Shown one piece after another: positions 1 to 64,000 of a stretch of DNA of 64,000 nt. Origin of the DNA: Ferrimonas marina (GTDB lineage: Bacteria > Pseudomonadota > Gammaproteobacteria > Enterobacterales > Shewanellaceae); contig NZ_FQXG01000003.1 of the NCBI RefSeq assembly GCF_900129905.1, positions 301,771 to 365,770 on the forward strand. The letters are read 5' to 3'. The position numbers and the translations under genes were made by a program. Every line of letters starts with the position of its first letter. The stretch's first letter is position 1. The notes under the pieces were generated by a model. It ran no database searches. It was not told where the DNA came from and saw only the letters and a program-made list of their open reading frames with translations.

Positions 1-1663
1 CATCTACGGCTTGCTGGATTTTGCCAAGCGGTACCGACTCGCTGAGGTTGTCCAGGTTGTTAACCAGATCAAGTACCAGGGGGGTGGAGTCGGTAGAGCT
101 GCAGCTGAGGCATCGCCCGAGCTGCTGTAGTGCCTTGCTGGGGCTGGATGTGCAGCGGAGCATGATCACCCCGGAAAGGTCGGGCAGGTGGACGCTCTCA
201 GAGAGCATGTCGACAGAGAGAAGCAGGTGCAGGCCGGTATCGGGCTTGGCGTCGAGGAAAGCCCGTCGCTGCTGTCTGCGGGTGGCTGTATCGAGTCCAG
301 AGTGGATTTCCTGGATTTGGCAAAGGGTGCGCGTGCTGGGCTTGAGTTGCGACGCTTTGTGGTACCACATGTGCAATTGCCCCCGCAACTGCACCAGGTG
401 GTCGATGGTTTCGCAGAACACGATGAATTTGCCGGTGAGATTGGGGATATGATCGGCAAAAACCTGCTCAACACCGGCGCTGCGCTGCCAGTCGAGTTTG
501 GCAGAGTGCAGCCGGCCCTTTAGCGTGCGCAGTTCGCGTGCCGTCTCGCTGGGTAGGTCGGGGACTTCGTCGGGATTGGGCAGCTGTTGTTCCAACTGCT
601 CAAGTTGCTTGGCGGTGTCGTCAAAGTCATAGAGCCCGGCAATGATGGTGGGTGCAGGCAGGATCTTTCGGGCGATGGCCTGGTCCAGGGGCAGTAGGTG
701 TACGGGGTGGATCCTAAGTTCGGCCATCATGTTTCGCATGCCGTCCAGGTGCCGGACTGGATCGGCACAGAGGGAAACCACCTTGGCGCTGGGGTTCAGG
801 TTCAGCAGTTGGCTGAGGCCACTCTCGGTCACGGGAGCGCCGGTGTGGGGCAGCTCATCAAGGATAACGAGTTCGTAGGTGTCAGCGAGAAGCCGGTTAA
901 GCTTGGCCTCTTCACGCAGGCGGCAATAGGTCCAGTGGGTGGTATTGGGGTGTCTGCAGCGGGCCTCCTGCTGCACCCGGCCTTCCGTAGAGGGGCACAA
1001 AAACAGCACCGGCCCTGTGAACCGTTCACAAAGAGGTTGGATAATGTGGTTCTTGCCGGTGCCAGTAGCGGCCTCCAGGCCAACCCGCTGGTGGTGCACA
1101 AGGCCTAATTTAGTCCGTCCAAGGGCGGTGAGATTGTGGGGCAGAAGGTTAAGGGCAGCCGGTACCTGTGTGCTGGCGGGGTTGTAGCCGGACATCATAT
1201 CTCTAAGCTGCTTGGGGCCTACCAGGGCAAGCTTGAACGATTCAAAGCGTTCTGCAGCGCCTTTGACAAAGCCCCTGAGGGAGACAAGGCGGAAGTGCTT
1301 GCAGTGGTGGGTGGGCGCGGCTTCTCGTTCTAAGATTTCGTACTCGGACGCTATCTGCCTCAGGCCGAGTGGTTTGGCGTGCGCCTTGCACTGGACGATG
1401 ACAGCCACGCGGTCGGGGTGTTCCCTGTCGTAAAGCAGCAGATCGGCGCCGCCATCCGGACCTGGGCTGGTTAGACGTACCAGGTAGCCAAGTCCGCGGT
1501 ACAGTTCGGCAATGAACCTTTCAGCCACCAGCCCCTTCAAGTGCGGAGCGGGCTGAGCCTCGAGCCAGTGGAAAGCAAGATCGATGCACTTACTGTCAAG
1601 GGTGCAGGCGTGGAGGTGCTGGCGGATCTGATCATCAATCAGCTGAAGGTTGGGTGCATCCAT
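1..1663 (-). CDS. Mrr-type nuclease/superfamily 2 helicase fusion, 3' end off the window
   Basis: I translated this from the ATG at 1663 leftward without a stop to the window edge, so 554 residues are visible and the C-terminus is missing. Residues about 45-100 show a PD-(D/E)XK endonuclease pattern (GGAD at 71-74, then Q91-C-K93), as in Mrr-type restriction domains. A helicase core follows: Walker A ATGTGKN at 199-205, a DExH-like LDELPH at 268-273, and a motif VI-like QQLGRC near the visible end. Two motifs are degenerate: Asn replaces Ser/Thr after the Walker lysine, and Ser stands where motif VI normally ends in Arg. By family such fusions act on DNA in restriction, phage defence or repair; which one applies here is inference. 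It begins just past the terminator of the neighbouring leftward operon. Confidence 0.75.
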   Translation of the reverse strand, partial: MDAPNLQLIDDQIRQHLHACTLDSKCIDLAFHWLEAQPAPHLKGLVAERFIAELYRGLGYLVRLTSPGPDGGADLLLYDREHPDRVAVIVQCKAHAKPLGLRQIASEYEILEREAAPTHHCKHFRLVSLRGFVKGAAERFESFKLALVGPKQLRDMMSGYNPASTQVPAALNLLPHNLTALGRTKLGLVHHQRVGLEAATGTGKNHIIQPLCERFTGPVLFLCPSTEGRVQQEARCRHPNTTHWTYCRLREEAKLNRLLADTYELVILDELPHTGAPVTESGLSQLLNLNPSAKVVSLCADPVRHLDGMRNMMAELRIHPVHLLPLDQAIARKILPAPTIIAGLYDFDDTAKQLEQLEQQLPNPDEVPDLPSETARELRTLKGRLHSAKLDWQRSAGVEQVFADHIPNLTGKFIVFCETIDHLVQLRGQLHMWYHKASQLKPSTRTLCQIQEIHSGLDTATRRQQRRAFLDAKPDTGLHLLLSVDMLSESVHLPDLSGVIMLRCTSSPSKALQQLGRCLSCSSTDSTPLVLDLVNNLDNLSESVPLGKIQQAVD

Positions 1664-1717
1664 GGTGTCGTTGGTCGGGCGTGAGTAGTTCTAACCATAG
1701 ACACGATGCGAAAAAGG

Positions 1718-1745
1718 GTAGAGAAAAGGGGCCGTTGGCCCCTTT
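1718..1745 (-). terminator. Rho-independent terminator
   Basis: A perfect 9-bp stem with a GTT loop (AAAGGGGCC / GGCCCCTTT, 1725-1745) is followed on the minus strand by a TTTTCTC tract. It ends the leftward unit whose last gene stops at 1761 and separates it from the helicase gene. Confidence 0.75.
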
Positions 1746-1760
1746 GGTGCAGAACGCAGT

Positions 1761-2084
1761 TTACTCTCGGTACCACTGCTTGCGGCGCTTGCTGTTGTGC
1801 TTCCACGACGTCATCGTGTCGAGCACGCTGGGGTAGAAGTCCCAGTTACTGTTGGGCAGGCTCTTGTGGTAGCGCCGGCCGCGGATTGCAGTGCGATAAG
1901 CTTGCAGTTCTGGCTGGTGTGCCAGGTTCCAGCGCCGTTCCTGAAGCGTCGAGAACCGCTTGTGGCAGTTGGTCCGCAGGTCCGGGTGGATAAGCCGTGG
2001 GCCGAACCAGGTGTCAGATATGGCCTGGCGGGCAAACTGTGCCTTCAGGCGTTTGGCCTGGTAGTTGGGTTGGTGTTGTATCAC
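1761..2084 (-). CDS. Hypothetical basic protein, 107 aa
   Basis: Unrecognised protein, very rich in Arg, Lys, Trp and Tyr, with no hydrophobic segment, so probably cytosolic and possibly nucleic-acid binding (inference from charge alone). The start is a GTG at 2084 chosen because AGAGGAG lies at good spacing upstream. It is the last gene before the terminator at 1718-1745. A short inverted repeat (CTAACG / CGTTAG) lies just upstream at about 2098-2111. Confidence 0.55.
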   Translation of the reverse strand: MIQHQPNYQAKRLKAQFARQAISDTWFGPRLIHPDLRTNCHKRFSTLQERRWNLAHQPELQAYRTAIRGRRYHKSLPNSNWDFYPSVLDTMTSWKHNSKRRKQWYRE

Positions 2085-2191
2085 TCGATGTCTCCTCTAA
2101 CGGTCGTTAGAAAACATCGAGCTCCTGATAGTGCTGCATGGGGGTAGCCTCGTTGGCGCTGTTGGGCACAGTGTAACAGAGCCGTGCCGGA

Positions 2192-2497
2192 TCAGGTGCC
2201 TGCGTAGCGCTCGTCATGAGTTTGGCGTCGCACTTCTTCTAGCCAGGAACGAGCGTCCGCCAGCAAGTCCGCTTCAGTCCCGTAGTCCTTGTTCCAAAAT
2301 TCGCGCTCGCGCTTAATGTACCGGGTTTCAAACACGGCCAGAAAGCCGGTGAGGTACCTGGCGCCGTCTGGAGACTCGATGACTTTCCGGGTGCGGGTGA
2401 TGCCGTTGGGCAGGCCACTGGGTTTGGTATCCGGGCTGCGTCCCAGTGCGGGTATGTCATCAAGCAGGGATCGTGGACTGTTGTTGCCAGGCTTCAT
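2192..2497 (-). CDS. Hypothetical protein, 101 aa
   Basis: Unrecognised soluble protein. The N-terminal third is rich in Pro, Ser and Gly and the C-terminal half is charged and helical (ends with a stretch rich in Glu, Arg and Trp). The ATG at 2497 has only a weak ribosome site. It follows the helix-turn-helix gene in the same leftward direction. No function can be assigned. Confidence 0.5.
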   Translation of the reverse strand: MKPGNNSPRSLLDDIPALGRSPDTKPSGLPNGITRTRKVIESPDGARYLTGFLAVFETRYIKREREFWNKDYGTEADLLADARSWLEEVRRQTHDERYAGT

Positions 2498-2678
2498 AGG
2501 TGTGGCTCAGTTGCATGCTATGAGTGGGCTTGATACCACGATAGATAGCGATGAGGCAACCGGCTAGGCTGGGTGTGTGTTGAGGTCGGCGAAACCGCCC
2601 TGTGTTTGGCATCCGCAGTGGCTATGGCCATGTAGTTGTGGCTGGTCAAGGGGGCTGCTTGGTCGTAGCAGGTTGTGA

Positions 2679-3146
2679 TCAAGCGACCTGAGCGGTTTGC
2701 AACTCGGCGATGCGGGTGCGTAATGCGGCCGCGGTGATCTGGCGCCGGCGCAGTTGTCCGGCCAGGGTGGTGGTGCAGATCCCGCAAGCTTGTGCTGCCT
2801 GGTCATAGGTCCTAAAACCGTATTTGATGAAGTACCTGGCAAGGCCGTCGGTCCCCTGGTCGATGGCCGCTCGCAGTTCTGGCGGGTAGGTGATGCCGCG
2901 TTCGTAGAAGTTGATACCCTGCTTGAGCAACTGAGCGCGCACCGCCTTCCACTCTACGCCAAGGTCCTTTAAGGCTTCGGAGGCGGATTGGATGGCGATG
3001 CCGTGGTGATCCGCCAGCTCCTTCAGCGAGGCAATCTTGTTGGTTTGGCAGAAAGTCAGAACAGCCTGATTGGTGTCGAGCCCGGCCTGGGCCAAGATGG
3101 AGTTGCGTTTCATGGCGACGGTGTTGCTATTGGTGTTGGTTTTCAT
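2679..3146 (-). CDS. Helix-turn-helix protein, 155 aa
   Basis: Predicted DNA-binding protein. Two stretches have helix-turn-helix spacing: residues about 40-62 (LKELADHHGI..SASEAL) and 112-134 (YDQAAQACGI..TTLAGQL). A longer reading to 3278 exists, but the ATG at 3146 has AGGAGA eight bases upstream and gives a sensible N-terminus. It belongs to the leftward run of small genes between 4.1 and 1.7 kb and could be their regulator, or one of the candidates for binding the recurrent palindrome found across the window; both are inference. Confidence 0.6.
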   Translation of the reverse strand: MKTNTNSNTVAMKRNSILAQAGLDTNQAVLTFCQTNKIASLKELADHHGIAIQSASEALKDLGVEWKAVRAQLLKQGINFYERGITYPPELRAAIDQGTDGLARYFIKYGFRTYDQAAQACGICTTTLAGQLRRRQITAAALRTRIAELQTAQVA

Positions 3147-3283
3147 AGCGACAGATCTCCTGGCAAACTGTGCACAGGCGCGATTGCTGTCCGCTGACGT
3201 CGTAATAGCGGCCAGTGTAACCTGAAGCCTGGCATGGGCACCATTTCGGGTTGTGTTGGGCGTACGCGTTAATTTCACTCTGG

Positions 3284-3538
3284 TTAGGCGTCGTCCTTGT
3301 TATGGTCGGTCAAAATCGCACTCGTCGACCAGTGACCTTCGGCATAAGTGATTGTCCCCTTGGCATGCAGGGCCTCCACCAGGGACTCAGGTACTGAGTG
3401 CGACTTGGTACGTTGATAGGGCTTGCGCGGGCTCTCCAGGTGCCAGCCGTTGATGCCGCAGCGCAGCGCCCAGCCTTCAGAGAGCTTGTTGACGATCTCC
3501 GTTTCGGTCAGCTCATCGGTTTGCTGGGGCTGCGTCAT
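3284..3538 (-). CDS. Hypothetical protein, 84 aa
   Basis: Unrecognised soluble protein, charged, with a Gly-Trp-rich middle (WALRCGINGWHLESP) that looks like a small beta-rich or winged-helix fold. The start ATG overlaps the stop of the preceding membrane-protein gene (ATGA, 3535-3538), so the two are translationally coupled. Confidence 0.6.
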   Translation of the reverse strand: MTQPQQTDELTETEIVNKLSEGWALRCGINGWHLESPRKPYQRTKSHSVPESLVEALHAKGTITYAEGHWSTSAILTDHNKDDA

Positions 3539-3714
3539 TGGTCCGAAGTCTGGCGCTTGTACAGGTTGATGCCGAGCACGACCAGGCCGGAGAGGGTGAT
3601 CGCCAGCAGTTGGTCCGGCACAGCGTGGGTGGCCAGGGTGTCAGACTGGACCGCGACGGCGCCGGCCGCGGCAGTGCCCAGGAACAGCACTGAGAAAAAC
3701 ACGGATTGAAGCAT
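3535..3714 (-). CDS. Small membrane protein, 59 aa
   Basis: Two hydrophobic segments (residues about 2-20 and 35-52) separated by a short polar stretch predict a two-pass or signal-anchored inner-membrane protein. The ATG at 3714 is preferred over the longer reading to 3813 because AGAGGAG sits directly upstream. Its stop overlaps the start of the 84-residue gene. Function unknown. Confidence 0.6.
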   Translation of the reverse strand: MLQSVFFSVLFLGTAAAGAVAVQSDTLATHAVPDQLLAITLSGLVVLGINLYKRQTSDQ

Positions 3715-3864
3715 GATTACTTCTCCTCTGTTGTTGCCGGGTCCCCGGCGGGGCCTGTGACTGGGCACAGGATGGCGTTCGTTGCCGGTGCCGATACGGC
3801 AACAGCCAGGCACCCGATGGGTGTCTGGCGGTCGGTCGCGGCGTAAACACCGGCACTGGACTTG

Positions 3865-4107
3865 TTACTCGCCCTTGTGCAATTTCAAAAGGCCGGTCAT
3901 CAGCCGTTCCGTGCGCATGGCGTTGGCCAGTTGGCCAGGCAGTTTCACCACGTCCGCCAGTTGCCGTTCCAGCTCATCGAGATTGTCCGGGTTGGCTTGG
4001 ACTGCCTGTTCGGCCTTGGTGATCTGTTTGATCGCCTCTGCTAGCTGGTGCTTCATGGAGGCAAGGGTTTCTGAAATCCCTTCCAGGTGGATGTCGCGTT
4101 GGTTCAT
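3865..4107 (-). CDS. Coiled-coil protein, 80 aa
   Basis: Short, strongly helical protein with heptad-like Leu/Ile/Ala spacing over residues 10-60, predicting a coiled coil or helical oligomer. There is no Cys, and no membrane segment. The start is 33 bp from the palindrome copy at 4140-4159, which probably carries its promoter or operator. Function unknown. Confidence 0.6.
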   Translation of the reverse strand: MNQRDIHLEGISETLASMKHQLAEAIKQITKAEQAVQANPDNLDELERQLADVVKLPGQLANAMRTERLMTGLLKLHKGE

Positions 4108-4139
4108 GCGTACTGGACTCCTGTCCTAGTGATGCCATT

Positions 4140-4159
4140 AAATATACCTCAGTATATTT
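4140..4159. promoter_or_regulatory. 20-bp palindrome, copy 1
   Basis: Perfect 8-bp inverted repeat AAATATAC / GTATATTT with a 4-bp spacer, lying between the divergent genes that start at 4107 (minus) and 4219 (plus). Same element as the other copies listed. Confidence 0.7.
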
Positions 4160-4218
4160 TAAATGGCAATCCCTAGGGGTCTCTAGGTGGTAAAATTAAA
4201 GAAAAAGAGGTTTGCGGG

Positions 4219-4989
4219 ATGCCGGGGATTACTGCGATTGCGCTGCGGGGCGAGCATGGGAAGAACGGGGGGGTTAACACCAAACTGGGGGCACCGACGT
4301 TCGTTGCGCCCGATCTGCTGGCGGGCTATCGCAGTGATAATTGGGACCGGGATGTGCGCCAGAGTGTTGAATGTGCAGTCAGGTACGCCACCAGCCCCAA
4401 CAATCGTGACGATGTGGTTGAGCGGCCCCGGGTCATGACAGCGATGGTCAATATGGCCAAGGTCTACCCGGAGCGACGCCCGGACCAAAGCGAACAACAG
4501 TGGCTGCAGTGCATCAGCGACGGTTTCTATGAGTTGAAAGATCTGGCGAAGGTGCTGGGGGTGGGGCAGACCAAGTGCCTGGCCTTCGAGTGGGAGGACC
4601 ACATCTACAATACCGACAACGACCTGGCTGGGTGCCCGGACATCGAAACCCTGTTCGCCACGCGCAGCGATGAGGAAGCTCTAGGGGAGCTGTATGTGAG
4701 CGCCTATGCCGTATTGGACCATCCCGAGGTGGTGAAAGGTTTGCGCGAGGCTGGCTACGATGGCGCGGTGCACGGAGGCAGCGGCGAAAGTGCCTTGCTG
4801 TACGAACTGCGGGTGCTTGGTGATGTTGATCGCCAGGTGCAGGTTGTCGTTGACCAGGGTGTTGTTGAGCGTGGCTGGGAAGAGCAGTCAGAGCGCTTCG
4901 CAAGTGCGCTGGGTTATCTAGCGAGAGATCTCGCCAGGATGAAGGAGCGGGTCAATAGTCTCGGGGCAGGCGGGCTGGTGGCGCAGTAG
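4219..4989 (+). CDS. Hypothetical protein with possible ADP-ribosyltransferase-like C-terminus, 256 aa
   Basis: No family is certain. The region from about residue 150 to 215 (ELYVSAYAVLDHPEVVKGL, GYDGAVHGG, then a beta-strand-like LLYELRVLG) resembles the end of phage and plasmid ADP-ribosyltransferase-fold domains, in which a GYDGxx strand is followed by a strand with the catalytic Glu; here the Glu of LYELR would be the candidate. The N-terminal half is unrecognised. The start has weak ribosome-binding context; it lies 60 bp from the palindrome at 4140-4159. Its stop nearly abuts the convergent membrane gene at 4991. Confidence 0.6.
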   Translation: MPGITAIALRGEHGKNGGVNTKLGAPTFVAPDLLAGYRSDNWDRDVRQSVECAVRYATSPNNRDDVVERPRVMTAMVNMAKVYPERRPDQSEQQWLQCISDGFYELKDLAKVLGVGQTKCLAFEWEDHIYNTDNDLAGCPDIETLFATRSDEEALGELYVSAYAVLDHPEVVKGLREAGYDGAVHGGSGESALLYELRVLGDVDRQVQVVVDQGVVERGWEEQSERFASALGYLARDLARMKERVNSLGAGGLVAQ

Positions 4990-4990
4990 C

Positions 4991-5389
4991 CTAGCAGCCA
5001 CCAAACTGGTGCATGGCCAGGCGATGCTTTCGGTCTATGTGGACAAAGGGAAGCGCAAACACCAGTGCGACGACAGGACCCAGCAGGGCAGTGATGGGGG
5101 CAAACAGATGTAGGCTCCAGGTCAGGATGAAGCTGGCGGTAAAGCAGAACAGCCGGGCTCTGATAGACATGGCGTCCGTCATCCCGGTGTCTTTCATCCA
5201 CAGGCGCCAGGCAATCCAGCTGGTGCAGGCGGAGATGGCAAGCAGCGAGATAGCAACCGCCGGTGTCAGGCTGAAGGCGATCACGATATTGACCAGAGCG
5301 CCCAGGCCGCAAATCGCGGACAGCGCATCAAACACCAGTACGGCGTCGTCGTAGGAGTCCTGTAGCAGTTGTGCTCTTGGGTGGATCAT
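4991..5389 (-). CDS. Small four-pass membrane protein, fifth of a tandem family, 132 aa
   Basis: Four hydrophobic segments alternating with short basic loops predict an inner-membrane protein. It is the most diverged of five adjacent genes (to 7378) that share length, topology and a conserved pattern between segments 2 and 3; the Asp found there in the others is not kept. Its ATG overlaps the stop of the upstream gene at 5386. Last gene of the operon. Confidence 0.65.
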   Translation of the reverse strand: MIHPRAQLLQDSYDDAVLVFDALSAICGLGALVNIVIAFSLTPAVAISLLAISACTSWIAWRLWMKDTGMTDAMSIRARLFCFTASFILTWSLHLFAPITALLGPVVALVFALPFVHIDRKHRLAMHQFGGC

Positions 5390-5856
5390 GACGGGTCTTG
5401 GTCCTTGTCCGGTTCGTTGTTCATTGTGCTGATACTCTCGAGTTGCTGCAATGCCTGTTGATGCATGCGTCCCTCAAGTATCAAAGAAGCCTGTGTGTTT
5501 GCCATGGCCATAGCCATGATCGGCGCGATGATGGCTAGCAGGTGGGAGAAATGCAGCGCGACAGCGAGTGAAGTTAAGGTGAGCAGGAAGGTGCTAAGAC
5601 CGGCGTAGCGGCGGGCCGCCTTACTGATCCCGTGTGTTCGAAGGCACAGCGCGTCGCTTGCCAGGGTGGAGAGGCCGCAAAGTAACACGAGGAGCGCTGC
5701 TGACTGCCATCCGCTGTCGACAATCACTGGGCAGAGCCAGTGCTCCGCCAGCAATAACGTCGAGATGAGGAAGAGCAGGGCGACGCCCACCGGGCCGGTA
5801 ACGGCTTTAAGGTGCTGGACGTCGTCTACAGTGCTTTGCACCAGGTCTCGATTCAC
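5386..5856 (-). CDS. Small four-pass membrane protein, tandem family member 4, 156 aa
   Basis: Four hydrophobic segments with a polar N-terminus and a Gln/Glu-rich C-terminal tail. It shares with its neighbours the order: hydrophobic pair, a motif of the type P-x-[VI]-x-DS, then ASDALCLR (small residues followed by Asp and a basic residue), then two more segments and a tail with HQQALQQL. The start overlaps the stop of the preceding gene by four bases (5853-5856). Function unknown; the tandem arrangement suggests subunits of one membrane assembly. Confidence 0.65.
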   Translation of the reverse strand: MNRDLVQSTVDDVQHLKAVTGPVGVALLFLISTLLLAEHWLCPVIVDSGWQSAALLVLLCGLSTLASDALCLRTHGISKAARRYAGLSTFLLTLTSLAVALHFSHLLAIIAPIMAMAMANTQASLILEGRMHQQALQQLESISTMNNEPDKDQDPS

Positions 5857-6335
5857 TTAGCAGTGTCGCCGCTGTGGGCCTTGGCTGTGGCGTTGGCGTT
5901 GTCTTCGCTTTGCGAGTGCAGCTGTTGAAGGACCTGCTGGAATCGCCGCTTGTTGTGCAGGTGACCCACCATGAGTTGCCCGGTGAGGTAGGCAAACACC
6001 GGGCCACTGAAGCCCATGAGCAATGACACATCGAGCAGGGGGCTGATCACGATTAACGTAAGGGAAAAGGTCCAGGCGCCTTGAATGACACGGGCTTTGA
6101 TAGAGTTGACCACCCCGCGGAAGTTAATAAAGTCACTGAACAGGGAGCTGGCCAGGGCGATGCCGATGAGTAGGGTGACGCTGGCAACGCTGCTGTCCAA
6201 GATTGTGGGCTGTAGCCAGGTCTGCACGAGTGGAAGCACGGTGCAGAAGCACAGCAGGGGGATGGCGTAGGGGGTAATGTAGCTGCCTACCAGCTTCTCA
6301 TCATCGATGGCGCGGGTGTGTTGCGCGTCTTGCAT
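5853..6335 (-). CDS. Small four-pass membrane protein, tandem family member 3, 160 aa
   Basis: Same architecture as its neighbours: PTILDSS after the first segment, then SLFSDFINFR, then two segments and a tail ending HNKRRFQQVLQQL that closely matches the tail of member 4. I prefer the ATG at 6335, with GAGG nine bases upstream and a length matching its paralogs, over the longer start at 6449, which has no ribosome site and overlaps the preceding gene. Confidence 0.65.
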   Translation of the reverse strand: MQDAQHTRAIDDEKLVGSYITPYAIPLLCFCTVLPLVQTWLQPTILDSSVASVTLLIGIALASSLFSDFINFRGVVNSIKARVIQGAWTFSLTLIVISPLLDVSLLMGFSGPVFAYLTGQLMVGHLHNKRRFQQVLQQLHSQSEDNANATAKAHSGDTAK

Positions 6336-6423
6336 TAGGTAAAGCCTCGGGTTGTTGTATTTGTCAGGACGGCCGGACAGTTCATCCGATGATCCGCCGT
6401 CGGTGTTTGTTGTGGGTAGCTGG

Positions 6424-6870
6424 TTAAGCCTTGGGAGTCGTGTCGCCATTTGCTAACCGGTGATTGGATTGGGCTTTGACATGCTGTTGCAAGATTTGAG
6501 ACTGGGCCAAAGCGTAAAGAAGTGCGGTTAAAAGCCCCAGCAGGGTAAGCCTCGGCCAGTGCAACAACGCAAAGCCCGTCGCGGGAAGGCTGAGCATCAG
6601 CGCGTACAGCCCCATCTCAACTCGCTCAGCCAGGTTGTCAAGCAGGCCCCGGAAGAATAGAGCGTCATTAAGCAGGGCCGCCGCAAGGCTCAGGCCCAGC
6701 AAAAGGGCCAGGGTGGACCAGGGGTCGTTATTCACTGGGGCCTGGTTCCAGCAGTGCATTAGGGCCAGGGCAGCAGAGCCAGTACAGAGTCCCACGGCAA
6801 GGTGGTTTGGCCGGGCTTTTGACAATCGGTTTTGCTGGTGGGAGGCCACGTTGGCGGAACGCTCGGTCAT
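6424..6870 (-). CDS. Small four-pass membrane protein, tandem family member 2, 148 aa
   Basis: Four hydrophobic segments; the family signature reads ALLNDALFFRG between segments 2 and 3, followed by an AERVEMG loop. The ATG at 6870 follows the upstream stop by 28 bp and avoids the 136-bp overlap that a longer reading would force. Function unknown. Confidence 0.65.
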   Translation of the reverse strand: MTERSANVASHQQNRLSKARPNHLAVGLCTGSAALALMHCWNQAPVNNDPWSTLALLLGLSLAAALLNDALFFRGLLDNLAERVEMGLYALMLSLPATGFALLHWPRLTLLGLLTALLYALAQSQILQQHVKAQSNHRLANGDTTPKA

Positions 6871-6898
6871 CGGTGTCTCACTGGGTCTGGTCAATCGG

Positions 6899-7378
6899 TT
6901 AAGCGCTGGGTGTTGCGCACGTCTGCGCGTTTTCCTTACGCACCTCAGCTTCGAAGTGGGCAATTTGACGCTCCATTTTCTGGTGAACGCGTGCGTTTTT
7001 CCGCCCCTCATACAGTGCTGGCAGTGGCGCGGCAATGAACAGTAGGTAGGCGACTGCGTACTCAGAGAAGTACACCCAGCCAGTCAGGATGAGTACGGTT
7101 GCAGTTGCGCTCCAGGCTGCAGCTGCTGCGCGCTCACGGCGCGATGCAACCTTGTTGCGGTAAAACGCCAGGTCGTTGGCCGCGGTGGTGGTCAGTGCCG
7201 CCAGTGTCATGTAAAGGGCGGCGGTGCCGCTGTCGACTGCCGGGGTAGACCAGCCAAAGGCAAGGCAGAGATTGAGCAGGGTGCACAGAGAGAACACCAG
7301 CAGCAGCTGGGTGTTCACCTGGATGTGATGCCGTCGGATCGTCATGGCCCGGGCAAGCTGTTCTGAGGCAGAATTCAT
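6899..7378 (-). CDS. Small four-pass membrane protein, tandem family member 1, 159 aa
   Basis: Basic N-terminal tail (RAMTIRRHH) then four hydrophobic segments, with STPAVDSG and AANDLAFYRNK as the family signature and a long charged C-terminal helix (about 40 residues) that should face the cytoplasm. Its start overlaps the stop of the upstream gene (7375-7378), so it is coupled to it. First of the five tandem paralogs. Confidence 0.65.
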   Translation of the reverse strand: MNSASEQLARAMTIRRHHIQVNTQLLLVFSLCTLLNLCLAFGWSTPAVDSGTAALYMTLAALTTTAANDLAFYRNKVASRRERAAAAAWSATATVLILTGWVYFSEYAVAYLLFIAAPLPALYEGRKNARVHQKMERQIAHFEAEVRKENAQTCATPSA

Positions 7379-7737
7379 TGCGGCTTTCCTGGTTGTGTAC
7401 TGGGTCTTTTGAATGCCGGCGGCTGGTACTCTGCCCAGCCGGCCAACTGGTAGTCTCCGTTGAGGTCGAGGTGCTCATAGAAGTCGTCGAAGCTGTCGCA
7501 GCGTTTGTTCTCGACCCATCCGACAGAGTGCACCGGCTCTTCCATATGATCGAGCAACACCCAGTCTTTGGCTTGCCCATCGGGGTGGTGCTGCAAAGGG
7601 CGGTTTTGGTAGTACGCCAGCTCCACCCGGACTTTGTCGGTACGGAGGTTGTGGATAGCCACCCAGAACAACTGTTCGGTACCAAGCGGTACCGGCGGGG
7701 TCTCTTCTGGGGCATTCCAGCTCACCTTGGGGGCCAT
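7375..7737 (-). CDS. Hypothetical protein, 120 aa
   Basis: Unrecognised soluble, acidic protein with several Trp residues and a DSFDDFYEHLDLNGDY stretch. The ATG at 7737 follows AAGGATGAAGAG and is preferred over 7803. Coupled to the first membrane paralog by an ATGA overlap, so probably part of the same complex or pathway. Confidence 0.55.
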   Translation of the reverse strand: MAPKVSWNAPEETPPVPLGTEQLFWVAIHNLRTDKVRVELAYYQNRPLQHHPDGQAKDWVLLDHMEEPVHSVGWVENKRCDSFDDFYEHLDLNGDYQLAGWAEYQPPAFKRPSTQPGKPQ

Positions 7738-7795
7738 GGCCTCTTCATCCTTGCTACAACGTTTAACCTGGCGAATTCTACCAGCAGAATCAGTC

Positions 7796-8161
7796 CTATG
7801 CATCCACTGTGTCGGGCTGGATTAGGCTCAGGAGCCGGCAGCGGTAGCCTTTGTTCAGCAACTCACACATGGCGGCACCCACCACGTGTCGCTGGGCCTG
7901 GCGGTTAAGGGCAGGGATGGTCTGGCTTTGGCACTGACCGCTTTCAATGGCTTTCTGAAGCATAGTGAGCCGGTCAACGATAACCGGGCTGAACAAGGTC
8001 GCGATGGTCTTGCTGCGCCACCCGTCGATGGGGAGCATGATGCTGATGGGCTTTTGCAATACGGCCAGGTTTTTTTCGGTCAGGCTGGCCAGTAAGAACT
8101 GCGCCAAAGCCACGGTATCCGGGTCGTCCACCTTGATGCTCGCCTTGAAATCCCACTCCAT
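7796..8161 (-). CDS. Hypothetical protein, 121 aa
   Basis: Unrecognised soluble alpha-helical protein, first gene of the leftward operon that runs to 4991. The start lies 26 bp from the palindrome at 8187-8206, so that element probably controls the operon with the five membrane proteins. Confidence 0.6.
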   Translation of the reverse strand: MEWDFKASIKVDDPDTVALAQFLLASLTEKNLAVLQKPISIMLPIDGWRSKTIATLFSPVIVDRLTMLQKAIESGQCQSQTIPALNRQAQRHVVGAAMCELLNKGYRCRLLSLIQPDTVDA

Positions 8162-8186
8162 GGGTACACTCCAAAATCAACAATTT

Positions 8187-8206
8187 CGATATATAAAAGT
8201 ATATGC
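8187..8206. promoter_or_regulatory. 20-bp palindrome, copy 2
   Basis: CGATATAT, spacer AAAA, GTATATGC. Imperfect copy, 26 bp upstream of the leftward gene starting at 8161. Confidence 0.6.
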
Positions 8207-8376
8207 CAGTTAACACTTTAAGGCAAGGGGGCGTGGGCGTAAGCCGTTGCTTTTGTTGTGGCTCCGAGACTGGGAAGCCACGGCCTTGCTGAGGCGCAAA
8301 GTAAGTGCGGTTCAGTGTGATCCGGCGACTTGCACTGGTGCGCCTGGAGTGGGATCATCAAGCCAGACAGGACCCA

Positions 8377-8853
8377 ATGAGATACGCCGTGGAAACCGAC
8401 AACGACACCAGCCTGCAGATGGAACAGCACGACCTCACCGCCTTGATGGCAAAGGCGCAATGGGTGGGTTCGCTCAGGCGTTGGCTATTATCACCGGTGT
8501 CCTACGTCACCCCCATTTTGCTGATGCCGCTGAGCGCAGTAGCTGGCAGCTGGATCGCGGCCTTGGGGTTTGGCCTGGCCATTTCTTCCGTCATCGGACT
8601 GCTGTTCGTTGAGCGGCAGCTGTTTTGGCCCATGCAAAGTGACCTCATCAGCCAGCAGGACCTGCTGCGGCAGCGCCTGCAGCAACTGGGTTCAAGACCT
8701 GGCAGCGAAGAGGGTGTCGAGGAAGCAATCGCGCTGTGCCAGCAGATCAAGTCACTGCACCAGGTCGCCAGCGTGCTCAAGCATCAGCCCTGGATGGGTT
8801 CCCCGGCCCTGGATCAGGAAATTATCCGGTACCGTAGCTTGCAGGAGCAGTAG
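8377..8853 (+). CDS. Membrane protein with cytoplasmic helical tail, 158 aa
   Basis: Two closely spaced hydrophobic segments around residues 40-78, then about 80 residues of charged, Gln/Leu-rich helix. The topology suggests a hairpin anchor with a cytoplasmic coiled coil. I chose the ATG at 8377 (AGG upstream) over 8305; both are possible. Function unknown. It stands alone, facing away from the leftward membrane operon. Confidence 0.55.
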   Translation: MRYAVETDNDTSLQMEQHDLTALMAKAQWVGSLRRWLLSPVSYVTPILLMPLSAVAGSWIAALGFGLAISSVIGLLFVERQLFWPMQSDLISQQDLLRQRLQQLGSRPGSEEGVEEAIALCQQIKSLHQVASVLKHQPWMGSPALDQEIIRYRSLQEQ

Positions 8854-9133
8854 TCGGTCAGCAGGTTTCACTTGAGGCAACTGAGGCCTGGCGAGACAGC
8901 ATGAAGGCCCCTTTTTGTTGCTTGTGACGCGTGTCAATCATCGGCTTGGGGGGTGGGTGCTTGACCTGGAGGGCTTGCTGTGGGGTAATGCTTGCAGGTG
9001 CCCAAGGGCCCGGGGACGACCACCTGTCTTGCGCTAAGGTCTCAGAAAAACATACTGTTTGTGCCATCCGCTTTACGATGCTGCAGCAGTGAGCAAGGAC
9101 TGCACGCAGCGACGCCGAAAGGCCAGGAAGCTG

Positions 9134-9256
9134 ATGATGCCAACTACCGACTGCCCTATCTGCCTAGGGTTTACCCCGGGCACAACCGCTATACAACTGA
9201 TCAAGACCTCCGCGTCTCTCCAGGTGCCCGCCATGGAATGTGGGGGTGCTCAGTGA
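9134..9256 (+). CDS. Possible small CxxC protein, 40 aa
   Basis: Short reading starting with tandem ATGs after AGGAAG; it contains TDCPIC near the N-terminus and a Cys near the C-terminus. Its TGA overlaps the GTG of the next gene (GTGA at 9253-9256), the arrangement of a translationally coupled leader gene. It may be a genuine small protein, a leader peptide, or chance. Confidence 0.3.
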   Translation: MMPTTDCPICLGFTPGTTAIQLIKTSASLQVPAMECGGAQ

Positions 9257-10440
9257 AACTCAGCAAATCCCAACTCAACCCGGTTCTGACCCGCTTTCGC
9301 TATGCCCTGGCGGCCGTTGGTGTACGCCTTCGCCGAAGCAGCGCAGAGCAATACCTGGCCCGGGCCTTTGGCCAATCGACGTGGCAGGGCTGCGTGTTTC
9401 AGGAGGGGCTGCAGTTACCGCCCTTGGTGGTGATGGCATCCCGGATCCATGCGCAGCTTGAACACCGTAATTTGCTCCGCCCTCTGCCTGAAGATCCGGA
9501 CCGCCAGCAGTGGTTGCTGCAGCATGTCTTGTCAGAAGCGCTCGATGTTCCACTGGTCCGGCTCTCGACGTGGTTCCATACCATACGCAAGGGAACGCAG
9601 TACCTGCCTAGGGAACGCAGCTTTGAGCAGTGGCTAGAGGACGCTATCGCCTGGCAGTGGCAGCAGGGCATCGCGATCTTGGCGCCGTCACCCGTGACAG
9701 AGGAGTTGTTGACCGGCATGGCCATTGCCGCGATATCGCCGACCCTGGCAGTCTCGTCTTCACTTGGCCAACTGTCAGAGCTGGAGGGGATCCCGGGGAT
9801 GGCTGCTGAGTACCTGCTGAGCAAAGGCATATCCGCACAGAGGCGGGTCGCTGAGGGCCTAAAGGACCTCGAATTCCATACCTGGGTAACGGAGGGGTGG
9901 CTAAAGGAGCACTGCGGGGAGTTCCTGGCCAAGGGTGCTGAGGTCGATGAGGTCGAGTTCTTGGCAAAGATCCGGGTGCGGCGCCTGGCAAAGATGACGC
10001 CCAGCGTTTCAGGCGATCCCGATGCGATGGCGGGGATCCGGCGCTGTGGTGTGTGTCATGACTTCATGGTCGGGGCGAAAGGTGGCACTGGCCCGGTGAA
10101 GATGATTTGCGCTACCTGCTCGATCCGTAGTGCGTATCGCACCACCTCTGAGCCGGTGAGGGTGATCGAGTTGTCTTGGCCGGGCCTCCCGGAGGGCATG
10201 GACCGCAAGGAGCTGAACGCCGTGATAAGCGGGCAGGTGCTTGAGTTCGAAGAAGGGGAGCGCGTGGTAGCCCGGGTGGCGACCAGTTTGCATACCTTGG
10301 CCTATCGCCGGTTACTGAATCTGGAGTTCGGGCCAGGGATGGTGAAGGGTCTGGAGATCCGTTTGCTACACCTTCAGGAGGGCAGTGTGAGGATCTCAGA
10401 TGTGGATCCCGAGGGGGTCAGCGCTTCGGCTACTTGGTGA
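9253..10440 (+). CDS. Hypothetical protein with C-terminal zinc-binding motif, 395 aa
   Basis: Not recognised. The N-terminus (residues about 30-47) holds a helical motif of the form S-A-E-x-x-L-A-x-A-F-G-x-x-x-W that also appears in the gene at 11727 and, more loosely, at 47805. A probable zinc knuckle lies at about residues 270-300, with CGVC and CATC pairs. I chose the GTG at 9253, since the region upstream in this frame reads poorly as protein. Role unknown; the zinc pair suggests nucleic-acid or protein binding. Confidence 0.6.
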   Translation: MKLSKSQLNPVLTRFRYALAAVGVRLRRSSAEQYLARAFGQSTWQGCVFQEGLQLPPLVVMASRIHAQLEHRNLLRPLPEDPDRQQWLLQHVLSEALDVPLVRLSTWFHTIRKGTQYLPRERSFEQWLEDAIAWQWQQGIAILAPSPVTEELLTGMAIAAISPTLAVSSSLGQLSELEGIPGMAAEYLLSKGISAQRRVAEGLKDLEFHTWVTEGWLKEHCGEFLAKGAEVDEVEFLAKIRVRRLAKMTPSVSGDPDAMAGIRRCGVCHDFMVGAKGGTGPVKMICATCSIRSAYRTTSEPVRVIELSWPGLPEGMDRKELNAVISGQVLEFEEGERVVARVATSLHTLAYRRLLNLEFGPGMVKGLEIRLLHLQEGSVRISDVDPEGVSASATW

Positions 10441-10581
10441 TATCTGCAGGGGCCCATTCCTGTGGTGGGTGATGTAGCAAGGTCAATGGGTCTGCGCTAT
10501 AGTGCCAGCGTTTGGTCTGCTTTGCTGGTGGGTTTTCAGGTGTTGAAGTGGTGGTGAGTTCACCGGGAGTAGTTGGGCGTC

Positions 10582-11040
10582 ATGCCAAGACAAAGAACGC
10601 AGTTACCTGAGGGAGCACGTTACGGCCGCCTGGTGGTGATCCGGGCCGTGCTTGTAATGGACGGCCCATCGCGTACCCTCTTTCGTTACGATTGCGGTGC
10701 CTTATACGAAGGCCGTAATTCCAGTGTGGCGAAGGGGGCCACCCGTTCATGTGGTTGTCTCCATAGGGAGACGGCGGCCAACACCTCAAGAACACACAGG
10801 TTGGTCGAGATCTTGCCAGGTACCCGGTTTGGGAGATACCAAGTCGTGGGTATTTGCGAGGACTACCCAGCGGGGAAGCCGGAGTATGTCTGCCGGTGTG
10901 ATTGTGGTGAGGAGAGGGTCGTTATCGGGGCTAATCTACTCGCTGGCAATAGCCAAAGCTGTGGTTGCATCACTAGAGAGCGCATGTCGACGAACAACCC
11001 GCGAAGGGCTGTAAGGTCACAGGCAGCCAGCGTTTGCTGA
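10582..11040 (+). CDS. Tandem-repeat zinc-binding phage-type protein, 152 aa
   Basis: Two copies of a ~60-residue module, each starting G-x-R-[YF]-G-R and ending in a Cys cluster: SCGCLHRE at the end of the first, CRCDCGEE plus SCGCITRE in the second. This pattern is common in small phage and plasmid proteins found with HNH nucleases or AP2 domains, and binds zinc. The first module has lost one Cys pair (YDCG only), so it may not bind metal. A DNA-binding role is inference. ATG at 10582 follows GGGAGT. Confidence 0.65.
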   Translation: MPRQRTQLPEGARYGRLVVIRAVLVMDGPSRTLFRYDCGALYEGRNSSVAKGATRSCGCLHRETAANTSRTHRLVEILPGTRFGRYQVVGICEDYPAGKPEYVCRCDCGEERVVIGANLLAGNSQSCGCITRERMSTNNPRRAVRSQAASVC

Positions 11041-11110
11041 TGGCGTCGAGCTCCAGGTTGTGTCGGCTATTGGGTTCTAAAAAGAGGCGGGCCGAAGCTC
11101 GCCGTCTCAC

Positions 11111-11341
11111 TCAGTAGCACTCCGCCAACTGTTCGGCGTCGGCAACGACGACATGATCCCCCCACCAATAAACCTCGGCTGGGTTCAGTGCCAACTCCTT
11201 AGAGTCGTCGCCCTGATCCCAACCACTCTGGGCTTCGATGAGGCGATCTCCGCGAACCAGCACGACCCCCTCGGCAAGCTCATGGTCATCACCAGTGGCT
11301 GCGACTTGATCAATCAGCTGTTGCATGTGCTTTGTATCCAT
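11111..11341 (-). CDS. Hypothetical acidic protein, 76 aa
   Basis: Small acidic soluble protein (many Asp and Glu, VYWWGDHVVVADAEQL near the end), unrecognised. The ATG at 11341 has GGAG nine bases upstream. It is a single gene; a weak palindrome copy lies 161 bp upstream. Confidence 0.55.
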   Translation of the reverse strand: MDTKHMQQLIDQVAATGDDHELAEGVVLVRGDRLIEAQSGWDQGDDSKELALNPAEVYWWGDHVVVADAEQLAECY

Positions 11342-11726
11342 AACGCTAGTCTCCGATAATCGCCCCGAAGTCCCGGGGCACACCCCCACTAGCGTGAGGA
11401 AAAGTGAGACTCAGTTATTTCGGCTAAATGCCGATGGTGCCTGCGTCGATGGGACAGGCCCACCCTTGGGGACCGGCAGTTTTAAAATTATCACGGTTAG
11501 CTCGTATGTCAACGTATACCAGGATGCACGGTAAATAAGTAACAAAAGGGTCTTGAGCCGCAGGAAAAGCGCTGGTAAGGTAATTTTTGGACTTACGCGT
11601 TCCAGTCAGCCCACAGACAAAGCCAAAGGCGGCGTTTTATAGCAATGCACTCGCTATAAGTGAATGAGTATCACAGGTGATCTCGTGTTTGTGGGCCGCG
11701 TGATCGAGAACTGGAGATGCTGAATC
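11342..11726. other. Intergenic region, 385 bp
   Basis: Divergent promoter region between genes at 11341 (minus) and 11727 (plus). It is more AT-rich toward the right and holds one weak copy of the recurrent palindrome. I see no gene in it. Confidence 0.5.
11502..11521. promoter_or_regulatory. 20-bp palindrome, copy 3 (weak)
   Basis: TCGTATGT, spacer CAAC, GTATACCA. The poorest match in the set; it keeps only the core TAT / GTATA pairing. Confidence 0.35.
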
Positions 11727-12716
11727 ATGAGCCGATACCCCACCTCTAACGAAGCCCGCATTCTTGCTAAGCAACTTTCTCAGCAGTTAGGAATAAAACA
11801 TACGCACGCACAAGATGCCATCGCGGTTGCCTATTATCTTGAAGATTGGAGTGCATTAAAGGACCAGTTCGGGAAGCCATGTGCCGGGGCTTATGCAAAT
11901 GACTCCACCGGGATGTATTCGCTTCAAAGTCCTCGTGCTGAAGTAGATCAGATATTAAAGACCCAATTCCCCGAGCTTAAGTCACACTTAGGCGGACGGG
12001 ACGTTCTAATCGGTTCGCCGTTACATAAGGTTCTCACGGGTGATTTACGTGGGATTCCGGATGTATGGTTGGCTGCCCTGCTTGAAGGTGAAAGATCGAA
12101 GCCCATGGCTAAGCAGAGTTATGCGGAGCTAGTCGAAGAGATACAGTTGATGCCATTGCATTTGTCGGATGTGATGGAGCAAGCAATGCGTCGGAGGGGT
12201 AGTTTAGCTAAGCAGGATCGTGATGGAGATCGTTACTTTGTAAACCCCACTCTCTATTTCCCACAATTCAATATCAGTTTTTATGCCTACCACCGATTCA
12301 AAGGATCGCACGTTGAGGTCTTCGTGCGGGAGTTAGATATAGTCAGTGCCGTTGGGGGGGACGGTGAAGCGGTAGGGCCTGGGCAGCCAACGCCGTCTGT
12401 CACTCGTCGTAAGTGGTTTCAGCCGTTGATTATTGGTTTTTTGAATTACTACGTGCAGCAACTGGTATTAGCTGGGTACCGGCCCAGGTTGGTGGTGTCT
12501 CGGATTTGCATGGTAGATGTCCATAAAGTCGCAGGTGCTTACGTAAAAGACCTCAATCCAGCTGAAACTGCTATACAGCAGATTTTACACTTCCTAATGT
12601 GGCGAGGTGCTGTCATCAAGCCGCATGTCAATTCGTCAGGAGTAGAAAGTGATCTGGCATTGCACATTGACGATGTGAGTTCGTTTAACTGGTTCCCTGA
12701 GGAGGGCCGAGTATGA
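11727..12716 (+). CDS. Hypothetical protein, 329 aa
   Basis: Unrecognised soluble protein. Residues about 20-46 (LGIKHTHAQDAIAVAYYLE then DWSALKDQF) form the same small helical module as in the gene at 9253: a helix with AQxAIA, a short turn, and W-x-x-L. The coding region is lower in GC than its neighbours, shared with the next gene, so the pair may have arrived together. Its stop overlaps the next start (ATGA, 12713-12716), so the two are coupled. Confidence 0.6.
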   Translation: MSRYPTSNEARILAKQLSQQLGIKHTHAQDAIAVAYYLEDWSALKDQFGKPCAGAYANDSTGMYSLQSPRAEVDQILKTQFPELKSHLGGRDVLIGSPLHKVLTGDLRGIPDVWLAALLEGERSKPMAKQSYAELVEEIQLMPLHLSDVMEQAMRRRGSLAKQDRDGDRYFVNPTLYFPQFNISFYAYHRFKGSHVEVFVRELDIVSAVGGDGEAVGPGQPTPSVTRRKWFQPLIIGFLNYYVQQLVLAGYRPRLVVSRICMVDVHKVAGAYVKDLNPAETAIQQILHFLMWRGAVIKPHVNSSGVESDLALHIDDVSSFNWFPEEGRV

Positions 12717-13546
12717 ACAGGTCACTGCGAAAGGCACTCGAGGACTATTTGGCGATGCCTGAGGCGGAGAAAGTAACTTTGGGGTTTAGGGCTGCCTGTT
12801 CTGAAGACTATAGAATTTGGAAAGATAAATACGGGAAAAATTGCCCGGCCCGGCATCATGCATATAACTATCTCCTGTTTCGCTTAAGGTTGAGCATGGA
12901 GTGCAGGACGATTAATGGCAAACGCAAGGTTGGCGTGCGTTTAAATGATCTCCCAACGGGGAGGGAGACGGTTTTTGTTCCAACTGGGGCGTTCGCGCTT
13001 GCCGAGAGTGGATGTTATCAGCCCCTAGGGGTACGGAAGGAGATGAAGTCGAGCTACAAGAAGCATGTTCTTAAAAAGGCGCGAAAGGAAATGGATTCCT
13101 CTTGGAAGCAAATTTACCCTCACCTACTGGTCGAATCGGTCAAAGGAGGGACTTCTTTTTCCGATGCTATGATTGTTGATTTAAAATTGAATGTTTCAGA
13201 GCAGCATGTGTACTTTCTTTACGATTCTTCAGTAAATGCAATAAAGATAGGCATTTCTTCCGATGTTCAACGCCGACGCATCCAGATAGAAAATCAGCTT
13301 GGTATTGAAAATATGAAGGTGGTCGGCTGGGTCCCTTATGCAGGTCAAAAATTGGAAGCTCGTCTGCATAAGTTGTTCAATCATCTGCGTACTTGTCCTG
13401 AACGTGGCAAGGAATGGTTTCGGGCAACGGGTGAACTAAAGGGGTTTGTAGAGGGTTTGAATCAGACCGCCATGAAGGCCGAGTTTATCGAGGAGGCAGA
13501 ATCGAAGGCCTCTAGATGCGGTGGCCCTGTTGTTGAGGCGGCCTAA
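12713..13546 (+). CDS. GIY-YIG superfamily (T5orf172/MUG113-like) protein, 277 aa
   Basis: The C-terminal ~90 residues match the T5orf172-type branch of GIY-YIG nucleases: VYFLYDSS..IKIGISSDVQRR at about 166-189, and a helix with EARLHKLF (E215) after it. The IKIGIS strand and following Arg match the family core. The N-terminal 160 residues are unrecognised. Such domains cut DNA in homing, defence or as phage accessory proteins; activity here is inference. Coupled to the 329-residue gene and of similarly low GC. Confidence 0.7.
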   Translation: MNRSLRKALEDYLAMPEAEKVTLGFRAACSEDYRIWKDKYGKNCPARHHAYNYLLFRLRLSMECRTINGKRKVGVRLNDLPTGRETVFVPTGAFALAESGCYQPLGVRKEMKSSYKKHVLKKARKEMDSSWKQIYPHLLVESVKGGTSFSDAMIVDLKLNVSEQHVYFLYDSSVNAIKIGISSDVQRRRIQIENQLGIENMKVVGWVPYAGQKLEARLHKLFNHLRTCPERGKEWFRATGELKGFVEGLNQTAMKAEFIEEAESKASRCGGPVVEAA

Positions 13547-13650
13547 GAGATTGAGATTAGCTTTAGACTCGGCAAGTACCCGCTGCCCGGTCGAGCGAGC
13601 TTTGAGCGCTGGGTCTCGTGTGTAGTTAGCAAGCCGTAAGCCCAGATTGT

Positions 13651-13684
13651 TGCCCTGCTGGGTCCCCAGCAGGGCACTTATTTT
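13651..13684. terminator. Bidirectional-type terminator
   Basis: 12-bp stem TGCCCTGCTGGG / CCCAGCAGGGCA at 13651-13676 followed by CTTATTTT on the plus strand. It lies between the end of the GIY-YIG gene and the end of the convergent repeat-GIY-YIG gene. Confidence 0.65.
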
Positions 13685-13689
13685 GGGTT

Positions 13690-15012
13690 CTACCGAGCAC
13701 GTCGTGGACGCCGCGGCCCCATGTGGGTGGTGATCTCGTCATAGAAACCGAGCCGGATGGCCGCCGCTGAAGCCCCGCGGGCGCCTTCTTGGAAATCTCC
13801 GTGGCGAGTGAATTTCAACGCCTCTGCTTGGCAGAGGGCTTTGTCGTTCCAGTAGCCGAGAGGTTTATGCCTGGAAGTCATATGAGAGCAGATTTCGTGG
13901 TTCCAGCCCTGCTGCTTCGCCTTGCTGTAGGCGCTGGGGCATCCCTTCATGAACAAACTGCGGGTGGCGTACTTGAGGGCCTCCTGGTGGCATCTTTCCT
14001 TGGTCCAGTAGCCAGCTCGCTTGATCTTGGAATACATGTGCTGGGTGAGCTCTTTGAGTATCCCCATACGAGAAGCTGCGTTGTATGCGTTCAGGGCACC
14101 CTCTTTAAAAGCCTGGATGGAGTCGTAGGCCTTGGCAGTTCTGCGGATGGTCTCCTCGTCCCAGCGACGAATGGAAGCCCCCAGACCCCCGCCAGCCTGG
14201 CGGTTCAATAAGCGCCATCCGGCCCGTCTGAAATGGTTGATGGTGGCTTGTTCAATTGTCGCTGCCAACTCGTGGTCCAGGTACAAGCTAAGTGGGGTTA
14301 TGGTCGGCTGTTCGCCCGAGCTCTTAATGTGGGACAGTACCGCGGAGTCCTTGTTACTCCGATCTCCGGTGCCTAAGTGGGCCTCACTGCGTTCCTGCAG
14401 GTTGTAGGTGAGGCCGATGTAGGCGACCTTGTTGGGGAAGGCGGCGATGTAGACCATGCGCTTGGTGAGGCTGCCGCGGCGGCGCATATGCGAGCAGATG
14501 TCGTCCAGCCAGCCATGCAGTCGTGCCGCCTTGTAGGCACTGGAAGACCCTACCTGAAAGGGTTTGCGCGCCTGGAACTGCAGGGCCTCAGCCCAGCAGC
14601 GCTCCTTGGTCCAGTAGTTGGCAGGGTGAATAGTGTTAGGGTAGTTCTGGGTCATCTCTTCAAGCCAACCGTTGCGCTTGGCAGCTTGGTGGGCGCTGGG
14701 ACTGCCTTTTTGGAATTCGGTACGGGTTTGAAATCTGTCAGCCTCGCGCTGGCAGCGAGCTTTGTCGTTCCAGTAACCTTTAGGCTTATAGCCTTGGTAG
14801 TGCGCGGTGATCTCATCAAGCCAACCGTTTCGTTTTGCAGAGACGTATGCCCCTGGTGAGGATTTAAAAAAGGCATGCCGGTTTAAGTATTTATACGCCT
14901 CCTGCTGGCATCGGGCCTTGTCGTTCCAGTAGCCATTGGGTTTGTAGCGGCGCTTTGGTTTCGAGGTCTCTGAATGGCGCTGTGTCTTGAGTTTGTGCTG
15001 AGAGTTTTGCAT
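13690..15012 (-). CDS. GIY-YIG nuclease flanked by six ~50-residue repeats, 440 aa
   Basis: Residues about 186-275 are a GIY-YIG domain: VYIAAFPNKVAYIGLT (GIY/YIG strands), the Arg of LQER at 208, E254 in TIEQATI, and LLN at 268-270. On each side are three copies of a repeat that starts with YW-[NT]-x-[DK]-x-R-C-x-x-EA and ends in G-W-L-D-E-[IM]: about residues 28-72, 79-122, 132-175, then 284-325, 334-377 and 386-429. Repeat 4 and 6 are the most diverged. Repeats of this kind next to a nuclease often form a DNA-recognition arm, as in homing endonucleases; that is inference. Very basic C-terminus (RRPRRAR). Single-gene unit. Confidence 0.75.
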   Translation of the reverse strand: MQNSQHKLKTQRHSETSKPKRRYKPNGYWNDKARCQQEAYKYLNRHAFFKSSPGAYVSAKRNGWLDEITAHYQGYKPKGYWNDKARCQREADRFQTRTEFQKGSPSAHQAAKRNGWLEEMTQNYPNTIHPANYWTKERCWAEALQFQARKPFQVGSSSAYKAARLHGWLDDICSHMRRRGSLTKRMVYIAAFPNKVAYIGLTYNLQERSEAHLGTGDRSNKDSAVLSHIKSSGEQPTITPLSLYLDHELAATIEQATINHFRRAGWRLLNRQAGGGLGASIRRWDEETIRRTAKAYDSIQAFKEGALNAYNAASRMGILKELTQHMYSKIKRAGYWTKERCHQEALKYATRSLFMKGCPSAYSKAKQQGWNHEICSHMTSRHKPLGYWNDKALCQAEALKFTRHGDFQEGARGASAAAIRLGFYDEITTHMGPRRPRRAR

Positions 15013-15301
15013 GGCTTGCTCCTATCGCAACAGCGTTACTGCCCAGTCGATGTGACTGAACTGCGTAGGTGAAGTGCAAGCCGGCTTACGAGGTAACTGT
15101 AGGTGCAAAATGCACATGCGCAATCCGGATTTAGCCGGTTAAACTGGGGTTACTGGAGTAAGTGGCGACCCATTAATAATGAAAGCTAGGCAGGCCTTCG
15201 TAATAAGGCCGATTGCGATCCTGGGGAATTGGCAATTCAAACAAAAATAATTTTTGGGCCTGGCTGCGGTGGGTGCGGTATCGGTCAGTGAGGTGCGATT
15301 T

Positions 15302-15583
15302 ATGTCATGTGGTAATGGGAAAGATAGGAAGGCTCTGTCAGGTTTGATGGAGCGGTTGGTGATGATCCCAGGCGACCGTCGGTTTGTGGTCGAGGGGTTT
15401 TGTCAGGTGTGTCAGTCGGCCCAGGGCAAGGATTTGGTGTCGCATGGGCCAGGGCGCTGCAGCTTTCTCTATGAGTGCGGGTGTCGGTCCGCCAGCAGGG
15501 CGGGGCAACCCACGATCTGGACTGCAAGCGACGGTCGAGAACTCGAGGTTCTGGATGACGGGACCCGGCGATGGGTTGAGTAG
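15302..15583 (+). CDS. Hypothetical Cys-rich protein, 93 aa
   Basis: Small protein with a possible zinc site made of CQVC at about 32-35 and CGC at about 58-60, and a Gly-rich beta-like second half ending in GTRRWVE. The ATG at 15302 has GAGGTG upstream. Function unknown. A GC-rich hairpin (GGCGCCCG / CGGGCGCC, about 15607-15634) follows but lacks a T tract. Confidence 0.55.
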   Translation: MSCGNGKDRKALSGLMERLVMIPGDRRFVVEGFCQVCQSAQGKDLVSHGPGRCSFLYECGCRSASRAGQPTIWTASDGRELEVLDDGTRRWVE

Positions 15584-15644
15584 GCTCAGGGCGTGTGGAA
15601 TGGCGTAGGCGCCCGTACGTGAGGTAGCGGGCGCCGGTATCGGC

Positions 15645-15848
15645 TCAGCCTTGAGGCCTGGGCTCGGCGCGCTGGCGCTGCAGCTCTTCCCATCCGTCCC
15701 AGCCGCAGCTGATCGCCATAATGACCATGATCCCGGCCACCCACAGGCTCAAGCCGGACTGCAGGTGAACCAGCAGACTCAGAGTGACGGCGACAGGGCC
15801 GAAGATGCCCATGAAGATCTTGAAGTTGAAGGTGTGCATTGGGTTCAT
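15645..15848 (-). CDS. Small membrane protein, 67 aa
   Basis: Two hydrophobic segments (about 10-28 and 36-50) followed by a charged tail rich in Arg, Gln and Glu; predicted two-pass inner-membrane protein. Several start codons are possible (15839, 15848, 15863) and none has a clear ribosome site. Function unknown. Confidence 0.5.
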   Translation of the reverse strand: MNPMHTFNFKIFMGIFGPVAVTLSLLVHLQSGLSLWVAGIMVIMAISCGWDGWEELQRQRAEPRPQG

Positions 15849-16110
15849 CGCGTTTAGAAACAACGCATTATCCTATCATTTGGTGGGGTGGTGGTGCGAA
15901 CGGCATTACTCGAAAAGGGCTATGGCGCTGGTGTATTGAGACGGGGATCACGGCGTGTGGGTGCCACCCAGGTGAGGCGGGCTCATGCGTTGCCGGGTAT
16001 GACACGCTGTGCTAGCTTCTGCATCGTCAGCGCCCGCCTCCAGGTTCTATAGTGCTTTGGCTGAGCTTGGGGGAGGGGCCGGGCGCTGGCACACTTAAAG
16101 AATTGCGGCA

Positions 16111-16145
16111 AAAAGAAAAACGAGTGTATCGATTCGATACACTCG
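16111..16145 (-). terminator. Rho-independent terminator
   Basis: An 11-bp inverted repeat CGAGTGTATCG / CGATACACTCG (16121-16145) is followed on the minus strand by TTTTTCTTTTT. It ends the leftward unit that runs from about 17.5 kb to 16158. Confidence 0.75.
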
Positions 16146-16157
16146 ATCATGCATTGC

Positions 16158-16262
16158 TTAGATTAGCAGGCCAATGACCACGCCGGACACGACCGCAATG
16201 GCGCTGGCCAGGTAGCCGGCATTGTCGATGAGAAACTCACGGCATTCGGGTGATAATTGCAT
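16158..16262 (-). CDS. Single-span membrane micro-protein, 34 aa
   Basis: A polar N-terminus of about 14 residues followed by one hydrophobic helix (YLASAIAVVSGVVIGLLI) to the end: a tail-anchored membrane micro-protein. The ATG at 16262 has GGGGAGA upstream, and the terminator lies directly downstream, both of which support a real gene. Confidence 0.55.
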   Translation of the reverse strand: MQLSPECREFLIDNAGYLASAIAVVSGVVIGLLI

Positions 16263-16330
16263 AAGCCGGTTCTCCCCTGTCTGGTATAGGTGATGATGGC
16301 GCAGCCAGGCAAAGGCTGCAACCACCGGTG

Positions 16331-16534
16331 CTAAGTCTCTGCCTGCGGCGTGTGAGCATGGCCAGGTGCAAAGCACTGGGAATTGGCCTTGTCGATCTTC
16401 CAGCCAGCGGCTCGTGCCTGTCTGGCACACTCTGGATAGGTCTCCCCCACAAACTCCCCATCTTCCGGCTGAGCCCGCTCAGCGCAGGCCACGCAGTCGC
16501 AGTAGAGCAGCAACCGGTACCCGCCAATGATCAT
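16331..16534 (-). CDS. Hypothetical Cys-containing protein, 67 aa
   Basis: Small soluble protein with CDCVAC near residues 12-17 and two later Cys, suggesting a metal site or disulfides. It has the pattern of many small plasmid proteins with GETYPECARQARAAGW, a helix reminiscent of domains that pass through a Cys-x-x-x-Ala-x-x-x-Gly-Trp turn. The start overlaps the preceding stop (ATGA, 16531-16534). Function unknown. Confidence 0.6.
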   Translation of the reverse strand: MIIGGYRLLLYCDCVACAERAQPEDGEFVGETYPECARQARAAGWKIDKANSQCFAPGHAHTPQAET

Positions 16535-17004
16535 TGCAGCAGGTCCGGCTCGGCCCAGCCGTCTTTACTATCCAGCAACGCTTGAGCGAACTGCTCGGCG
16601 CAGCGCACCCAGTCGGTGACGTTAAACTCATCGATGACCATCTTGGGGTCGATCTGGACCATCTCAGGCCAGGACATCGCATGGGCTGCAACCGATTGCG
16701 GCAGTACCTGGTACCCGATGTCAAACCGGTCCCGTTCGGCCTCGGAGGCGCAGTCGCAGACAGCGGCAATGGCCACGACGTGACCCTCGTGCAGCTGGAA
16801 TACAGCTTCGGCCTCGGAGCCCTGCAGGTAGATCACAACCGTCGGCACATCAGGGCGAGCCTGAGCGAAGTTATCAAGCAGGTCCTCGGAGCGTGCTCCA
16901 TTGGCCGGTACCTCAGGTCCGGGTACCTCCAGTGCAGCGGCCTGGGCCGCTACAGGCCGCCAGTAGTGGTAGGTCGGGCGGAGCTTCTCAACAATCGATT
17001 TCAT
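16531..17004 (-). CDS. Hypothetical protein, 157 aa
   Basis: Unrecognised soluble acidic protein. The ATG at 17004 follows AAAGGAT and gives the likely N-terminus MKSIVEKL. Coupled to the Cys-containing gene downstream. It lies in the leftward unit below the DndC-like gene but is separated from it by the palindrome at 17501-17520, so it may be transcribed separately. Confidence 0.55.
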   Translation of the reverse strand: MKSIVEKLRPTYHYWRPVAAQAAALEVPGPEVPANGARSEDLLDNFAQARPDVPTVVIYLQGSEAEAVFQLHEGHVVAIAAVCDCASEAERDRFDIGYQVLPQSVAAHAMSWPEMVQIDPKMVIDEFNVTDWVRCAEQFAQALLDSKDGWAEPDLLQ

Positions 17005-17082
17005 GGTCCCAATCCTTTGGGTTGGGTCGGGTACTGATGACAGCACCGCGACGGGTTTAGGGTCGTCCGCCCCGGGGCGGCG

Positions 17083-17463
17083 CTACTGCCAAGCTAAGAC
17101 GACCTCGGTCGCATCCGCCGTCAACGGCATCAGGCAGGTGGCCTTACGCCAGTCGCCAGCCACATTGGCCTCACCGAAGGTGACAATCACGCCGCTGGGC
17201 AATTGGTAGTAGTCAGGCTTCGCTTCGAGGAGCGACTTAAACAGTGTTTCGGAGATCGGAATATACGGTCGCTTCAGCATCCATGTTGTCGGCTCCGGCC
17301 CTAACAGTGGGGTAGCGCGTTTAACGTTAACGTCAGCCTGAGCAAACCACAACTCGGCGGCCTCGATGTCGGTCAGCGGTGTCTCACGCTGTTTCAGTTC
17401 GACGTCAAAGTAGGGGTCGATCCAAGCTGAGGGCAGGATTTTCTTAATCATTCGCTTATACAT
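17083..17463 (-). CDS. Hypothetical protein, 126 aa
   Basis: Unrecognised soluble protein of mixed alpha/beta character. The start lies 38 bp from the perfect palindrome copy at 17501-17520, which should contain its promoter or operator. First gene of the short leftward unit ending at 16111. Confidence 0.6.
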   Translation of the reverse strand: MYKRMIKKILPSAWIDPYFDVELKQRETPLTDIEAAELWFAQADVNVKRATPLLGPEPTTWMLKRPYIPISETLFKSLLEAKPDYYQLPSGVIVTFGEANVAGDWRKATCLMPLTADATEVVLAWQ

Positions 17464-17500
17464 CTCAGTGGCCTCCTGCCATCAATCACTCAACAGGTAA

Positions 17501-17520
17501 CAATATACTTAAGTATATTG
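17501..17520. promoter_or_regulatory. 20-bp palindrome, copy 4 (perfect)
   Basis: CAATATAC, spacer TTAA, GTATATTG: all 20 bases are self-complementary. It is the cleanest copy in the window and defines the consensus. Confidence 0.75.
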
Positions 17521-17550
17521 CTGGATGCAAGGTATTTGTCCGATGGCGGT

Positions 17551-18018
17551 TCAGTGCCGGCACAGGTTCCCTGCTAGTGACCCATAGGCCTGCATGGCAG
17601 CGCGTGCCAGGCGGTACTTTTTGCGGTCCCGGCTGACATTGGACGGGTCCAGACCTAGGGCTCTGCCGATCTGCGCGGGGGTGTGGCCGGCTTCAATCAT
17701 CTCGTACATGGGCCGAAGACCGAGCTTGGGTGTCACCTTGAAGAACGCCAATACGGCATCGGTGTACGCAGAGGTGCCCTTAGGGGCCACCAGGGCGCGC
17801 TGATGGGCCTGGTGCATCCGGGTCAGCCGGTCAATGCCCTGCTGAACGTCACGCTTAAAGGTGGCGTCATCCCCTGGTGCAGGGAAGGGGGTGCCGTTCA
17901 CCAGCACCGAGCACAGGCGACGGCGGATGGCCTCCTTGCGTTGGTGGTTACTGTTGGCCAGCAGGGCTTTGAACTGTTGTGCGCTCAGGCGCAGTTCCTG
18001 GGGTGCGTGACAGTGCAT
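17551..18018 (-). CDS. Helix-turn-helix protein coupled to the DndC-like gene, 155 aa
   Basis: Residues about 112-134 (TPAQIGRALGLDPSNVSRDR) form a clear helix-turn-helix of the kind found in resolvase-type and sigma-4-like DNA-binding domains. The first 100 residues are basic and helical and unrecognised. Its ATG overlaps the stop of the 1139-residue gene by one base (TAATG), so the two proteins are made together. It may regulate the locus or bind DNA as part of the system. A DNA-binding gene coupled to a DndC-like gene recalls dnd clusters, which carry a separate regulator DndR; homology to DndR is not claimed. Confidence 0.65.
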   Translation of the reverse strand: MHCHAPQELRLSAQQFKALLANSNHQRKEAIRRRLCSVLVNGTPFPAPGDDATFKRDVQQGIDRLTRMHQAHQRALVAPKGTSAYTDAVLAFFKVTPKLGLRPMYEMIEAGHTPAQIGRALGLDPSNVSRDRKKYRLARAAMQAYGSLAGNLCRH

Positions 18019-21000
18019 TACGCGGCCTCCTGCTTGGTGATGGCGCCCATGGCCATGGCCAGGCGTGAGGCCTTAAGCTCGGCGCTTTGGCTGCGGGCGC
18101 GGTACAGCGCGCTGAACACCTCCAGTTGTCGGGGCTTGGCGCTCAGGTGCACCTGCTTCATCTGCTCCTTGGCCAGGTGGGCCCGGTCCGCCAGCTTCTG
18201 CGGGGTGTTCTCGCTGTCCTGTTTGCCGAACACGGCGCACTGCTGCGGCATGCCGTGGGCAAAGGCCAACATGGTGATCAGGTAGCTGGTGGTCGAGTAG
18301 TGGTTGGTGCCCGGCAGTTGCTCGCAAATCCAGTCCGCCAGGGCATCGGTTGCACCGGTGTCGCCTGTAATCTCGTAACAGTACTCCCCGAACTCAAAGC
18401 CATCCTGTGACTGGTGATCGCTCACCAGGGCGCTGAGCTGTGTACCGGTCTGATCAAGATGCTTGGCGATCTCCAGGGAGGCTTGGCAGTAGGCCCGGCG
18501 CACTGCAGCCAAGGCCTTGCGATCGGTCACGATGGCCTTCTGCTCAGCTTGGGTGGCCAGTAGAGCCAGGGCCGCCTTCTCGGAGGTCAGGGCCGGTCCA
18601 TGCTCAAGCAGCCAGTAGCGGGTGATGTCGAGCTTGGTGCGGGACTGCTCGCCGCGGTGCTGCAGCAAGCTGGCTGCCAGGTGTTGCTTGGCAACGCGCT
18701 GGTACTGGCCGGCGAACTCATCCAGGCGTTGGATGACCCGGGCGGCTGCGTCCTGGGTGTTGGTCAGGCCAAGGGCGTGCACCCGTCGACGCTGAAGGTT
18801 GCGCAGGTGGCGGATGGCCAGCAGGTGGTTGGCTTTCTGGCTGCGATGCTGGGCCATGGTGACGACGCTGGGGTGGTGCGCAATCAGCTTAGACGGCATC
18901 TGGCCCAGGTTAAACAGGCCGGCCTTGTGGAAGCACTCAGTGCGCGACAGGGCCTTGGTCATGTAGTCAGCGAACTGGACGCTGGTGCTCACGCCGGAGT
19001 TGCTGGTGATGAAGTAGGCCGGAGCAGTACCATGGTAGGCCCGCAGCGGCAGGCGCTTGGCAATGCGCTGCTGCATGGCGGCATCGTGCTGGGCCAGCAT
19101 CAGCCCCCATGCGCCCTCTTTGAGCCAGGCGTGGAAGCGCTCAGAGTCGATGTTGAAGCCGGCCTGCATGTTGTCCAGGTCCACAGTGCCCTGATCGTGC
19201 AGGTCGATCTGGGTACGTACAGACAGGGTGAAGTCGGGCATCCAGTAGCCGACGGTAGCAACCTGGCGACGGTGGCTGACGCAGTCAGTGCTGGCCTTGT
19301 AAGTTTTGAGAGAAGCTCGGCCCGGGTCCATGGCGCCAGTCTGTTTGTTGACCTGGCGCTTGCGACGGGAGAAGCCCTTGGCAGGTTCCGCCTTGCGATC
19401 GCCAGAGTAGTCGACAACTTCGGACTCGAACAGGCGCTGCTGGGCAAACTCGTGGGTGGCGCTGACCTCAACCGGGCCGGCTTGGTTGGCGATGATGTCG
19501 GCGTGGATCTCTTCTACCGAAGCTTTGAAGCCGTGCTGGCTCTCAAAGGCAGTGGCCAGGTCGCGACGGCCCAGGCTCAGCAACTGAGAGCGCAGTGCCG
19601 GGTCCCGGCTCAGGTTGATCTGCCGGTCGCTGTGGCCGTCCTTCGCGGAGATCGCCTCTTCACCCGTCTTGGGGTCGAAAGCGTAGGTCAACTGGAAGCG
19701 GCGGGTGTGGGTCGGCAAGGTGTTGGGGCGCTGTACAGGCCGGCCAAACGGGTCCATTACCAGATCACGACCGGTGGGGAGGTTCTCCAGCGGGATGGGC
19801 AGGTAGTCCTGCAGGTGCTCAGCGGACAGGGCGTCGCCATGTTCTGCCTTAAGTTGAGCGAAGCTCTTCTTAACCGGCTTGAACAGCTGGACGGCAATGG
19901 CTTCCGGTACCTCTCGGTTGAGCTCAGTGTCACTGTCCCACTTGCCACGGCCCTGTGCCGCCAGCTTGGCGTTAAGCTCGCTGTTGGTCAGCGGGAAGGG
20001 CAGGCGCTTACCCTTGCGCACGTCATCGAGGATCTTGACCGGGCGGTAGGGGAGGGCGGCGACCCCATGCAGTGCCCACATCAGGCTCAGCAGCACGGCA
20101 TGTTGTTCGGTGAACAGGTTGAACATCGGGGCTGCACGCAAGCGCTCGATATACATCTTGCGGTACTCGCGACGGACCTTCGGGATCATGGTGGTATCGG
20201 CCATGATGTCTTGCACGCCAGGGTGCTCATCAACGCGGCCTTGCTCGTACAACTCGACGAAGTCGCGATGCAGTTGTTGGGAGTCCACGGTGATCTGGGC
20301 GGCATACTGGACCATATGCTCGAGCACGCGGGCCTTGAGCACGTTGGGCTGCAACAGCACGTTGCAGTTAGCCACGGGGTCATACGCCCGGGCATGGTAG
20401 GCGCGCTGGTTGATGTCGGTGCCGACACGGACCATGTAGTCACGGAAGCGCAGGGTGCTGTCGCCAAATACGGCCCAGCGGGGGTAGGCAAGCAGCTCTT
20501 TGGCGGAGTGGTCGTTGCTGACCATGCCGCAAGTAACGCAACCGTAACGGGCCACGCCACCACAGCCCTTGGACTGCTCCTGCTTGCCATCTTCGTTGCT
20601 GACCATCTCGCAGACGTCGTTGGAGCCTTCGCCGTAGATCTGCAGCAGCACGCCGTAGTGGGGCATGAACGCCTCGATGCGCTGGTTGGGCAGGGTGCGG
20701 GACATGGACTTGTCGCCACAGTGGGCCAGGTAGTTGAGCACCTCTTGCACGGTCCAGTCGCCGATGGGGGCGAACTTGAACACCTGACCCGGCTTGTTGC
20801 TGGCCTTGCGGACTCGGTCAATCAGGGCGGCGGCCTTAACGCCACGAACGCCCTGCTTGTTCATGTTGTGGCTGCGGCGGCTGGACTCCTCGCTGCGGCT
20901 GCCGGAAATAGAGACCCAGGTGCGGTCCTGGTACTTCTTCGGCAGGGACTGCTTGATCTGCTTCAGTGCGGCAATGGATTGGTTCACCTTCCAAATCAGT

Positions 21001-21437
21001 GAGCAGTCAGCGTGGCGTCCGGACATGGCGGTGGCCGGCAGTTTCTGGGCCCCGGCGAACAGGATCATCAGCTGCTGGTGCAGCGGCGGGGTGACGATGC
21101 GCATCTGGAGATTGATGTCGTGGTTTTCGCAGTAGTCTTGCAGGTGCCGGGCGGCAAAGGGCACGTAGCACTGCAGGTTCTCCGGCTCCAGCAGGGTGTC
21201 CACGGTAACCACCACCAGCGGGTGGTCCGCTTCGATGAGGTCGGTATCAATGGCCCGACGCATGGCATCCAGGGCGGCGTTGGTGACGGTCTTGCTGTCC
21301 TTGCCGTAGGACAGGCCGATCTGCAGGCAGTAACCTTCCGCCAGCAGCGCCAGGTACTCGGCGACCAGCGCCTCGTGGCTGGTAAAGGCCGCTTCGGCCT
21401 GTTGGTTGACGTTACCGCTGATATCGATGGCAAGCAT
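18018..21437 (-). CDS. Giant DndC-like PAPS reductase-family protein, 1139 aa
   Basis: The first ~340 residues match DndC, the ATP-pyrophosphatase/iron-sulfur enzyme that supplies sulfur for DNA phosphorothioation. Visible motifs: PP-loop SYGKDS at 43-48, SGSRSEES at 178-185, and a four-Cys set C276, C292, C300, C303 in which GVARYGCVTCGMV matches the DndC pattern RFGCxxC. DndC is usually about 500 residues; here another ~600-700 follow. That C-terminal part is helical and basic, contains no motif I recognise, and no intact second enzyme is obvious. ATG at 21437; palindrome copy 5 lies 70 bp upstream. It is divergent from a DndB-like gene. The usual partners DndA, DndD and DndE are not in this window. 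A DNA-modification role is therefore inference. Confidence 0.75.
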   Translation of the reverse strand: MLAIDISGNVNQQAEAAFTSHEALVAEYLALLAEGYCLQIGLSYGKDSKTVTNAALDAMRRAIDTDLIEADHPLVVVTVDTLLEPENLQCYVPFAARHLQDYCENHDINLQMRIVTPPLHQQLMILFAGAQKLPATAMSGRHADCSLIWKVNQSIAALKQIKQSLPKKYQDRTWVSISGSRSEESSRRSHNMNKQGVRGVKAAALIDRVRKASNKPGQVFKFAPIGDWTVQEVLNYLAHCGDKSMSRTLPNQRIEAFMPHYGVLLQIYGEGSNDVCEMVSNEDGKQEQSKGCGGVARYGCVTCGMVSNDHSAKELLAYPRWAVFGDSTLRFRDYMVRVGTDINQRAYHARAYDPVANCNVLLQPNVLKARVLEHMVQYAAQITVDSQQLHRDFVELYEQGRVDEHPGVQDIMADTTMIPKVRREYRKMYIERLRAAPMFNLFTEQHAVLLSLMWALHGVAALPYRPVKILDDVRKGKRLPFPLTNSELNAKLAAQGRGKWDSDTELNREVPEAIAVQLFKPVKKSFAQLKAEHGDALSAEHLQDYLPIPLENLPTGRDLVMDPFGRPVQRPNTLPTHTRRFQLTYAFDPKTGEEAISAKDGHSDRQINLSRDPALRSQLLSLGRRDLATAFESQHGFKASVEEIHADIIANQAGPVEVSATHEFAQQRLFESEVVDYSGDRKAEPAKGFSRRKRQVNKQTGAMDPGRASLKTYKASTDCVSHRRQVATVGYWMPDFTLSVRTQIDLHDQGTVDLDNMQAGFNIDSERFHAWLKEGAWGLMLAQHDAAMQQRIAKRLPLRAYHGTAPAYFITSNSGVSTSVQFADYMTKALSRTECFHKAGLFNLGQMPSKLIAHHPSVVTMAQHRSQKANHLLAIRHLRNLQRRRVHALGLTNTQDAAARVIQRLDEFAGQYQRVAKQHLAASLLQHRGEQSRTKLDITRYWLLEHGPALTSEKAALALLATQAEQKAIVTDRKALAAVRRAYCQASLEIAKHLDQTGTQLSALVSDHQSQDGFEFGEYCYEITGDTGATDALADWICEQLPGTNHYSTTSYLITMLAFAHGMPQQCAVFGKQDSENTPQKLADRAHLAKEQMKQVHLSAKPRQLEVFSALYRARSQSAELKASRLAMAMGAITKQEAA

Positions 21438-21506
21438 GCCTGCTCCTGTGCCGTTCCGGCGTTTTCCTTAACTGACAACCAGGTTATCGGGTCAGCTAAA
21501 CGTTGT

Positions 21507-21526
21507 CAATATACAAAACTATATAT
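21507..21526. promoter_or_regulatory. 20-bp palindrome, copy 5
   Basis: CAATATAC, spacer AAAA, CTATATAT; 70 bp upstream of the DndC-like gene on the minus strand. Confidence 0.65.
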
Positions 21527-21587
21527 GTAGTGGGCGGGCAACTGTGAGGCCTCTGGGTCAAATAAAGGTTGCAATCTGGCCGAGATT

Positions 21588-21607
21588 TAATATACTTATG
21601 TATAACA
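21588..21607. promoter_or_regulatory. 20-bp palindrome, copy 6
   Basis: TAATATAC, spacer TTAT, GTATAACA; 22 bp upstream of the DndB-like gene. With copy 5 this places one element in front of each divergent gene. Confidence 0.65.
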
Positions 21608-21628
21608 AGTGACGACAAGGAGTCCGAA

Positions 21629-22900
21629 ATGGACATGTTGAACGAAGCCGTAATTGAGCAAGGTGCTGTTGACCAGGGCTCGGTCACCGATGAGCTGCAC
21701 ATCCCCCAGCGCACTATTGTCGGTCAGGAGACTCTGACCTTCACCCTGGTGGCCGGTACCGAAGGGATCGGCACCACCTACAGCTGTAAGCCGACCTATC
21801 AGGTCCTAGCGGACAACTTCGAGATCGAAGACGAAGCCCTGCCGGAATTTGAGCGTCTGCAGCGCGACGCTGACCGTCCTCGGGTTAAGAAGATCTTGGC
21901 CTATCTGCGTGACCGAGATAACACCGTGTTCCCCTCTGCCTGTCTGGTGCTGTCGGCCCAGGACTTTGAGCTAAAGCGCGTCGACGTCGTTGTCGATGGC
22001 GAGGTGGTGGACCATGTCTGGCGGGGTACTCTGCCGGCGTGGGCCGACCGTTTGTTCATTGACGGTCAAGGCCGCCTGGTGAGCATCAAAGAGGTATTGC
22101 AGATCCGTCCTGAGTTGGCTTCTCATGCCTTGGATGTGAAGATCGTGCTGGTGCCCACCAAGACCATCCGGGAGTCTGAGGCCTTTGTACGCCAGATCTT
22201 TGCTGACTTCCACCTGGGGCTGCGCAAGCCCAACAAGAGCCAGAGCCTGTTCTTTGACTCCGAAACCGCCGTCTCCCGCTTCGTGAATAACGAACTGCCC
22301 CAGGCCGTCGACGCGCTCGATGGTGCCATGGTTCAGGGTCTGTCTCGCACTGGCCGCCTGGCCAAGGGGCAGCTGTTCAACCTGGCAACCGTGCATGACA
22401 TGGTCCGTATCCTGCTCGGTGGCGTGAACGAGACCAAAGCCAACGAGATGTTGGATAACCCGGTCATTGGACAGCACCTCAAGCAGTTCATGATCAATTT
22501 CTTTGCTTCGTTGTACAAGCATCTGCCGCTGAAGGACCTGCAGGATCACCCGGGCAAACCCAAGGAGATGCGCGCAGCCGCCAACAACAACGTGCTGACC
22601 TGCGTGATTGGCTTCAAGGCACTGGCCTACCTGGGCTGCTCCATGTCAGAGGAGTTCATGTACAGCGATGCCGAGGAGCCGGAGCAGATGAAGGCACATT
22701 TGGATGATCTGTTGGGTCGCCTGGCCAAGCTCAAGGAAATGCCGCTGACGGAGCGTGGCGATAAGACCTGGACCACCGCCAAGATTTACCAGAACGACGA
22801 CGGCAAGATCACGATCGTGAAGGGCTCTGAAAAGCGCCTGGCGTTCCAGTTCTGCCGGAAGGTTGGGGTGATGCCCTGCGAAGCGTTGGGTATGGGTTAA
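21629..22900 (+). CDS. DndB-like protein (DGQHR family), 423 aa
   Basis: The region from residue 37 to 230 follows the DndB/DGQHR layout: an early LQRDADRPRVKKILAYL helix, a hydrophobic strand FPSACLVLS, the signature LFIDGQGRL at 142-150, and then QIFADFHLGLRKPNKSQSL. The signature normally reads DGQHR; here it is DGQGR, so the His is Gly. DndB represses dnd operons and may bind DNA during phosphorothioation; the DGQHR family is otherwise of unclear chemistry. Start ATG at 21629 after AAGGAGT. Three small genes follow at close spacing. Divergent pairing with the DndC-like gene strengthens both assignments. Confidence 0.75.
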   Translation: MDMLNEAVIEQGAVDQGSVTDELHIPQRTIVGQETLTFTLVAGTEGIGTTYSCKPTYQVLADNFEIEDEALPEFERLQRDADRPRVKKILAYLRDRDNTVFPSACLVLSAQDFELKRVDVVVDGEVVDHVWRGTLPAWADRLFIDGQGRLVSIKEVLQIRPELASHALDVKIVLVPTKTIRESEAFVRQIFADFHLGLRKPNKSQSLFFDSETAVSRFVNNELPQAVDALDGAMVQGLSRTGRLAKGQLFNLATVHDMVRILLGGVNETKANEMLDNPVIGQHLKQFMINFFASLYKHLPLKDLQDHPGKPKEMRAAANNNVLTCVIGFKALAYLGCSMSEEFMYSDAEEPEQMKAHLDDLLGRLAKLKEMPLTERGDKTWTTAKIYQNDDGKITIVKGSEKRLAFQFCRKVGVMPCEALGMG

Positions 22901-22909
22901 GGGGGCGTG

Positions 22910-23257
22910 ATGGCTGATCAGGCTTATCTGTTAGATCTGGAACTGGAGCCCTGCCCGGGGGCTCTGGCTCAGGTCCGAACCGCCGTATTACAGCAGCAGA
23001 AGGCGGGGGTGCCGGTGCTGTCGGTGCGCACCATCCAGATGGATCTGGCGAAGAAGACGGCGGCGTTCCTGGGTCAGGCTGAGCTTGGAGTAGTGGTGGA
23101 GGCCACCCAGCGGGCCCGAGAGGCTACCGTAGACGATCGCGCCCGCTGGGCCGAACACTACGATGCTGATGAGTGTAACGATTACGACCAGGTGCTGGAG
23201 TTTGAGATTGAGATCGGCGCCATCGAGGCTGGGGGCGAAGCTGCCGTTGCGGCCTGA
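22910..23257 (+). CDS. Hypothetical acidic protein, 115 aa
   Basis: Unrecognised acidic helical protein. It starts ten bases after the DndB-like stop, with AAGGGGG upstream; a GTG three bases earlier is an alternative start. It is very likely co-transcribed with the DndB-like gene. Confidence 0.6.
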   Translation: MADQAYLLDLELEPCPGALAQVRTAVLQQQKAGVPVLSVRTIQMDLAKKTAAFLGQAELGVVVEATQRAREATVDDRARWAEHYDADECNDYDQVLEFEIEIGAIEAGGEAAVAA

Positions 23258-23338
23258 GCCAGCTTGAGTTGAAAGGAATAAGGTCCAGGTTGGTCGAGTG
23301 ATTGGCTGGTGGGCCGTGGGTGAGTAAAGGAGAGCACT

Positions 23339-23572
23339 ATGGACAATGTTGAGAAGTTGGCGACGCTGATCAACAGCAAAACCCAGTTGGACGGTGCGAT
23401 TGGGGATCAGGCCGCCAAGACACTGGCCTCTGTGGTGGCCAGCAACGACATCGGTCTGCTCAATCAGTTGATCGGTACTGTCGCCGGCGAGGGGCTGACT
23501 CTGGAAGGGGTGCTGGTTGAGTTGCGTAATCAGTGGAAACAGCAGGAGGGTGCCGGCAATGGGGATGTTTAG
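23339..23572 (+). CDS. Hypothetical helical protein, 77 aa
   Basis: Small helical protein without Cys, unrecognised. A strong ribosome site (AAGGAGAG) precedes the ATG. Its end overlaps the next start by 14 bases, so it is coupled to it. Part of the plus-strand unit started by the DndB-like gene. Confidence 0.6.
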   Translation: MDNVEKLATLINSKTQLDGAIGDQAAKTLASVVASNDIGLLNQLIGTVAGEGLTLEGVLVELRNQWKQQEGAGNGDV

Positions 23573-24113
23573 TTTCGATGTCCATGAGGTACTGCCTGAC
23601 GGTTCGAGTCGCCGTCGGGCCATGCCGATTGAATGCTATGCTCCAGCGGAGACGGTTTACTTAATCCGTCCGGATGGTGGGGAGCCATTAGTTGAGCATG
23701 CCTACAAAGGCTATGGGCGCTTCGCTGGGACTAATCTGCATGTGGTGCTGGCCAAGCAAAATCTTGCCCCTGAGATTGCCGATAAGCTTGATGAGGAAAT
23801 GATGCGTAAAGCAGGCATTTTGATGGCGAGTGGGGTGCCGGTACTGATTGCGAAGGATGGAACCCGCTACTGCAGTGATGATTATTCGATGGCGTGCGCT
23901 TCCTTGGGTTTTGTCGTGCAAGCTAACGTGTACCCGAAAGCGTCAGAATTCGAAGTGGCTGGGGAAACTGCTACGGCTATCGAGCATGGGCGGGCGCGTC
24001 GACTGAGTAGAGTGGAAGAGCCACTGCGGGTGCGATATCCGCTGAAGCTCTCCTTCAGCAGGGACGTGTCCTACTCGGAGATCCCGGCCTCAAAGGTGCT
24101 GCCAGCGGGTTGA
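23559..24113 (+). CDS. Hypothetical protein, 184 aa
   Basis: The middle of this protein (YKGYGRFAGTNLHVVLAKQN) resembles a family of phage and plasmid hypothetical proteins with a conserved GYGxF-G motif followed by a Leu-Ala-x-x-Asn turn, whose function I do not know. The ATG at 23559 has AGGAGG upstream and overlaps the 77-residue gene by 14 bases. Last gene of the plus-strand unit. Confidence 0.55.
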   Translation: MGMFSFDVHEVLPDGSSRRRAMPIECYAPAETVYLIRPDGGEPLVEHAYKGYGRFAGTNLHVVLAKQNLAPEIADKLDEEMMRKAGILMASGVPVLIAKDGTRYCSDDYSMACASLGFVVQANVYPKASEFEVAGETATAIEHGRARRLSRVEEPLRVRYPLKLSFSRDVSYSEIPASKVLPAG

Positions 24114-24171
24114 TGTAGGGATACATCTGGGCGCCAGCAGGGCGGCCTTGCTCAATCAAGGGACTGAAGAA

Positions 24172-24492
24172 CTAGCGTGTCAGGGCGTCGCAGGTCTCGC
24201 CACGCTGGGCAGCATCGAAGCAGGGCTGGAAGAACAGGCGAAAGTCTTCAAGCTGTCTCATCCGTTCGTAGGCGGTTTTTCTGGAGGTGAAAACCTGGTT
24301 GGGTTGGCCTGCAATCCGATAGGTGACGGCGTAGTTGTCCACGTAGGTTGCGGTCAGATACGAAGCGGCCATCCACTCCTCCGCAGACGCGTAATCCGAG
24401 GGGGAGCCGTAGATCTTCTCCAGTGATTCGGCGGTTGAGGTGCAGCCAGAGAGCAGCGCAGTGGCGAGCAGAAGAGCGTAAAGCCTGTACAT
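24172..24492 (-). CDS. Lipoprotein, 106 aa
   Basis: Short signal peptide with lipobox LLSGC at 13-17, so predicted lipid-anchored; residue +2 is Thr, which favours the outer membrane in gammaproteobacteria. The rest is a soluble domain with two more Cys that could form a disulfide (C near PCFDAAQ and GETCDAL). ATG at 24492 with GAGGGG upstream. Function unknown. Confidence 0.7.
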   Translation of the reverse strand: MYRLYALLLATALLSGCTSTAESLEKIYGSPSDYASAEEWMAASYLTATYVDNYAVTYRIAGQPNQVFTSRKTAYERMRQLEDFRLFFQPCFDAAQRGETCDALTR

Positions 24493-24653
24493 TGTGATCC
24501 CCTCACTTAAATTGGTCCAGCCAATGGCTGTATACCGATGACTCATCCTTGTCACTAGTGACAACATATCAGCTAGATGTGAGCACGTCTAAGGGATGGG
24601 CCTGCCCCAGTTGAGAGGGGGGAGCATCAAGCTCCCCAATACGTTGTTATGCT

Positions 24654-25880
24654 CTACTTGAGCCGTGTGACCGGTTCACCACTGGCCATCAGCCGATTGG
24701 CCGCTAGAGTATCGTTGATGATTGAGTAGAATACGCCGTTTCGCCGCTTTGCTAACAGGATTTCGCGAAGTGCTTTGCTGGTACGCAGTCCCCACTCCGT
24801 GTGGTAGTTAGCCGACCTCTCATAGGCATCTTGAAAGGCGCTTTCATCTTCCACGCTCAGTGGACCACGCTGTCTCATGTCGCGCTCCAGGCGTTTCACG
24901 GCGAGAAAGGCGCAACTCTCTGCAACTAATTCTTCAATCGCGTAGCGCAGTTTCTTGCCTTTCTTCTCGTGCTTGCCCGACCTCTGGGTCACGTCTTGGG
25001 TCGAGTGGGCCAGTTCATGGGACCAGACCGCGTAGTAGCTGATTGCGCACTCGAACTGCTCTGGCCGGGGTAGATGGACAACCCTGCTGCCCTGGGTGTA
25101 AAGCGCCCGGGAACGGTGATCTGCGATGGTGATGTTGTGGGCCTGACGTTCGCACTCAATCTTGTCGGTCACCACCTGGGCCAGGGAAGTACCGAGGCAC
25201 CACCGGGGTTTGGGGTGGTTGCGATGTTTGATCTGTTCAAGGGTGGCTTTCTGGCTGGGGGACATCGCGGCAACGAAATCCTCAGCAAGCCAGACTGGGA
25301 AGCGGAAGAACTGGGTATCGCTGCTGCTCGCATCGGCCTGGGCCGGTGAGGCCAGCGAAGTGATCGGCTGGATGTCCGCCAGCTTTGGGCGGAGTCGAGT
25401 CCACTCGTCGACCTGGGCTTGGCGGGCGATAGCGGCACAGGCGCAAGCGTCTTCGCCGGCCCGGGTGCGCTGAGCTTCGATGAAGTTGATGGCCGCGCCT
25501 GCCAGCAGCTGGTTTCGCTCTCCCTGGTAAAACACCGGCCTGCCGCCTTTGAACTTCTCAGCCAAAACGGGCTGGATGAGCCAGGGCTGTTGCCACTGCC
25601 GTCGTTGTTCGGGGCACCCGTTGATGATGGTCGACCAGAGAGAAAACACGTCGGCATAGGCCAGGGCTAAGCCAGCATGCACTGGATAAAGTACGTTGAC
25701 CGCTATGTCGGCAAAGCTGTTGAGGTTGTGCTCATCGCAGGCCAGCAGGGTCGATAACGCTTCGATAAATCGCGGTTCCTGGTTCTTGCGGCTTGCTTGC
25801 TTCAGGCGCCGCTGCAGGTCCTCTTTTGCCTTTCTCAGGCGCTGCTCTTCAGTGCCTTCGGTAAGGTGCAGGTTAACCAA
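24654..25880 (-). CDS. Zincin metallopeptidase, ArdC/polyvalent-protein type, 408 aa
   Basis: Residues 288-292 read HELAH and 314-321 AIEELVAE, the pairing seen in the metallopeptidase half of ArdC-type anti-restriction proteins and phage polyvalent proteins (HELGHST..YxxEELVAE). Zinc ligands would be H288, H292 and a Glu of EELVAE. The first ~200 residues are basic and helical and do not clearly show the single-stranded-DNA-binding half of ArdC. The only start in frame before the upstream stop is a TTG at 25880 with no ribosome site, so the 5' end may be damaged or use another start. An anti-restriction or entry-protection role is inference. Confidence 0.65.
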   Translation of the reverse strand: MVNLHLTEGTEEQRLRKAKEDLQRRLKQASRKNQEPRFIEALSTLLACDEHNLNSFADIAVNVLYPVHAGLALAYADVFSLWSTIINGCPEQRRQWQQPWLIQPVLAEKFKGGRPVFYQGERNQLLAGAAINFIEAQRTRAGEDACACAAIARQAQVDEWTRLRPKLADIQPITSLASPAQADASSSDTQFFRFPVWLAEDFVAAMSPSQKATLEQIKHRNHPKPRWCLGTSLAQVVTDKIECERQAHNITIADHRSRALYTQGSRVVHLPRPEQFECAISYYAVWSHELAHSTQDVTQRSGKHEKKGKKLRYAIEELVAESCAFLAVKRLERDMRQRGPLSVEDESAFQDAYERSANYHTEWGLRTSKALREILLAKRRNGVFYSIINDTLAANRLMASGEPVTRLK

Positions 25881-26119
25881 CAGTTCAATCAGGGTGGCGG
25901 AATTGATGGTCTTTGGTTGTATCCAGGTGAATTCGGTCTGGATACTAGCTACGAATGGGAATCATTAAGATGCTAGGTTGGTAAAAGTGCCACAGCGATC
26001 ACGATTAACCTAGACCTCCTTAATCGCATGAGTGAAGAATGAGCTGTGCGGGCTGAAGAGACCTGGGTTAGCACCCGCAGTTTGGGTGCGTGGTAAAGAG
26101 CGGGTATGGGTTGCACCGC

Positions 26120-26986
26120 CTATTGGCAGCTGCCGATTATGGAGCCAAAGACGGTGTTGTTTTCAGCCTCGCAGGAGGCGTTTTCCTGGCGGCCTTTGCG
26201 AAAGCGCAGATCTCCTTGGATGACATTGTCACTGACTCTACTGTGTGTGTTGTTGACCACAGCAATCGCACCAAGAGGGTTGAGCTGGGTGCATTCCTTC
26301 ACTTGTGCGTAATCAGACGCGGCTACTCTGAGGCGGTTGCCAAACTGGGTTCTTCTAATGCGGGCATTGTCAGCGCCGTTGAATATGCCCCGAGTGCCAA
26401 CAGTCGAGTCGCGTATGGAGTAGTTGGGCATAACGTCAGGCTCAGATGTGATTTTGACGCCTCGTGTAACGGTAGCCGTATCCAGATCGAAACCGTTCGT
26501 GTGTTCGTGGGGGACAAAGTGCGCCCGGACATTACCATCGACGGTGGAGTGGTCGATATCCAGCTTGGCCCCGATTTTAAGATGGAGCCTGCCTTGAACA
26601 GTAGTCCTCATGCGGATACTCACCCATCTGACGGGCCCACCTGTGATGTCACCTTGTAGAACGGCATCGGCAAACAGTCGAATTTCGTCGCACCCGGGCT
26701 CAGCTAAGAACTGGCCAATCATGTCTGAGTTCTGAATATTGATATATCCCCCTGGGGCGCAAGTGACGTTGCCGTTGATCGCGCTGCTTTGTATGACCCT
26801 GAGGCTGCCTTCAACACGGAAACTGCCCAGTATGGTGACTACTGCACCGTCCTTAATGCGCCAGGTGTCGCCGGCAGGGACGACGGTGCCATCTGGAAAC
26901 GTTGTGTCTTCATCAATGTCAATTCGCTCGGCCATGGCAAGGGGGGTGAGCAGCAGGAAGGTCAATAATGAACGGTGCAGATACAT
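26120..26986 (-). CDS. Secreted beta-helix-like protein, 288 aa
   Basis: Signal peptide (hydrophobic core TFLLLTPLAMA, cleavage before ERID), then a repetitive protein with short strands (GAVVTILGSFRVEGSLRV, SAINGNVTC, STVDGNVRAHF, STVGTRGIF, NVIQGDL) typical of a right-handed beta-helix. Several Cys suggest disulfides. ATG at 26986 with GGAG upstream; a longer reading to 27052 is less likely because the signal peptide starts here. Export to the periplasm or surface is inferred; function is unknown. Confidence 0.65.
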   Translation of the reverse strand: MYLHRSLLTFLLLTPLAMAERIDIDEDTTFPDGTVVPAGDTWRIKDGAVVTILGSFRVEGSLRVIQSSAINGNVTCAPGGYINIQNSDMIGQFLAEPGCDEIRLFADAVLQGDITGGPVRWVSIRMRTTVQGRLHLKIGAKLDIDHSTVDGNVRAHFVPHEHTNGFDLDTATVTRGVKITSEPDVMPNYSIRDSTVGTRGIFNGADNARIRRTQFGNRLRVAASDYAQVKECTQLNPLGAIAVVNNTHSRVSDNVIQGDLRFRKGRQENASCEAENNTVFGSIIGSCQ

Positions 26987-27099
26987 GGGGGCTCCGACAG
27001 CTAGCGATGAGTCTGGATTCAGGTTAGGTGGCAGGTGGCCAATTGCATCCATGATGAGTGGTTAGGGGGTTTCCCGGGCCTAGATCGTAACGCTGTAAA

Positions 27100-28026
27100 A
27101 TGAAAGAAAAAGCCGGGAGTTTTATCGTGGAGCGAGAGCCTTACACCTATCAAACCGAGGAGCCGCACTTTGACAACTCTGCGACCCTATCTGACTGGCT
27201 GTATAGCCACATGCCGGAGGGTTGGGAGATAGTTGATCGGGATGGCACCTACGCTGAGGTGCGCGATGAAGAGCGCCGCCTGTACGCGGTCCAAGCTTCC
27301 GGCAACGGTGACAGCCAAAACCACAAGATCGAGTTTGAGCTACTGGAAGATCCCTTGCCTGTCCGTCGGTTTGTCGGCGCAAAGGGCAATGGCGCCAAGA
27401 TTGAGTACGTGAAGCAGCGCGGGTCTAAGCACCCTTCGGAGCGAGACCCGGACACGGCGATTTTCTCCGTTATCCGTTGGCAGGGACGGGACCCGGAAAC
27501 CGACCAGTGCCTGGAATCCGGACACAATGGCGTCAGCGCGATGCTGGAGATCCGCGAAGGTTGCGATGAAGTGCTGAGGTACGCGATTAAGTATCATCCG
27601 GACTGGGCCAAGGCAGCCATTGGTGTCTATCGGTCAGCAGTGAGGGAGCCAGGTTGGCTTGACCACGTGGATGCCAGTGAGGATCTCTCAGAGACGGGCT
27701 GTGTGTCTGGGGTGTTCTTCAAGTATCCGGATGGGATCCGGGTGAGCTACAACAAGCCTCGACTGACTCGTCAACAGTGGTTGGCTGAGCGTAATAGCCC
27801 AGATGCGGGCAAGCTCAAGCCTGAGCACCTGAAACTGTCTCTGGAGAAATGGCAGGGGGATTGCCAGCTAGGCGAGGAGGGTCTGCAGCGGCTGAACATC
27901 CTGCGTGACAACATCGATTACGTGCTGGCCTTTGTTCGCCGTGAGTTCCCCGGGTTGGTGGAGTTTGTAGAGAAGGGCCGCCAGCAGCAACTAGCCGGTG
28001 AAGGTGAGAGCCTGGGCCCGATGTAG
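27100..28026 (+). CDS. Hypothetical protein, 308 aa
   Basis: Unrecognised soluble protein, highly charged. The ATG at 27100 has weak ribosome context; a GTG at 27127 after GGGAG is a plausible alternative. It lies directly upstream of the ART-like gene with the same direction. No motif identifies a function. Confidence 0.55.
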   Translation: MKEKAGSFIVEREPYTYQTEEPHFDNSATLSDWLYSHMPEGWEIVDRDGTYAEVRDEERRLYAVQASGNGDSQNHKIEFELLEDPLPVRRFVGAKGNGAKIEYVKQRGSKHPSERDPDTAIFSVIRWQGRDPETDQCLESGHNGVSAMLEIREGCDEVLRYAIKYHPDWAKAAIGVYRSAVREPGWLDHVDASEDLSETGCVSGVFFKYPDGIRVSYNKPRLTRQQWLAERNSPDAGKLKPEHLKLSLEKWQGDCQLGEEGLQRLNILRDNIDYVLAFVRREFPGLVEFVEKGRQQQLAGEGESLGPM

Positions 28027-28121
28027 GGACCTGAGGCCGATATCATTGGCGTGATACCGGTGCATTCCCTTTGTCAGTCTGGCTGGCATAATAAAAACAG
28101 ATTAAGAATCAGGACTAGCCA

Positions 28122-29324
28122 ATGCTTCGTGGTACCAACGCATCGCCCACTATTTACACCCGCCCCAGCCTAGAGCACGTCGGTACCGGTACCGGCATCG
28201 CTAAACAGGGGGAGATCGCGGCCCTGTACCTGGCGCCGGATGGTTGTGAGGCGCTGTCTGGGCACTACCTGGAGGAGTACGACGGCTACCACCCGGCACT
28301 GAACGTGATCTACAAAGGTCGCCAGCTGCCCAAGGGCAGCCCGGGTCATGAGTTGGTCGCGCTGCATGTCCGCTTTGGAGAGGGGGAGGCCTTCGGATCT
28401 GCCCTGGCAAATGCTGATGAGGCTATCCAGACCTTGTACGAAAAGCAGGGGGCAGCGTTGCTGGCCGGTGCTGAGATCCACTATGGGGCCCGTCACCACC
28501 TGGAGCTGCCCGGCGTTGAGCTGGCCGATCTGCAGGAGTGGGAGGCTGTCGCCGGAGTCGAGGTGGTGGAGAGGGCAATCACCGAGTTGGTCGAGTATCT
28601 GGCTACTGAGGAGAAGGTAAGTCGTCTCAGGGTTTGTGAGGAAGAGTTTTGGGAGATGGCCGGCGTGTTGTCGGAGCTGGCCGCTGAGTCGCATGACCAG
28701 GAGTTCGTTGAGGGCTGGTTGGAGGATTACCGGGAACAGTTTGAGGCGGTCACTCCGGCGCTGGATTGGTTGGATGTCGACCGGATCTTGCGCCATGACA
28801 GCGGTGAGCCCATTGAGCTGCTGACCTTGGCCGAGACAGTGGTCGAAGAGTGTGAGCTGGATTGGGAGTGTATGTTCAGCTTTGCCCTGGCCAACGCCTC
28901 GCATTACGAGTTGCCGGAGATGGACAACCGCAGTGATGAGTTCCATAGCCTGTGTCGCCTGGCTGAGGGGCTCGGGAGTCTGCAGGCGGCCAAGGCAAGT
29001 TTGCCGGTTCGGTTGGTGTTTGAGCCGGATTACACCCGTGGCAACGTTCACGATGCTGTGGTTCATGCCCTGTCGCAGACCGATGAGCCGAACCCGGCCC
29101 GGGCGGCATCCAACTTTATGGCGCGCAAAATGGGTGTGGTAGGCTACTATGCCAGTGCATCCCAGCCTGCCTACGCTGAAGCGCCGGTGCAGGAAGAGCT
29201 CAAAGGCCGCGAGCTGCTGATCATCGATGATCGCCTGTTGGGCCAGTCCCGTGTCGCCAAGCTCACCGGACTGGATGGCCGAGAAATTCACGTCAGTGAG
29301 CCAAGCGCAGAGCTGACTCGCTGA
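28122..29324 (+). CDS. Possible ART-PolyVal domain protein, 400 aa
   Basis: The N-terminus resembles the ART-PolyVal domain of phage and plasmid polyvalent proteins: LRGTNAS at 2-8, a GTGTGIAKQG turn at 21-30, a LYLAPD strand at 35-40 and a GHY at 47-49. The family pattern is a GT near the start, a G-x-G-x-G-A loop and a G-x-Y-F-A strand; catalytic residues vary. Here an Arg stands where His is usual, so activity is doubtful. The remaining ~330 residues are acidic, helical and unrecognised. ADP-ribosyltransferase activity is inference. Confidence 0.45.
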   Translation: MLRGTNASPTIYTRPSLEHVGTGTGIAKQGEIAALYLAPDGCEALSGHYLEEYDGYHPALNVIYKGRQLPKGSPGHELVALHVRFGEGEAFGSALANADEAIQTLYEKQGAALLAGAEIHYGARHHLELPGVELADLQEWEAVAGVEVVERAITELVEYLATEEKVSRLRVCEEEFWEMAGVLSELAAESHDQEFVEGWLEDYREQFEAVTPALDWLDVDRILRHDSGEPIELLTLAETVVEECELDWECMFSFALANASHYELPEMDNRSDEFHSLCRLAEGLGSLQAAKASLPVRLVFEPDYTRGNVHDAVVHALSQTDEPNPARAASNFMARKMGVVGYYASASQPAYAEAPVQEELKGRELLIIDDRLLGQSRVAKLTGLDGREIHVSEPSAELTR

Positions 29325-29344
29325 CCGTAAGAGGGTACGAACAC

Positions 29345-29494
29345 ATGTTTAATCGTTTTCTGCATTGGGTTGATAAGCCGAGCCCGGCTCGGCGGTTGGT
29401 GGAAGCACTGGCCGCCTCCGGTTATTCGGAGGAATCAACCCATGTATCGAAACAGCAAACGGGCGCTGCGGCGCCACCACTATCAACGTCGTAA
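29345..29494 (+). CDS. Hypothetical small protein, 49 aa
   Basis: Short basic-helix protein starting 18 bases after the previous stop, with AAGAGGG upstream. It overlaps the next gene by 53 bases in another frame. Its translation looks like MFNRFLHWVD at the start and low complexity at the end. It could be a real micro-protein or a coupling leader for the CGNPR protein. Confidence 0.4.
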   Translation: MFNRFLHWVDKPSPARRLVEALAASGYSEESTHVSKQQTGAAAPPLSTS

Positions 29495-29717
29495 AGCCTT
29501 TTTTGCCAAGCACAGCCTGGTATTGTCCTGGTGGCGAGAGAAAGAGCCCGAAGGGGCCCGAGCAGCCTGCGTAACCCAAGCCGCTGCAAGGCGCGCCACT
29601 ACCGCCAAGGACTGCAGCTGCTGGATGTGCGGCAACCCCCGCCGCTTTGGCTGGGATGCTAAGCCCTCGGAACGTCGTGCCGACCGTAGCTACCGAGAGC
29701 AGCTGAGCGAGTTGTGA
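29442..29717 (+). CDS. CGNPR-motif small basic protein, 91 aa
   Basis: Very basic protein ending with a CSCWMCGNPRR motif at about residues 58-68. This Cys-x-Cys..CGNPR pattern recurs in small uncharacterised proteins of many bacteria and should bind zinc. A strong ribosome site, GGAGGAA, lies at correct spacing before the ATG at 29442, so this start is preferred over the longer frame. It is followed by a terminator at 29728. Confidence 0.65.
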   Translation: MYRNSKRALRRHHYQRRKAFFAKHSLVLSWWREKEPEGARAACVTQAAARRATTAKDCSCWMCGNPRRFGWDAKPSERRADRSYREQLSEL

Positions 29718-29727
29718 TGAGTAACAG

Positions 29728-29756
29728 GCCCCGGGAGCAATCCTGGGGCTTTTTTA
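29728..29756 (+). terminator. Rho-independent terminator
   Basis: Stem GCCCCGGGA / TCCTGGGGC followed by TTTTTT; ends the unit with the CGNPR gene. Confidence 0.8.
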
Positions 29757-29897
29757 CGTCTGTTGTGGAGTGACGGAGCGGTGCAGTGGCTGGGGGTGTA
29801 CTCACTCGACAGTTGTTCATGTTGGTGGGTTGTGAATGCTCCGTTGGGTTCGTATGATGGCGCCGTTGTGAACGGATTAGCACGGTGGGGTAGGGAC

Positions 29898-30155
29898 ATG
29901 CGTTTTTTGGTGTACGGATGCGGGGTGTTGCTGACGTTGGGGGCCATGGTATGCCTGGGGTCGGTTATCTATTTCACCATGGAACTCCATCTGTTGCCTG
30001 CGGTAGCCTCACTGGTGTGTCTAGCGGCTAACTTGATGATGCTCCTTTGTGTCTATCTCGCCTGGAGATTGCGGGAGCGGGAGCCCGAGCTTCAGCCCCT
30101 TCATGGCCCATGGCATGAGAAGCAAGACCCGGGCTTAAGTGAGGGCGCTCGCTAG
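29898..30155 (+). CDS. Two-pass membrane protein, 85 aa
   Basis: Two hydrophobic segments (about 5-28 and 35-57), then a charged C-terminal tail of 25 residues. ATG at 29898 with GGGGTAGGG upstream. Function unknown; the next genes on this strand are LemA and M48, so it could belong to a membrane-stress group, but that is not shown. Confidence 0.55.
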   Translation: MRFLVYGCGVLLTLGAMVCLGSVIYFTMELHLLPAVASLVCLAANLMMLLCVYLAWRLREREPELQPLHGPWHEKQDPGLSEGAR

Positions 30156-30405
30156 CGATCGGCTCATCTGCGGGTAGGTCGGGTACTGACCTGGGGCAAG
30201 GATGATAATACGGGGTCGTCAGGCAGTAGCCGGCGGCCCCGTTCTGTTTGCGGCCTCAGAGCGGTGGAAGGTAACTCTAGCGGAGGTATCGTGTGTTTGG
30301 GTTCAAGGTGAGATAATTAATAACAGCGCTAGAGCGGTTCTGGCGCTGTGTTGGTTATTGCCTGCCGCCCGGTGGTGGTTGGCCTGTCGTGAGGAGAAGG
30401 ATACC

Positions 30406-30993
30406 GTGGACAGTACTTTGGTGATCGTGGCGATTGTAGCCGCCGTTGTGGTGATGTTTGTGATTTCAACCTACAACCGGCTGGTGGCCCTTCGTAACCG
30501 CGTGGGGAATGGCTTTGCCCAGATTGAGGTGCAGTTGAAGCGCCGTTACGACTTGATCCCGAACCTTGTGGAAACCTGTAAAGGCATGATGAAGCATGAG
30601 CGGGAGACCTTTGAGGCGGTGGTGAATGCCCGCAATGAGGCCGCTAAGTGCCTGGAGAGTGCATCTGGCGGTGATGCGAAAGGAGTGGTGGCCCTGGCCG
30701 GTGCCGAGCAACAATTGGCGGGTGCCCTGGCCGGGATGCGGGTTGCTGTCGAGGCGTACCCCGATCTGAAGGCCAACACCACCATGACCCAGCTGAATGA
30801 GGAAATGACCAGCACCGAGAACAAGGTGGCGTTCAGTCGCCAGGGCTTCAATGATGCGGTGATGACGTACAACACCGCCATTCAGAGCTTTCCGGCCAAC
30901 CTGATGGCCGGCATGTTCGGCTTCCAGGAGAAGGCGATGCTGGAGTTTGAGGACAGCGCCCAGATCCAGGCGGCGCCCAAGGTGCAGTTCTGA
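30406..30993 (+). CDS. lemA: LemA family protein, 195 aa
   Basis: Classic LemA: one N-terminal membrane anchor (VIVAIVAAVVVMFVISTY), then NRLVALRNRVGNGFAQIEVQ, LKRRYDLIPNLVETCKGMM, a long helical region and the C-terminal SFPANLMAGMFGF-type motif followed by LEFEDSAQIQAAPKVQF. Length matches the family (~190). The GTG at 30406 has GAGGAGAAGG upstream and gives the right N-terminus; a longer frame to 30202 is not needed. The stop overlaps the M48 protease start by one base. LemA proteins are tied to membrane stress and often paired with M48 proteases, but their chemistry is unknown. Confidence 0.9.
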   Translation: MDSTLVIVAIVAAVVVMFVISTYNRLVALRNRVGNGFAQIEVQLKRRYDLIPNLVETCKGMMKHERETFEAVVNARNEAAKCLESASGGDAKGVVALAGAEQQLAGALAGMRVAVEAYPDLKANTTMTQLNEEMTSTENKVAFSRQGFNDAVMTYNTAIQSFPANLMAGMFGFQEKAMLEFEDSAQIQAAPKVQF

Positions 30994-31931
30994 TGAACTT
31001 CTTTGCCAACCAGGATCTGGCCCGGCGCCAATCCAAGCAGCTTTTGCTGCTGTTTACCCTGGCGGTGATGGGGGTGGTGGCGGCGGTGTATCTGGCGGTG
31101 TATCTCATCTTCCTGGGGCCAGAGGTACCGGTAGTGGGACCACACCTGTTGGTGATTGCCGGCATTGTCACCCTGGCTATCGGCATTGCTACGCTGAAAA
31201 ACGTGTTTGCCATGCGCAAGGGGGGTGCCAGCGTAGCGGAGTCCCTTGGGGCTAAGCTGCTGCCGGCTAGCAGCGATGATCCCAAGGTCCAGCAGCTGCG
31301 CAATGTGCTGGAGGAGATCGCCCTGGCCGCCGGTACCCCGGTGCCGCCAGCGTATCTGATTGAGTCTGAGACGGTGAATGCCTTTGCCGCCGGCTATCAG
31401 CCTGAGGATGCGGTGATAGGTATAACCCGGGGGGCGCTGGAGCATTTCAGTCGTGACCAGCTCCAGGCGGTGATCGCCCACGAATACGGGCACGTGGTCA
31501 ATGGCGATGCGCGCCTGGGCGTGCGCCTGCTGGCGCTGGTGGCGGGCCTGTCCTTCGTGGCCACTGCCGGCTTGTACCTGCTCGGGGGCTCGTCAAGCCG
31601 AAACAGTGCCAGGTTTGGCATCGCGCTGGTGGTGATCGGGGCGGTCGGTGTGTTCTTTGCCACCTTGCTGCAGCGCTCCATCAGCCGCCAGCGTGAGTAT
31701 CTGGCGGATGCCACCGCGGTGCAGTTCACCCGAAATCCCGATGGCATGGCTGGGGCGCTGGAGCTGATCCAGCAGCACGGCTCGGCCATTGAGTCCCGAA
31801 AAGCCGTAGCGGCCTCACACCTGTTTTTCAGTAGCGCGGTGAGTTTGCCAGGTGTGCTAAAGGGCATCGAGGGTTGGTTCAGCACCCATCCACCTTTGCA
31901 GGCGCGAATCGAGCGGATCCGGGGCGATTAG
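30993..31931 (+). CDS. M48 family (HtpX-like) membrane metalloprotease, 312 aa
   Basis: Inner-membrane zinc protease. HEYGH at 163-167 carries the metal ligands, E235 in the REYLADA motif is the third ligand, and the hydrophobic segments at about 17-40, 50-70, 178-197 and 207-227 match the M48 topology with the active site facing the cytoplasm. Coupled to LemA by an overlap of one base (TGATG). M48 proteases clear damaged membrane proteins; the LemA-M48 pair is a known chromosomal arrangement, here on what looks like a mobile element. Confidence 0.9.
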   Translation: MNFFANQDLARRQSKQLLLLFTLAVMGVVAAVYLAVYLIFLGPEVPVVGPHLLVIAGIVTLAIGIATLKNVFAMRKGGASVAESLGAKLLPASSDDPKVQQLRNVLEEIALAAGTPVPPAYLIESETVNAFAAGYQPEDAVIGITRGALEHFSRDQLQAVIAHEYGHVVNGDARLGVRLLALVAGLSFVATAGLYLLGGSSSRNSARFGIALVVIGAVGVFFATLLQRSISRQREYLADATAVQFTRNPDGMAGALELIQQHGSAIESRKAVAASHLFFSSAVSLPGVLKGIEGWFSTHPPLQARIERIRGD

Positions 31932-31943
31932 AGCGGCTTACAG

Positions 31944-31980
31944 GCCCCGCCGGTGCAATGTGCCGGCGGGGCTTTGTTGT
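31944..31980 (+). terminator. Rho-independent terminator
   Basis: Stem GCCCCGCCGG / CCGGCGGGGC followed by TTTGTTGT; ends the LemA-M48 operon. Confidence 0.8.
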
Positions 31981-32009
31981 CTCTGTCGTAGGGCAGAGGC
32001 GAATTTCTG

Positions 32010-32029
32010 CGGTATACAAAAATATATTT
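32010..32029. promoter_or_regulatory. 20-bp palindrome, copy 7
   Basis: CGGTATAC, spacer AAAA, ATATATTT; 76 bp upstream of the DUF4942 methyltransferase gene. Confidence 0.6.
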
Positions 32030-32104
32030 ACAGAGGGGCCGGGTGGGGGTATTCTAAAAGGGTTGAATGGATGGCGCATCGGCGCCAACAGTAGAGGGAT
32101 CCCC

Positions 32105-33709
32105 ATGAACACTGCCACTGCTCTTGCCGTTGTACCTGAATGCCACAAGTTGTTTCCAAAAGGTCATTTTGAGTTCGAAGAGGCTCCTCGCATCGACCTG
32201 ATGCTGCGCCAGTACCAGGTGCACAAGGCGAAAATCATGGCCTTCCATGACCAGTTTGAAGACGCTGATTTTGCTTACTCACTGCAGATGATCCTCAGCG
32301 GCAACCAAAATATCGGTATCACTATGGACCCTTCCGACATGGATCGGGCGGCCAGCATTAGTGCCCTCGATGCAGACTACTGGTCTAAGGCGATGAACGC
32401 CACCGGCTTGTACGATTTCATGACCGCGGAGAGGCGCGAAAAGTGGAGTAATGCAATTTACCTTAAGGAATGCCCGCCCTTTGAACCGGAGGCAGTGATC
32501 ACGACACTAAAGGAGTTGCTACTGTCACGCGGTACCCTGTTTGCCGAGCGGGTCGACTGGGTGTTCCGCAAGCTCTCTGGTGAACACAAGACCAACCTGC
32601 CCCAAGGATTCTCGAAAAAGCTGATCTTCGGCACCAGCTATGACCGCAGTGGCAAATCGGATGCGTCCTCTGTACAGCAAAACTGCATCCAGGAGCTGCG
32701 CTACGTCATTGCCACTATGCTGGGTCAGGAGTGCGGCAAGGATCTGGAGAGCAACCAGATCCTGCGCGATGCCAAGGCCAACTCCGGTAAGAAGGTGGAG
32801 ATTGATGGTGGCAGCCTGGTGATCACCATGTACAAGAAGGGGACCATGCACGTCGAGGTGCATCCGGAGATGGCTTGGAAGCTCAATGAGTTGCTGAACC
32901 TGAAGAACCCTGAAGCTATCCCTAACAAAATCCGCCAGCCGTATAAGAACGCCCTGGCACTGCGCAGCTTTAAGACCAAGACCATGGTAAAAGACTGGCT
33001 GCCGGCCGCGGTGTTGTCTGCCCTCAAAGAGGCGGAGTGGAAGGCTGAAGGAACTGAGTTGCGTATTGGTTGGCCGCACAACAGTGATCGCTTCGTTGGT
33101 AAGTGGATCGCCAACATCCTCGGTAGTTTGGGTGCTGAGCTGATTGGGCCGAGCCTGTACCGGTTTGAGTACGATGCCCGGCCGGTGATCCGCCAGGTGT
33201 TGTTGCAGCGTTGTGTGCCGGAGCAGCAGTCTTACCAGTTCTACCCCACAGGGGATGAGCTGGGCAAGATGGCGGCGGAGTGGCTCAATGCCAAGCCGGG
33301 GGATGGGTGCCTGGAGCCGCAAGCAGGGCGGGGTGATCTGGCCCGTTTCCTGCCCGATGAGTCGACCACCTGTGTGGAGCTCAGTGATCTGCGTTGTACC
33401 GTGCTCAAGCAGAAGGGCTTTGGCCAAGTGGTGTGTGCCGATTTCCTGGAGTGGGGCCGTCGTACTTCCCAGCGCTTTGACAAGATTTTGAGCAACCCGC
33501 CGTTCACCGGAGGCCAGGACCGCCACCATACCGAGCTAGCCGTGAGCTTGCTCAAGGTGGGTGGAAGCATGGTCGTCATCCTTCCCTCCTCACGTCGCGA
33601 GAAACTCCACTTCTCTGGATGTAAGACCCGTTGGAGCGAGGTCATCAAAGGCGCGTTTGAAGACACCATGGCGTCAGTGGTTGTAGCCCATATCACCCGG
33701 GAGCAATAA
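32105..33709 (+). CDS. DUF4942-type DNA N6-adenine methyltransferase, 534 aa
   Basis: The C-terminus (about residue 378-534) has adenine-methyltransferase motifs: LEPQAGRGDLA at 403-413 as SAM motif I and SNPPFTGGQD at 463-472 as the catalytic NPPF motif. The preceding ~350 residues look like the DUF4942 region found in plasmid-borne methyltransferases. The start ATG at 32105 follows AGAGGGA; upstream residues in this frame belong to the terminator region and are not used. Role: methylation of host or element DNA, possibly protection from restriction; the target site cannot be read here. Controlled from palindrome copy 7. Confidence 0.8.
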   Translation: MNTATALAVVPECHKLFPKGHFEFEEAPRIDLMLRQYQVHKAKIMAFHDQFEDADFAYSLQMILSGNQNIGITMDPSDMDRAASISALDADYWSKAMNATGLYDFMTAERREKWSNAIYLKECPPFEPEAVITTLKELLLSRGTLFAERVDWVFRKLSGEHKTNLPQGFSKKLIFGTSYDRSGKSDASSVQQNCIQELRYVIATMLGQECGKDLESNQILRDAKANSGKKVEIDGGSLVITMYKKGTMHVEVHPEMAWKLNELLNLKNPEAIPNKIRQPYKNALALRSFKTKTMVKDWLPAAVLSALKEAEWKAEGTELRIGWPHNSDRFVGKWIANILGSLGAELIGPSLYRFEYDARPVIRQVLLQRCVPEQQSYQFYPTGDELGKMAAEWLNAKPGDGCLEPQAGRGDLARFLPDESTTCVELSDLRCTVLKQKGFGQVVCADFLEWGRRTSQRFDKILSNPPFTGGQDRHHTELAVSLLKVGGSMVVILPSSRREKLHFSGCKTRWSEVIKGAFEDTMASVVVAHITREQ

Positions 33710-33750
33710 CGGAGCTGCGGTCGTTGGCTGCCGAACAATGCCGGCCTCTC

Positions 33751-33783
33751 ACCAAGCCCTAGGCGAAAGCCTGGGGCTTGGTT
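33751..33783 (+). terminator. Terminator-like hairpin
   Basis: Stem ACCAAGCCC plus AGGC, GAAA loop, GCCT plus GGGCTTGGT at 33751-33782. The T tract is short (TTGTG), but it sits just after the methyltransferase and before a convergent gene. Confidence 0.6.
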
Positions 33784-33804
33784 GTGATAGGGGGGTGGAC
33801 ATGG

Positions 33805-34161
33805 TTAGTGCACGGGCGCGCTGATACTGCATCCAAGTGCCAGCTGCTGCGCGTCCCGGGCGCTGTGATCGAAGCTTGCAGGCAGCGGCAGGTAGTGATC
33901 GGCGGGGATCAGGTTTAGGAGTATGAGCGGGGCGTCGTCCAGTTTGACCAGGCGGCCGGCACCCCGCAGGTGATAGACCGAGTTTCCCGTGGCCAGCACC
34001 TGGCTGGGTTTGTCCCAACGTACCAAGGGAGAGGTATGGATCAGCGTGCCATCGGCAAAGCGTTCCTGGCAGTCAGCATGGATCCGCCCCACCGCAAGAT
34101 AGCCTTGTTGATTGGGTAGTTGGACCAGAGCCCAGTCATCCAGGTATGAGTGCAGGGCCAT
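33805..34161 (-). CDS. Hypothetical protein, 118 aa
   Basis: Beta-rich small protein with a pattern typical of phage and plasmid hypotheticals: W-x-L-V-x-L near the start, then DGTLIHTSPLV, a V-L-A-T-G-N-S-V-Y-H-L strand and a Leu-rich end. This order resembles the family I know as DUF6957, an assignment made from memory and not checked. The ATG at 34161 is preferred over 34176. Function unknown. Confidence 0.5.
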   Translation of the reverse strand: MALHSYLDDWALVQLPNQQGYLAVGRIHADCQERFADGTLIHTSPLVRWDKPSQVLATGNSVYHLRGAGRLVKLDDAPLILLNLIPADHYLPLPASFDHSARDAQQLALGCSISAPVH

Positions 34162-34197
34162 TGGGGCTCCGGTCACGGTGTGGGTGGTCTTTTCAGG

Positions 34198-34626
34198 TTA
34201 CAGCTGGGAAGACACCTTGGCGAGTGCCAGGGCGGATTTGGAGCCAGACGGGGAGGGGTAGGCGTGCTGTGACAGGGTAATCAGGAAGCTGTCACAGCGC
34301 TGTTTGTCGTCCGGGGTGATGGCACAGGCGCGGATACGGTATTGGTCGGCGCTGATCACCGACAGCACGGAGTAATCAAACTGGTGCTGCGCCAGCTGTT
34401 CTGGCTGGCCACCGGTCATGCACTGGGCTTTATCGGTGTCTTGCAAAAAGACGACGTCCGCGCCTTCACCGAACGGCGCCGGGAGAAGGCGGCCCACACA
34501 ATGGGTGTGCACGACCCCGATAGAGGTGATCAGCCGTTCTGGGGTTGCGCCAAGGGGCAGGGCCGGCCAGCGTGCCTCGGCCTGAAAACAAGCGAGCAGA
34601 ACAAGAGCGGTAACTGGGATACGCAT
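34198..34626 (-). CDS. Secreted protein, 142 aa
   Basis: Signal peptide (MRIPVTALVLLACFQAEA) then a soluble domain with four Cys that could pair as two disulfides (CVGRL, CMTGG, CAITP, CDSFL). Predicted periplasmic. Function unknown. It stands alone on the minus strand. Confidence 0.6.
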   Translation of the reverse strand: MRIPVTALVLLACFQAEARWPALPLGATPERLITSIGVVHTHCVGRLLPAPFGEGADVVFLQDTDKAQCMTGGQPEQLAQHQFDYSVLSVISADQYRIRACAITPDDKQRCDSFLITLSQHAYPSPSGSKSALALAKVSSQL

Positions 34627-34809
34627 GAAGCCTCCTAATGACGCAGCACTGGTTGATGGTTACCAGTGTAAGAGGTTGCAGCCACTTGCGCATTGGTCTC
34701 GGTCAATAAAATTGCCTATTAACCAGTGAGATCGCGCGGAACCCATTACTAGGAGGGGGGCGGTGGAGGCGCCGCCACCCTCTTGGTTTACTTTCGCTGT
34801 GCTGGTGTT

Positions 34810-35331
34810 TTATCTGGGCCAGCTGTCCTGGCGGAAGGTGGCGCCACGGCGCTCTGCTTCCTGCAGCAGGGTCACGAACTGCTTTGATGCCTGAATGCGG
34901 CAATGGGGCAGGGGGATGGTTTCCGCCCGTGCCATGCGTCCGCCCTGTATCCCGTAGCGGATGGCATAGTGCCCACCCTTGCAAGCATGGTACATCCGGA
35001 AGGCATTGAAGGGGCCTTTGACGGTGCGCACGACCTTATCTTTCGGGACGGTTGAGGGGCGGGTGTTGCGAACGGGGGTAGTGGTGTAATCCAGTGTGGC
35101 GCGCCGAGTGCTGGGGCTTGGCCCGGCGTGCGAGGTCGCTGATCCCTTGATCAGCTGTTCCCGGCAGTACCAGGCATCGGCGACAGCCTGGCGGTGACGT
35201 ATCGCTTCCAGTGTGGGCATCAGATCGGCGGCGGCTTCTTCCGTTTCAGCTGCGACCTCCAGTGCGTCCAGGCATTGGATTTGGTCGAATCGCTGATAGA
35301 CCTGCTGTGCCCGTGAATCGAGGTGATCCAT
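34810..35331 (-). CDS. Hypothetical protein, 173 aa
   Basis: Unrecognised soluble protein: helical N-terminal half, a low-complexity Thr/Pro/Arg linker near residues 75-95, and a C-terminal half with YHACKGGHYAIRYG. A GC-rich hairpin (about 34763-34780) follows and may terminate it. Function unknown. Confidence 0.55.
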   Translation of the reverse strand: MDHLDSRAQQVYQRFDQIQCLDALEVAAETEEAAADLMPTLEAIRHRQAVADAWYCREQLIKGSATSHAGPSPSTRRATLDYTTTPVRNTRPSTVPKDKVVRTVKGPFNAFRMYHACKGGHYAIRYGIQGGRMARAETIPLPHCRIQASKQFVTLLQEAERRGATFRQDSWPR

Positions 35332-35696
35332 GGCCTTTTGTTCCTACATCAGTCTTCCGTAACGGCTTCATCATATCGACGAATCCGCCTGTTGCATAGG
35401 GGAAAATTTTTAGTATGTTTGTGCCTCGGTGTGGCTGCGTTTGTCGGTGTTTGTTGCCTGTTGGTAACGTGAGCGCAGGTGAGTGTGTTGGTGTCGGTAA
35501 TCGGGTTCGGTACTGCTTGGCAGTGCGGGTCACTGGCCGGCGAACATTGATCAGAGAAACCCGCTAAACCACCCTGAAAAGCGTTGACCTGGTTGAGGGT
35601 GATGCCTATGGTGCCGGTGTTGATGTCTTGTCACGTCGCCGACCGGGCGGCGAGGGAACTTTGCAGGCTGCTCTGCCTGCGTTATGGAAGATGACT
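35332..35696. other. Intergenic region, 365 bp
   Basis: Divergent promoter region between the gene at 34810 and the first secreted paralog. It holds no gene I can support and no palindrome copy, and includes a GC-rich hairpin (GCCG..CGGC) near 35637-35653 that could be a leader structure. Confidence 0.4.
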
Positions 35697-36563
35697 ATGT
35701 TAAAACCAATCTCTTTGACACTGGCGGTGCTGTTCAGTGCCAGTTCCGCTGCCTCCTCTATCGATGTGCACGGTGAAATTCGGATCCATGGCAAAACCGT
35801 GATCGACGCTGAGGGCTCATTGGTGACGCTGGACCAGCCCCTGGTGGTCAATCACAGTGATCTGCGTTGTCGGGGCGTCATTGTGACCCGGGAAATGCAG
35901 CGGGATTACGGTGTATTTACCGTGGTGGAGGATTGTACAAATCCTGACATCAGTCTCATTCAGAACAGGACTGTTTATAACGACGGTCGTGTGGTCGAGA
36001 ACACCTACCGCACCACAGTCATTGATGATGAGCGTACTTTTTCAGAGACCTTTCGCTCGGACAGCGATGGGGTAGAGGGCAGCTACAGTCGCCAGGTTGA
36101 GTGGGTTAGATACAGCGAGCCTCATTCCCAGCTGGTGCAGGGCGTGGAAAGCACCTACCACCGGGTTGCCATCGCCAGTGACAAGCAATGCTCTGGTTAC
36201 TATCAAGACCGTGGGTATTGTGATGAATCGACCGAGTCCTTTGTGAACCCCAATGCCAGCATCCTTACTCTTCTGTCCGAGGACACCCGGGTGTATGAGG
36301 TGGGCGGCCAGCATATCGAGGGCTGTTACCAGGTGCGCGAAGCCAGCCGTGGGCTGGTGTACTCCGGTTCGGACTGGACCTACTACAGCACCATGTGCCC
36401 TCGTATCGGCGTGTTGGCAGACAACAACCGCAGCGTCGATGAGATCGTCAGTATCGAGTTTGTTGAGGATTTGGATGACCACCAGCCGGGCACGTTGTCA
36501 GATGCGGACATGATAGAGCTCGGTGAAGTCCCGGCCCCGGAGCACTACCCCTGGATCAGATAG
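35697..36563 (+). CDS. Secreted YPWI-family protein A, 288 aa
   Basis: Signal peptide (LTLAVLFSASSAA), then SIDVHGEIRIHGKTVIDAEG, which opens all three members of this family. Cys residues at conserved places (LRCRG, VEDC, QCSGYYQDRGYC, GCYQ, MCPR) suggest disulfides, and the C-terminus ends HYPWIR. ATG at 35697 is chosen with GGAAG six bases before; the ATG at 35691 lies too close. Predicted periplasmic or surface; function unknown. The three paralogs and a lipoprotein form one secreted locus. Confidence 0.65.
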   Translation: MLKPISLTLAVLFSASSAASSIDVHGEIRIHGKTVIDAEGSLVTLDQPLVVNHSDLRCRGVIVTREMQRDYGVFTVVEDCTNPDISLIQNRTVYNDGRVVENTYRTTVIDDERTFSETFRSDSDGVEGSYSRQVEWVRYSEPHSQLVQGVESTYHRVAIASDKQCSGYYQDRGYCDESTESFVNPNASILTLLSEDTRVYEVGGQHIEGCYQVREASRGLVYSGSDWTYYSTMCPRIGVLADNNRSVDEIVSIEFVEDLDDHQPGTLSDADMIELGEVPAPEHYPWIR

Positions 36564-36946
36564 GGCTTAGCCGCCATGTTTTAGCGCCGGGTTGACGGTG
36601 CGAACCGTGGGTGATCTCTCAATAAGTCGTCGGCTTAACCTGTGTAATTAAAGGCGCTGGCGTATGGATGCAGAGATCGCCCACACCAAATGTAAGCTGT
36701 TGTAACTGAATGATAAAACTTGGCAGGTTTAGTGTTGACCTTGCTGGGTAATGCTGAAAAACTACAGGGGTTTTTGGGTAATTTGTTACAACCAGAAACC
36801 CAGTTCTTAACCTCCCGAGCGTTGTTTATCTTTGCTCGGGCGTGAACAGTGGAGAAAGCCACTGTTGTTAATGTGCTCTATTGACCGCTAGGGAGGGGAT
36901 CTCTAGCGTGTGCACAGAAGCTCAGCCAAGGATGTAAGGAGTTGGA
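36564..36946. other. Intergenic region with two hairpins, 383 bp
   Basis: No gene is supported. Two hairpins occur near the downstream end: CCCGAGC / GCTCGGG at 36814-36840 and ACAGTGG / CCACTGT at 36846-36865, the second followed by TGTTAATG. They could be a terminator for protein A or a leader for the lipoprotein gene. Confidence 0.45.
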
Positions 36947-37231
36947 ATGAAACAATGGACAAGACCCGCGTTGGTCCTGTTGCTCGGCGCGGCGCTCAGT
37001 GCTTGTGGTGGTTCTTCTGATGATCCGGAGGTGCCGGAGGTACCCGAGGTGCCGGAAGTGCCAGAAGTGCCGGGATACGATCCGAGCAAGCCGGAGCAGG
37101 AATTGCCGGCAGAGGTGGTGAAAGCCATCGACACCATCGTTGAGGGGACCAAGGTGATCGTCACCGAAGATCTCGTTTTGGATATCGAAGGACACACCCT
37201 GACCGTTCAGGGCGAGTTGATTATCAAGTAA
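36947..37231 (+). CDS. Lipoprotein with PEV repeat, 94 aa
   Basis: Lipoprotein signal with lipobox LSAC at 17-20 and Gly at +2, predicting outer-membrane localisation. Directly after comes PEVPEVPEVPEVPEVPG, a pure Pro-Glu-Val tandem repeat forming a stiff spacer. The last ~30 residues (TKVIVTEDLVLDIEGHTLTV) form short beta strands. A strong AAGGAG precedes the ATG. It sits between two secreted paralogs and could tether them at the cell surface; this is inference from neighbourhood and layout. Confidence 0.7.
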   Translation: MKQWTRPALVLLLGAALSACGGSSDDPEVPEVPEVPEVPEVPGYDPSKPEQELPAEVVKAIDTIVEGTKVIVTEDLVLDIEGHTLTVQGELIIK

Positions 37232-37243
37232 AGGAAGGATCCA

Positions 37244-38167
37244 ATGAAAAAGAGCTGTACCTTCATTGCAATGGCGCTGCTGAGCAGTGGTGCCGCCGCC
37301 GCATCTCTGGATGTACACGGTGAAATCCGTGTCAACGGCCAGACCGTCATCAACGCCGACGGCAGCCTGGTGGGTTACACCCCGGTAGAGCCCGGCCTGC
37401 AGGTTGACCCTAGCGCCTTTGATTGCGACGGCAAGGTGATCACCCGTGAGTACCTCAGTGGCAGCACCACTGTTCATGAGGTGGAAGATTGTTCTGTGGC
37501 CGGTACCTACAAGCGCACAGTTACCGATACCCAGCAATCTGGCTATGTGATTACCAGCATCTTCGAAATCATCGAAGAGGACGGCGGTATTAGCCAGGTG
37601 ACCAACAGCTACACCGACTCAGACGGTGGCGCCGGTATGTACTCCTACACCTCGAAGCACATCGGCTTCAGTGATCGTGGCGATGGCCTGCTGACCCAGG
37701 GCGTACCGTCCAGCTACCACTACAAGGTCGAGCGCAGTAACTTCCAGTGCACTGGCAATTACGCCGATTGGGGTTACTGTGAAAATCGTCCGACCGTCGT
37801 GCACTACATCAACATCGACACCCTGCTGGCCAAGCACAACGGCAGCTTCGAAATTGCCGGCCAGACCTTCGATAAGTGCTACCTGACCCGCTTTGAGAGC
37901 ATGAACGTCAGCGAAGATATGCCAAGCTCCGGCATGTCCGTTCAGTGTGAAGGCGTGGGCGTGGTTGATGCGTTTGAGACCGGCATGGGCACCATTGTAG
38001 ACATTCAAACTGGGGCGCCGACTCCCGCTTTGATGTCCGCAAGCAGCAGCAACAATCAGCTGAACCGGATGATCGCCGATGGTGATCGCAAGGAGCAGGC
38101 AGACGCCGAGCCGCGTTACCCCTGGATCCTGAACTACCCCTGGATCAAGCACGACCTCGGCGGCTAA
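37244..38167 (+). CDS. Secreted YPWI-family protein B, 307 aa
   Basis: Signal peptide (ALLSSGAAAA), then SLDVHGEIRVNGQTVINADG as in A and C. Shared landmarks: FDCDGKVITREY, VEDC, QCTGNYADWGYC, FDKCYLTRFES and a Cys-Glu-Gly-Val-Gly stretch, ending with YPWILNYPWIK, where the motif is doubled. Closest to C. AAGGAAGGA lies before the ATG. Terminator at 38182. Same predicted location as A and C; function unknown. Confidence 0.7.
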   Translation: MKKSCTFIAMALLSSGAAAASLDVHGEIRVNGQTVINADGSLVGYTPVEPGLQVDPSAFDCDGKVITREYLSGSTTVHEVEDCSVAGTYKRTVTDTQQSGYVITSIFEIIEEDGGISQVTNSYTDSDGGAGMYSYTSKHIGFSDRGDGLLTQGVPSSYHYKVERSNFQCTGNYADWGYCENRPTVVHYINIDTLLAKHNGSFEIAGQTFDKCYLTRFESMNVSEDMPSSGMSVQCEGVGVVDAFETGMGTIVDIQTGAPTPALMSASSSNNQLNRMIADGDRKEQADAEPRYPWILNYPWIKHDLGG

Positions 38168-38181
38168 GGCCGTAACGTTAG

Positions 38182-38210
38182 AAAGCCCGCTTTGCAGCGG
38201 GCTTTGTTGT
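38182..38210 (+). terminator. Rho-independent terminator
   Basis: Stem AAAGCCCGC / GCGGGCTTT followed by TGTTGT, directly after protein B. Confidence 0.8.
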
Positions 38211-38292
38211 CTCTGGTGCCCCAAAATGCGAATCGAACTGCGTGTCAGGCGTCCAGGGCAGGGATTGGAGCAGAAGAAGTATGGAAGGAATC

Positions 38293-39183
38293 ATGAAGAA
38301 ACTGAGTATCGTGGCCATGGCGTTGTTGTCTGGCAGTGCAGTTGCAGGCTCTGTGGATGTCCACGGTGACATCAAGGTGCAGGGTCAGACCGTGATCAAC
38401 GACAAGGGCGAGTTTGTTGCTATCCCTAAGGCGCTGCCGGTAGTGGAGGCGAACACAAACCTGTTTGCCTGCGACGGCAAGATCATAACCACTCAGTTTA
38501 ATTACCCTGGGGCGACTGTGCTGTATGTCGAGGATTGTTCGGTACCGGGCACCCGAGTGATGACCGCGGTAGACACTTTGGACAGTGGCCTGGTAGTAGA
38601 GCAGGTGCACACCGTGGTAGCTCAGGGTAATGGCGTAGCCACTTTCCGAATTGAGTACAGCGACTCGGCAGGTGTCACCGGCGGGTACAGCATGGTCCGC
38701 AGCGAAGAGATCCTGAGTGAGATAGGTGATGGTGTGCTGGCCGTTGGTGAATCCGTGAGCTACCACGTCAGAACGCACTCAAGCCAGTATCAGTGCTGGG
38801 GTAAGTACGCAGAACAGGGTCCATGTAATTTTGAAGACCCGGATCCGGTGCATAGCGTGAAGACCGAAACCGTGTTGGCAAAACACGGCCAGAGCTACCA
38901 GGTGGGTGATCACACCTTTGATCGATGCTTTTTGATGCGATTCGACTCCACCGGCGTGGACAGTCGGACCTATGCCCGTTACGAGGTGTGGTGTGAGGGA
39001 GTTGGCTGGGTTGATGGCTTCGAAGGGGACTTCTATGACTTTGTTGTCACGGATATCCAGTTTGTTGATCAAGCACCAGCCGCGTTTGGGCCGGCCAGTG
39101 TCTCAGAGCAGGCCGTGCCAAACGAAAACCTGCAAATCACGCCGCGCTACCCTTGGATCAAGCAAGAGCGAAGAGGCGGTTAA
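38293..39183 (+). CDS. Secreted YPWI-family protein C, 296 aa
   Basis: Signal peptide (IVAMALLSGSAVAG), then SVDVHGDIKVQGQTVINDKG. Same conserved Cys as B, with FACDGKIITTQF, VEDC, QCWGKYAEQGPC and FDRCFLMRFDS, followed by CEGVGWVDGFE. C-terminus reads YPWIKQERRGG. ATG at 38293 after AAGGAA. It is separated from B by a terminator, so it has its own promoter. Function unknown. Confidence 0.7.
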   Translation: MKKLSIVAMALLSGSAVAGSVDVHGDIKVQGQTVINDKGEFVAIPKALPVVEANTNLFACDGKIITTQFNYPGATVLYVEDCSVPGTRVMTAVDTLDSGLVVEQVHTVVAQGNGVATFRIEYSDSAGVTGGYSMVRSEEILSEIGDGVLAVGESVSYHVRTHSSQYQCWGKYAEQGPCNFEDPDPVHSVKTETVLAKHGQSYQVGDHTFDRCFLMRFDSTGVDSRTYARYEVWCEGVGWVDGFEGDFYDFVVTDIQFVDQAPAAFGPASVSEQAVPNENLQITPRYPWIKQERRGG

Positions 39184-39270
39184 CGCTTCTTGCACCTATG
39201 TGCTTGCGGTCCTGCGGTGCAGGCTGTGTTAACAGGGATAGGCCTACCCGGTGGATCTGGGTGAGTGGAT

Positions 39271-39304
39271 AGAGAATGGCTCGCTTTTGCGAGCCATTGT
39301 TTTG
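39271..39304 (+). terminator. Rho-independent terminator
   Basis: Stem AATGGCTCGC / GCGAGCCATT (39275-39298), then TGTTTTG; ends the secreted-protein locus. Confidence 0.75.
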
Positions 39305-39351
39305 CCTGGGGCTGGTTTCGTCGGGCCTTGTGCTAGAGCTGAGTGCGTGAC

Positions 39352-40197
39352 CTAGGCATTGCCGCCAGCGAGTGGTGCTATCCCGCAGGGTCGATATGTT
39401 CGGCTGTCCTCTGCAAGAGCATGGGCGATCGGGGCCGGTAGCAGTGTGGGGTAGCGCTCCGCCAGCAACTGGACTGCCCTGCATAGCTGGGCTTTCTCGC
39501 CCAACTCTGAGTGCAACGGTTGACCGTAGGGATCGATGATCTGCAGTAAGTGGTTTGTTCTGAGGTTGAGCACGCATCCACCGGTCTGGCCATCGTTTAC
39601 TACCAGTCGGTCAGGGCCCTGTTCCAGCCATTCCAATGAAGCTTCACCGTCACTGATGGTGTTGGTGCCAAACAGGCCGTTAACGGCGGGTTGCTCGGTC
39701 CATTCGCTATACCCTGGCAGGTTCTGCAGGCTGGCGCAGCCATCGATGAACCGGGCATAAATGGACTTGTCACCCCGATACAGCGCGGCAATGAGCCGGT
39801 GGTGGCCGTTCAACAGGTCGTTGCCGTCCGGATGCCCGTCCAAATCGGTGATGTTGGACAGAATGAGCGCGTGCTCGGGGCTGTCTTTGTAGTTTATTGC
39901 AAACCAGGCAATGCGGCGGATGTGCTGATCACGGCTGCAGCCGTGATTGCATGAGACGTAGGGGTTTGTCGGGTTGTCGTCGTAATGGCCCGGTGGGATC
40001 AGTTGATCGGTTGGCAGAGCCAATGCCGAACGGATCTCGTCATCAGAGATGGGGTGTTCGTTGGCAGTGGTTTGCCAGGGGTAGTGATCCTCAACCAGGT
40101 GACGCATTGCGTCGGTACGCCACCGCGCCAGTGGGGTTTCAAACACCGACAGGCCGCAGTCACGGCCAATGGCTTGAATCGAACGGGTATCGTTCAT
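39352..40197 (-). CDS. ParB-like domain protein, 281 aa
   Basis: Residues about 110-150 hold a ParB/Srx-type signature: DGNDLLNGHHRLIAALYRGD, where NGHHRL matches the ParB-fold motif (x-GHHR-x-x-A). The N-terminal third has several Cys and His (SCNHGCSRDQH) that may bind metal. This ParB-like fold is used by nucleases, ADP-binding proteins and partition proteins, and I cannot say which here. It is coupled to the 87-residue gene by a TAATG overlap. Confidence 0.55.
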   Translation of the reverse strand: MNDTRSIQAIGRDCGLSVFETPLARWRTDAMRHLVEDHYPWQTTANEHPISDDEIRSALALPTDQLIPPGHYDDNPTNPYVSCNHGCSRDQHIRRIAWFAINYKDSPEHALILSNITDLDGHPDGNDLLNGHHRLIAALYRGDKSIYARFIDGCASLQNLPGYSEWTEQPAVNGLFGTNTISDGEASLEWLEQGPDRLVVNDGQTGGCVLNLRTNHLLQIIDPYGQPLHSELGEKAQLCRAVQLLAERYPTLLPAPIAHALAEDSRTYRPCGIAPLAGGNA

Positions 40198-40460
40198 TAT
40201 GCCGTGGCCTTCAGCGCTTCCAGGGTGGCTTTGGCGATGTCGATGTTGCCGCCAGAAGGTTCCGCTCTGGGGTCATCGAGGGGGATGCCTTTGCGGGTGT
40301 TGTTGGACATCTCAAATGACTGCAGGATCTGGCCGGTTTCGACCACCAGCACCAGGCCAAAATCGTGGGCTTTTTTCAAGGCCGCATCCAGGTTGCGATG
40401 GTTGTGGGTCTGCTCCGGACGACGCACGTTAACGGAGACATAGGGTGCTAGTTTCTTCAT
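40197..40460 (-). CDS. Hypothetical protein, 87 aa
   Basis: Short mixed alpha/beta protein, unrecognised. It starts 17 bp from palindrome copy 8 and overlaps the ParB-like gene downstream by one base, so it is probably the first gene of a two-gene unit. Confidence 0.6.
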   Translation of the reverse strand: MKKLAPYVSVNVRRPEQTHNHRNLDAALKKAHDFGLVLVVETGQILQSFEMSNNTRKGIPLDDPRAEPSGGNIDIAKATLEALKATA

Positions 40461-40476
40461 CTTTGAATCCCTTCTT

Positions 40477-40496
40477 CAATATACGAAAATATATCA
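40477..40496. promoter_or_regulatory. 20-bp palindrome, copy 8
   Basis: CAATATAC, spacer GAAA, ATATATCA; 17 bp upstream of the gene starting at 40460 on the minus strand. Confidence 0.6.
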
Positions 40497-40613
40497 AGGT
40501 GCAGCGCTAAATGCAACCGGCTTAGTTGGTTGCGCCTTGGGTTTTAGGAGAGCCCAAACGCACTGCATGAAGCCCATGCGCAGTCAGAAAATAGAGTTGC
40601 AGGATAACCCCAC

Positions 40614-41027
40614 TCATAGAGCCCACCGCCAGGTTGGCAAACAACCAAGCAAGGCAGGCAAGCAGAAGCATGAGTCGGAGTTTAAGCCGGTGAACAGCAT
40701 CACGGCAAGGCTGGTGCAGGTAGCGGCCAAGAAGGGAATAAGGTCCGTTAGCTGGGTTGCGGTGATGGCGGCTGCCAGCCAGTAAGCGGCGATGACAACG
40801 ACCCCGGCGAGTAGGCCTCGGAGCCAGATGGAGCCCAGGTCCCGGGCAGCGCTTAGGGCTTTGAGGCTGGCGATCTGCGCAGAGCCCAGGCCCAGGTAGT
40901 GGCCGATGGCAAACACCCTGCTAAGCGAGAACAGGGCGCGCATGGTCGGCTCGTGTCTGATCCAGGGTGCAATGACCGCGGTAAGGGCGCAAAGCCAGCC
41001 CAGCACTTCCGTTGTCAGTGTGGTCAT
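40614..41027 (-). CDS. YgjV-like inner-membrane protein, 137 aa
   Basis: Four to five hydrophobic segments. The stretch IGHYLGLGSAQIASLKALSAARDLGS resembles the YgjV family signature (a His-Tyr within a loop, then Leu-rich residues and an Ala-Arg-Asn/Asp-Leu turn); I judged it from memory. YgjV function is unknown. Start ATG at 41027 lacks a good ribosome site. It is shorter than typical YgjV (~180 residues). Confidence 0.5.
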   Translation of the reverse strand: MTTLTTEVLGWLCALTAVIAPWIRHEPTMRALFSLSRVFAIGHYLGLGSAQIASLKALSAARDLGSIWLRGLLAGVVVIAAYWLAAAITATQLTDLIPFLAATCTSLAVMLFTGLNSDSCFCLPALLGCLPTWRWAL

Positions 41028-41096
41028 TAGTGGTCAAATGAAGGGCTGATGCTGACAGGGTAAGGCCTGCCCCCGGGATCCTGAAGGGGTTTGTGA

Positions 41097-41504
41097 TTAG
41101 GGTGTTGGGTAGACAGCGCGAAGTTTGGCAAGGTCTGCACTGAGACAGGGCGCCAGGTCGTCACGGTAGGAGTGCCAGATCTCAGGCTTGGCTAAGAGGC
41201 TTTTGGCGAGGTTCTCGTTGTGGATCAGTTCAAGCCGGAGGCTGTTGTAGCGCTCAGGCGCCGTATGCGCCAGTGTGGCCACCAAGTGGTGAAACAGGCC
41301 GTGCTGCTGGAGGTGTTGCGCCATCTCTACCCGGGCGATGGTAACCGCCGAGGTCATGTCGAGCTTACGTAGGTACATCTCGAAATCCGGCGTGTAGGTC
41401 AGTTGGGTGGGCATCCGGTTACGCCAGAAGCTGTCGACCTTGCGGGTGATCAGGGCTTTGGCATGAGCAATAGTGAGCGGTGTGTGTTCCGTTGGCTCGG
41501 TCAT
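41097..41504 (-). CDS. Hypothetical helical protein, 135 aa
   Basis: Unrecognised helical protein without Cys pairs. I chose the ATG at 41504 (weak ribosome site) rather than a longer start at 41597. Its neighbours are a membrane protein on the left and a divergent unknown on the right. Confidence 0.5.
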   Translation of the reverse strand: MTEPTEHTPLTIAHAKALITRKVDSFWRNRMPTQLTYTPDFEMYLRKLDMTSAVTIARVEMAQHLQQHGLFHHLVATLAHTAPERYNSLRLELIHNENLAKSLLAKPEIWHSYRDDLAPCLSADLAKLRAVYPTP

Positions 41505-41754
41505 GATGAGGCTGGGTGTCTCCGGTTGGTGGGTACTGTGATAACCGCCACGAATTCTTGCGCCAACTTGGCGCAGTGGTTTGACAGCGCTGGACAAACA
41601 GCAGGGATTGCACCAAAGTGCATTGCGGTCCCAGTCTACCGCTTCCGCTGTCGCCCACCAAGGGGTACGGACAAATGACGCAGCTTAATTACTATTCGCG
41701 ACAAGACCTATTCCAACAGGCTTGTGGCAAGGACAGCAGCCCGAAAGCCTGGTA

Positions 41755-42909
41755 ATGGATAAGACGATGATCGCAACCTCCAGAACCCGTTTCAACGGCT
41801 ACGTTAAGGCGTTATTCAGCGCACTTAAGCCTCAGTCCCCCTCTTTATGTCGACGCACTGTTGAGCAGGCCTTATCCAGGGCAATGTTCGCGGTGGAGCA
41901 CGCAGTGGCCATCGTGCATTGTAAGAAGTGCGACCAGACACCTGCGCAATACTTCGCAGCCCTTGAGCGTCCAGAAGACGGGCGGATGCTCTACCGGGCC
42001 TTTATGGCCGAGGTGTGCGAGAGCCTGACTGTGGTGCGTCACAACCTCGAAGATCCCCGTCCGTGGGTTTTGGATGAGCACAATGGCTGGGACGATGTCG
42101 ACAGTCAGCGCACCCATGCGTTGCTGTGGGCGGAGTATGGCGGTGGCAACCTGTTGCCGGTCCTGGGGTTAGAGTTGGATGCTGGGCAGTTGGCCAAACT
42201 GGCCGCCGGTCTCCAGCCACATTGTCCCGATATGAGTGTGCATGCCTTGGGAGGGCTACTGAGCTTCGAGCCGGCACTGGATTGGTTGAGGTTCCTGCGC
42301 GGTGATGGTTACGCTGAGCGGGAGGTCCTGCTGCTGGCGTGCCTGGCGATTGAAAAGGACCTGCTCAATGCCGTGGAGTACGAAGGGCGAACCGATGTGG
42401 CGCTGTATACGCTGATGCGCTGTTTGCGTGAGTTTGAGGTGGATCACCAGGGTCATCCGCTGACGAAGCATCTGAGAGAGATCCTCGCGGACCCTGAATC
42501 GACCATCGCCATCACCCCGGGCCGGCGTCTCGAAGCGAAGCGGGGTGATTCAGTCCGTGCTGACACTTCGTTTGCAAAGGAGTTGCGGGCAGTGACCATT
42601 CGGCTTGAGGGGCCGGCTGGGAGTTACGAACTTGCGGAGTTTGAGTGGGAAGATTGCCACGCCACCGGCAGTGCCCGGGGGTCAAACAAGGGGTCGGAGC
42701 TTAACGGGATCTGCGTGGAAGAGGCGTTGGGAATCGACATCGACGACATGGGTCGGCCGTCTGATGAGGATTTTGACCTGTACGTCGCAACCGATGTGCT
42801 TGAAACCAATCTAGGTCGAGCTTTCCTGGATCTGGCCGACCCATACTGCATCCCGCCCAAGTTTAACTTCAGTGTGGATCTGCTCCGGGCTCTGAACCGG
42901 GACTGGTAA
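41755..42909 (+). CDS. Hypothetical protein, 384 aa
   Basis: Unrecognised soluble protein: helical N-terminal two-thirds with a CKKC pair at about residues 58-61, and a more acidic C-terminal third (GIDIDDMGRPSDEDFDLYVA). The ATG at 41755 is the first good methionine; a TTG 11 codons earlier is an alternative. It is followed by a strong terminator, so it is a single gene. Confidence 0.6.
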   Translation: MDKTMIATSRTRFNGYVKALFSALKPQSPSLCRRTVEQALSRAMFAVEHAVAIVHCKKCDQTPAQYFAALERPEDGRMLYRAFMAEVCESLTVVRHNLEDPRPWVLDEHNGWDDVDSQRTHALLWAEYGGGNLLPVLGLELDAGQLAKLAAGLQPHCPDMSVHALGGLLSFEPALDWLRFLRGDGYAEREVLLLACLAIEKDLLNAVEYEGRTDVALYTLMRCLREFEVDHQGHPLTKHLREILADPESTIAITPGRRLEAKRGDSVRADTSFAKELRAVTIRLEGPAGSYELAEFEWEDCHATGSARGSNKGSELNGICVEEALGIDIDDMGRPSDEDFDLYVATDVLETNLGRAFLDLADPYCIPPKFNFSVDLLRALNRDW

Positions 42910-42931
42910 TTGCGGCAATCGGCGAAACGGC

Positions 42932-42970
42932 AAAGCCCCGTCAGGACATCGAGTCTGGCGGGGCTTTATT
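42932..42970 (+). terminator. Rho-independent terminator
   Basis: Stem AAAGCCCCG / CGGGGCTTT (42932-42967) followed by ATTG on the plus strand and, on the minus strand, also followed by a short T tract; serves a convergent junction. Confidence 0.7.
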
Positions 42971-42998
42971 GCAGTTGGGGCTTCGCTAGGGTGCGGCA

Positions 42999-43442
42999 CT
43001 ATCGCCTTGACCGAAGCAAGGCCGCTAGTGGATCGTCCGCCAGCACGTTGCTGGCCGCGCTGATCCCGGCGGCGTCCAGGATCATCTGATCAGGACCAGC
43101 ATTGGGTGACAGCGCCACGTATTCGGCCCGGATGGCATGGGCCTTTAGCTCGCTCAGTGGGTGCTTGGCTTGGCAGCCGTGGGGGCAGGCCAGGGCAGCA
43201 GGGCCGATTGCGAACAGCCGGCACAGCAGTGGCCGCTGCGCATACACGGAACAGCCACCCTCCTTGCGGGCAAAGCGACATGTGAGGCTGTCGCTACCGG
43301 CAGTGGTCACGCCATCAACGCCTAGGCGCCGGGCCTCTGCCGGCGACAGCGGTACCGGCCCGCAGCAATCCTGGCAACCCGGTTTGCAAGACATCTCCGG
43401 GATAGCGCGGTATAGCCGGCGCAGGGTCGCTCGTTCACTCAT
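42999..43442 (-). CDS. YkgJ-family cysteine-cluster protein, 147 aa
   Basis: Matches the CxxCxxCC (YkgJ, PF03692) layout: C19, C23, C26, C27 near the N-terminus, C55, then GGCSVYAQRPLLCRLF with C64 and C74, and a CPHGC pair near 86-90. The family probably binds zinc or an iron-sulfur cluster; its function is unknown. It overlaps the upstream 69-residue gene by eight bases, so they are coupled. Confidence 0.8.
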   Translation of the reverse strand: MSERATLRRLYRAIPEMSCKPGCQDCCGPVPLSPAEARRLGVDGVTTAGSDSLTCRFARKEGGCSVYAQRPLLCRLFAIGPAALACPHGCQAKHPLSELKAHAIRAEYVALSPNAGPDQMILDAAGISAASNVLADDPLAALLRSRR

Positions 43443-43644
43443 CAGTGTCTGCCGTTTTGGACCTGGTGCCCTGGTCTTCGGGGGCGATCTCTACGTCCTT
43501 CAGGGCAGCGATAATACCGTTGGCTGCCTCAATGGCGGCATTGTTAACGGGCGCGAAATGCTCTCTGGTGAGATTCAGCCCGTTATGTTGCCGGTCTATT
43601 TCAACTAGGATGGCGCTAATGAGCTGGATCTGGCTCAACTTCAT
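43435..43644 (-). CDS. Hypothetical protein, 69 aa
   Basis: Short helical protein with an acidic, polar tail (QGTRSKTADTDE), unrecognised. The ATG at 43644 follows AAGGGA. Its end overlaps the start of the YkgJ gene by eight bases. Confidence 0.55.
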   Translation of the reverse strand: MKLSQIQLISAILVEIDRQHNGLNLTREHFAPVNNAAIEAANGIIAALKDVEIAPEDQGTRSKTADTDE

Positions 43645-43670
43645 GTTCAATCCCTTGGGTTTCAGGTGGG

Positions 43671-44243
43671 TTAGCAGACTTCGCCGGTGACGGGGTTTTC
43701 CCGGATCACGGCAAACTCCTGGATATAGGTGGCTTTGCTGGGGTCGAGCATCAGGATCTCGTGCTCGCCACGTCGGAGGAACAGGGCAATGGCATCGGCT
43801 TTGTTGATCTGGTACTCCTGCACCGTGAAGGTGTCTTTGGCCACGGCAAACTTGGCTGCCGTCTCCATATCCAGGCTGTAAGAGAGCCAGTCCGTTTGTT
43901 CCGGACTGTAACTGCGATAGACCGTCAGGGTGTCGGGCAGTTGCTGGAACTGGGCCAGTTCATTCGGTTTCATTAGGCATTCAGCCCGGTGGGGCCGGGA
44001 TGACATCAGTAAGCGTCGCCAGGTGGCTAACGGGGCGGCCGTGGCATCGTTAACGTACGCGGTCGACAGCACGAACCAGTACCCGTAATCGCTGATCTGG
44101 CGCTGCTTCTTCACAAAGAGCTGCATAGCCTTTGACGGGTTGGTTTCCAGGGCCGCGGCGATAGCGGTGATGATCCGCCGGTCTTTGTCATTGGGGCTAA
44201 AACGGCTGCTGATATTGCCGGAAAGCATGTCTGGCGTGTGCAT
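43671..44243 (-). CDS. ADP-ribosyltransferase-fold protein, R-S-E type, 190 aa
   Basis: The C-terminal half has the motif order of arginine-type ADP-ribosyltransferases: LTVYRSY with R110, then WLSYSLDMETAAKFA with S121-Y-S123, then a beta strand and RRGEHEILML with E160-H-E162 as the ExE pair. The central STS motif reads SYS, and the spacing fits a small phage or plasmid ART. The start ATG at 44243 has GAGGT nine bases upstream; a longer start at 44420 would run through the AT-rich promoter at 44390. Enzymatic activity and target (protein, RNA or DNA) are not known. Confidence 0.6.
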   Translation of the reverse strand: MHTPDMLSGNISSRFSPNDKDRRIITAIAAALETNPSKAMQLFVKKQRQISDYGYWFVLSTAYVNDATAAPLATWRRLLMSSRPHRAECLMKPNELAQFQQLPDTLTVYRSYSPEQTDWLSYSLDMETAAKFAVAKDTFTVQEYQINKADAIALFLRRGEHEILMLDPSKATYIQEFAVIRENPVTGEVC

Positions 44244-44389
44244 GAAACGGGGTACCTCAAGGCGCGCAACCAGGGCACTATATCCCACTGTTTGGAATGA
44301 GGAAAGCTGCAAGCAGCGGGAGTCAGATGGAGCCAGGTTTCCGTTCTGGAAAGCGGTGAGTTTGCACCACCGGGCAAAACCTGGGTACC

Positions 44390-44406
44390 ATAAATATATA
44401 CACATG
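44390..44406. promoter_or_regulatory. AT-rich half-element near the small ORF
   Basis: TAAATATATACACATG carries only the left half of the recurrent palindrome. It lies between the ART-fold gene (minus) and the 30-residue reading frame (plus) and could be a promoter for either. Confidence 0.3.
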
Positions 44407-44418
44407 AGGGGTGCAATC

Positions 44419-44511
44419 ATGAACGCGAAAATGAACCACAGCCATACCGTCCAAGCCTGCCGTACTTTCGGCTGCGCAGCTGTGCGTTATTCGTATTCAT
44501 CCATCACTTAG
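44419..44511 (+). CDS. Possible 30-aa micro-protein or leader peptide
   Basis: Reading frame with GAGGGG before the ATG and a Rho-independent terminator 46 bp after the stop, which together make a ~180-nt transcription unit. The peptide has two Cys (QACRTFGCAAVRY) and basic residues. It could be a micro-protein, an attenuator peptide, or the short message may act as RNA. Confidence 0.35.
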   Translation: MNAKMNHSHTVQACRTFGCAAVRYSYSSIT

Positions 44512-44556
44512 TACCTGGTCGACTGGCCGGGTAAACCCGGCTGTATGACCAAACAG

Positions 44557-44584
44557 AAGCCGGGCATAAGCTCGGCTTTTTTTG
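44557..44584 (+). terminator. Rho-independent terminator
   Basis: Stem AGCCGgGC / GCtCGGCT followed by TTTTTTT. A second hairpin (GCCGGGT / ACCCGGC) lies just upstream at about 44526-44541. Confidence 0.75.
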
Positions 44585-44648
44585 TTCTTTAAAAATCTGG
44601 CGTAACAAGCGACGCCGTGGCGGTTAAGCCACGGTAAGCGAAAGCCTT

Positions 44649-44737
44649 GGAGAGATGGCCGAGTGGCTTAAGGCTGCGGTTTCGAAAACCGCCGAGGGCT
44701 GTGCCCTCCGAGGGTTCGACTCCCTCTCTCTCCGCCA
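44649..44737 (+). tRNA. tRNA-Ser(CGA)
   Basis: Full cloverleaf with 7-bp acceptor GGAGAGA/TCTCTCC, anticodon loop TTCGAAA (anticodon CGA), a long variable arm and an encoded 3' CCA. Reads UCG. Confidence 0.95.
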
Positions 44738-44781
44738 AATTCCGGGGCTGGGCTCAATGCCTGGCCCCAACGCAAGATACT

Positions 44782-44866
<85 letters not shown>

Positions 44867-44874
44867 CTTTCCAT

Positions 44875-44962
44875 GGCGGCCTGTCAGAGTGGCTTAATGT
44901 GCCCGGCTTGAATCCGGGTCCTCGGCAACGGGGCAGCGGTTCGAATCCGCTGGCCGCCTCCA
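44875..44962 (+). tRNA. tRNA-Ser(TGA)
   Basis: Acceptor GGCGGCC/GGCCGCC, anticodon stem CCCGG/CCGGG, loop CTTGAAT (anticodon TGA), long variable arm, encoded CCA. The discriminator base before CCA is T, where bacterial tRNA-Ser usually has G. Confidence 0.9.
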
Positions 44963-45003
44963 CATCCAAACGCTTGTTACGCCAGTTCTTGCGGACGGCG
45001 ACG

Positions 45004-45216
45004 ATGACTAATTTAAAACAACTGCGGCAGCGGGCCGCACAGAAACAAGAGGTGGTGGCACACCAGATGGGCATGGGTTGCCCTGGGGTGAGCAAGTTGG
45101 AGGCTAAGGCACCAGAGCAGCTTAGGCTGGCTCAGCTTCGCCAGTACGTTGAGGCAATCGGTGGGCAGGTGGAATTGGTGATCAGGGTGCCTGGGGAGGC
45201 TGATGTTGAGCTGTGA
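45004..45216 (+). CDS. XRE-family HTH protein (HigA-like antitoxin or repressor), 70 aa
   Basis: Short helix-turn-helix of the XRE type: RQRAAQKQEVVAHQMGMG then GVSKLEAKAPEQLRLAQLRQ, ending in a typical LRQYVEAIGGQVELVI. It begins 41 bp after tRNA-Ser(TGA). No toxin gene lies next to it, so it is an orphan antitoxin or a small repressor. Confidence 0.7.
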   Translation: MTNLKQLRQRAAQKQEVVAHQMGMGCPGVSKLEAKAPEQLRLAQLRQYVEAIGGQVELVIRVPGEADVEL

Positions 45217-45315
45217 CAGTCCTTCGGGAGATGAGCGCTGGCCCTTGTACCTGCCGGTGGTGATCAGTATGGTGTCGGAAAACTGCCTATTACGAGACAA
45301 AGCGTGACAGATCCC

Positions 45316-45783
45316 ATGATGCAACCCCTCCATCCTGAACGTTCCGCCTTGGGTCGATATGATCCGGTGACCGACCAGGTCATTCAGCTCGGTGTTGGAG
45401 ATATCAAGAATTTGGCCAGGTTGATGGGAGACTCCCTGACAGAGCGGTTCCTGGTGACCCGTCTTCCTGATGGGGCAGTGCTCTCCACAGTCTTCTTCCG
45501 CCGTAGCCTGATGACGGGGTTTGATGACCGCAAGATCTGGTTTGAAACCATGCACCGTGGCGAGCACGACAATGTGGTGAACCGCACGCATTCGCCGTCC
45601 AATGCCCGGTATTGGCATTATCTGTGGCTCAAGGAGAATAGCCTTGGGGCGTACTACGCATCCAGGGGGCGTTCCTACCGGGCCTTTAAGAAAGCCTATG
45701 GCTTTGACCCTGCCCGGTGGGGCAGCCAGAAGGAGATGCGCCGGTACTTTGCCAAGCCTTCCACCTTCCGCGGTGACTGGTGA
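45316..45783 (+). CDS. Hypothetical basic protein, 155 aa
   Basis: Basic, aromatic-rich protein (W, Y, F and R in the C-terminal half, for example RSYRAFKKAYGFDPARWG), unrecognised. It looks DNA-associated but shows no known motif. ATG at 45316; a GTG at 45304 is an alternative. Confidence 0.55.
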   Translation: MMQPLHPERSALGRYDPVTDQVIQLGVGDIKNLARLMGDSLTERFLVTRLPDGAVLSTVFFRRSLMTGFDDRKIWFETMHRGEHDNVVNRTHSPSNARYWHYLWLKENSLGAYYASRGRSYRAFKKAYGFDPARWGSQKEMRRYFAKPSTFRGDW

Positions 45784-45805
45784 GTCCTCTACCGCTCACC
45801 GCCGG

Positions 45806-46138
45806 CTAGTCTTCCGGCAGCGCTTCAATCGGGCTGAGCTTGGCGAATGACCGGTAGTCAGTACGGCCGGTCTGCCGGTGCTCCAGGTTGCCGACATCGT
45901 TGGTAAACCACTGCCCTTTTTCCAGATATAGCCGGTCAAACGTGCCATGCCATTGGCCGCATCCCGAAGGCCTACCGTCGGTGAACTTTGCTGGGCCACA
46001 GGCGCTGCAAAGTAGCTTTCCGCGGCGCTCCTCTAGTCCAGTCCAGTCGAACATTTCCGCGAAGACGCCAGTGAATCCTTGCCAGGAGTCACTGGTGTTC
46101 TCCATGCAGCCACAGTGCTGACATTGAAATAGGCTCAA
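45806..46138 (-). CDS. Zinc-ribbon protein, 110 aa
   Basis: A CQHC pair near the N-terminus and a CSAC pair about 35 residues later, with a WHGTF motif after them, form a probable zinc ribbon; such layouts are common in small phage and plasmid proteins. I chose a TTG start at 46138 with AGGAG eight bases upstream (MSLFQCQHC) because the next ATG would lose the first Cys pair. Function unknown. Confidence 0.6.
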   Translation of the reverse strand: MSLFQCQHCGCMENTSDSWQGFTGVFAEMFDWTGLEERRGKLLCSACGPAKFTDGRPSGCGQWHGTFDRLYLEKGQWFTNDVGNLEHRQTGRTDYRSFAKLSPIEALPED

Positions 46139-46267
46139 GCGCTTTCTCCTTTTTTGAACAGGGTAAGTCCTTGTCGTGGTAACCGCCAGCAGTGCCGTCA
46201 CGTTGTGGACAACGAGCAGGCTATGGCGCAATCTGGGGGCAGGTGTTTGGATAAAACGGATTCGTCG

Positions 46268-46597
46268 ATGGGGATGGCACAACAGCAAGCGGCAGTTGGG
46301 GTTCTGGAGCGGTGGGGGTTACCGCCAGCCAAGGCGGCGGAAGTGTCGCAAGGGGTCGCTGAGGGCGCACTGGGCCGTGAACAGCGGGCAGCACTGATCC
46401 TGCAGATAGACAGCCATCTCGCGGATTTGTTTGAGAACCCGGACAACCGATTTGGCTTTATGGCCATGCCGAACCACAACCCGTTTTTTGAAGGCCGGTC
46501 TCCGTTGTCGGTGATCAGTTCCGGTCTGGATGAGGATCTTGAGGGAGTTGCGCGGCGAATAGCAACGCTGGCTGGGCAAGGTTCAGGGTTGTGGTGA
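46268..46597 (+). CDS. MbcA/ParS/Xre-type antitoxin C-terminal domain, 109 aa
   Basis: Residues about 9-40 form a helical DNA-binding region (AVGVLERWGLPPAKAAEVSQ), and the C-terminus matches the toxin-binding domain of MbcA/ParS antitoxins (LADLFENPDNRFGFM.., then NHNPFFEGRSPLSVISSG). These antitoxins partner RES-domain toxins, which degrade NAD in known cases. No RES toxin is next to it, so this copy appears orphaned or regulates elsewhere. Confidence 0.65.
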   Translation: MGMAQQQAAVGVLERWGLPPAKAAEVSQGVAEGALGREQRAALILQIDSHLADLFENPDNRFGFMAMPNHNPFFEGRSPLSVISSGLDEDLEGVARRIATLAGQGSGLW

Positions 46598-46900
46598 AGG
46601 TGTCCCCGTGAAGTCTATTGGGGGGCATGTCGTTGAGGTCCACGAGGTGGTGGATTTTTGAGCAGCAGACAATTGGTAAATTAGGATGGTTTGGCTTCAA
46701 GCTCGATGTGAGCTGGGGCTGTTGCTGGCCTAATCGTGCCAGAAAGTGAAACGATTACCGGTCAAATCGTGCCAGAAAGTGACACGATTTGCCGGGTAGT
46801 AATGGGGGCAAGGGGGGGCACCGTTACCATCATCCCGGTGCAGGGCCGGTCACACATAGCTGCTGGATTTTCGCAGCATCTGCATCGAGATCGTGTTCGG
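46598..46900. other. Intergenic region with tandem inverted repeats
   Basis: Convergent junction without a supportable gene. It contains the repeat pair at 46732-46790. Confidence 0.4.
46732..46790. repeat. Two tandem 25-bp inverted-repeat units
   Basis: Unit 1 is AATCGT..ACGATT (46732-46756) and unit 2 AAATCGTG..CACGATTT (46764-46790); they share 24 of 25 bases and lie 33 bp apart. They look like operators or like the multiple end-repeats of an IS21-family element; I favour an IS scar only weakly. Confidence 0.5.
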
Positions 46901-47554
46901 CTATGGCTGGGGGACGATGTTCGATAGCATTCGTGCTTTGTGGGGCAGGTTTTCGCACTGGGCCTGGAGTATTCCGGCCTGGCTGGGCAACATCTCTTTC
47001 CCTACCCAATAAAGCCTGATCAATCGGAAGTGTTGCTCCAAGCTGTGAGGCCCAAAGCTAACGGCGGCAGCTGGGTGCTCTGGGTTGGTAGTGACGAAAT
47101 CTTGCCAAGGTTGAGCACTGAACTTCCGAATGGGTGGTACCGGTTCAACGCGCACCTCGGACCGGCCTGACTGGATGAAGGTCATCAGCTCATCACTGAG
47201 CATAGGCTGGTCACTGCCAAGGTCCGCAAGCATTAGGCGAATGTAGGCGTTGTCGAGAAGGTGAATGAACAGGACTGAGGCATCTAGGGTCTGGCCGATC
47301 GGCGAGAAAACCCGCTCATCCCAATACTGCCGAGCTGGCGAGTCAGATTGGCACTGCTGAGAAAGTTCTAAGCCTTGATACAACTCAATCACGAGATCGT
47401 CGGATAAGGCATGTGCCCATCCGTGCTGTGAGTGGGTTTGGACAGCCTGGTCGATAGCAGACTGAAGCTCCTCGAAGTGTTGCTCTGAGGCAAGGCTAAT
47501 TGTGCTGGTAAAGGCCAAGCTGGCGGCTAGGCAGAAGATGCGGGTTATTGGCAT
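46901..47554 (-). CDS. Secreted protein, 217 aa
   Basis: Signal peptide (IFCLAASLAFTSTISLAS) then a mostly helical soluble domain with two Cys (QQCQSDS and LQAQCEN). Predicted periplasmic. Function unknown. Confidence 0.6.
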   Translation of the reverse strand: MPITRIFCLAASLAFTSTISLASEQHFEELQSAIDQAVQTHSQHGWAHALSDDLVIELYQGLELSQQCQSDSPARQYWDERVFSPIGQTLDASVLFIHLLDNAYIRLMLADLGSDQPMLSDELMTFIQSGRSEVRVEPVPPIRKFSAQPWQDFVTTNPEHPAAAVSFGPHSLEQHFRLIRLYWVGKEMLPSQAGILQAQCENLPHKARMLSNIVPQP

Positions 47555-47804
47555 TTGTAGAGTCTCATTTGGGCTCGGTTTGTGAGTGTTCCTAATAGCC
47601 GCACGGTGTGACCGGCGCGAGGTGGTCAGGATGGGTGGGAATACTGTTCAGGTCAACGGATGTTGCGCGCTGAATCCTTGCGTTGGCAGGATGGGGCGGA
47701 TGTAGGCTTTGAACCGGAACTTTGCCTTGGCCTATGACCGGTTCATAAGGAGCTTATAGATTGGTGAATGCAGCCCTCTCCACAACAGGGCTGCATGGGG
47801 TGGT

Positions 47805-48629
47805 TTACCGCGACTTTACCCAGACATACAGCTGATCGGGGCTGGGTGGGTGGGTGTCATCGAACAGCGCCGCGGTGAGTTGGCGTGCTTTGCGCTCGGA
47901 GCGGCGTTCCTGCCATAGCTTAACGTTCTCACTGAGCCATTCACTTGCCTTTGGTGTTGTCAGGTACAGCTGGGGTGGAACGGTTCGATAGAGGTCGCCC
48001 ACTGGTACGGTGCTGAGCAGGCGCCGGGCATTAGGGCCCCAGCTGGGGACATCGGTGCAAACCCGATTAACGTAGGCCTGAACATCATGATGCAGCCAGG
48101 TCCAGGTGTCGTTGGGTTCGGTGATCTCCGGGTAGGGATCTTGGCCCAGCGGCAGATAGTGGATCCCCTCGGCGTTGGGGACCCGTTCGGCTTTGGGGCC
48201 GGTGGTCAGCAGCAGGGTAGCGTCGTCACGGTAGACCAGGGCGAAACCGTCCTTGCCGGCGGTTTCCAGCGGCGGTTGCCCAAGCTCCCAGTACAGCTGG
48301 GCAAGCCAGGGTAGGTGGGGGAGCGTGAGTGGGCTGAGAGCGCCTGCCAGGTCATCCAGGCGCAACGCCACCGGTGGGACCCACTCGGCCAGGCCGGACT
48401 TAGTGGGCCGCGATAGCCGGTTGTAAGACCGTGAGCCTATCTGTTGCGCGAGTTGGTTGAGCAAGGCGTGGTGGCTGCGTGCCGATTCGGGCGCTGGGTT
48501 CTGGTCGGCCTTGAGTCGGTCCCGGATCTGGCGCGAAAAGGCCTTAAGGGTTTGGACCTTGATGACAGTGGTATCGGAGACCAGTTCGGGGTCCAGGTGG
48601 AACTGAGGATGAGCATGGATCGGTTGCAT
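47805..48629 (-). CDS. Hypothetical protein, 274 aa
   Basis: Unrecognised soluble protein. Residues about 52-72 (ARSHHALLNQLAQQIGSRSYN) recall the small helical module at the start of the genes at 9253 and 11727. The rest is Trp- and Pro-rich. A hairpin without a T tract (ATGCAGCCCT / AGGGCTGCAT, 47768-47796) follows. Confidence 0.55.
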   Translation of the reverse strand: MQPIHAHPQFHLDPELVSDTTVIKVQTLKAFSRQIRDRLKADQNPAPESARSHHALLNQLAQQIGSRSYNRLSRPTKSGLAEWVPPVALRLDDLAGALSPLTLPHLPWLAQLYWELGQPPLETAGKDGFALVYRDDATLLLTTGPKAERVPNAEGIHYLPLGQDPYPEITEPNDTWTWLHHDVQAYVNRVCTDVPSWGPNARRLLSTVPVGDLYRTVPPQLYLTTPKASEWLSENVKLWQERRSERKARQLTAALFDDTHPPSPDQLYVWVKSR

Positions 48630-48916
48630 TGACGTTCCTTATGCGTCCCAAAGGGTCTATTCAGCGCCTATTTTGTTGACCAGGACAGCAGTGGAGTCAT
48701 CAGCATGGGTGATCAGTCGGTTTTTCCCGGGCGCGCGGCGAAGGATTTCCGGTTCCTATTGATGACGTTAGCAAACGCTGGTCGGCCAAACAAGCGCCAC
48801 CGCAATGACTCAGCCCTTGCCCTGTTCCAGAATACCGCCACAGTGTGGCAGGAAAGCATCACATCGCAGCACATGGGCGGGTTCACGAGGCCGGTGATTG
48901 CCGGCCTCGCTTTCAG

Positions 48917-49633
48917 TCAGTCCTGTTGGTTATCGGCGCCGTAGCGGGAGCTGAACGGCACGTAGTGGATGCTGCGAGACGCTGCGGTGTCCAGGGCCAT
49001 GCGCTTGGCTTCCCAGAAGTTGCGGGTGCGGAAATCCGTGTCTACCAGGGCAAAGTCAGTCAGGTCGTGGTCATTGTCCTGGTCGACATCCAGCACGGTC
49101 ACACCCTGGCCGTCGGCAACAAGCACCACGGTGAAGTAGGCAGTGAGAAATTCCACGGTTTTAGGCTGAGCCGCCTTCTCGGACAGCGCCGCGGTGTGGT
49201 ATCGCGTTGCCTGGGTGGGCCAGTGGATGAGGTTGCAGCGGGCCACTTCCTTTTCCACTGCAATGCGCAGCTGGGCATCGTCCAGGGCCAGGGCTTCTGC
49301 CAGAGCCTGGGCATCCGGGTAGCGTTGATGGCCAGCCAGGGTTTGGTGGGTAAACTCACCGGTTGCGGTCAAGGTGTGGGATTCGGCGCAGCCCGGGTCA
49401 TGATTGTAGGCTTCGATCTGGATGACATGGGGAATGTTGGCCGCAGCCAAAGCTTCATCAACGAAGATCTGGCCATCCTCTGCACCTTCAAACACAAAGC
49501 GGACAATCTCAGTGTTATCCACCGAAGCGTGAATGCTGTGGCTGGACTGCTCTGCCAGTTCGTTGTTGGTAGCAAAGGCGGCGTGCGCCAGTGAGGACTT
49601 GAGCAGGGTTAGCTCAACGTTGGTTTCTGCCAT
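48917..49633 (-). CDS. Hypothetical acidic protein, 238 aa
   Basis: Unrecognised, acidic, with several Asp-rich turns (DVDQDNDHDLTD) that could bind calcium but no clear EF-hand. Its start is 58 bp from palindrome copy 9. A GC-rich hairpin (GAGGCCGG / CCGGCCTC, about 48889-48910) lies just past its stop. Confidence 0.6.
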   Translation of the reverse strand: MAETNVELTLLKSSLAHAAFATNNELAEQSSHSIHASVDNTEIVRFVFEGAEDGQIFVDEALAAANIPHVIQIEAYNHDPGCAESHTLTATGEFTHQTLAGHQRYPDAQALAEALALDDAQLRIAVEKEVARCNLIHWPTQATRYHTAALSEKAAQPKTVEFLTAYFTVVLVADGQGVTVLDVDQDNDHDLTDFALVDTDFRTRNFWEAKRMALDTAASRSIHYVPFSSRYGADNQQD

Positions 49634-49690
49634 GTGGGGCTCTCCATATCCATTATCGCCGGGTCCATCGGCGAACTAAATCAACCCGCT

Positions 49691-49710
49691 AAGTATATAA
49701 AAGTATATCA
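49691..49710. promoter_or_regulatory. 20-bp palindrome, copy 9
   Basis: AAGTATAT, spacer AAAA, GTATATCA; 58 bp upstream of the gene starting at 49633 on the minus strand. Confidence 0.65.
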
Positions 49711-49729
49711 GGCGGGTCAATTCAATCGA

Positions 49730-51013
49730 CTAGATTTCCCACTGGTCGGCGCTGAGGCTGAGGCTCAGGGCGAAGACCTTGTCGCGGAACTGCTTTGCCA
49801 TTTCTGGGTTCTCGTTAAGGCACTGCACCAGAGGTGAGCCCGGCACTTTGGCCGCCAGGTGGTCAAGCGCCCTGGTGACGCGCTGGTGCAGGGTGGCATC
49901 AGGGGGGCAGGGCAGGTTGGTGCCATTGGCAAACCGTGTCTTGTCGAGGCCCAGGCTGCCAGAGGCTTCGATATGCAACTCGCCGGCACGCTGGTGGTTG
50001 ATTACCCCAAGGTACCAGCGGATCTCCAGATGGGTCAGGCAAACAGTGAGCTGGGGGTTGGACTCAAAGGGGTCTTCACTGGGTCGCACTACCATCTCAA
50101 GGCCATCGCCATGCAGCAGTTTGTTGGCCAACTCGACGGTGGCGCAGCTGATTTGGGCGTCCTGACTAAGCTCTTCAAGCAGCGCTGGGGTGACGGCCCC
50201 GATGTCCAGCACCTGCTGCCACACTGGCCGTAGGGCTTCACGGCCGTCTAGGACCTCGTCAAGCACCAGGTTGAGCAGTTCGGTGCTGATCGGCAGTTGC
50301 CCCTTGGGGGGCGCAATGTCCTCGCTCAACAGGTCTACGGCGTTCATGGCAACCGTACCGGCGAACATGTCGATGTGGCTGTTTTCACTTTGGCCGGAAT
50401 AGCCTTGAGCTCGTAGCCAAACGTCGGGGTCCTGCTGATTGATTTCGACCTGGACGGTGGTCATCGTGTCGAAGGTGAGCAGGCCGGAGGTGTTGTAGTA
50501 GAAGCGGATCGACAGTTCGATACCCTCCGTGCTGATCTTAATGAACAGGTCGTCAAATCGGGTTCTGCCAGGATCCGCCAGCGCGGCCAGGCCCAGGGTT
50601 TTTACCTCAATTCTCTTGGCGTTGGCCTGGAACTTGGCGATCAGCTGGGCCGCGGCGCAGTTGCTGGGGATGTCACCGTCTCTGAGGCGTTCGTCGGCTT
50701 CACTAAGAAAACGGTCCACCAGTTTGCGTCGCAGTGCGTGGTAGTGGCTGAGCTGGGCCACCATGCTGGCAGTCTGGGCCAGTGCCTCTTTGGCGGTACG
50801 GCCGGCGTGGCGGGTGGGCAGGCGGCTGTTGATGGTGCCGTCGATCGTCTTGGGCCGGCGTTTGAGTTCAGCAACGGCCGCGGGGTGGTCCATGCCTGGG
50901 AACAGGTGCGAGGACGTAACCGGTTCGATGGCTTTGCGTTTGGCGCCGGTGGCCTGGACCAGGGCGTGGTTGAGATCAGCAAGTTGCTTAGGGGTGGTGA
51001 TTGCGCCTTTCAT
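49730..51013 (-). CDS. Paralog pair member 2, unknown, 427 aa
   Basis: Unrecognised protein, paralogous to the gene at 51260: both begin M-[KQ]-G-x-I-T-T-P-K-Q, contain RRPKT / SRPKT with G-T-[IV]-x-S-R-L about 50 residues in, and have acidic, beta-rich second halves. The N-terminal ~60 residues are helical and basic (ATGAKRKAI..LFPGMDHPAAVAELK). No catalytic motif is visible. The same conserved non-coding leader precedes both genes. Function unknown. Confidence 0.65.
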   Translation of the reverse strand: MKGAITTPKQLADLNHALVQATGAKRKAIEPVTSSHLFPGMDHPAAVAELKRRPKTIDGTINSRLPTRHAGRTAKEALAQTASMVAQLSHYHALRRKLVDRFLSEADERLRDGDIPSNCAAAQLIAKFQANAKRIEVKTLGLAALADPGRTRFDDLFIKISTEGIELSIRFYYNTSGLLTFDTMTTVQVEINQQDPDVWLRAQGYSGQSENSHIDMFAGTVAMNAVDLLSEDIAPPKGQLPISTELLNLVLDEVLDGREALRPVWQQVLDIGAVTPALLEELSQDAQISCATVELANKLLHGDGLEMVVRPSEDPFESNPQLTVCLTHLEIRWYLGVINHQRAGELHIEASGSLGLDKTRFANGTNLPCPPDATLHQRVTRALDHLAAKVPGSPLVQCLNENPEMAKQFRDKVFALSLSLSADQWEI

Positions 51014-51048
51014 GGGGCTGCTCCTTCACTGGCTGCAAGGTCGGTGGT

Positions 51049-51186
51049 GCTCCCGTTCCACTACCATTGAGCCGTTAGAAAAAAGCATCAGGGCGTCAGT
51101 AGGGGGTATTGCAAAGAAGATCGTCTGTTGCCCGAACCGCTAAGCGGTGGGAGCGGGAGCCGGTCAGACGCTGGACATGCCACCGG
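51049..51186 (-). promoter_or_regulatory. Conserved structured 5' leader, copy 1
   Basis: On the transcript of the 427-residue gene. It shares with copy 2 in the same order: GCTCCCGTT, ACCA..GAGCCG, GCGTCAG, GTTGCCC, CGC-N3-GCGGTGGGAGCGGGA, CCGGTCA..CGC, and GGACATGCCACCGG (as read on the plus strand). A hairpin CCGC-N3-GCGG and repeat pairings GGTGG/CCACC and GGGAGC/GCTCCC are possible. Confidence 0.6.
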
Positions 51187-51227
51187 TTGATTCGAAAGGT
51201 ATCTTAACGGCTTGGGGTCGTCAAGAC

Positions 51228-51251
51228 GCGCCCTGGTGCTGGCCAGGGCGC
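51228..51251 (-). terminator. GC-rich hairpin between paralogs
   Basis: Nine-bp stem GCGCCCTGG / CCAGGGCGC just after the stop of the upstream paralog position on the minus strand; no T tract. It may terminate or attenuate the 51260 transcript before leader copy 1. Confidence 0.4.
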
Positions 51252-51259
51252 TGGCTGGG

Positions 51260-52507
51260 TTACGCGGAGGCCTGTTCGAGGATCTGGCTGATGGTGTGGA
51301 TGGTGTCATCCCACTGGCCACCGAGGTTGCCCTTGGACAGCAGTTCTTCCAATCGACTGGCGTGATTGGCGACCTGCAGGTGCTCGGAGGCAAACTGCAC
51401 CCGATCTGACAGCATCCGATCGGCCTCGCAGGTGACGTTGCGTTGCTGGTCGTCACTGCCATGCAGAGTGAAGTCGTCACGGCCCAGGTAGCCGGATGCT
51501 TCAATGGCAAAGCTGTCGTCTTCGAAGCTATCATGAACGCCGATAGCCCAGTGCGCACCGCTGGGGCTAAAGGTCAGCAACAGGCAAGCGGTTTGCTCAG
51601 TATCGTCGCTGCTGTCATCGCCGATGTGGATCTCGAAGTCCAGCTCGCTCTCTTCAATCCGCTTTTGCGCATCTTCAAACGTGCTTTCCATGCAGTCCAT
51701 GCGGGCGCGCAGGGCATGGAACAGGTCTTCGGAAAGCGCTTGGGCTGGGGCCGGGGTGGCAGTTTGGTCCGCCAGCAGTTCGTCCAGCAGCAGGTTAAGG
51801 CATGCGGCTGAGACCGGCAGGGGCGCCAGCGGCAGGTCAAAGATCAGCTTGTCCAGGCAGACGGCGATGTGGTGATCCAGGAAGCGAGTGAGGTGCTCGA
51901 TGGGGAAGCGTCGGCCGCTGCTGGGCAGGCGGTGGTAACAGTAGACCTCACGCAGGCTGACGCTGGTGCACTTGTTGCGATGAGGTCGGATAAAGCCGCC
52001 CTCAACATGTAGCCGATACTGGCCAAACTCAATCACCATGGTAAACGGGTGCGAGGTCGAGCTGACCGGCTGATCAAGCCCGCCAGTGGACACACTGATC
52101 TGTTCCGGTGAAGTGGCAATAGCCCGGGCCAGGGCCCCGGCAAAGGCTTTCTCTTCTACGCTGGCGTTGGGGTAGTCCCGGGCGAAACTCGGTGCCGGCT
52201 TGATCCCGGCAAAGAATGTCTGCAGTTGCTCCTGGGCTACTTTGTGCCGGCGAAGCAGGGTGTCCATCTCTTTGAGTCTGCGAGCCACCAGGGCGGAAGC
52301 GGGACCGGTGTTCAGGCGAGAGGCAACGGTACCGGCAACGGTTTTGGGGCGGCTCTTAAGCCAGCTGATCGCGGCGTGATGGTCTTTGCCGTCAAACAGG
52401 CGACGGGCGACAACCGACTCAATGTCCTTGCGGTCAGTGCCAGTGGCATTGGCGACCTCACGGATAAGGGCGGCATGCTGCTTGGGGGTGGTGATGATAC
52501 CTTGCAT
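51260..52507 (-). CDS. Paralog pair member 1, unknown, 415 aa
   Basis: Paralog of the 427-residue gene: MQGIITTPKQ start, SRPKTVAGTVASRL in the first 80 residues, DRKDIESVVARRLFDGKDHHAA before it, and an acidic C-terminal half with several Cys. It is about 30-40% similar by eye only. It lies 190 bp downstream of palindrome copy 10 with leader copy 2 between. Function unknown. Confidence 0.65.
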   Translation of the reverse strand: MQGIITTPKQHAALIREVANATGTDRKDIESVVARRLFDGKDHHAAISWLKSRPKTVAGTVASRLNTGPASALVARRLKEMDTLLRRHKVAQEQLQTFFAGIKPAPSFARDYPNASVEEKAFAGALARAIATSPEQISVSTGGLDQPVSSTSHPFTMVIEFGQYRLHVEGGFIRPHRNKCTSVSLREVYCYHRLPSSGRRFPIEHLTRFLDHHIAVCLDKLIFDLPLAPLPVSAACLNLLLDELLADQTATPAPAQALSEDLFHALRARMDCMESTFEDAQKRIEESELDFEIHIGDDSSDDTEQTACLLLTFSPSGAHWAIGVHDSFEDDSFAIEASGYLGRDDFTLHGSDDQQRNVTCEADRMLSDRVQFASEHLQVANHASRLEELLSKGNLGGQWDDTIHTISQILEQASA

Positions 52508-52543
52508 GGTTGGATCTCCATTTAATGGCGTCGGTAATGCGAT

Positions 52544-52680
52544 GCTCCCGTTTCACACCACTGAGCCGGAAATGGGTTCCATAGCGTCAGATAGGTGAGG
52601 GTGTTGCTAATAGCGCGCTTGTTGCCCTAGCCGCAGTGCGGTGGGAGCGGGAACCGGTCAAGCGCAGGACATGCCACCGG
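52544..52680 (-). promoter_or_regulatory. Conserved structured 5' leader, copy 2
   Basis: Second copy of the leader, 37 bp from the start of the 415-residue gene. Blocks are as in copy 1 in the same order and almost the same spacing (137 against 138 bp). Exact identities include GCGGTGGGAGCGGGA and GGACATGCCACCGG. Palindrome copy 10 (52701) lies directly upstream. Confidence 0.6.
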
Positions 52681-52700
52681 CTGTAACTTAACAACCCCAA

Positions 52701-52720
52701 TAGTATACAAAAATATATTT
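52701..52720. promoter_or_regulatory. 20-bp palindrome, copy 10
   Basis: TAGTATAC, spacer AAAA, ATATATTT, directly upstream of leader copy 2. Confidence 0.65.
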
Positions 52721-52798
52721 TCAATCAAGTTGAGATTAGGACCCGGCGTCTTTGGGTGGGGCCCGGGTCTGCATCGAGGGTAAGGCACCGTCGCGGGG

Positions 52799-52855
52799 GA
52801 TTGCCAAACTCTGCCACTGGGGTACAGTCATGGCGTTGATCCCCTGCTGGGCGGG
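52799..52855 (+). promoter_or_regulatory. Promoter module A
   Basis: Duplicated 57-bp stretch. It contains TTGCCA and TACAGT separated by 16 bp, the layout of a sigma-70 promoter, followed by GTTGAT and GCTGGGCGGG. It lies 127 bp upstream of the Orn-like gene. Module B at 53721 is a near copy. Confidence 0.5.
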
Positions 52856-52982
52856 GGTGCTGTACCCACCAGAACTGGTGGGTAGTTGAGTTGTGACATT
52901 GGGCGTTGGCATGCGATGAGACCTGTTGGTGTGAACCACCGGAAGTTACGCCAGGTCAGGGCCCTTCAAGCCAGAGGTACCT

Positions 52983-53588
52983 ATGGACAAACACCAGTGT
53001 TTTATCGGCGTTGACATCGAAACGGGAGGCCTCCCGGGTGCCCAAAATGCTGATGACCCCAACATCCCGGTGGGCATGACGGGTCTTCAGCATTACCCGA
53101 TCCTTGAGGTGGCCATTGTGTTGGTCGACAACAACATGAAGTTGTTGGATGAGGGGATCCGTGTGGTACTCGAACTGACCCCGGAGCAGGCAGATAAGAA
53201 CCTGTCGCCCTGGAGCAAAGCGGAGTTTCAGGACACGCTCATCCCCGAGTGTCTGCTGAAGGGGCTGCCGCTGGCGGAGGCCGAGAAGGCGCTGCTGCAG
53301 TACCTCGACGGGCATGGCATCAAGCTTGGCAATGGGACGCGCTATACCCTGCTGGGCAACAGCGTGGAGTTCGATGCGGCGTTCATCGGGCACAAACTCC
53401 CGACCCTGGCGTCGCTGTTCAGCTACCGCTTGGTCAACGTTTCGACCATGAACGAGCTGTTTCTACGGTACCAACCGTCCGTGGCCAACAAGATCAAGAA
53501 GCGCCGGGCTCACACGGCGATGGCTGACATCCGAGAAACCGTGGCTGAGCTCGATGTGTATTTGAAGTTCCTGGGGGCGATTGAATAG
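52983..53588 (+). CDS. Oligoribonuclease-like DEDDh 3'-5' exonuclease, 201 aa
   Basis: Closest to oligoribonuclease Orn, which degrades short RNA or DNA with two metals: GVDIETGG with D11 and E13, LLGNSVEFDAAFI (exonuclease motif II), FSYRLVNVSTMNELF (as in Orn HYRNLDVSTLKEL), and RRAHTAMADIRETV with H177 and D182. Length is slightly longer than Orn (~180). A second exonuclease gene lies 825 bp downstream, so the pair may process nucleic acid for the element. Promoter module A is upstream. Confidence 0.85.
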   Translation: MDKHQCFIGVDIETGGLPGAQNADDPNIPVGMTGLQHYPILEVAIVLVDNNMKLLDEGIRVVLELTPEQADKNLSPWSKAEFQDTLIPECLLKGLPLAEAEKALLQYLDGHGIKLGNGTRYTLLGNSVEFDAAFIGHKLPTLASLFSYRLVNVSTMNELFLRYQPSVANKIKKRRAHTAMADIRETVAELDVYLKFLGAIE

Positions 53589-53720
53589 CCCCGCGCCCTA
53601 GCAGTTGTGTGAATAGTCCCCGTGATAGGGATAAATATATTGTGGCCAAATTGCGATTGAACCATGCAAACGGTTGAACCGGTATCACTGGTCGGGTCAG
53701 GCACCGCGGGCTTTGCCAGG

Positions 53721-53778
53721 GATTGCCAAACGGCGTCATTGGGTTACAGTCAGGGGGTTGATGACCCCGCTGGGCGGG
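53721..53778 (+). promoter_or_regulatory. Promoter module B
   Basis: Near copy of module A: TTGCCA, 16 bp, TACAGT, GTTGAT, GCTGGGCGGG. It lies 30 bp upstream of the gene at 53809. Confidence 0.5.
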
Positions 53779-53808
53779 TTGATGTGGTGAGTTGTAGTGG
53801 GGGCCAGG

Positions 53809-54093
53809 ATGGCGCGTAAGTGGTACTACAGTGTGAGTTTGAGCCGGCCAGAGCAGGTGGTCCGGCACCGGTTGATCGGGGTGGCGTTGCGCCGGGCACG
53901 GCACCGTGGCTTTGTGTTTGAACCTGAGCAGGGCACCGTGGTGCAGGTGGCGCCCTGTGGTCCTGGCGGGATGGTGGGCTACGATTTGGAAAAAAGTCCG
54001 GAGCGGTGTGTGCTGGAGGGCCCGGTAGTGCAGCAGGCCCTGACCACAGTGCGCAGCGTGATGGCGTCGCGCCAGGGGGTGGTATGCAGTTGA
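53809..54093 (+). CDS. Hypothetical basic protein, 94 aa
   Basis: Basic protein of mixed fold (ARKWYYSVSLSRPEQVVRHR), unrecognised. It overlaps the next gene by ten bases and is driven by module B. First gene of the unit with the second exonuclease. Confidence 0.6.
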   Translation: MARKWYYSVSLSRPEQVVRHRLIGVALRRARHRGFVFEPEQGTVVQVAPCGPGGMVGYDLEKSPERCVLEGPVVQQALTTVRSVMASRQGVVCS

Positions 54094-54416
54094 GTAACGA
54101 TTACATCGGCGCGATCGAGTGTCCTGATGCCTGCCTATTTGCGGTTCGGATGACCGACGGCGGCTGGACCATCGCGGACGGGCCGGGTACCCACCTGGTG
54201 GACATGGCCAAGACGGATCTGGCGGGTTGGCATCTGCCGGTGCGGTTCCAGTACGCAGAGCAGGCGATGCTGGCTATCGACACAGGCCCAGGGGTGTGGT
54301 TCGACCACAGCTTGAAATCAGCCTGGGGGCAGCATGCGTTGGCATGCGGAGCGGACGTGGCACCGGAATACATGCTGGCGCCGGATGGGGAGATCCCGGG
54401 GGTGCCGCTGCAATGA
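54084..54416 (+). CDS. Hypothetical protein, 110 aa
   Basis: Small beta-rich protein (FAVRMTDGGWTIADGPG, AEQAMLAIDTGPGVWF) of the kind found before nucleases in phages. Its stop overlaps the exonuclease start (ATGA, 54413-54416), so they are coupled. Function unknown. Confidence 0.6.
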   Translation: MQLSNDYIGAIECPDACLFAVRMTDGGWTIADGPGTHLVDMAKTDLAGWHLPVRFQYAEQAMLAIDTGPGVWFDHSLKSAWGQHALACGADVAPEYMLAPDGEIPGVPLQ

Positions 54417-54913
54417 CCGAAGCGGAAGTGATCTGGATTGATATTGAGGCCAGTGGTCTGGAGATGGCGTCCTACCCAATTGAGGTGGGGTTTGCATCGA
54501 ACACTGGCAGCCTGCGAGAGTCATTTCTCATTGACCCCGATACTGTGCCGCAGGGCGTTGATTGGACCTTTTGGAGTACCGCTGCCGAGGGGATCCACAA
54601 GATCCCCCGCGAGCAGTTGGCCGGCCAGCTCAGTGTTTATGAAGCCGCTGAGCGCCTGAACAGCCTGCTGCGTGGCTGCAGGGTGTTGTCTGATGCACAA
54701 GACTTTGACCGGCGCTGGCTGGACCGGTTACACGCAGCGGCCGGGGTGGATCCCACCTACGAGGTGATTGGCCTGTCCGGCTGGTGTCTGGAGAACCGAC
54801 AGAATGCCTGGGCCTGGTGGCTGTTGCGGAAAGGCCGGGAGGTGCCGCACCGGGCCTTGCCCGATTGCGATCTAGCGTTGCAGTTAGGTCGTGAGTGTGA
54901 GTTCTGGGACTAG
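54413..54913 (+). CDS. DEDDh 3'-5' exonuclease, 166 aa
   Basis: RNase-T/polymerase-epsilon-type exonuclease: WIDIEASG with D10 and E12, LSDAQDFDRRWLD with D97/D99 (motif II), and VPHRALPDC with H146 and D151 (motif III). It is short but all four acidic residues and the His of the DEDDh class are in order. Substrate is unknown. Coupled to the 110-residue gene; the terminator follows 30 bp later. Confidence 0.75.
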   Translation: MTEAEVIWIDIEASGLEMASYPIEVGFASNTGSLRESFLIDPDTVPQGVDWTFWSTAAEGIHKIPREQLAGQLSVYEAAERLNSLLRGCRVLSDAQDFDRRWLDRLHAAAGVDPTYEVIGLSGWCLENRQNAWAWWLLRKGREVPHRALPDCDLALQLGRECEFWD

Positions 54914-54942
54914 CGGTTTTGTGAACTGTTCACAAGCATCTT

Positions 54943-54968
54943 GAGAGGGGCCTTCGGGCCTCTCTTTT
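54943..54968 (+). terminator. Rho-independent terminator
   Basis: Stem GAGAGGGGCC, loop TTCG, GGCCTCTC, followed by TTTTG; a second small hairpin (GTGAAC / GTTCAC) lies upstream at 54921-54933. Confidence 0.75.
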
Positions 54969-54984
54969 GTATCGGCGGATTGCC

Positions 54985-57729
54985 ATGGCTAGGTGGTTGC
55001 CCTACCGTAGGGGGGTAATAAGGCGTTGGATATCAGAGGGTCAGCAACCGGTGGACGTTGAGCTAAAAGCGACAGGCTATTCTTCAATGCGGGTGGGGAC
55101 CAGGACCTCGCTTGCCGTGGAGGAGGTGGAGCATCTGCTGAACACGGGGTGTTGTGTGGCCATTGGTTCCAGAGAGTGGGGCAAGGAGCTACGCTCGCAC
55201 TACCTGTTCTATTCTGAGCCTGATCGGCAGTGTTTCGTTGCGGTTTGCCGCCTGCAGGGCGGGTCCAAAATGGGCGGTACCAGCAACGGCGCCATCGTTA
55301 CCGTCCTGCCTTTGGATTACCACCAAAACTGTGCCTGGGGCGTGTCCATGGAGGCTCAGCGCCAGGCCAAAGAGCTGGTCATGGGGGCGGAGGATCCGGA
55401 TGGGCCCAGTGTGGTGCTGGAGGCCGCCCTGAATGACCGGGAACAGATCCTGGCGTTGGGCCGATGGATGTTGCCGAACCTGCCCGCGGAGCAGGTGGAC
55501 TCGCACCTACGTGGACTGGTGCAGCGGGAGGGCTTTGCCAGTGTGGCCACGGCTGCGTTGTTGGGTCGAGTGCCGGAGTTGGCAAGCTGCCCGGGGTCAA
55601 AGATCGACACCCTGCGATTACGTCACTTTCGCAAGGGGCGCCGCCAGCGGCATAGCCTGATCTGCGAGTTGGAATGCGCCCCGGTGGACGGCGGTTGGCG
55701 ATTCGCGCTGCCGGAGCGGCCTAACTGGAGGAAGGGGCCGGGAGCGGCGTCTGTGCTGCCGGTTAAGGGAAATGCACTGCCCCAGGGCAATGCCACGGTC
55801 CAGTTGCAGGCGCTGTGCCAGTCATCCGAGGGTGGGTTGTTGTCTGCCGTGCTGTTGCACCGTTTTATGGCCCGGCTTTCTGGCGACGCCCTGGCCGTAG
55901 GTAAGGCGGATCTTGGTAATTTGGGTCAATGCCTGGCGGCCGATGGGGTGATGGCCGGTGTGCTGGAACGCCTTGAGGCGGTGGGCCGCCGGCAATCCAT
56001 TGTCGGCTTTCGCGTGCTGGCCCGGGTCGTTGGGAGGAAGCGCAATTACGAGCTGCCAGTTACTCTGTGTGGCGCAGCGATGCTCAGACGGGTCAAGGGA
56101 TACACCTGGGTGCCCCATGAATTGGGTACCGTGGCGCCGTATTACACGGTGGAGGCCGAGCTTGGCTTGAGGAACCAGGGGCTGGATACCCATCACCTGG
56201 CACAGATGTTGGTGAGCACCCGCCGTATTGAGCTGAATAAACTCAGTCGTAAAAGCCCGTTCGGGCCCGATCACCGGGCTGTGCTGATCTATCCGCGTGG
56301 TGTCCCCGGTGGGCTGGTCGCCGTGATCAAGAGGGACGTGAACCAGGTGGTGGGGTTAGTGGAGCTCTTTGCCTTGTCGCCGGGGGATCGGGACAAAATA
56401 AGCGCTGACCCGAAAGCCATGGCTGCGATCCGCCACCGCCACCTGGCCCTTCAGGGCGACGCGGATGTCGGCTTGCAGCTGGTGATTGACGGTGTGTTCC
56501 GTCAGGACAGGCGCCTTGATGAGCACCGGCACAGGCTGGTGGCCTGGCCCTGGCCAGGTCGGGATTACCGGGCGGAAGGCCTTTTGAGCGCTCTGGGTAG
56601 TCAGTTACAACATCCCGAACGGATTGCCGAGTTGGTGCGCCAGGTGAATCTGCCTGAAAAGCGTGGCCGGGGAGAATTACAGGACATCGAGGGCTATGTG
56701 AAGGGGCTGGGGTGCAGTTGGCCGGTACAGTTGACCGTTACGCTGGATGCCGGCGGCCAGTTGTCCTTACGGTGGCTCAATCAGGCACGGTGGTATGGCG
56801 ATTTTGCACAGGAGTTGGCGGGGGCCATCGAGGGCAAGCTGATCGGAGGCCCCGGTTACGTTCGGCCACCAGCGTTGGATCCGTGCAGGATAGAAAGAGC
56901 GGACGCCATCGTGGCCAGCCAGAAGGCCGCTATTGCAACCCCTCAAGAGGAACGCAGTTGGGATCGGGTGACAAACGGGCTGGCTGCCGGTTTTAGCGCT
57001 TCGCTGCAATGCCAGACGGCAGATGGGGTGAGTTTTGAGGTGCAGTGTGATCGCAGCTGGCCTCTTCGATGCACCTTGGCATCGTCCCCCAAAGCCAGCT
57101 TGGAAGCCCTGGTGTCCGCCAGCGACTTCGCTCAAAGCGTCGCTGATGCGGCGCAGCGTGCCCAGCACGAACTTGGGGCCAGGATCACCGGTGTCCGGGT
57201 TGAACTGCATGGGAACAGACAGCATCCGTCTAACGGCGTGTTCGCGGACTTGGACGCCATTGCACTAGCCTCACCGCCGCAGGAGTGGGCTGGTTGCCTG
57301 AAGGTCCGGGTGCCGCGGGGGTTGCGGGCCCAGCTGGTGTTATCCGCCAGCAGTGAATTGCCGCTACCGATGCCGCCAGCAGGGGCAGAGTGCCGCCAGC
57401 GCTTTACCTTTGGGGTAGCCCTGGTGAAAGGCTGGGGCGGAAGCCGTCAGCGCCGTGCCGAGCAGGGTGTGGCCTCGTTGGCTGACTACGGGGATGGCGA
57501 TCTGAAGGAGAGCATGACCAAGTTCTGCGACTCAGAGGCGTACCGGTCGGCAGTCGGTCGGTTGTTGAATGATCTGAGCCCAGCCGACATTGCGGCTATC
57601 CGCAGCTTGACCGTGTTTCTATATGAGCCGGGGGCTAACGGCAAGGCGGTAGGCAGGGCCAGGGTGTGGGCCAATTACTGCTTGCCAGTTGGCCAGGACC
57701 CTCATGTTCGCCTGGAGATAGTCAACTAG
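54985..57729 (+). CDS. Very long unknown protein, 914 aa
   Basis: Not recognised in any part. It is soluble, basic in the first third, and contains several HF-R-K-x-RR-Q-RH patches, with an overall beta/alpha mixture and no transmembrane segment, Walker motif or Cys pair. The ATG at 54985 follows GGCGGATT; a TTG 18 bases earlier is an alternative. It is the longest plus-strand gene and a single-gene unit, directly after the exonuclease unit. The size and the lack of known domains make it worth a structure prediction. Confidence 0.6.
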   Translation: MARWLPYRRGVIRRWISEGQQPVDVELKATGYSSMRVGTRTSLAVEEVEHLLNTGCCVAIGSREWGKELRSHYLFYSEPDRQCFVAVCRLQGGSKMGGTSNGAIVTVLPLDYHQNCAWGVSMEAQRQAKELVMGAEDPDGPSVVLEAALNDREQILALGRWMLPNLPAEQVDSHLRGLVQREGFASVATAALLGRVPELASCPGSKIDTLRLRHFRKGRRQRHSLICELECAPVDGGWRFALPERPNWRKGPGAASVLPVKGNALPQGNATVQLQALCQSSEGGLLSAVLLHRFMARLSGDALAVGKADLGNLGQCLAADGVMAGVLERLEAVGRRQSIVGFRVLARVVGRKRNYELPVTLCGAAMLRRVKGYTWVPHELGTVAPYYTVEAELGLRNQGLDTHHLAQMLVSTRRIELNKLSRKSPFGPDHRAVLIYPRGVPGGLVAVIKRDVNQVVGLVELFALSPGDRDKISADPKAMAAIRHRHLALQGDADVGLQLVIDGVFRQDRRLDEHRHRLVAWPWPGRDYRAEGLLSALGSQLQHPERIAELVRQVNLPEKRGRGELQDIEGYVKGLGCSWPVQLTVTLDAGGQLSLRWLNQARWYGDFAQELAGAIEGKLIGGPGYVRPPALDPCRIERADAIVASQKAAIATPQEERSWDRVTNGLAAGFSASLQCQTADGVSFEVQCDRSWPLRCTLASSPKASLEALVSASDFAQSVADAAQRAQHELGARITGVRVELHGNRQHPSNGVFADLDAIALASPPQEWAGCLKVRVPRGLRAQLVLSASSELPLPMPPAGAECRQRFTFGVALVKGWGGSRQRRAEQGVASLADYGDGDLKESMTKFCDSEAYRSAVGRLLNDLSPADIAAIRSLTVFLYEPGANGKAVGRARVWANYCLPVGQDPHVRLEIVN

Positions 57730-57771
57730 CGCAAAGAACGACCAGGATTTTTCATTGTGGTTTGTCAGCAG

Positions 57772-58317
57772 TTATTTGTTGGCCTTCACCATTAGCAGGC
57801 TTTCATAGTTTGAATAGCCGGCATAACTGTGGGGTCTGAAATGTCCGGCTGATTCGAAGCCCATTTTCTCGTGGAGGCGAATTGACGGGCTGTTGGTTAT
57901 CGGTTTTACAACGATGAATGAGTAGAGTGTAAACCCTTTAAACAACTGAGACACCTCATTCATAATCAAGGAGCCGATACCATGTTTGCCGTACTCTTTC
58001 CTTACTGCAATTTTTTCAATGCACCGATATTTACGGGTTTGAAAATTTTCATATTGAATCTGGTTGTCCCAGTGGATTGAACGTACTACTGCTTTTTCTA
58101 TAGCCCCTGAAATCTGCACGAAACCGATGATGTCGCTCTGGTTTACCTCAGCGACGAAGTAAGTGGCATTGCCAAGCCTAAGTGCCTTCTTCAAGGTGTG
58201 GGTTGCCAAGGGTTTGACCAAGAAGCCGGTGTCTCTGTCACCTTTCATATGGCTGTTGTTTATTTCAACAATGGCAGCGGCGTCTTTAGCGGAGGCTTCT
58301 CTTAATCTGACCTTCAA
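57772..58317 (-). CDS. GNAT-family N-acetyltransferase, 181 aa
   Basis: Full GNAT fold: MKVRLREASAKDAAAIVEIN at the start, a YFVAEVNQSDIIGFVQ strand, and motif A CIEKIAVRKEYGKHGIGSLIM with the R-x-x-[GH]-x-G acetyl-CoA loop, then IRLHEKMGFESAGHF near the end. It is distinctly AT-richer than its neighbours, and its codons suggest recent acquisition. The substrate is unknown (it resembles small-molecule or peptide acetyltransferases such as phosphinothricin or ribosomal-protein types). Confidence 0.85.
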   Translation of the reverse strand: MKVRLREASAKDAAAIVEINNSHMKGDRDTGFLVKPLATHTLKKALRLGNATYFVAEVNQSDIIGFVQISGAIEKAVVRSIHWDNQIQYENFQTRKYRCIEKIAVRKEYGKHGIGSLIMNEVSQLFKGFTLYSFIVVKPITNSPSIRLHEKMGFESAGHFRPHSYAGYSNYESLLMVKANK

Positions 58318-58686
58318 TTCTTATAGACCTTATTATTGAACTCTTACAATGACAACCTCAAAAATCCTGTTAATGCCTCAAGGTATTATTTTTAGGCTTA
58401 TTTAATGGAGGAGGTTGGTGGAGATAAAGTGTCCAACGGTTTGCCAATGGGGTTTTGGGGTCTTCTCCAGCTCTGTAAAAATAATATAACTGTTCCATTG
58501 GCCTGAGTGTTCAGGTTGAGGTGTACTCTTTAGCATTAGGCTACAGCAGTAGGGCTGCGGGGTATGTCAGAGTGTCAGGAGATAGGCGCAGGCTGGGGCG
58601 CAATATTTAAGAATAAAGCGCCTCGATGGGCAGGCGTTGGTGGGGGTCATGGTCCTCAAGGCCGACCAAAGGCGGAGGACTAGGGT
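58318..58686. other. AT-rich intergenic region, 369 bp
   Basis: Continuous with the AT-rich GNAT gene; contains TTTGCCAATGGGGTTTTGGG and a run AAAAATAATATAAC, but no gene or clear repeat. Probably part of the same insert as the acetyltransferase. Confidence 0.4.
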
Positions 58687-58971
58687 TTAGTCCACGTTAT
58701 TGTCTTCCGACAGCCGTTCAGACGGTGCGCAGTAGCGGCAAAGGATCTCCGCTGGAAAAGCCGTGCTCTCGGGGGCCCAGTGGGTAACATCACGGTCGAT
58801 GTCACCACACTCGCCGCCGAACCAGGTATCGCCTTCGTAGACGCCGAAGTGCATGCCGATTTCAGCGCAGAAGTAGAACACTCTCTGGCCGGGGCGGGGT
58901 TGCTGGTCGCAGTAGCGGATCAACTGGCTTAAATCGGGATCCGGGCGCTTTCGGGTGCTTGGGATGGCCAT
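58687..58971 (-). CDS. Hypothetical protein, 94 aa
   Basis: Small soluble protein, with two Cys and a YEGDTWFGGECGD turn; unrecognised. The ATG at 58971 has GGAG upstream and palindrome copy 11 lies 51 bp away. Confidence 0.55.
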   Translation of the reverse strand: MAIPSTRKRPDPDLSQLIRYCDQQPRPGQRVFYFCAEIGMHFGVYEGDTWFGGECGDIDRDVTHWAPESTAFPAEILCRYCAPSERLSEDNNVD

Positions 58972-59021
58972 AACAATGTCTACTCCGTGACGGGGCCAGG
59001 CCCTTGGCTTGGGTGACCCTC

Positions 59022-59041
59022 TGATATATAATAATATACTC
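59022..59041. promoter_or_regulatory. 20-bp palindrome, copy 11
   Basis: TGATATAT, spacer AATA, ATATACTC, between divergent genes at 58971 (minus) and 59098 (plus). Confidence 0.65.
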
Positions 59042-59097
59042 AACGTTGGCTGGTCTTGCCGGCCAGGCTAACCATTGTAAATCAGGGAAGAGCCGAT

Positions 59098-59265
59098 ATG
59101 AAACTCAATGATGATGCCCGTGAGGTGCAGGGAGCGACAGTACCAGAGACCTGCAGTTATGAGGCCTGCTCTAATCCGGCGGATTGCTATGACGACATGG
59201 ACAACCCGATGTGTCAGCGCTGCTATGAGTTGGATCAGGAGGGGCGGTTAGGCTGCGCTGTTTGA
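59098..59265 (+). CDS. Small zinc-binding protein, 55 aa
   Basis: A CSYEAC-N-CYDD stretch and MCQRC near the end form a plausible zinc knuckle, and the protein is otherwise acidic. A good AGGGAAG precedes the ATG; a terminator follows 67 bp later. Function unknown. Confidence 0.6.
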   Translation: MKLNDDAREVQGATVPETCSYEACSNPADCYDDMDNPMCQRCYELDQEGRLGCAV

Positions 59266-59331
59266 TCTTCACACCAAAGGGACTAAGCCCTGTAATTAAC
59301 ACGGGCCGATAACCACCCCCGTATACTGAAG

Positions 59332-59365
59332 ACCGGTACCCAGGGACAACCTGGGGCCGGTTTTT
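59332..59365 (+). terminator. Rho-independent terminator
   Basis: Stem ACCGGtaCCCAGG / CCTGGGgCCGGT with a GACAA loop, followed by TTTT; ends the small zinc-protein gene. Confidence 0.75.
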
Positions 59366-59385
59366 GCGTAGTGGAGTGTGGTGGC

Positions 59386-60357
59386 GTGACCGACGTGAGT
59401 AAGAAAGCGTTGTTGGCGATGGTAGTATCGGTGTTGCTGTGGATGGCGTATCCGGTCGTCAGCAACGCCTTGGTGGGGCTGAGCAGTCCGCTGGCGGTGC
59501 TGGTGATGGTGCATGGCATCGCCTTGGTGGGGTCGGGTTTGCTGCTTTGTGCGGTGGCGTGGCGTCGGGGTCCGGTTCGAGATCTGGGTAGGGTCCTGTT
59601 GGCGCCAGGAAACCTCGCTCTGGTACTGGCCACCGGCTGTGCGGTCATGCTTAACCATGGCTTTCTATACTGGGCTTTGTCCTTGTCAGAGGATTGGGAT
59701 GTGCTGGCGGTCATGGTGTTTGAGCTGTGGCCGATGATGTTCTTTTTGGTCGACACCTTGGTGCGCCGGCGCCAAAAGATCACCCCGGGCGAGGGGTACG
59801 CTGTGGTGCTGATCACCTTCGGTTTTGTTGCTGGCTATGCCTGGCTGTGGTGGGATGGCGGTGCCCGAGTCAATGCCGGGGCCTTTCAGGTTGGGGCGTT
59901 GGCGTTCGTTGGTGCGGTGTGCATGGCGTTGACTTCTCTGGGCCGTGTGATGCTGGTGCAGCGGATAAGTACCCAGCTTGACGGGGGTAACCAAACACTG
60001 ACCGCTTGCGTCACTGTGGAGTTTGCATTGCGGATGGCCGCCTTGCCGGTGCTGGTGGTGCTGGGCTTCTCCGAGTTAGAAGGCTTGGGCGATATCGATA
60101 CCGGCGCTGTGTACCTCGCCTTGTTCGCGGGGTTAATGATGATCGCCGTTGGTAGTATGCTGTGCGACTTCGCCTTGGTGCAATCTCGCAGCAGCATGTT
60201 GGCCCTGCTTTGGTACTGCGTGCCGGTGGGCGCGGTGATCCTGCTGTCGTTGTCCCGCGGGGTGTGGCCCAGCTGGCAGGAGTGGGTCGCCCTGCTGGCT
60301 CTGGTTGCAGTGAACCTGGTGATTGCGCTGCCGTCGGCGGGAAGGGGTAAGCCTTGA
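59386..60357 (+). CDS. EamA-type drug/metabolite transporter, 323 aa
   Basis: Ten hydrophobic segments in two five-helix halves with short loops, typical of the EamA/DMT superfamily exporters (amino acids, metabolites, drugs). It begins ALLAMVVSVLLWMAYPVVS, and the second half ends PSWQEWVALLALVAVNLVIAL. The GTG at 59386 with GGAG upstream is preferred over GTGs at 59371 and 59395. Substrate unknown; a cargo gene, inference. Confidence 0.8.
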   Translation: MTDVSKKALLAMVVSVLLWMAYPVVSNALVGLSSPLAVLVMVHGIALVGSGLLLCAVAWRRGPVRDLGRVLLAPGNLALVLATGCAVMLNHGFLYWALSLSEDWDVLAVMVFELWPMMFFLVDTLVRRRQKITPGEGYAVVLITFGFVAGYAWLWWDGGARVNAGAFQVGALAFVGAVCMALTSLGRVMLVQRISTQLDGGNQTLTACVTVEFALRMAALPVLVVLGFSELEGLGDIDTGAVYLALFAGLMMIAVGSMLCDFALVQSRSSMLALLWYCVPVGAVILLSLSRGVWPSWQEWVALLALVAVNLVIALPSAGRGKP

Positions 60358-60477
60358 CGGTGCGTGCCCGCCAGCAGCGACTGGGGGCCGGTGGGCGTGG
60401 TGCAGCAACTCCTGACGGTGTAGCATCAGATACTTATGACATCGGCACAAGCCGGAACTGATGAGCGGGAATACGAT

Positions 60478-60777
60478 ATGGCAGTAGGGGTAAAGCCTGA
60501 GGTGGTCGAGGCCATCGATAAGGTTTTGATGGAAGACTGGGACCCCATCGGGATAGGGCACCTGCCCAGGGCGGAGGGGGAGTACCGCAGCTATGCCGTG
60601 GAGCTGGCCGATATGCTGCAGGCCGGCGTTAGCAAGGCCGAGGTGGTCGCGTACCTCGTTCGCGTTTGCCAGGATATGTTTGGTCTGAAAACGGATTTTG
60701 ACTACCGCGAGTACGTCGAGCACGTTGCGGTGCTGATCTTGGAGGCCGGCGCCCAGGCGCAAGGCGAGCGGCCATAG
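60478..60777 (+). CDS. Hypothetical acidic protein, 99 aa
   Basis: Soluble, acidic helical protein with LMEDWDPIGIGHLPRAEGEYRSYA near the start, a pattern seen in small bacterial proteins of immunity or regulation type; no clear family. ATG at 60478 after GCGGGA. Single gene, ending at a bidirectional hairpin. Confidence 0.55.
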   Translation: MAVGVKPEVVEAIDKVLMEDWDPIGIGHLPRAEGEYRSYAVELADMLQAGVSKAEVVAYLVRVCQDMFGLKTDFDYREYVEHVAVLILEAGAQAQGERP

Positions 60778-60810
60778 GCCGTTGTCACAGGCCGGCCGGA
60801 TGTAAATAAG

Positions 60811-60845
60811 GGCCCCCTTGCGCTGTCCGCGCCAGGGGGCCTGGT
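60811..60845. terminator. Bidirectional hairpin
   Basis: Stem GGCCCCCTtGCGC / GCGCcAGGGGGCC (60811-60841) between convergent genes; T tracts are short on both sides. Confidence 0.5.
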
Positions 60846-60846
60846 T

Positions 60847-61044
60847 TCATTCACACAGCCAGTGTTTCACTTCGGCGATGGTTTCGGCCCCTCGGTTGCC
60901 CATCGGGTCCTCAAGCCAAGCTCTGTGGCCGTTCTTGTCCAGAATATCTAAGCGCCGGTACGCGACGCTTTTGCGCTGCGGGGTCACTTCGGGGTGCCCG
61001 CGGGGCTTGTTGGGTGTGCACAGGTACCATTGTGCTTGGCTCAT
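60847..61044 (-). CDS. Hypothetical basic protein, 65 aa
   Basis: Small basic protein (YLCTPNKPRGHPEVTPQRKS) with a C-terminal helix. Unrecognised. It sits directly after the hairpin at 60811, opposing the 99-residue gene. No clear Shine-Dalgarno site. Confidence 0.45.
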   Translation of the reverse strand: MSQAQWYLCTPNKPRGHPEVTPQRKSVAYRRLDILDKNGHRAWLEDPMGNRGAETIAEVKHWLCE

Positions 61045-61107
61045 TCAGTGGGCAGGCTCCTTTTGGGGCCCAGGGACTATCCCTGGGCTGGATGATGTCA
61101 GGCCGCA

Positions 61108-62136
61108 TCAGCCGAGGTGGTGCGGGTAGGTCAGATAGCAGCGGAACAGCCGTTCGCGTTCTTTGCTGATTACTCGGGCCAGCGCTTGCTGGATCTCACC
61201 ATCGGGATCGTCCTGATAGTCGGTGGTGCGTTTGCTGGCCTTGGTAACCGCCAGCCAGGCTGCTTGGTTGCACACAGCATGGAGTACGGCCTCGGCAGTC
61301 TTTTCATGGCAAAGCGCGCTGATCTGCTGCAGGCTGAGGCCGGTACTGTCCAGCACGTCCAACGCCTGGGTGCTGTGATGATCAACCGCGTGCTGGGTCA
61401 ACCAGAGGCCGAGCCAGTTACTCTCGGTGCCCTCGAAATAGATCTGCTCCAGCACGGGCCCGTCGTAGAGTCCCGGGGTATAACTGAACAGGTTGAATTC
61501 ACCCTGGGTCGGTTGGTACTCAAAGGCATGTGCAATCAGAGGGGGGAGAGTGCTCCAGTGGCCAAGGTACTCCAGGGCGCGGCGTTCGCTGGCTTTGATG
61601 GACACCACGGTGTCCTCTTCGGTCATCGACTGGAACATGGGTTGGCACAGCTCGTCGAAGCCCTGCCGGTGGGCACTGGGCAGCTTGGCAAAGAGGGCCA
61701 GTGCCTTGTTGAAGGCGCTGTCGCTGGTCGGCCGGCAGATAAACACATTAAATTCCAACCCACCCTGGCTGCATTTGGGCTGGTAATCAGACAACTCATC
61801 CTGCAGCGCGGTAAGCAACTGCTCGACGGCCTCCGCGTAGGCTTTGCCGGTGATCGCCAATGCACCCTTATGCGCAACGGCGAAACTGATCTGCCATTGA
61901 GCGCCGCCAGATTGCTCGCCCTCGGCAAGGCGGGATAGGCGGTTGTGGTGGTGGCAGATGTGCAGCCACAGATCGCTACACTCCGGCAGTGATTCCCGGT
62001 GCTTGGCATTGCAGTGGTAGCCAGCCTGGGCGGCCAGTTGATCGCGGCTTTGATTAAGGGTCGGCTTGCCATTGCTGTGCAGGGCGTTCATGCCGGCGGT
62101 GACCTGGCGGTAGTGTTCCTGAGAAATGAAGTGCAT
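61108..62136 (-). CDS. Hypothetical protein, 342 aa
   Basis: Unrecognised soluble helical protein with many His residues (SDLWLHICHHHNRLSR around residue 55-70). The ATG at 62136 has AAGGATAA upstream and is preferred over 62208. It lies 165 bp from palindrome copy 12. Function unknown. Confidence 0.6.
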   Translation of the reverse strand: MHFISQEHYRQVTAGMNALHSNGKPTLNQSRDQLAAQAGYHCNAKHRESLPECSDLWLHICHHHNRLSRLAEGEQSGGAQWQISFAVAHKGALAITGKAYAEAVEQLLTALQDELSDYQPKCSQGGLEFNVFICRPTSDSAFNKALALFAKLPSAHRQGFDELCQPMFQSMTEEDTVVSIKASERRALEYLGHWSTLPPLIAHAFEYQPTQGEFNLFSYTPGLYDGPVLEQIYFEGTESNWLGLWLTQHAVDHHSTQALDVLDSTGLSLQQISALCHEKTAEAVLHAVCNQAAWLAVTKASKRTTDYQDDPDGEIQQALARVISKERERLFRCYLTYPHHLG

Positions 62137-62300
62137 CGCGCTTATCCTTGTGCGGTCGGGTTTCCAGTTGCCCCATAACCAGAATGCGACCGGGTTAAAT
62201 CGATCCACATTCCAAGTCCTAAATTTAAATGCAGGGCTTTTTTGCCGATTGGGGCGGCAGGCTGCTTAGGCCCGTCTTTCACCATAGTGAGGACGTGTTT

Positions 62301-62320
62301 GAATATACATATTTATATCG
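62301..62320. promoter_or_regulatory. 20-bp palindrome, copy 12
   Basis: GAATATAC, spacer ATAT, TTATATCG, between genes at 62136 (minus) and 62426 (plus). Confidence 0.6.
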
Positions 62321-62425
62321 GCCAGGTCAAGGGGTTGCCTATTTGCAAAGCTGGTTGACTGGTTCAGCGCCATTGGCCGCTGTGGTACCATCAAAGAATA
62401 AAGAAGTGTTAATTGTGAGCGTGGG

Positions 62426-63607
62426 ATGGCGAAGTACCGGGAAGTGTTGGCGCGAGATGTTCGAGGGGGCTGGCGAAACGAGGGTCGTCGTGCTTTGGCG
62501 CGGTTGGACGAAGGTCTGCCAAAATATGCTGCTGAAGGTGAATTACTGAAGTCGAGGTATGTCGAGCTCAATAAGGATGTGGGTAACGTAGTTGAAGGTG
62601 TCTTTAGCCAGTTCAAGGAGCAATTGCTGGAACAGTTCCGGAACAATGGTTGGGAAAATAGAACCGCAGTAGAAACCAGCTTAAACTCTGCCCTGCCTTC
62701 CGGAAAGGCGCAGTTAAAAAAGTTTCTCCGCGACAGTGCAAAGCTTGACCTCGGCACCGAAACCGAACTCACCAGGACCTTGGTTATAGAGGCCCGTCAG
62801 TGTGCCGAGGAGTTGATAGCCCTGGATGTTGAGGTAAAGGGTTATGACGGTCTTGTGGTGACCCAAGGTCAGAAGCGTGATGCGGTGGTAAAGCGCCAGG
62901 CGGCTGAGAAAGAAGAGGCCCGACGGGTCGGCCACAAAGACGTGAAATATGCCGTGAAGTTTGCTGAGGAGTTGGTGGAGCAGTCCAGAGAAGGGATCAT
63001 CCAGGAGATGGCCCGGCGGACTGAGCGTCATCAAGAGGCGATGATTGCGGCCATCAAGGACGCTGACTATGTCTGGCAGTCTTATGCTCCGCGGAAGCGT
63101 GACAAGGCTTTGCCTTACCACCAGTTTGGTGGCTCCGACCTGGTAACGGTGGCGGATACTGAGTATGACCCAGAGCGGGGATGTGAGGTGTTCGTGATTA
63201 AGCCTAAGGCGGAGCGGGATAGGGTTATAAAAGAGAGGGCCGAGACTGCCTACCAGTATCTTAAAGACGAATTTGTGGGTAAGTTGAGCAAAAAAATTGG
63301 CGGGATCTTGGTGGCGCGCGGGGATTTGAAAGAGGGCGGGCTATCGTCGCCGCCTTTGAGGGTTTCCAGTAATATTGAGGCGCTGGTCACCGCGGAGTTT
63401 GAAGACGGGGGCCGCTTTAATGTCCGTGCCCAGTCGGTGACTGTATACAAACATAATATTAAAAACGGCTTTTGCGAGCAGTATCGGTTTAGCTTTCACG
63501 ATTGCTATTTTGGCGATGGCAGGAAGTTGCCATACCCGGACCTTGATAGGGTAAGCATTCATTTCGCCGGGATTAAGCCTAAGCGGGAAGTGGGTCCGTC
63601 GCGCTGA
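62426..63607 (+). CDS. Hypothetical coiled-coil protein, 393 aa
   Basis: Strongly helical and charged, with long Glu/Lys/Arg/Gln stretches at about 60-240 (FKEQLLEQFRNNGWEN, EEARRVGHKDVKYAVKFAEE) that predict extended coiled coil, then a beta-rich C-terminal ~120 residues. No enzyme motif is seen. ATG at 62426; no strong ribosome site. Followed by a terminator, so a single gene. Confidence 0.6.
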   Translation: MAKYREVLARDVRGGWRNEGRRALARLDEGLPKYAAEGELLKSRYVELNKDVGNVVEGVFSQFKEQLLEQFRNNGWENRTAVETSLNSALPSGKAQLKKFLRDSAKLDLGTETELTRTLVIEARQCAEELIALDVEVKGYDGLVVTQGQKRDAVVKRQAAEKEEARRVGHKDVKYAVKFAEELVEQSREGIIQEMARRTERHQEAMIAAIKDADYVWQSYAPRKRDKALPYHQFGGSDLVTVADTEYDPERGCEVFVIKPKAERDRVIKERAETAYQYLKDEFVGKLSKKIGGILVARGDLKEGGLSSPPLRVSSNIEALVTAEFEDGGRFNVRAQSVTVYKHNIKNGFCEQYRFSFHDCYFGDGRKLPYPDLDRVSIHFAGIKPKREVGPSR

Positions 63608-63624
63608 CCTGGCAAAACTACACA

Positions 63625-63648
63625 GGCCGCCTGAGGGCGGCTTTGTTA
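63625..63648 (+). terminator. Rho-independent terminator
   Basis: Stem GCCGCC / GGCGGC with TGAG loop, followed by TTTGTT. Confidence 0.75.
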
Positions 63649-63975
63649 TATCTGGGGCCTGGCTTAAGGGGGAGTGAACAATGCTCCCTCATGGGCGCTT
63701 TGGCGTCGGAATGAGTGGTCTGCAGATGGGCACAATCCCCAAGCAGGCGGGCCCTACGGGAATGTTTCTCATCAGCCATTGTTGCAGCGGGAGCGTCCAG
63801 CTAACCCAGAATTCGGCATTTAATGCTGTATAGGGCGGCATGCAGGGGGTGGCCAGTAGGGCATAGCGAAGCGCCCATAATATACTTGAGTATACTAACG
63901 GACATGGTGCCCTGGAAGGGTGGTTAGAGCTGCTGGCGGGACCGCCAGCACTAGGGACAGAACATTGGAGGTTTT
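63649..63975. other. Intergenic region, 327 bp
   Basis: No gene is supported. It contains palindrome copy 13 and leads into the gene at the right edge. Confidence 0.5.
63878..63897. promoter_or_regulatory. 20-bp palindrome, copy 13
   Basis: TAATATAC, spacer TTGA, GTATACTA; 79 bp upstream of the partial gene at 63976. Confidence 0.7.
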
Positions 63976-64000
63976 ATGGGTGCGTATTGGGGATCTCGTT
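63976..64000 (+). CDS. Start of a gene cut by the right edge
   Basis: ATG with GGAGGTTTT directly upstream opens a reading frame (MGAYWGSR) that leaves the window after eight codons. Nothing can be said about the product. Confidence 0.5.

Follow-up and report, generated by a model that had tools for sequence, protein, structure and literature searches.

The window, the whole 64,000-bp stretch of Ferrimonas marina DNA that was analyzed, belongs to a 576-kb contig (C10) carrying type-IVB (Dot/Icm-like, MPF_I) conjugation genes. DotI/IcmL, DotD, IcmW, TraI-type T4SS and pilus genes each had a single match in the 142 contig proteins that were scanned, and the run of conjugation genes is colinear with the T4SS of Shewanella NZ_CP050315. 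Judged by its genes, the contig would be a large conjugative-type (type-IVB-like) plasmid; phage structural families are absent from the Pfam families listed (25 of 67 and 25 of 47) for the part of the proteins that was scanned.

Palindromic sites in the window

An initial annotation had described thirteen dispersed copies of a 20-bp palindrome in the window, all in promoter regions. When all 13 coordinates were read and scored against a contig-wide matrix, 12 proved to be real sites (21.9–30.1 bits), while the one at 11502, with TATG instead of TATA and only 5.4 bits, was rejected. No additional site of at least 14 bits occurs in the window. The 12 sites, given without strand, and the genes discussed below are as follows.

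4140..4159, palindromic site AAATATACCTCAGTATATTT, 27.0 bits; 35 bp before a (-) gene ending at 4107 and 62 bp before a (+) gene at 4219
8187..8206, palindromic site, 21.9 bits; 28 bp before a (-) gene at 8161
17501..17520, perfect 20-bp palindrome, 30.1 bits; 40 bp before a (-) gene at 17463
21507..21526, site in the DndC/DndB divergent gap, 23.1 bits; 72 bp before the DndC-like start
21588..21607, second site in the DndC/DndB divergent gap, 28.8 bits; 24 bp before the DndB start
32010..32029, site inside a called ORF, 25.9 bits; core 78 bp before an alternative start at 32105, (+) gene ending at 33709
40477..40496, site, 28.7 bits; 19 bp before a (-) gene at 40460
49691..49710, site, 26.4 bits; 60 bp before a (-) gene at 49633
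52701..52720, site in a divergent gap, 28.3 bits; nearest called starts 196 bp and 265 bp off
59022..59041, site in a divergent gap, 23.1 bits; two called starts 53 and 59 bp off
62301..62320, site, 22.2 bits; 108 bp before a (+) gene at 62426; T before the second TATA
63878..63897, site, 26.9 bits; 81 bp before a (+) gene at 63976
18018..21437, (-) strand, DndC/PAPS-reductase-like gene (1139 aa), predicted target; tblastn matches in 1944 plasmid records, several of which carry a PAPS reductase family annotation
21629..22900, (+) strand, DndB-like gene, predicted target; Pfam DndB at E 2.7e-19 on the longer ORF 21569–22900
32105..33709, (+) strand, predicted target; product shares 33% identity with a DUF4942-annotated protein of a Shewanella plasmid
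45004..45216, (+) strand, 70-aa HTH_37-like gene, weak regulator candidate; HTH_37 at E 5.9e-5, below cut-off; no site within 420 bp upstream

The site at 17501 is a perfect palindrome as claimed, and the one at 62301 departs by one letter from the pattern given for all copies, yet scores well within the real sites. The promoter position holds for 10 of the 12, which have a called start at most 110 bp away (19–108 bp; gene starts here and below come from a home-made gene caller); the exceptions are the sites at 32010 and 52701. The homology of the 32105..33709 product was computed on a longer call, 31958–33709. The 1139-aa DndC-like protein has no Pfam match.

Distribution and promoter geometry of the motif

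The original observation of a dispersed palindrome is real and larger than first noted: the contig holds 64 sites of the consensus AATATAC-WWWW-GTATATT, and just 13 weaker matches fall in the range of 6–14 bits. The palindrome also came first when the contig was scanned for palindromes and dyads with no motif assumed. The contig is readable over 510,836 bp, and 86% of this part is coding DNA. The core word TATA[CT]N4[AG]TATA occurs 54 times there (51 intergenic, 2 coding, 1 partial), against 0.13 expected in intergenic DNA. TATA-N6-TATA is found 60 times, while every other spacing from 0 to 13 gives at most 10, and three symmetric control palindromes have no occurrence on the readable contig. 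In the whole genome, 57 of the 58 forward matches of TATAYN5TATA and all 30 of TATACN4GTATA lie on this contig. Thus a specific site stands at many promoters of the element and is nearly absent from the host.

Divergent gaps hold 37 of the 64 sites, tandem gaps 26 and convergent gaps only one. The region from 176 to 500 kb contains 56, leaving 8 for the conjugation cluster (149–176 kb) and everything to its left. Nearly all are single and dispersed over 480 kb, and a looser matrix (74 sites) finds only 4 neighbours less than 80 bp apart, and therefore no clustered array. The flanks have little in common beyond promoter elements.

These promoter elements were examined in the 43 sites lying 10–70 bp from a start, which can be oriented. 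The downstream half-site doubles as a -10 box (TATATT), and TTG[AC] stands 15–17 nt ahead of it at 20 of the 43, beginning at -13 (9 sites), -12 (6) or -11 (5) relative to the core, that is, as a -35 box 17, 16 or 15 nt before TATATT; all other 54 positions together give 32 occurrences. The upstream half-site is conserved equally to the downstream one, though no promoter needs it. A motif-blind promoter scan placed a recA promoter, TTGACC-17-TATATT (10/12), on the site, although its count for this stretch, 3, is near the 2.4 expected by chance. The site is predicted from this geometry to overlap RNA polymerase contacts. The initial annotation had named a similar density inside genes, or a lack of overlap with transcription start regions, as grounds for giving up the regulon idea; with 60 of the 64 sites intergenic (3 coding, 1 partial) and a half-site serving as the -10 box, neither was found.

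A putative repressor and its predicted targets

Probably, with a likelihood of about two in three, one dimeric repressor encoded by the plasmid uses the palindrome as its operator and shuts some 60 sigma-70-type promoters. The operator would lie in the spacer after the -35 box and extend across the -10 box, so that a bound dimer would block RNA polymerase and keep all of these promoters off. The target genes are scattered, lie for the most part away from the conjugation region and include DNA-processing and anti-restriction types; the set may be silent in a settled host and switched on jointly upon entry into a repressor-free cell (zygotic induction) or upon relief of repression. The site, its number, contig restriction, promoter position and target list are computed results; repression rather than activation, the regulator class and the timing are inferred. 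Operators of one dimeric regulator controlling many genes, as the initial annotation proposed, are the best reading of the sequence, with the regulator itself putative.

Element-specific promoters, which the initial annotation had offered as the other choice, are a less probable reading, given the symmetry of the motif and its overlap with ordinary sigma-70-type elements. More broadly, the sites could serve an activator, or be promoters read by the element's own sigma factor or a phage-type polymerase. Their location at promoters and near-absence from the remaining genome would suit this, as would the 23 of 43 oriented sites that have no TTG[AC] -35 box at the right place. Promoters, however, are directional while the motif is symmetric, and the -35-like box at 15–17 nt with a near-consensus -10 inside the motif suits the host sigma-70. 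Some activators, those of the MerR type, do bind within the spacer, but their promoters have spacers of 19–20 nt, against 15–17 nt here. Overall, this explanation is unlikely.

The predicted targets on the contig include RecA, SSB, a YfbR-like nucleotidase, N6/N4 and C5 methyltransferases and a PAPS-reductase-like protein, with DndB and DndC-like proteins each represented twice. The sites were correctly noted on both sides of the DndB/DndC pair in the window, and the second DndB/DndC pair on the contig likewise has two sites. RecA and SSB carried on a plasmid may have other roles. One target of 120 aa (C10:399923) has a stretch that looks like an HTH but matches no HTH family, and it was dropped as an HTH protein.

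The presence of recA (a site lies 34 bp before it) and ssb among the targets raises the alternative of a LexA-like SOS regulon of the plasmid, whose repressor would be relieved by RecA upon DNA damage. The C-terminal regions of two XRE proteins (210 and 221 aa) also look LexA/CI-like by eye, apparently without the catalytic residues. Peptidase_S24 (PF00717), however, is not found on the readable contig, the two copies in the genome being on other contigs; both XRE genes show other inverted repeats and have no nearby upstream site; and the consensus differs from the LexA box, CTGT-N8-ACAG. An SOS regulon is therefore improbable, more so than activator sites. Least probable is a non-regulatory role as a centromere/partition or replication repeat, mobile short repeat, terminator or Frpo-type single-strand hairpin promoter: AT palindromes that enclose a 4-nt loop are able to form single-strand folds (-1.3 to -4 kcal/mol for four examples), and near parA of a related plasmid another palindrome forms a partition-like array, but here the sites stand singly 5′ of genes with only one in a convergent gap, form no parS- or iteron-like array, share little in their flanks, and have a visible -35 box outside the palindrome, so that -10 and -35 do not fall in one fold-back.

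Returning to a dimeric repressor, a host-encoded regulator was set aside because all 30 TATACN4GTATA words of the genome are on C10. The plasmid-encoded repressor would most likely be a Cro/CI-type helix-turn-helix protein. Several HTH proteins are encoded on the contig, none of them tied to the site. The three candidates named in the initial annotation, at 2679, 17551 and 45004, are all weak: the first two have sub-threshold HTH matches only, and a similar-sized neighbour of the gene at 17551 (by gene order and size only) stands beside DndC in plasmids that do not have this motif. For the four HTH_3-type genes of the readable contig, the distance to the closest upstream site ranges from 780 bp to 20 kb, and two of them show their own, different inverted repeats when read by eye. 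A 75-aa Aca2/YdaS-like gene (C10:216644–216871), with sub-threshold family matches only, belongs to an operon at whose head, 130 bp off, stands a site. The two XRE proteins have a CI/LexA-like look, and one is near recA; with nearest upstream sites at 9.1 kb and 780 bp and another inverted repeat before each, they were demoted from regulator to candidates. By tblastn, no relatives of these two, nor of the 427-aa and 920-aa proteins of the window, were found in 72,556 plasmids. A MarR-type protein is also counted among the contig proteins, and a better candidate than those examined may exist.

Known systems and related plasmids

Dispersed-operator regulons such as those of P1 C1 and RK2 KorB are already known, and the present case is an unusually large variant. 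P1 C1, described with 22 operators on P1 (PMC8546580), shares the principle of one repressor whose many single operators are scattered across an extrachromosomal element; its operator is asymmetric and 17 bp long, while the site here is symmetric (14–20 bp) and present in 64 copies, and the plasmid has conjugation genes. In RK2/RP4, KorA has 7 and KorB 12 operators, and plasmid-wide promoter repression is accompanied by zygotic induction once the plasmid has been transferred, the ssb-trfA operon included, according to PMC7314908. Compared with KorB, about five times more sites are found here, the conjugation region is largely site-free, and the regulator has no KorB/ParB assignment. Cluster A mycobacteriophages carry up to 30 dispersed repressor sites (stoperators) per element, with repressor/operator specificity varying between relatives, as reported in PMC6550527. 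Those are 13 bp long and in one prevailing orientation (PMC6550527), and elongation is described as stopped at the asymmetric sequence (PMC9283540); here the sites are symmetric and lie on promoters. The gene types resemble leading-region establishment genes, for which PMC11541004 describes SSBs, DNA methyltransferases and anti-defence proteins made early in the recipient. Such genes lie compactly near oriT on the T-strand, some with Frpo promoters, unlike the targets here, which are scattered over 320 kb on both strands.

The motif was not found elsewhere in 152 genomes of the family (30 here, control 0) or 394 of the order (20 here, next best 4). Two genomes with high counts, G025 (24 matches) and G186 (29), were discounted as carriers; most of the listed G025 matches and 25 of the 29 in G186, many of the latter at contig ends, are copies of a single sequence. 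TATACN4GTATA is absent from 13 distinct plasmids or genomes, save for 3 (control 2) in one 604-kb plasmid. A Vibrio nigripulchritudo plasmid, pVNTG2, has an AT-rich motif that is too vague to count (24 of its 30 matches are intergenic at the cut-off applied) and shows no target concordance (1/4 versus 5/14). TGTC-N7-GACA on a probable Motilimonas contig was rejected as a counterpart; it occurs 35 times against 1.76 expected, but 25 of these are in coding DNA.

New here are plasmids with a DndC-like relative but differing promoter motifs. In each of four other such plasmids a different promoter-dispersed motif was found. Homologs of the predicted targets are also targets in 6 of 6 cases in one of them, versus 0 of 13 for homologs of non-targets, and in 3 of 6 versus 2 of 22 in a second; the remaining two show no overlap. 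The DUF4942-annotated Shewanella homologue of the 32105..33709 product likewise has its own plasmid's motif upstream; for the Shewanella plasmid sites a 19-bit cut was chosen after viewing the list, and 16 bits gives 29 sites, 18 intergenic and 9 coding. Several distantly related plasmids seem to control their promoters in a like manner with entirely different DNA words. Different promoter words, with partly shared targets in two cases, suggest that operator specificity turns over as it does among temperate phages; such turnover would matter for plasmid exclusion and for events in the minutes just after transfer.

As a tentative generalization, large type-IVB-like conjugative plasmids might have a phage-like immunity, in which dozens of dispersed operators let a plasmid-specific master repressor silence a whole establishment and anti-defence arm. 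From one plasmid to another the operator word would be replaced completely, with some of the targets (DndB/DndC, C5 methyltransferase, DUF4942-like, YfbR-like) remaining constant. If this is true, such plasmids could be sorted, like temperate phages, into homo- and hetero-immune groups, and a resident would hold incoming plasmids of its own group silent. The list of about 60 promoters would make one regulon of a nameless gene block whose known members are largely of DNA-protection and repair types. It provides a testable, sequence-level handle on the coordination of very large conjugative plasmids, whose genes are mostly of no known function.

Distribution of the palindrome over the putative megaplasmid

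The palindrome AATATAC-WWWW-GTATATT, a predicted operator, is a mainly intergenic feature of C10, the 576,248-bp contig NZ_FQXG01000003.1 of Ferrimonas marina (coordinates below are those of C10 unless marked as window). C10 carries 54 copies of TATA[CT]N4[AG]TATA, of which 51 are intergenic, 2 coding and 1 partial; a first-order Markov model predicts 0.13 occurrences in its intergenic DNA. The core, TATA-N6-TATA, is present 60 times, and each other spacing from 0 to 13 at most 10 times. Three symmetric control palindromes gave no match on C10, and motif-blind scans of C10 ranked this palindrome first. The initial annotation placed all thirteen copies listed in the window in intergenic promoter regions, and the search of the whole replicon largely agrees: at 14 bits or more on a C10-wide matrix, 64 sites are found, 60 intergenic, 3 coding and 1 partial. 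Thirteen weaker matches, of 6 to 14 bits, may be chance, because five column-permuted matrices give 14–46 matches at 6 bits (1–7 at 12 bits). The sites are unevenly distributed, 56 lying in 176–500 kb and 8 in 1–176 kb.

Twelve of the thirteen 20-mers first listed in the window are borne out, with 21.9–30.1 bits, and the one at window 11502, with 5.4 bits, was dropped. That at window 17501 had been described as a perfect palindrome, and inspection agrees. A matrix scan of the 64-kb window, which spans 301,771–365,770 of C10, revealed no further site of at least 14 bits.

Outside C10 the motif is nearly absent. Genome-wide, 57 of the 58 forward matches to TATAYN5TATA are on C10. Among 152 family genomes, TATACN4GTATA is found 30 times here versus 0 for the control; two other family genomes with more than 9 matches were rejected as carriers, since repeats of one sequence dominate them. 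In a set of 394 genomes from the order, this genome has 20 copies of ATATACN4GTATAT and no other has more than 4.

The genome comprises 4.98 Mb in 18 contigs, and all C10 counts rest on 510,836 of its 576,248 bp. C10 has a G+C content of about 54 to 59% per 20-kb bin (bins with N excluded); samples of 14 other contigs gave 57 to 64%, and three of contig C6 gave 56 to 58%. Because genes at about 149–166 kb are colinear with type-IV secretion genes of the Shewanella plasmid NZ_CP050315, and C10 proteins match DotI/IcmL, DotD, IcmW, T4SS TraI and PilS, we take C10 to be a conjugative-type megaplasmid. The window also carries three consecutive tRNA genes, Ser(cga), Tyr(gta) and Ser(tga), at 44649–44962, and at 49730–51013 and 54967–57729 large proteins without Pfam family or tblastn match among 72,556 plasmids.

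Promoter geometry and the candidate regulator

The simplest account, to which we give roughly two chances in three, is that the palindromes would be dispersed operators of one plasmid-encoded master repressor. A called start lies within 150 bp of 54 of the 64 sites, at 10–70 bp for 43 of them. In 20 of these 43 oriented sites, TTG[AC] starts at −13 (9), −12 (6) or −11 (5) from the core, versus 32 occurrences over 54 other positions. From this placement, the downstream half-site TATATT is predicted to be a −10 box, with a −35-like box 17, 16 or 15 nt earlier. Upstream of recA, TTGACC-17-TATATT scored 10/12 in a consensus promoter scan blind to the motif, an illustration only, as the scan of this stretch found 3 promoters versus 2.4 expected. 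The alternative that the sites bind an activator, or are element-specific promoters themselves, is unlikely: the remaining 23 oriented sites, which have no TTG[AC] at these three positions, would suit it, but a −35-like box 15–17 nt before a half-site doubling as the −10 box speaks against it. The upstream half-site is as conserved as the downstream one, which a promoter alone does not require.

Furthermore, GTTGA occurs downstream of the core in 17 of 43 leaders (2.4 expected from shuffling), beginning 8–13 nt past the core, near the predicted transcript start, in 16 of 20 occurrences. It lies within 50 bp of the start in 16/54 genes with a site versus 47/522 without (p 5.5e-5), and may act as a signal in the initial transcribed region or at the RNA level; an example is the minus-strand leader at window 17463–17500. 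In 176–500 kb, a site at 10–70 bp heads 31 of 149 minus-strand first genes versus 10 of 127 plus-strand ones (p 0.0035). This bias falls in a region of positive GC skew.

For the proposed master repressor, the best-placed gene found, a weakly supported candidate, is 216644–216871. Its 75-aa product resembles Aca2_YdiL-like (E 6e-4) and YdaS (E 1.5e-3) proteins, both below cut-off, and the gene overlaps a NinX-like gene that begins 130 bp from a site. HTH_3 matches lie at 243187, 480927, 372739 and 207580, the last adjoining a HipA-like gene, with the nearest upstream site at 9.1 kb, 20.6 kb, 780 bp and 10.3 kb, respectively. By eye, genes at 242758 and 372664 have other, different inverted repeats upstream. 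A MarR-type protein is among the family matches; since one tally covers 25 of its 67 families and the other 25 of its 47, C10 may encode further DNA-binding proteins. No Peptidase_S24 protein is found in 510,836 bp of C10.

Predicted targets and known systems

Sixty-one genes start within 130 bp of a site on C10. In a Pfam search of 58 of them, one protein each, 14 score above the curated cut-off and 44 do not.

Predicted targets on C10 with an assigned family (Pfam unless stated)
RecA, SSB, YfbR-like
PAPS-reductase-domain protein
N6/N4 methyltransferase with Mrr_N domain
280,503: DndB
Window: DndB
C5 methyltransferase, YobI-like NTPase, cold-shock-domain protein
GmrSD_N protein
NinX-like, L5 gp82-like, DUF5983
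Two DndC-like proteins (by homology)

The DndC-like and DndB genes form two divergent pairs, at 276854–281699 and at window 18018–22900, and each gap holds two palindromes. Relatives of the DndC-like protein occur in 1944 plasmid records; in 7 of these, a single place covers 80% or more of its length.

Dispersed operators of a master repressor, as proposed here, are known from the phage-plasmid P1 (22 operators; PMC8546580), from RK2/RP4, which has 7 KorA and 12 KorB operators and whose ssb-trfA operon, among others, undergoes zygotic induction (PMC7314908), and from cluster A mycobacteriophages (up to 30 sites; PMC6550527). Because SSB and methyltransferases, present among the C10 targets, are among the kinds enriched in plasmid leading regions (PMC11541004), the target kinds suggest a possible role in establishment in a new host. 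Search listings of the open-access literature gave nothing closer on this plasmid or such regulons.

Motifs and targets of related plasmids

Of seven plasmids with a DndC-like or RecA relative and six further records searched for the C10 motif, one 604-kb plasmid alone has matches, 3 versus 2 for the control. A dyad search of six related replicons plus inspection revealed other promoter-dispersed motifs in four.

Motifs of related plasmids
Alteromonas pKD01, NZ_CP147979: palindrome around TGTGCGCACA; 32 sites, 30 intergenic, 2 coding; 30 in 216–306 kb
Aliivibrio pAWOD_2, NZ_LR721753: TTGCGGTATAATGA; 18 sites, 17 intergenic, 0 coding
Vibrio NZ_CP071847: palindrome TGTAATTAT-ATAATTACA; 16 of 16 intergenic; 67–94 kb
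Shewanella NZ_CP050315: asymmetric CAACTCTTAATTGATA; 18 sites of at least 19 bits, 17 intergenic by the gene caller used

Fourteen of the 16 Vibrio palindromes form seven pairs, the two members of each starting exactly 26 bp from one another; the palindromes lie 5′ of small unknown genes, and the T4SS region of this plasmid has none. The eighteenth Shewanella site lies between the annotated DndB and DndC genes, in a gap with three sites. Motilimonas C70 and V. nigripulchritudo gave no clear counterpart by dyad search and inspection.

Dyad scores reach 119 for C10 and 76 for the pKD01 palindrome (107 for another pKD01 word, TCCTACCCC). The best control scores are 25 (an SD-like word) and 12 in two MPF_F plasmids with a DndC relative, 32 (terminator-like) in 326 kb of chromosome samples, and 17 in the leftmost 176 kb of C10. 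The motifs of pAWOD_2 (46), Shewanella (27) and Vibrio (15) are not outstanding in score, because mainly coding words reach 46 (Vibrio GCTGGTGG) and 43 (Motilimonas GGCGCTAC, 26 intergenic and 30 coding sites); their support is intergenic placement. Promoter-dispersed motifs may extend beyond the type-IVB group, since the first MPF_F control plasmid (NZ_AP025015.1, loci L120–L126) has the word CCCTTGGGGG, scoring 21, with 20 of 30 sites intergenic.

C10 genes for which blastp gave a homolog (E 1e-6) were divided by whether a site heads the gene or operon, and the relatives' genes likewise by their own motif. In Shewanella, 6/6 homologs of C10 targets are targets versus 0/13 homologs of non-targets (p 3.7e-5), and in pKD01 3/6 versus 2/22 (p 0.05), where three choices were made after the data had been seen, namely how operons count, the cut at 19 bits and how sites in a called N-terminus are treated; earlier rules gave 2/5 versus 0/14 in Shewanella, where the matrix collapsed to one site, and 2/4 versus 3/24 in pKD01. 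The six kept in Shewanella are DndC-like, DndB, C5 methyltransferase, DUF4942-like, YfbR-like and one unknown. These two plasmids fit a kept target set; Vibrio (0/5 versus 1/23), Aliivibrio (0/4 versus 0/19) and V. nigripulchritudo (1/4 versus 5/14, with a vague motif) do not.

Other repeats were also seen. In the Motilimonas replicon (G068:C70, loci L051–L061), TGTC-N7-GACA is 20-fold enriched, yet 25 of 35 sites are coding. NZ_CP147979.1 has a second dispersed motif, TTTTCCTACCCCTGA, in 8.6–325 kb (loci L103–L119), with 46 sites, 39 intergenic, at a median of 13 bp from a start. In Shewanella NZ_CP050315.1 (locus L062), TTGAACATGTTCAA is repeated 50 times with about 65-bp spacing at about 194.6–197.8 kb, about 3 kb downstream of a ParA-family gene, likely a centromere array.
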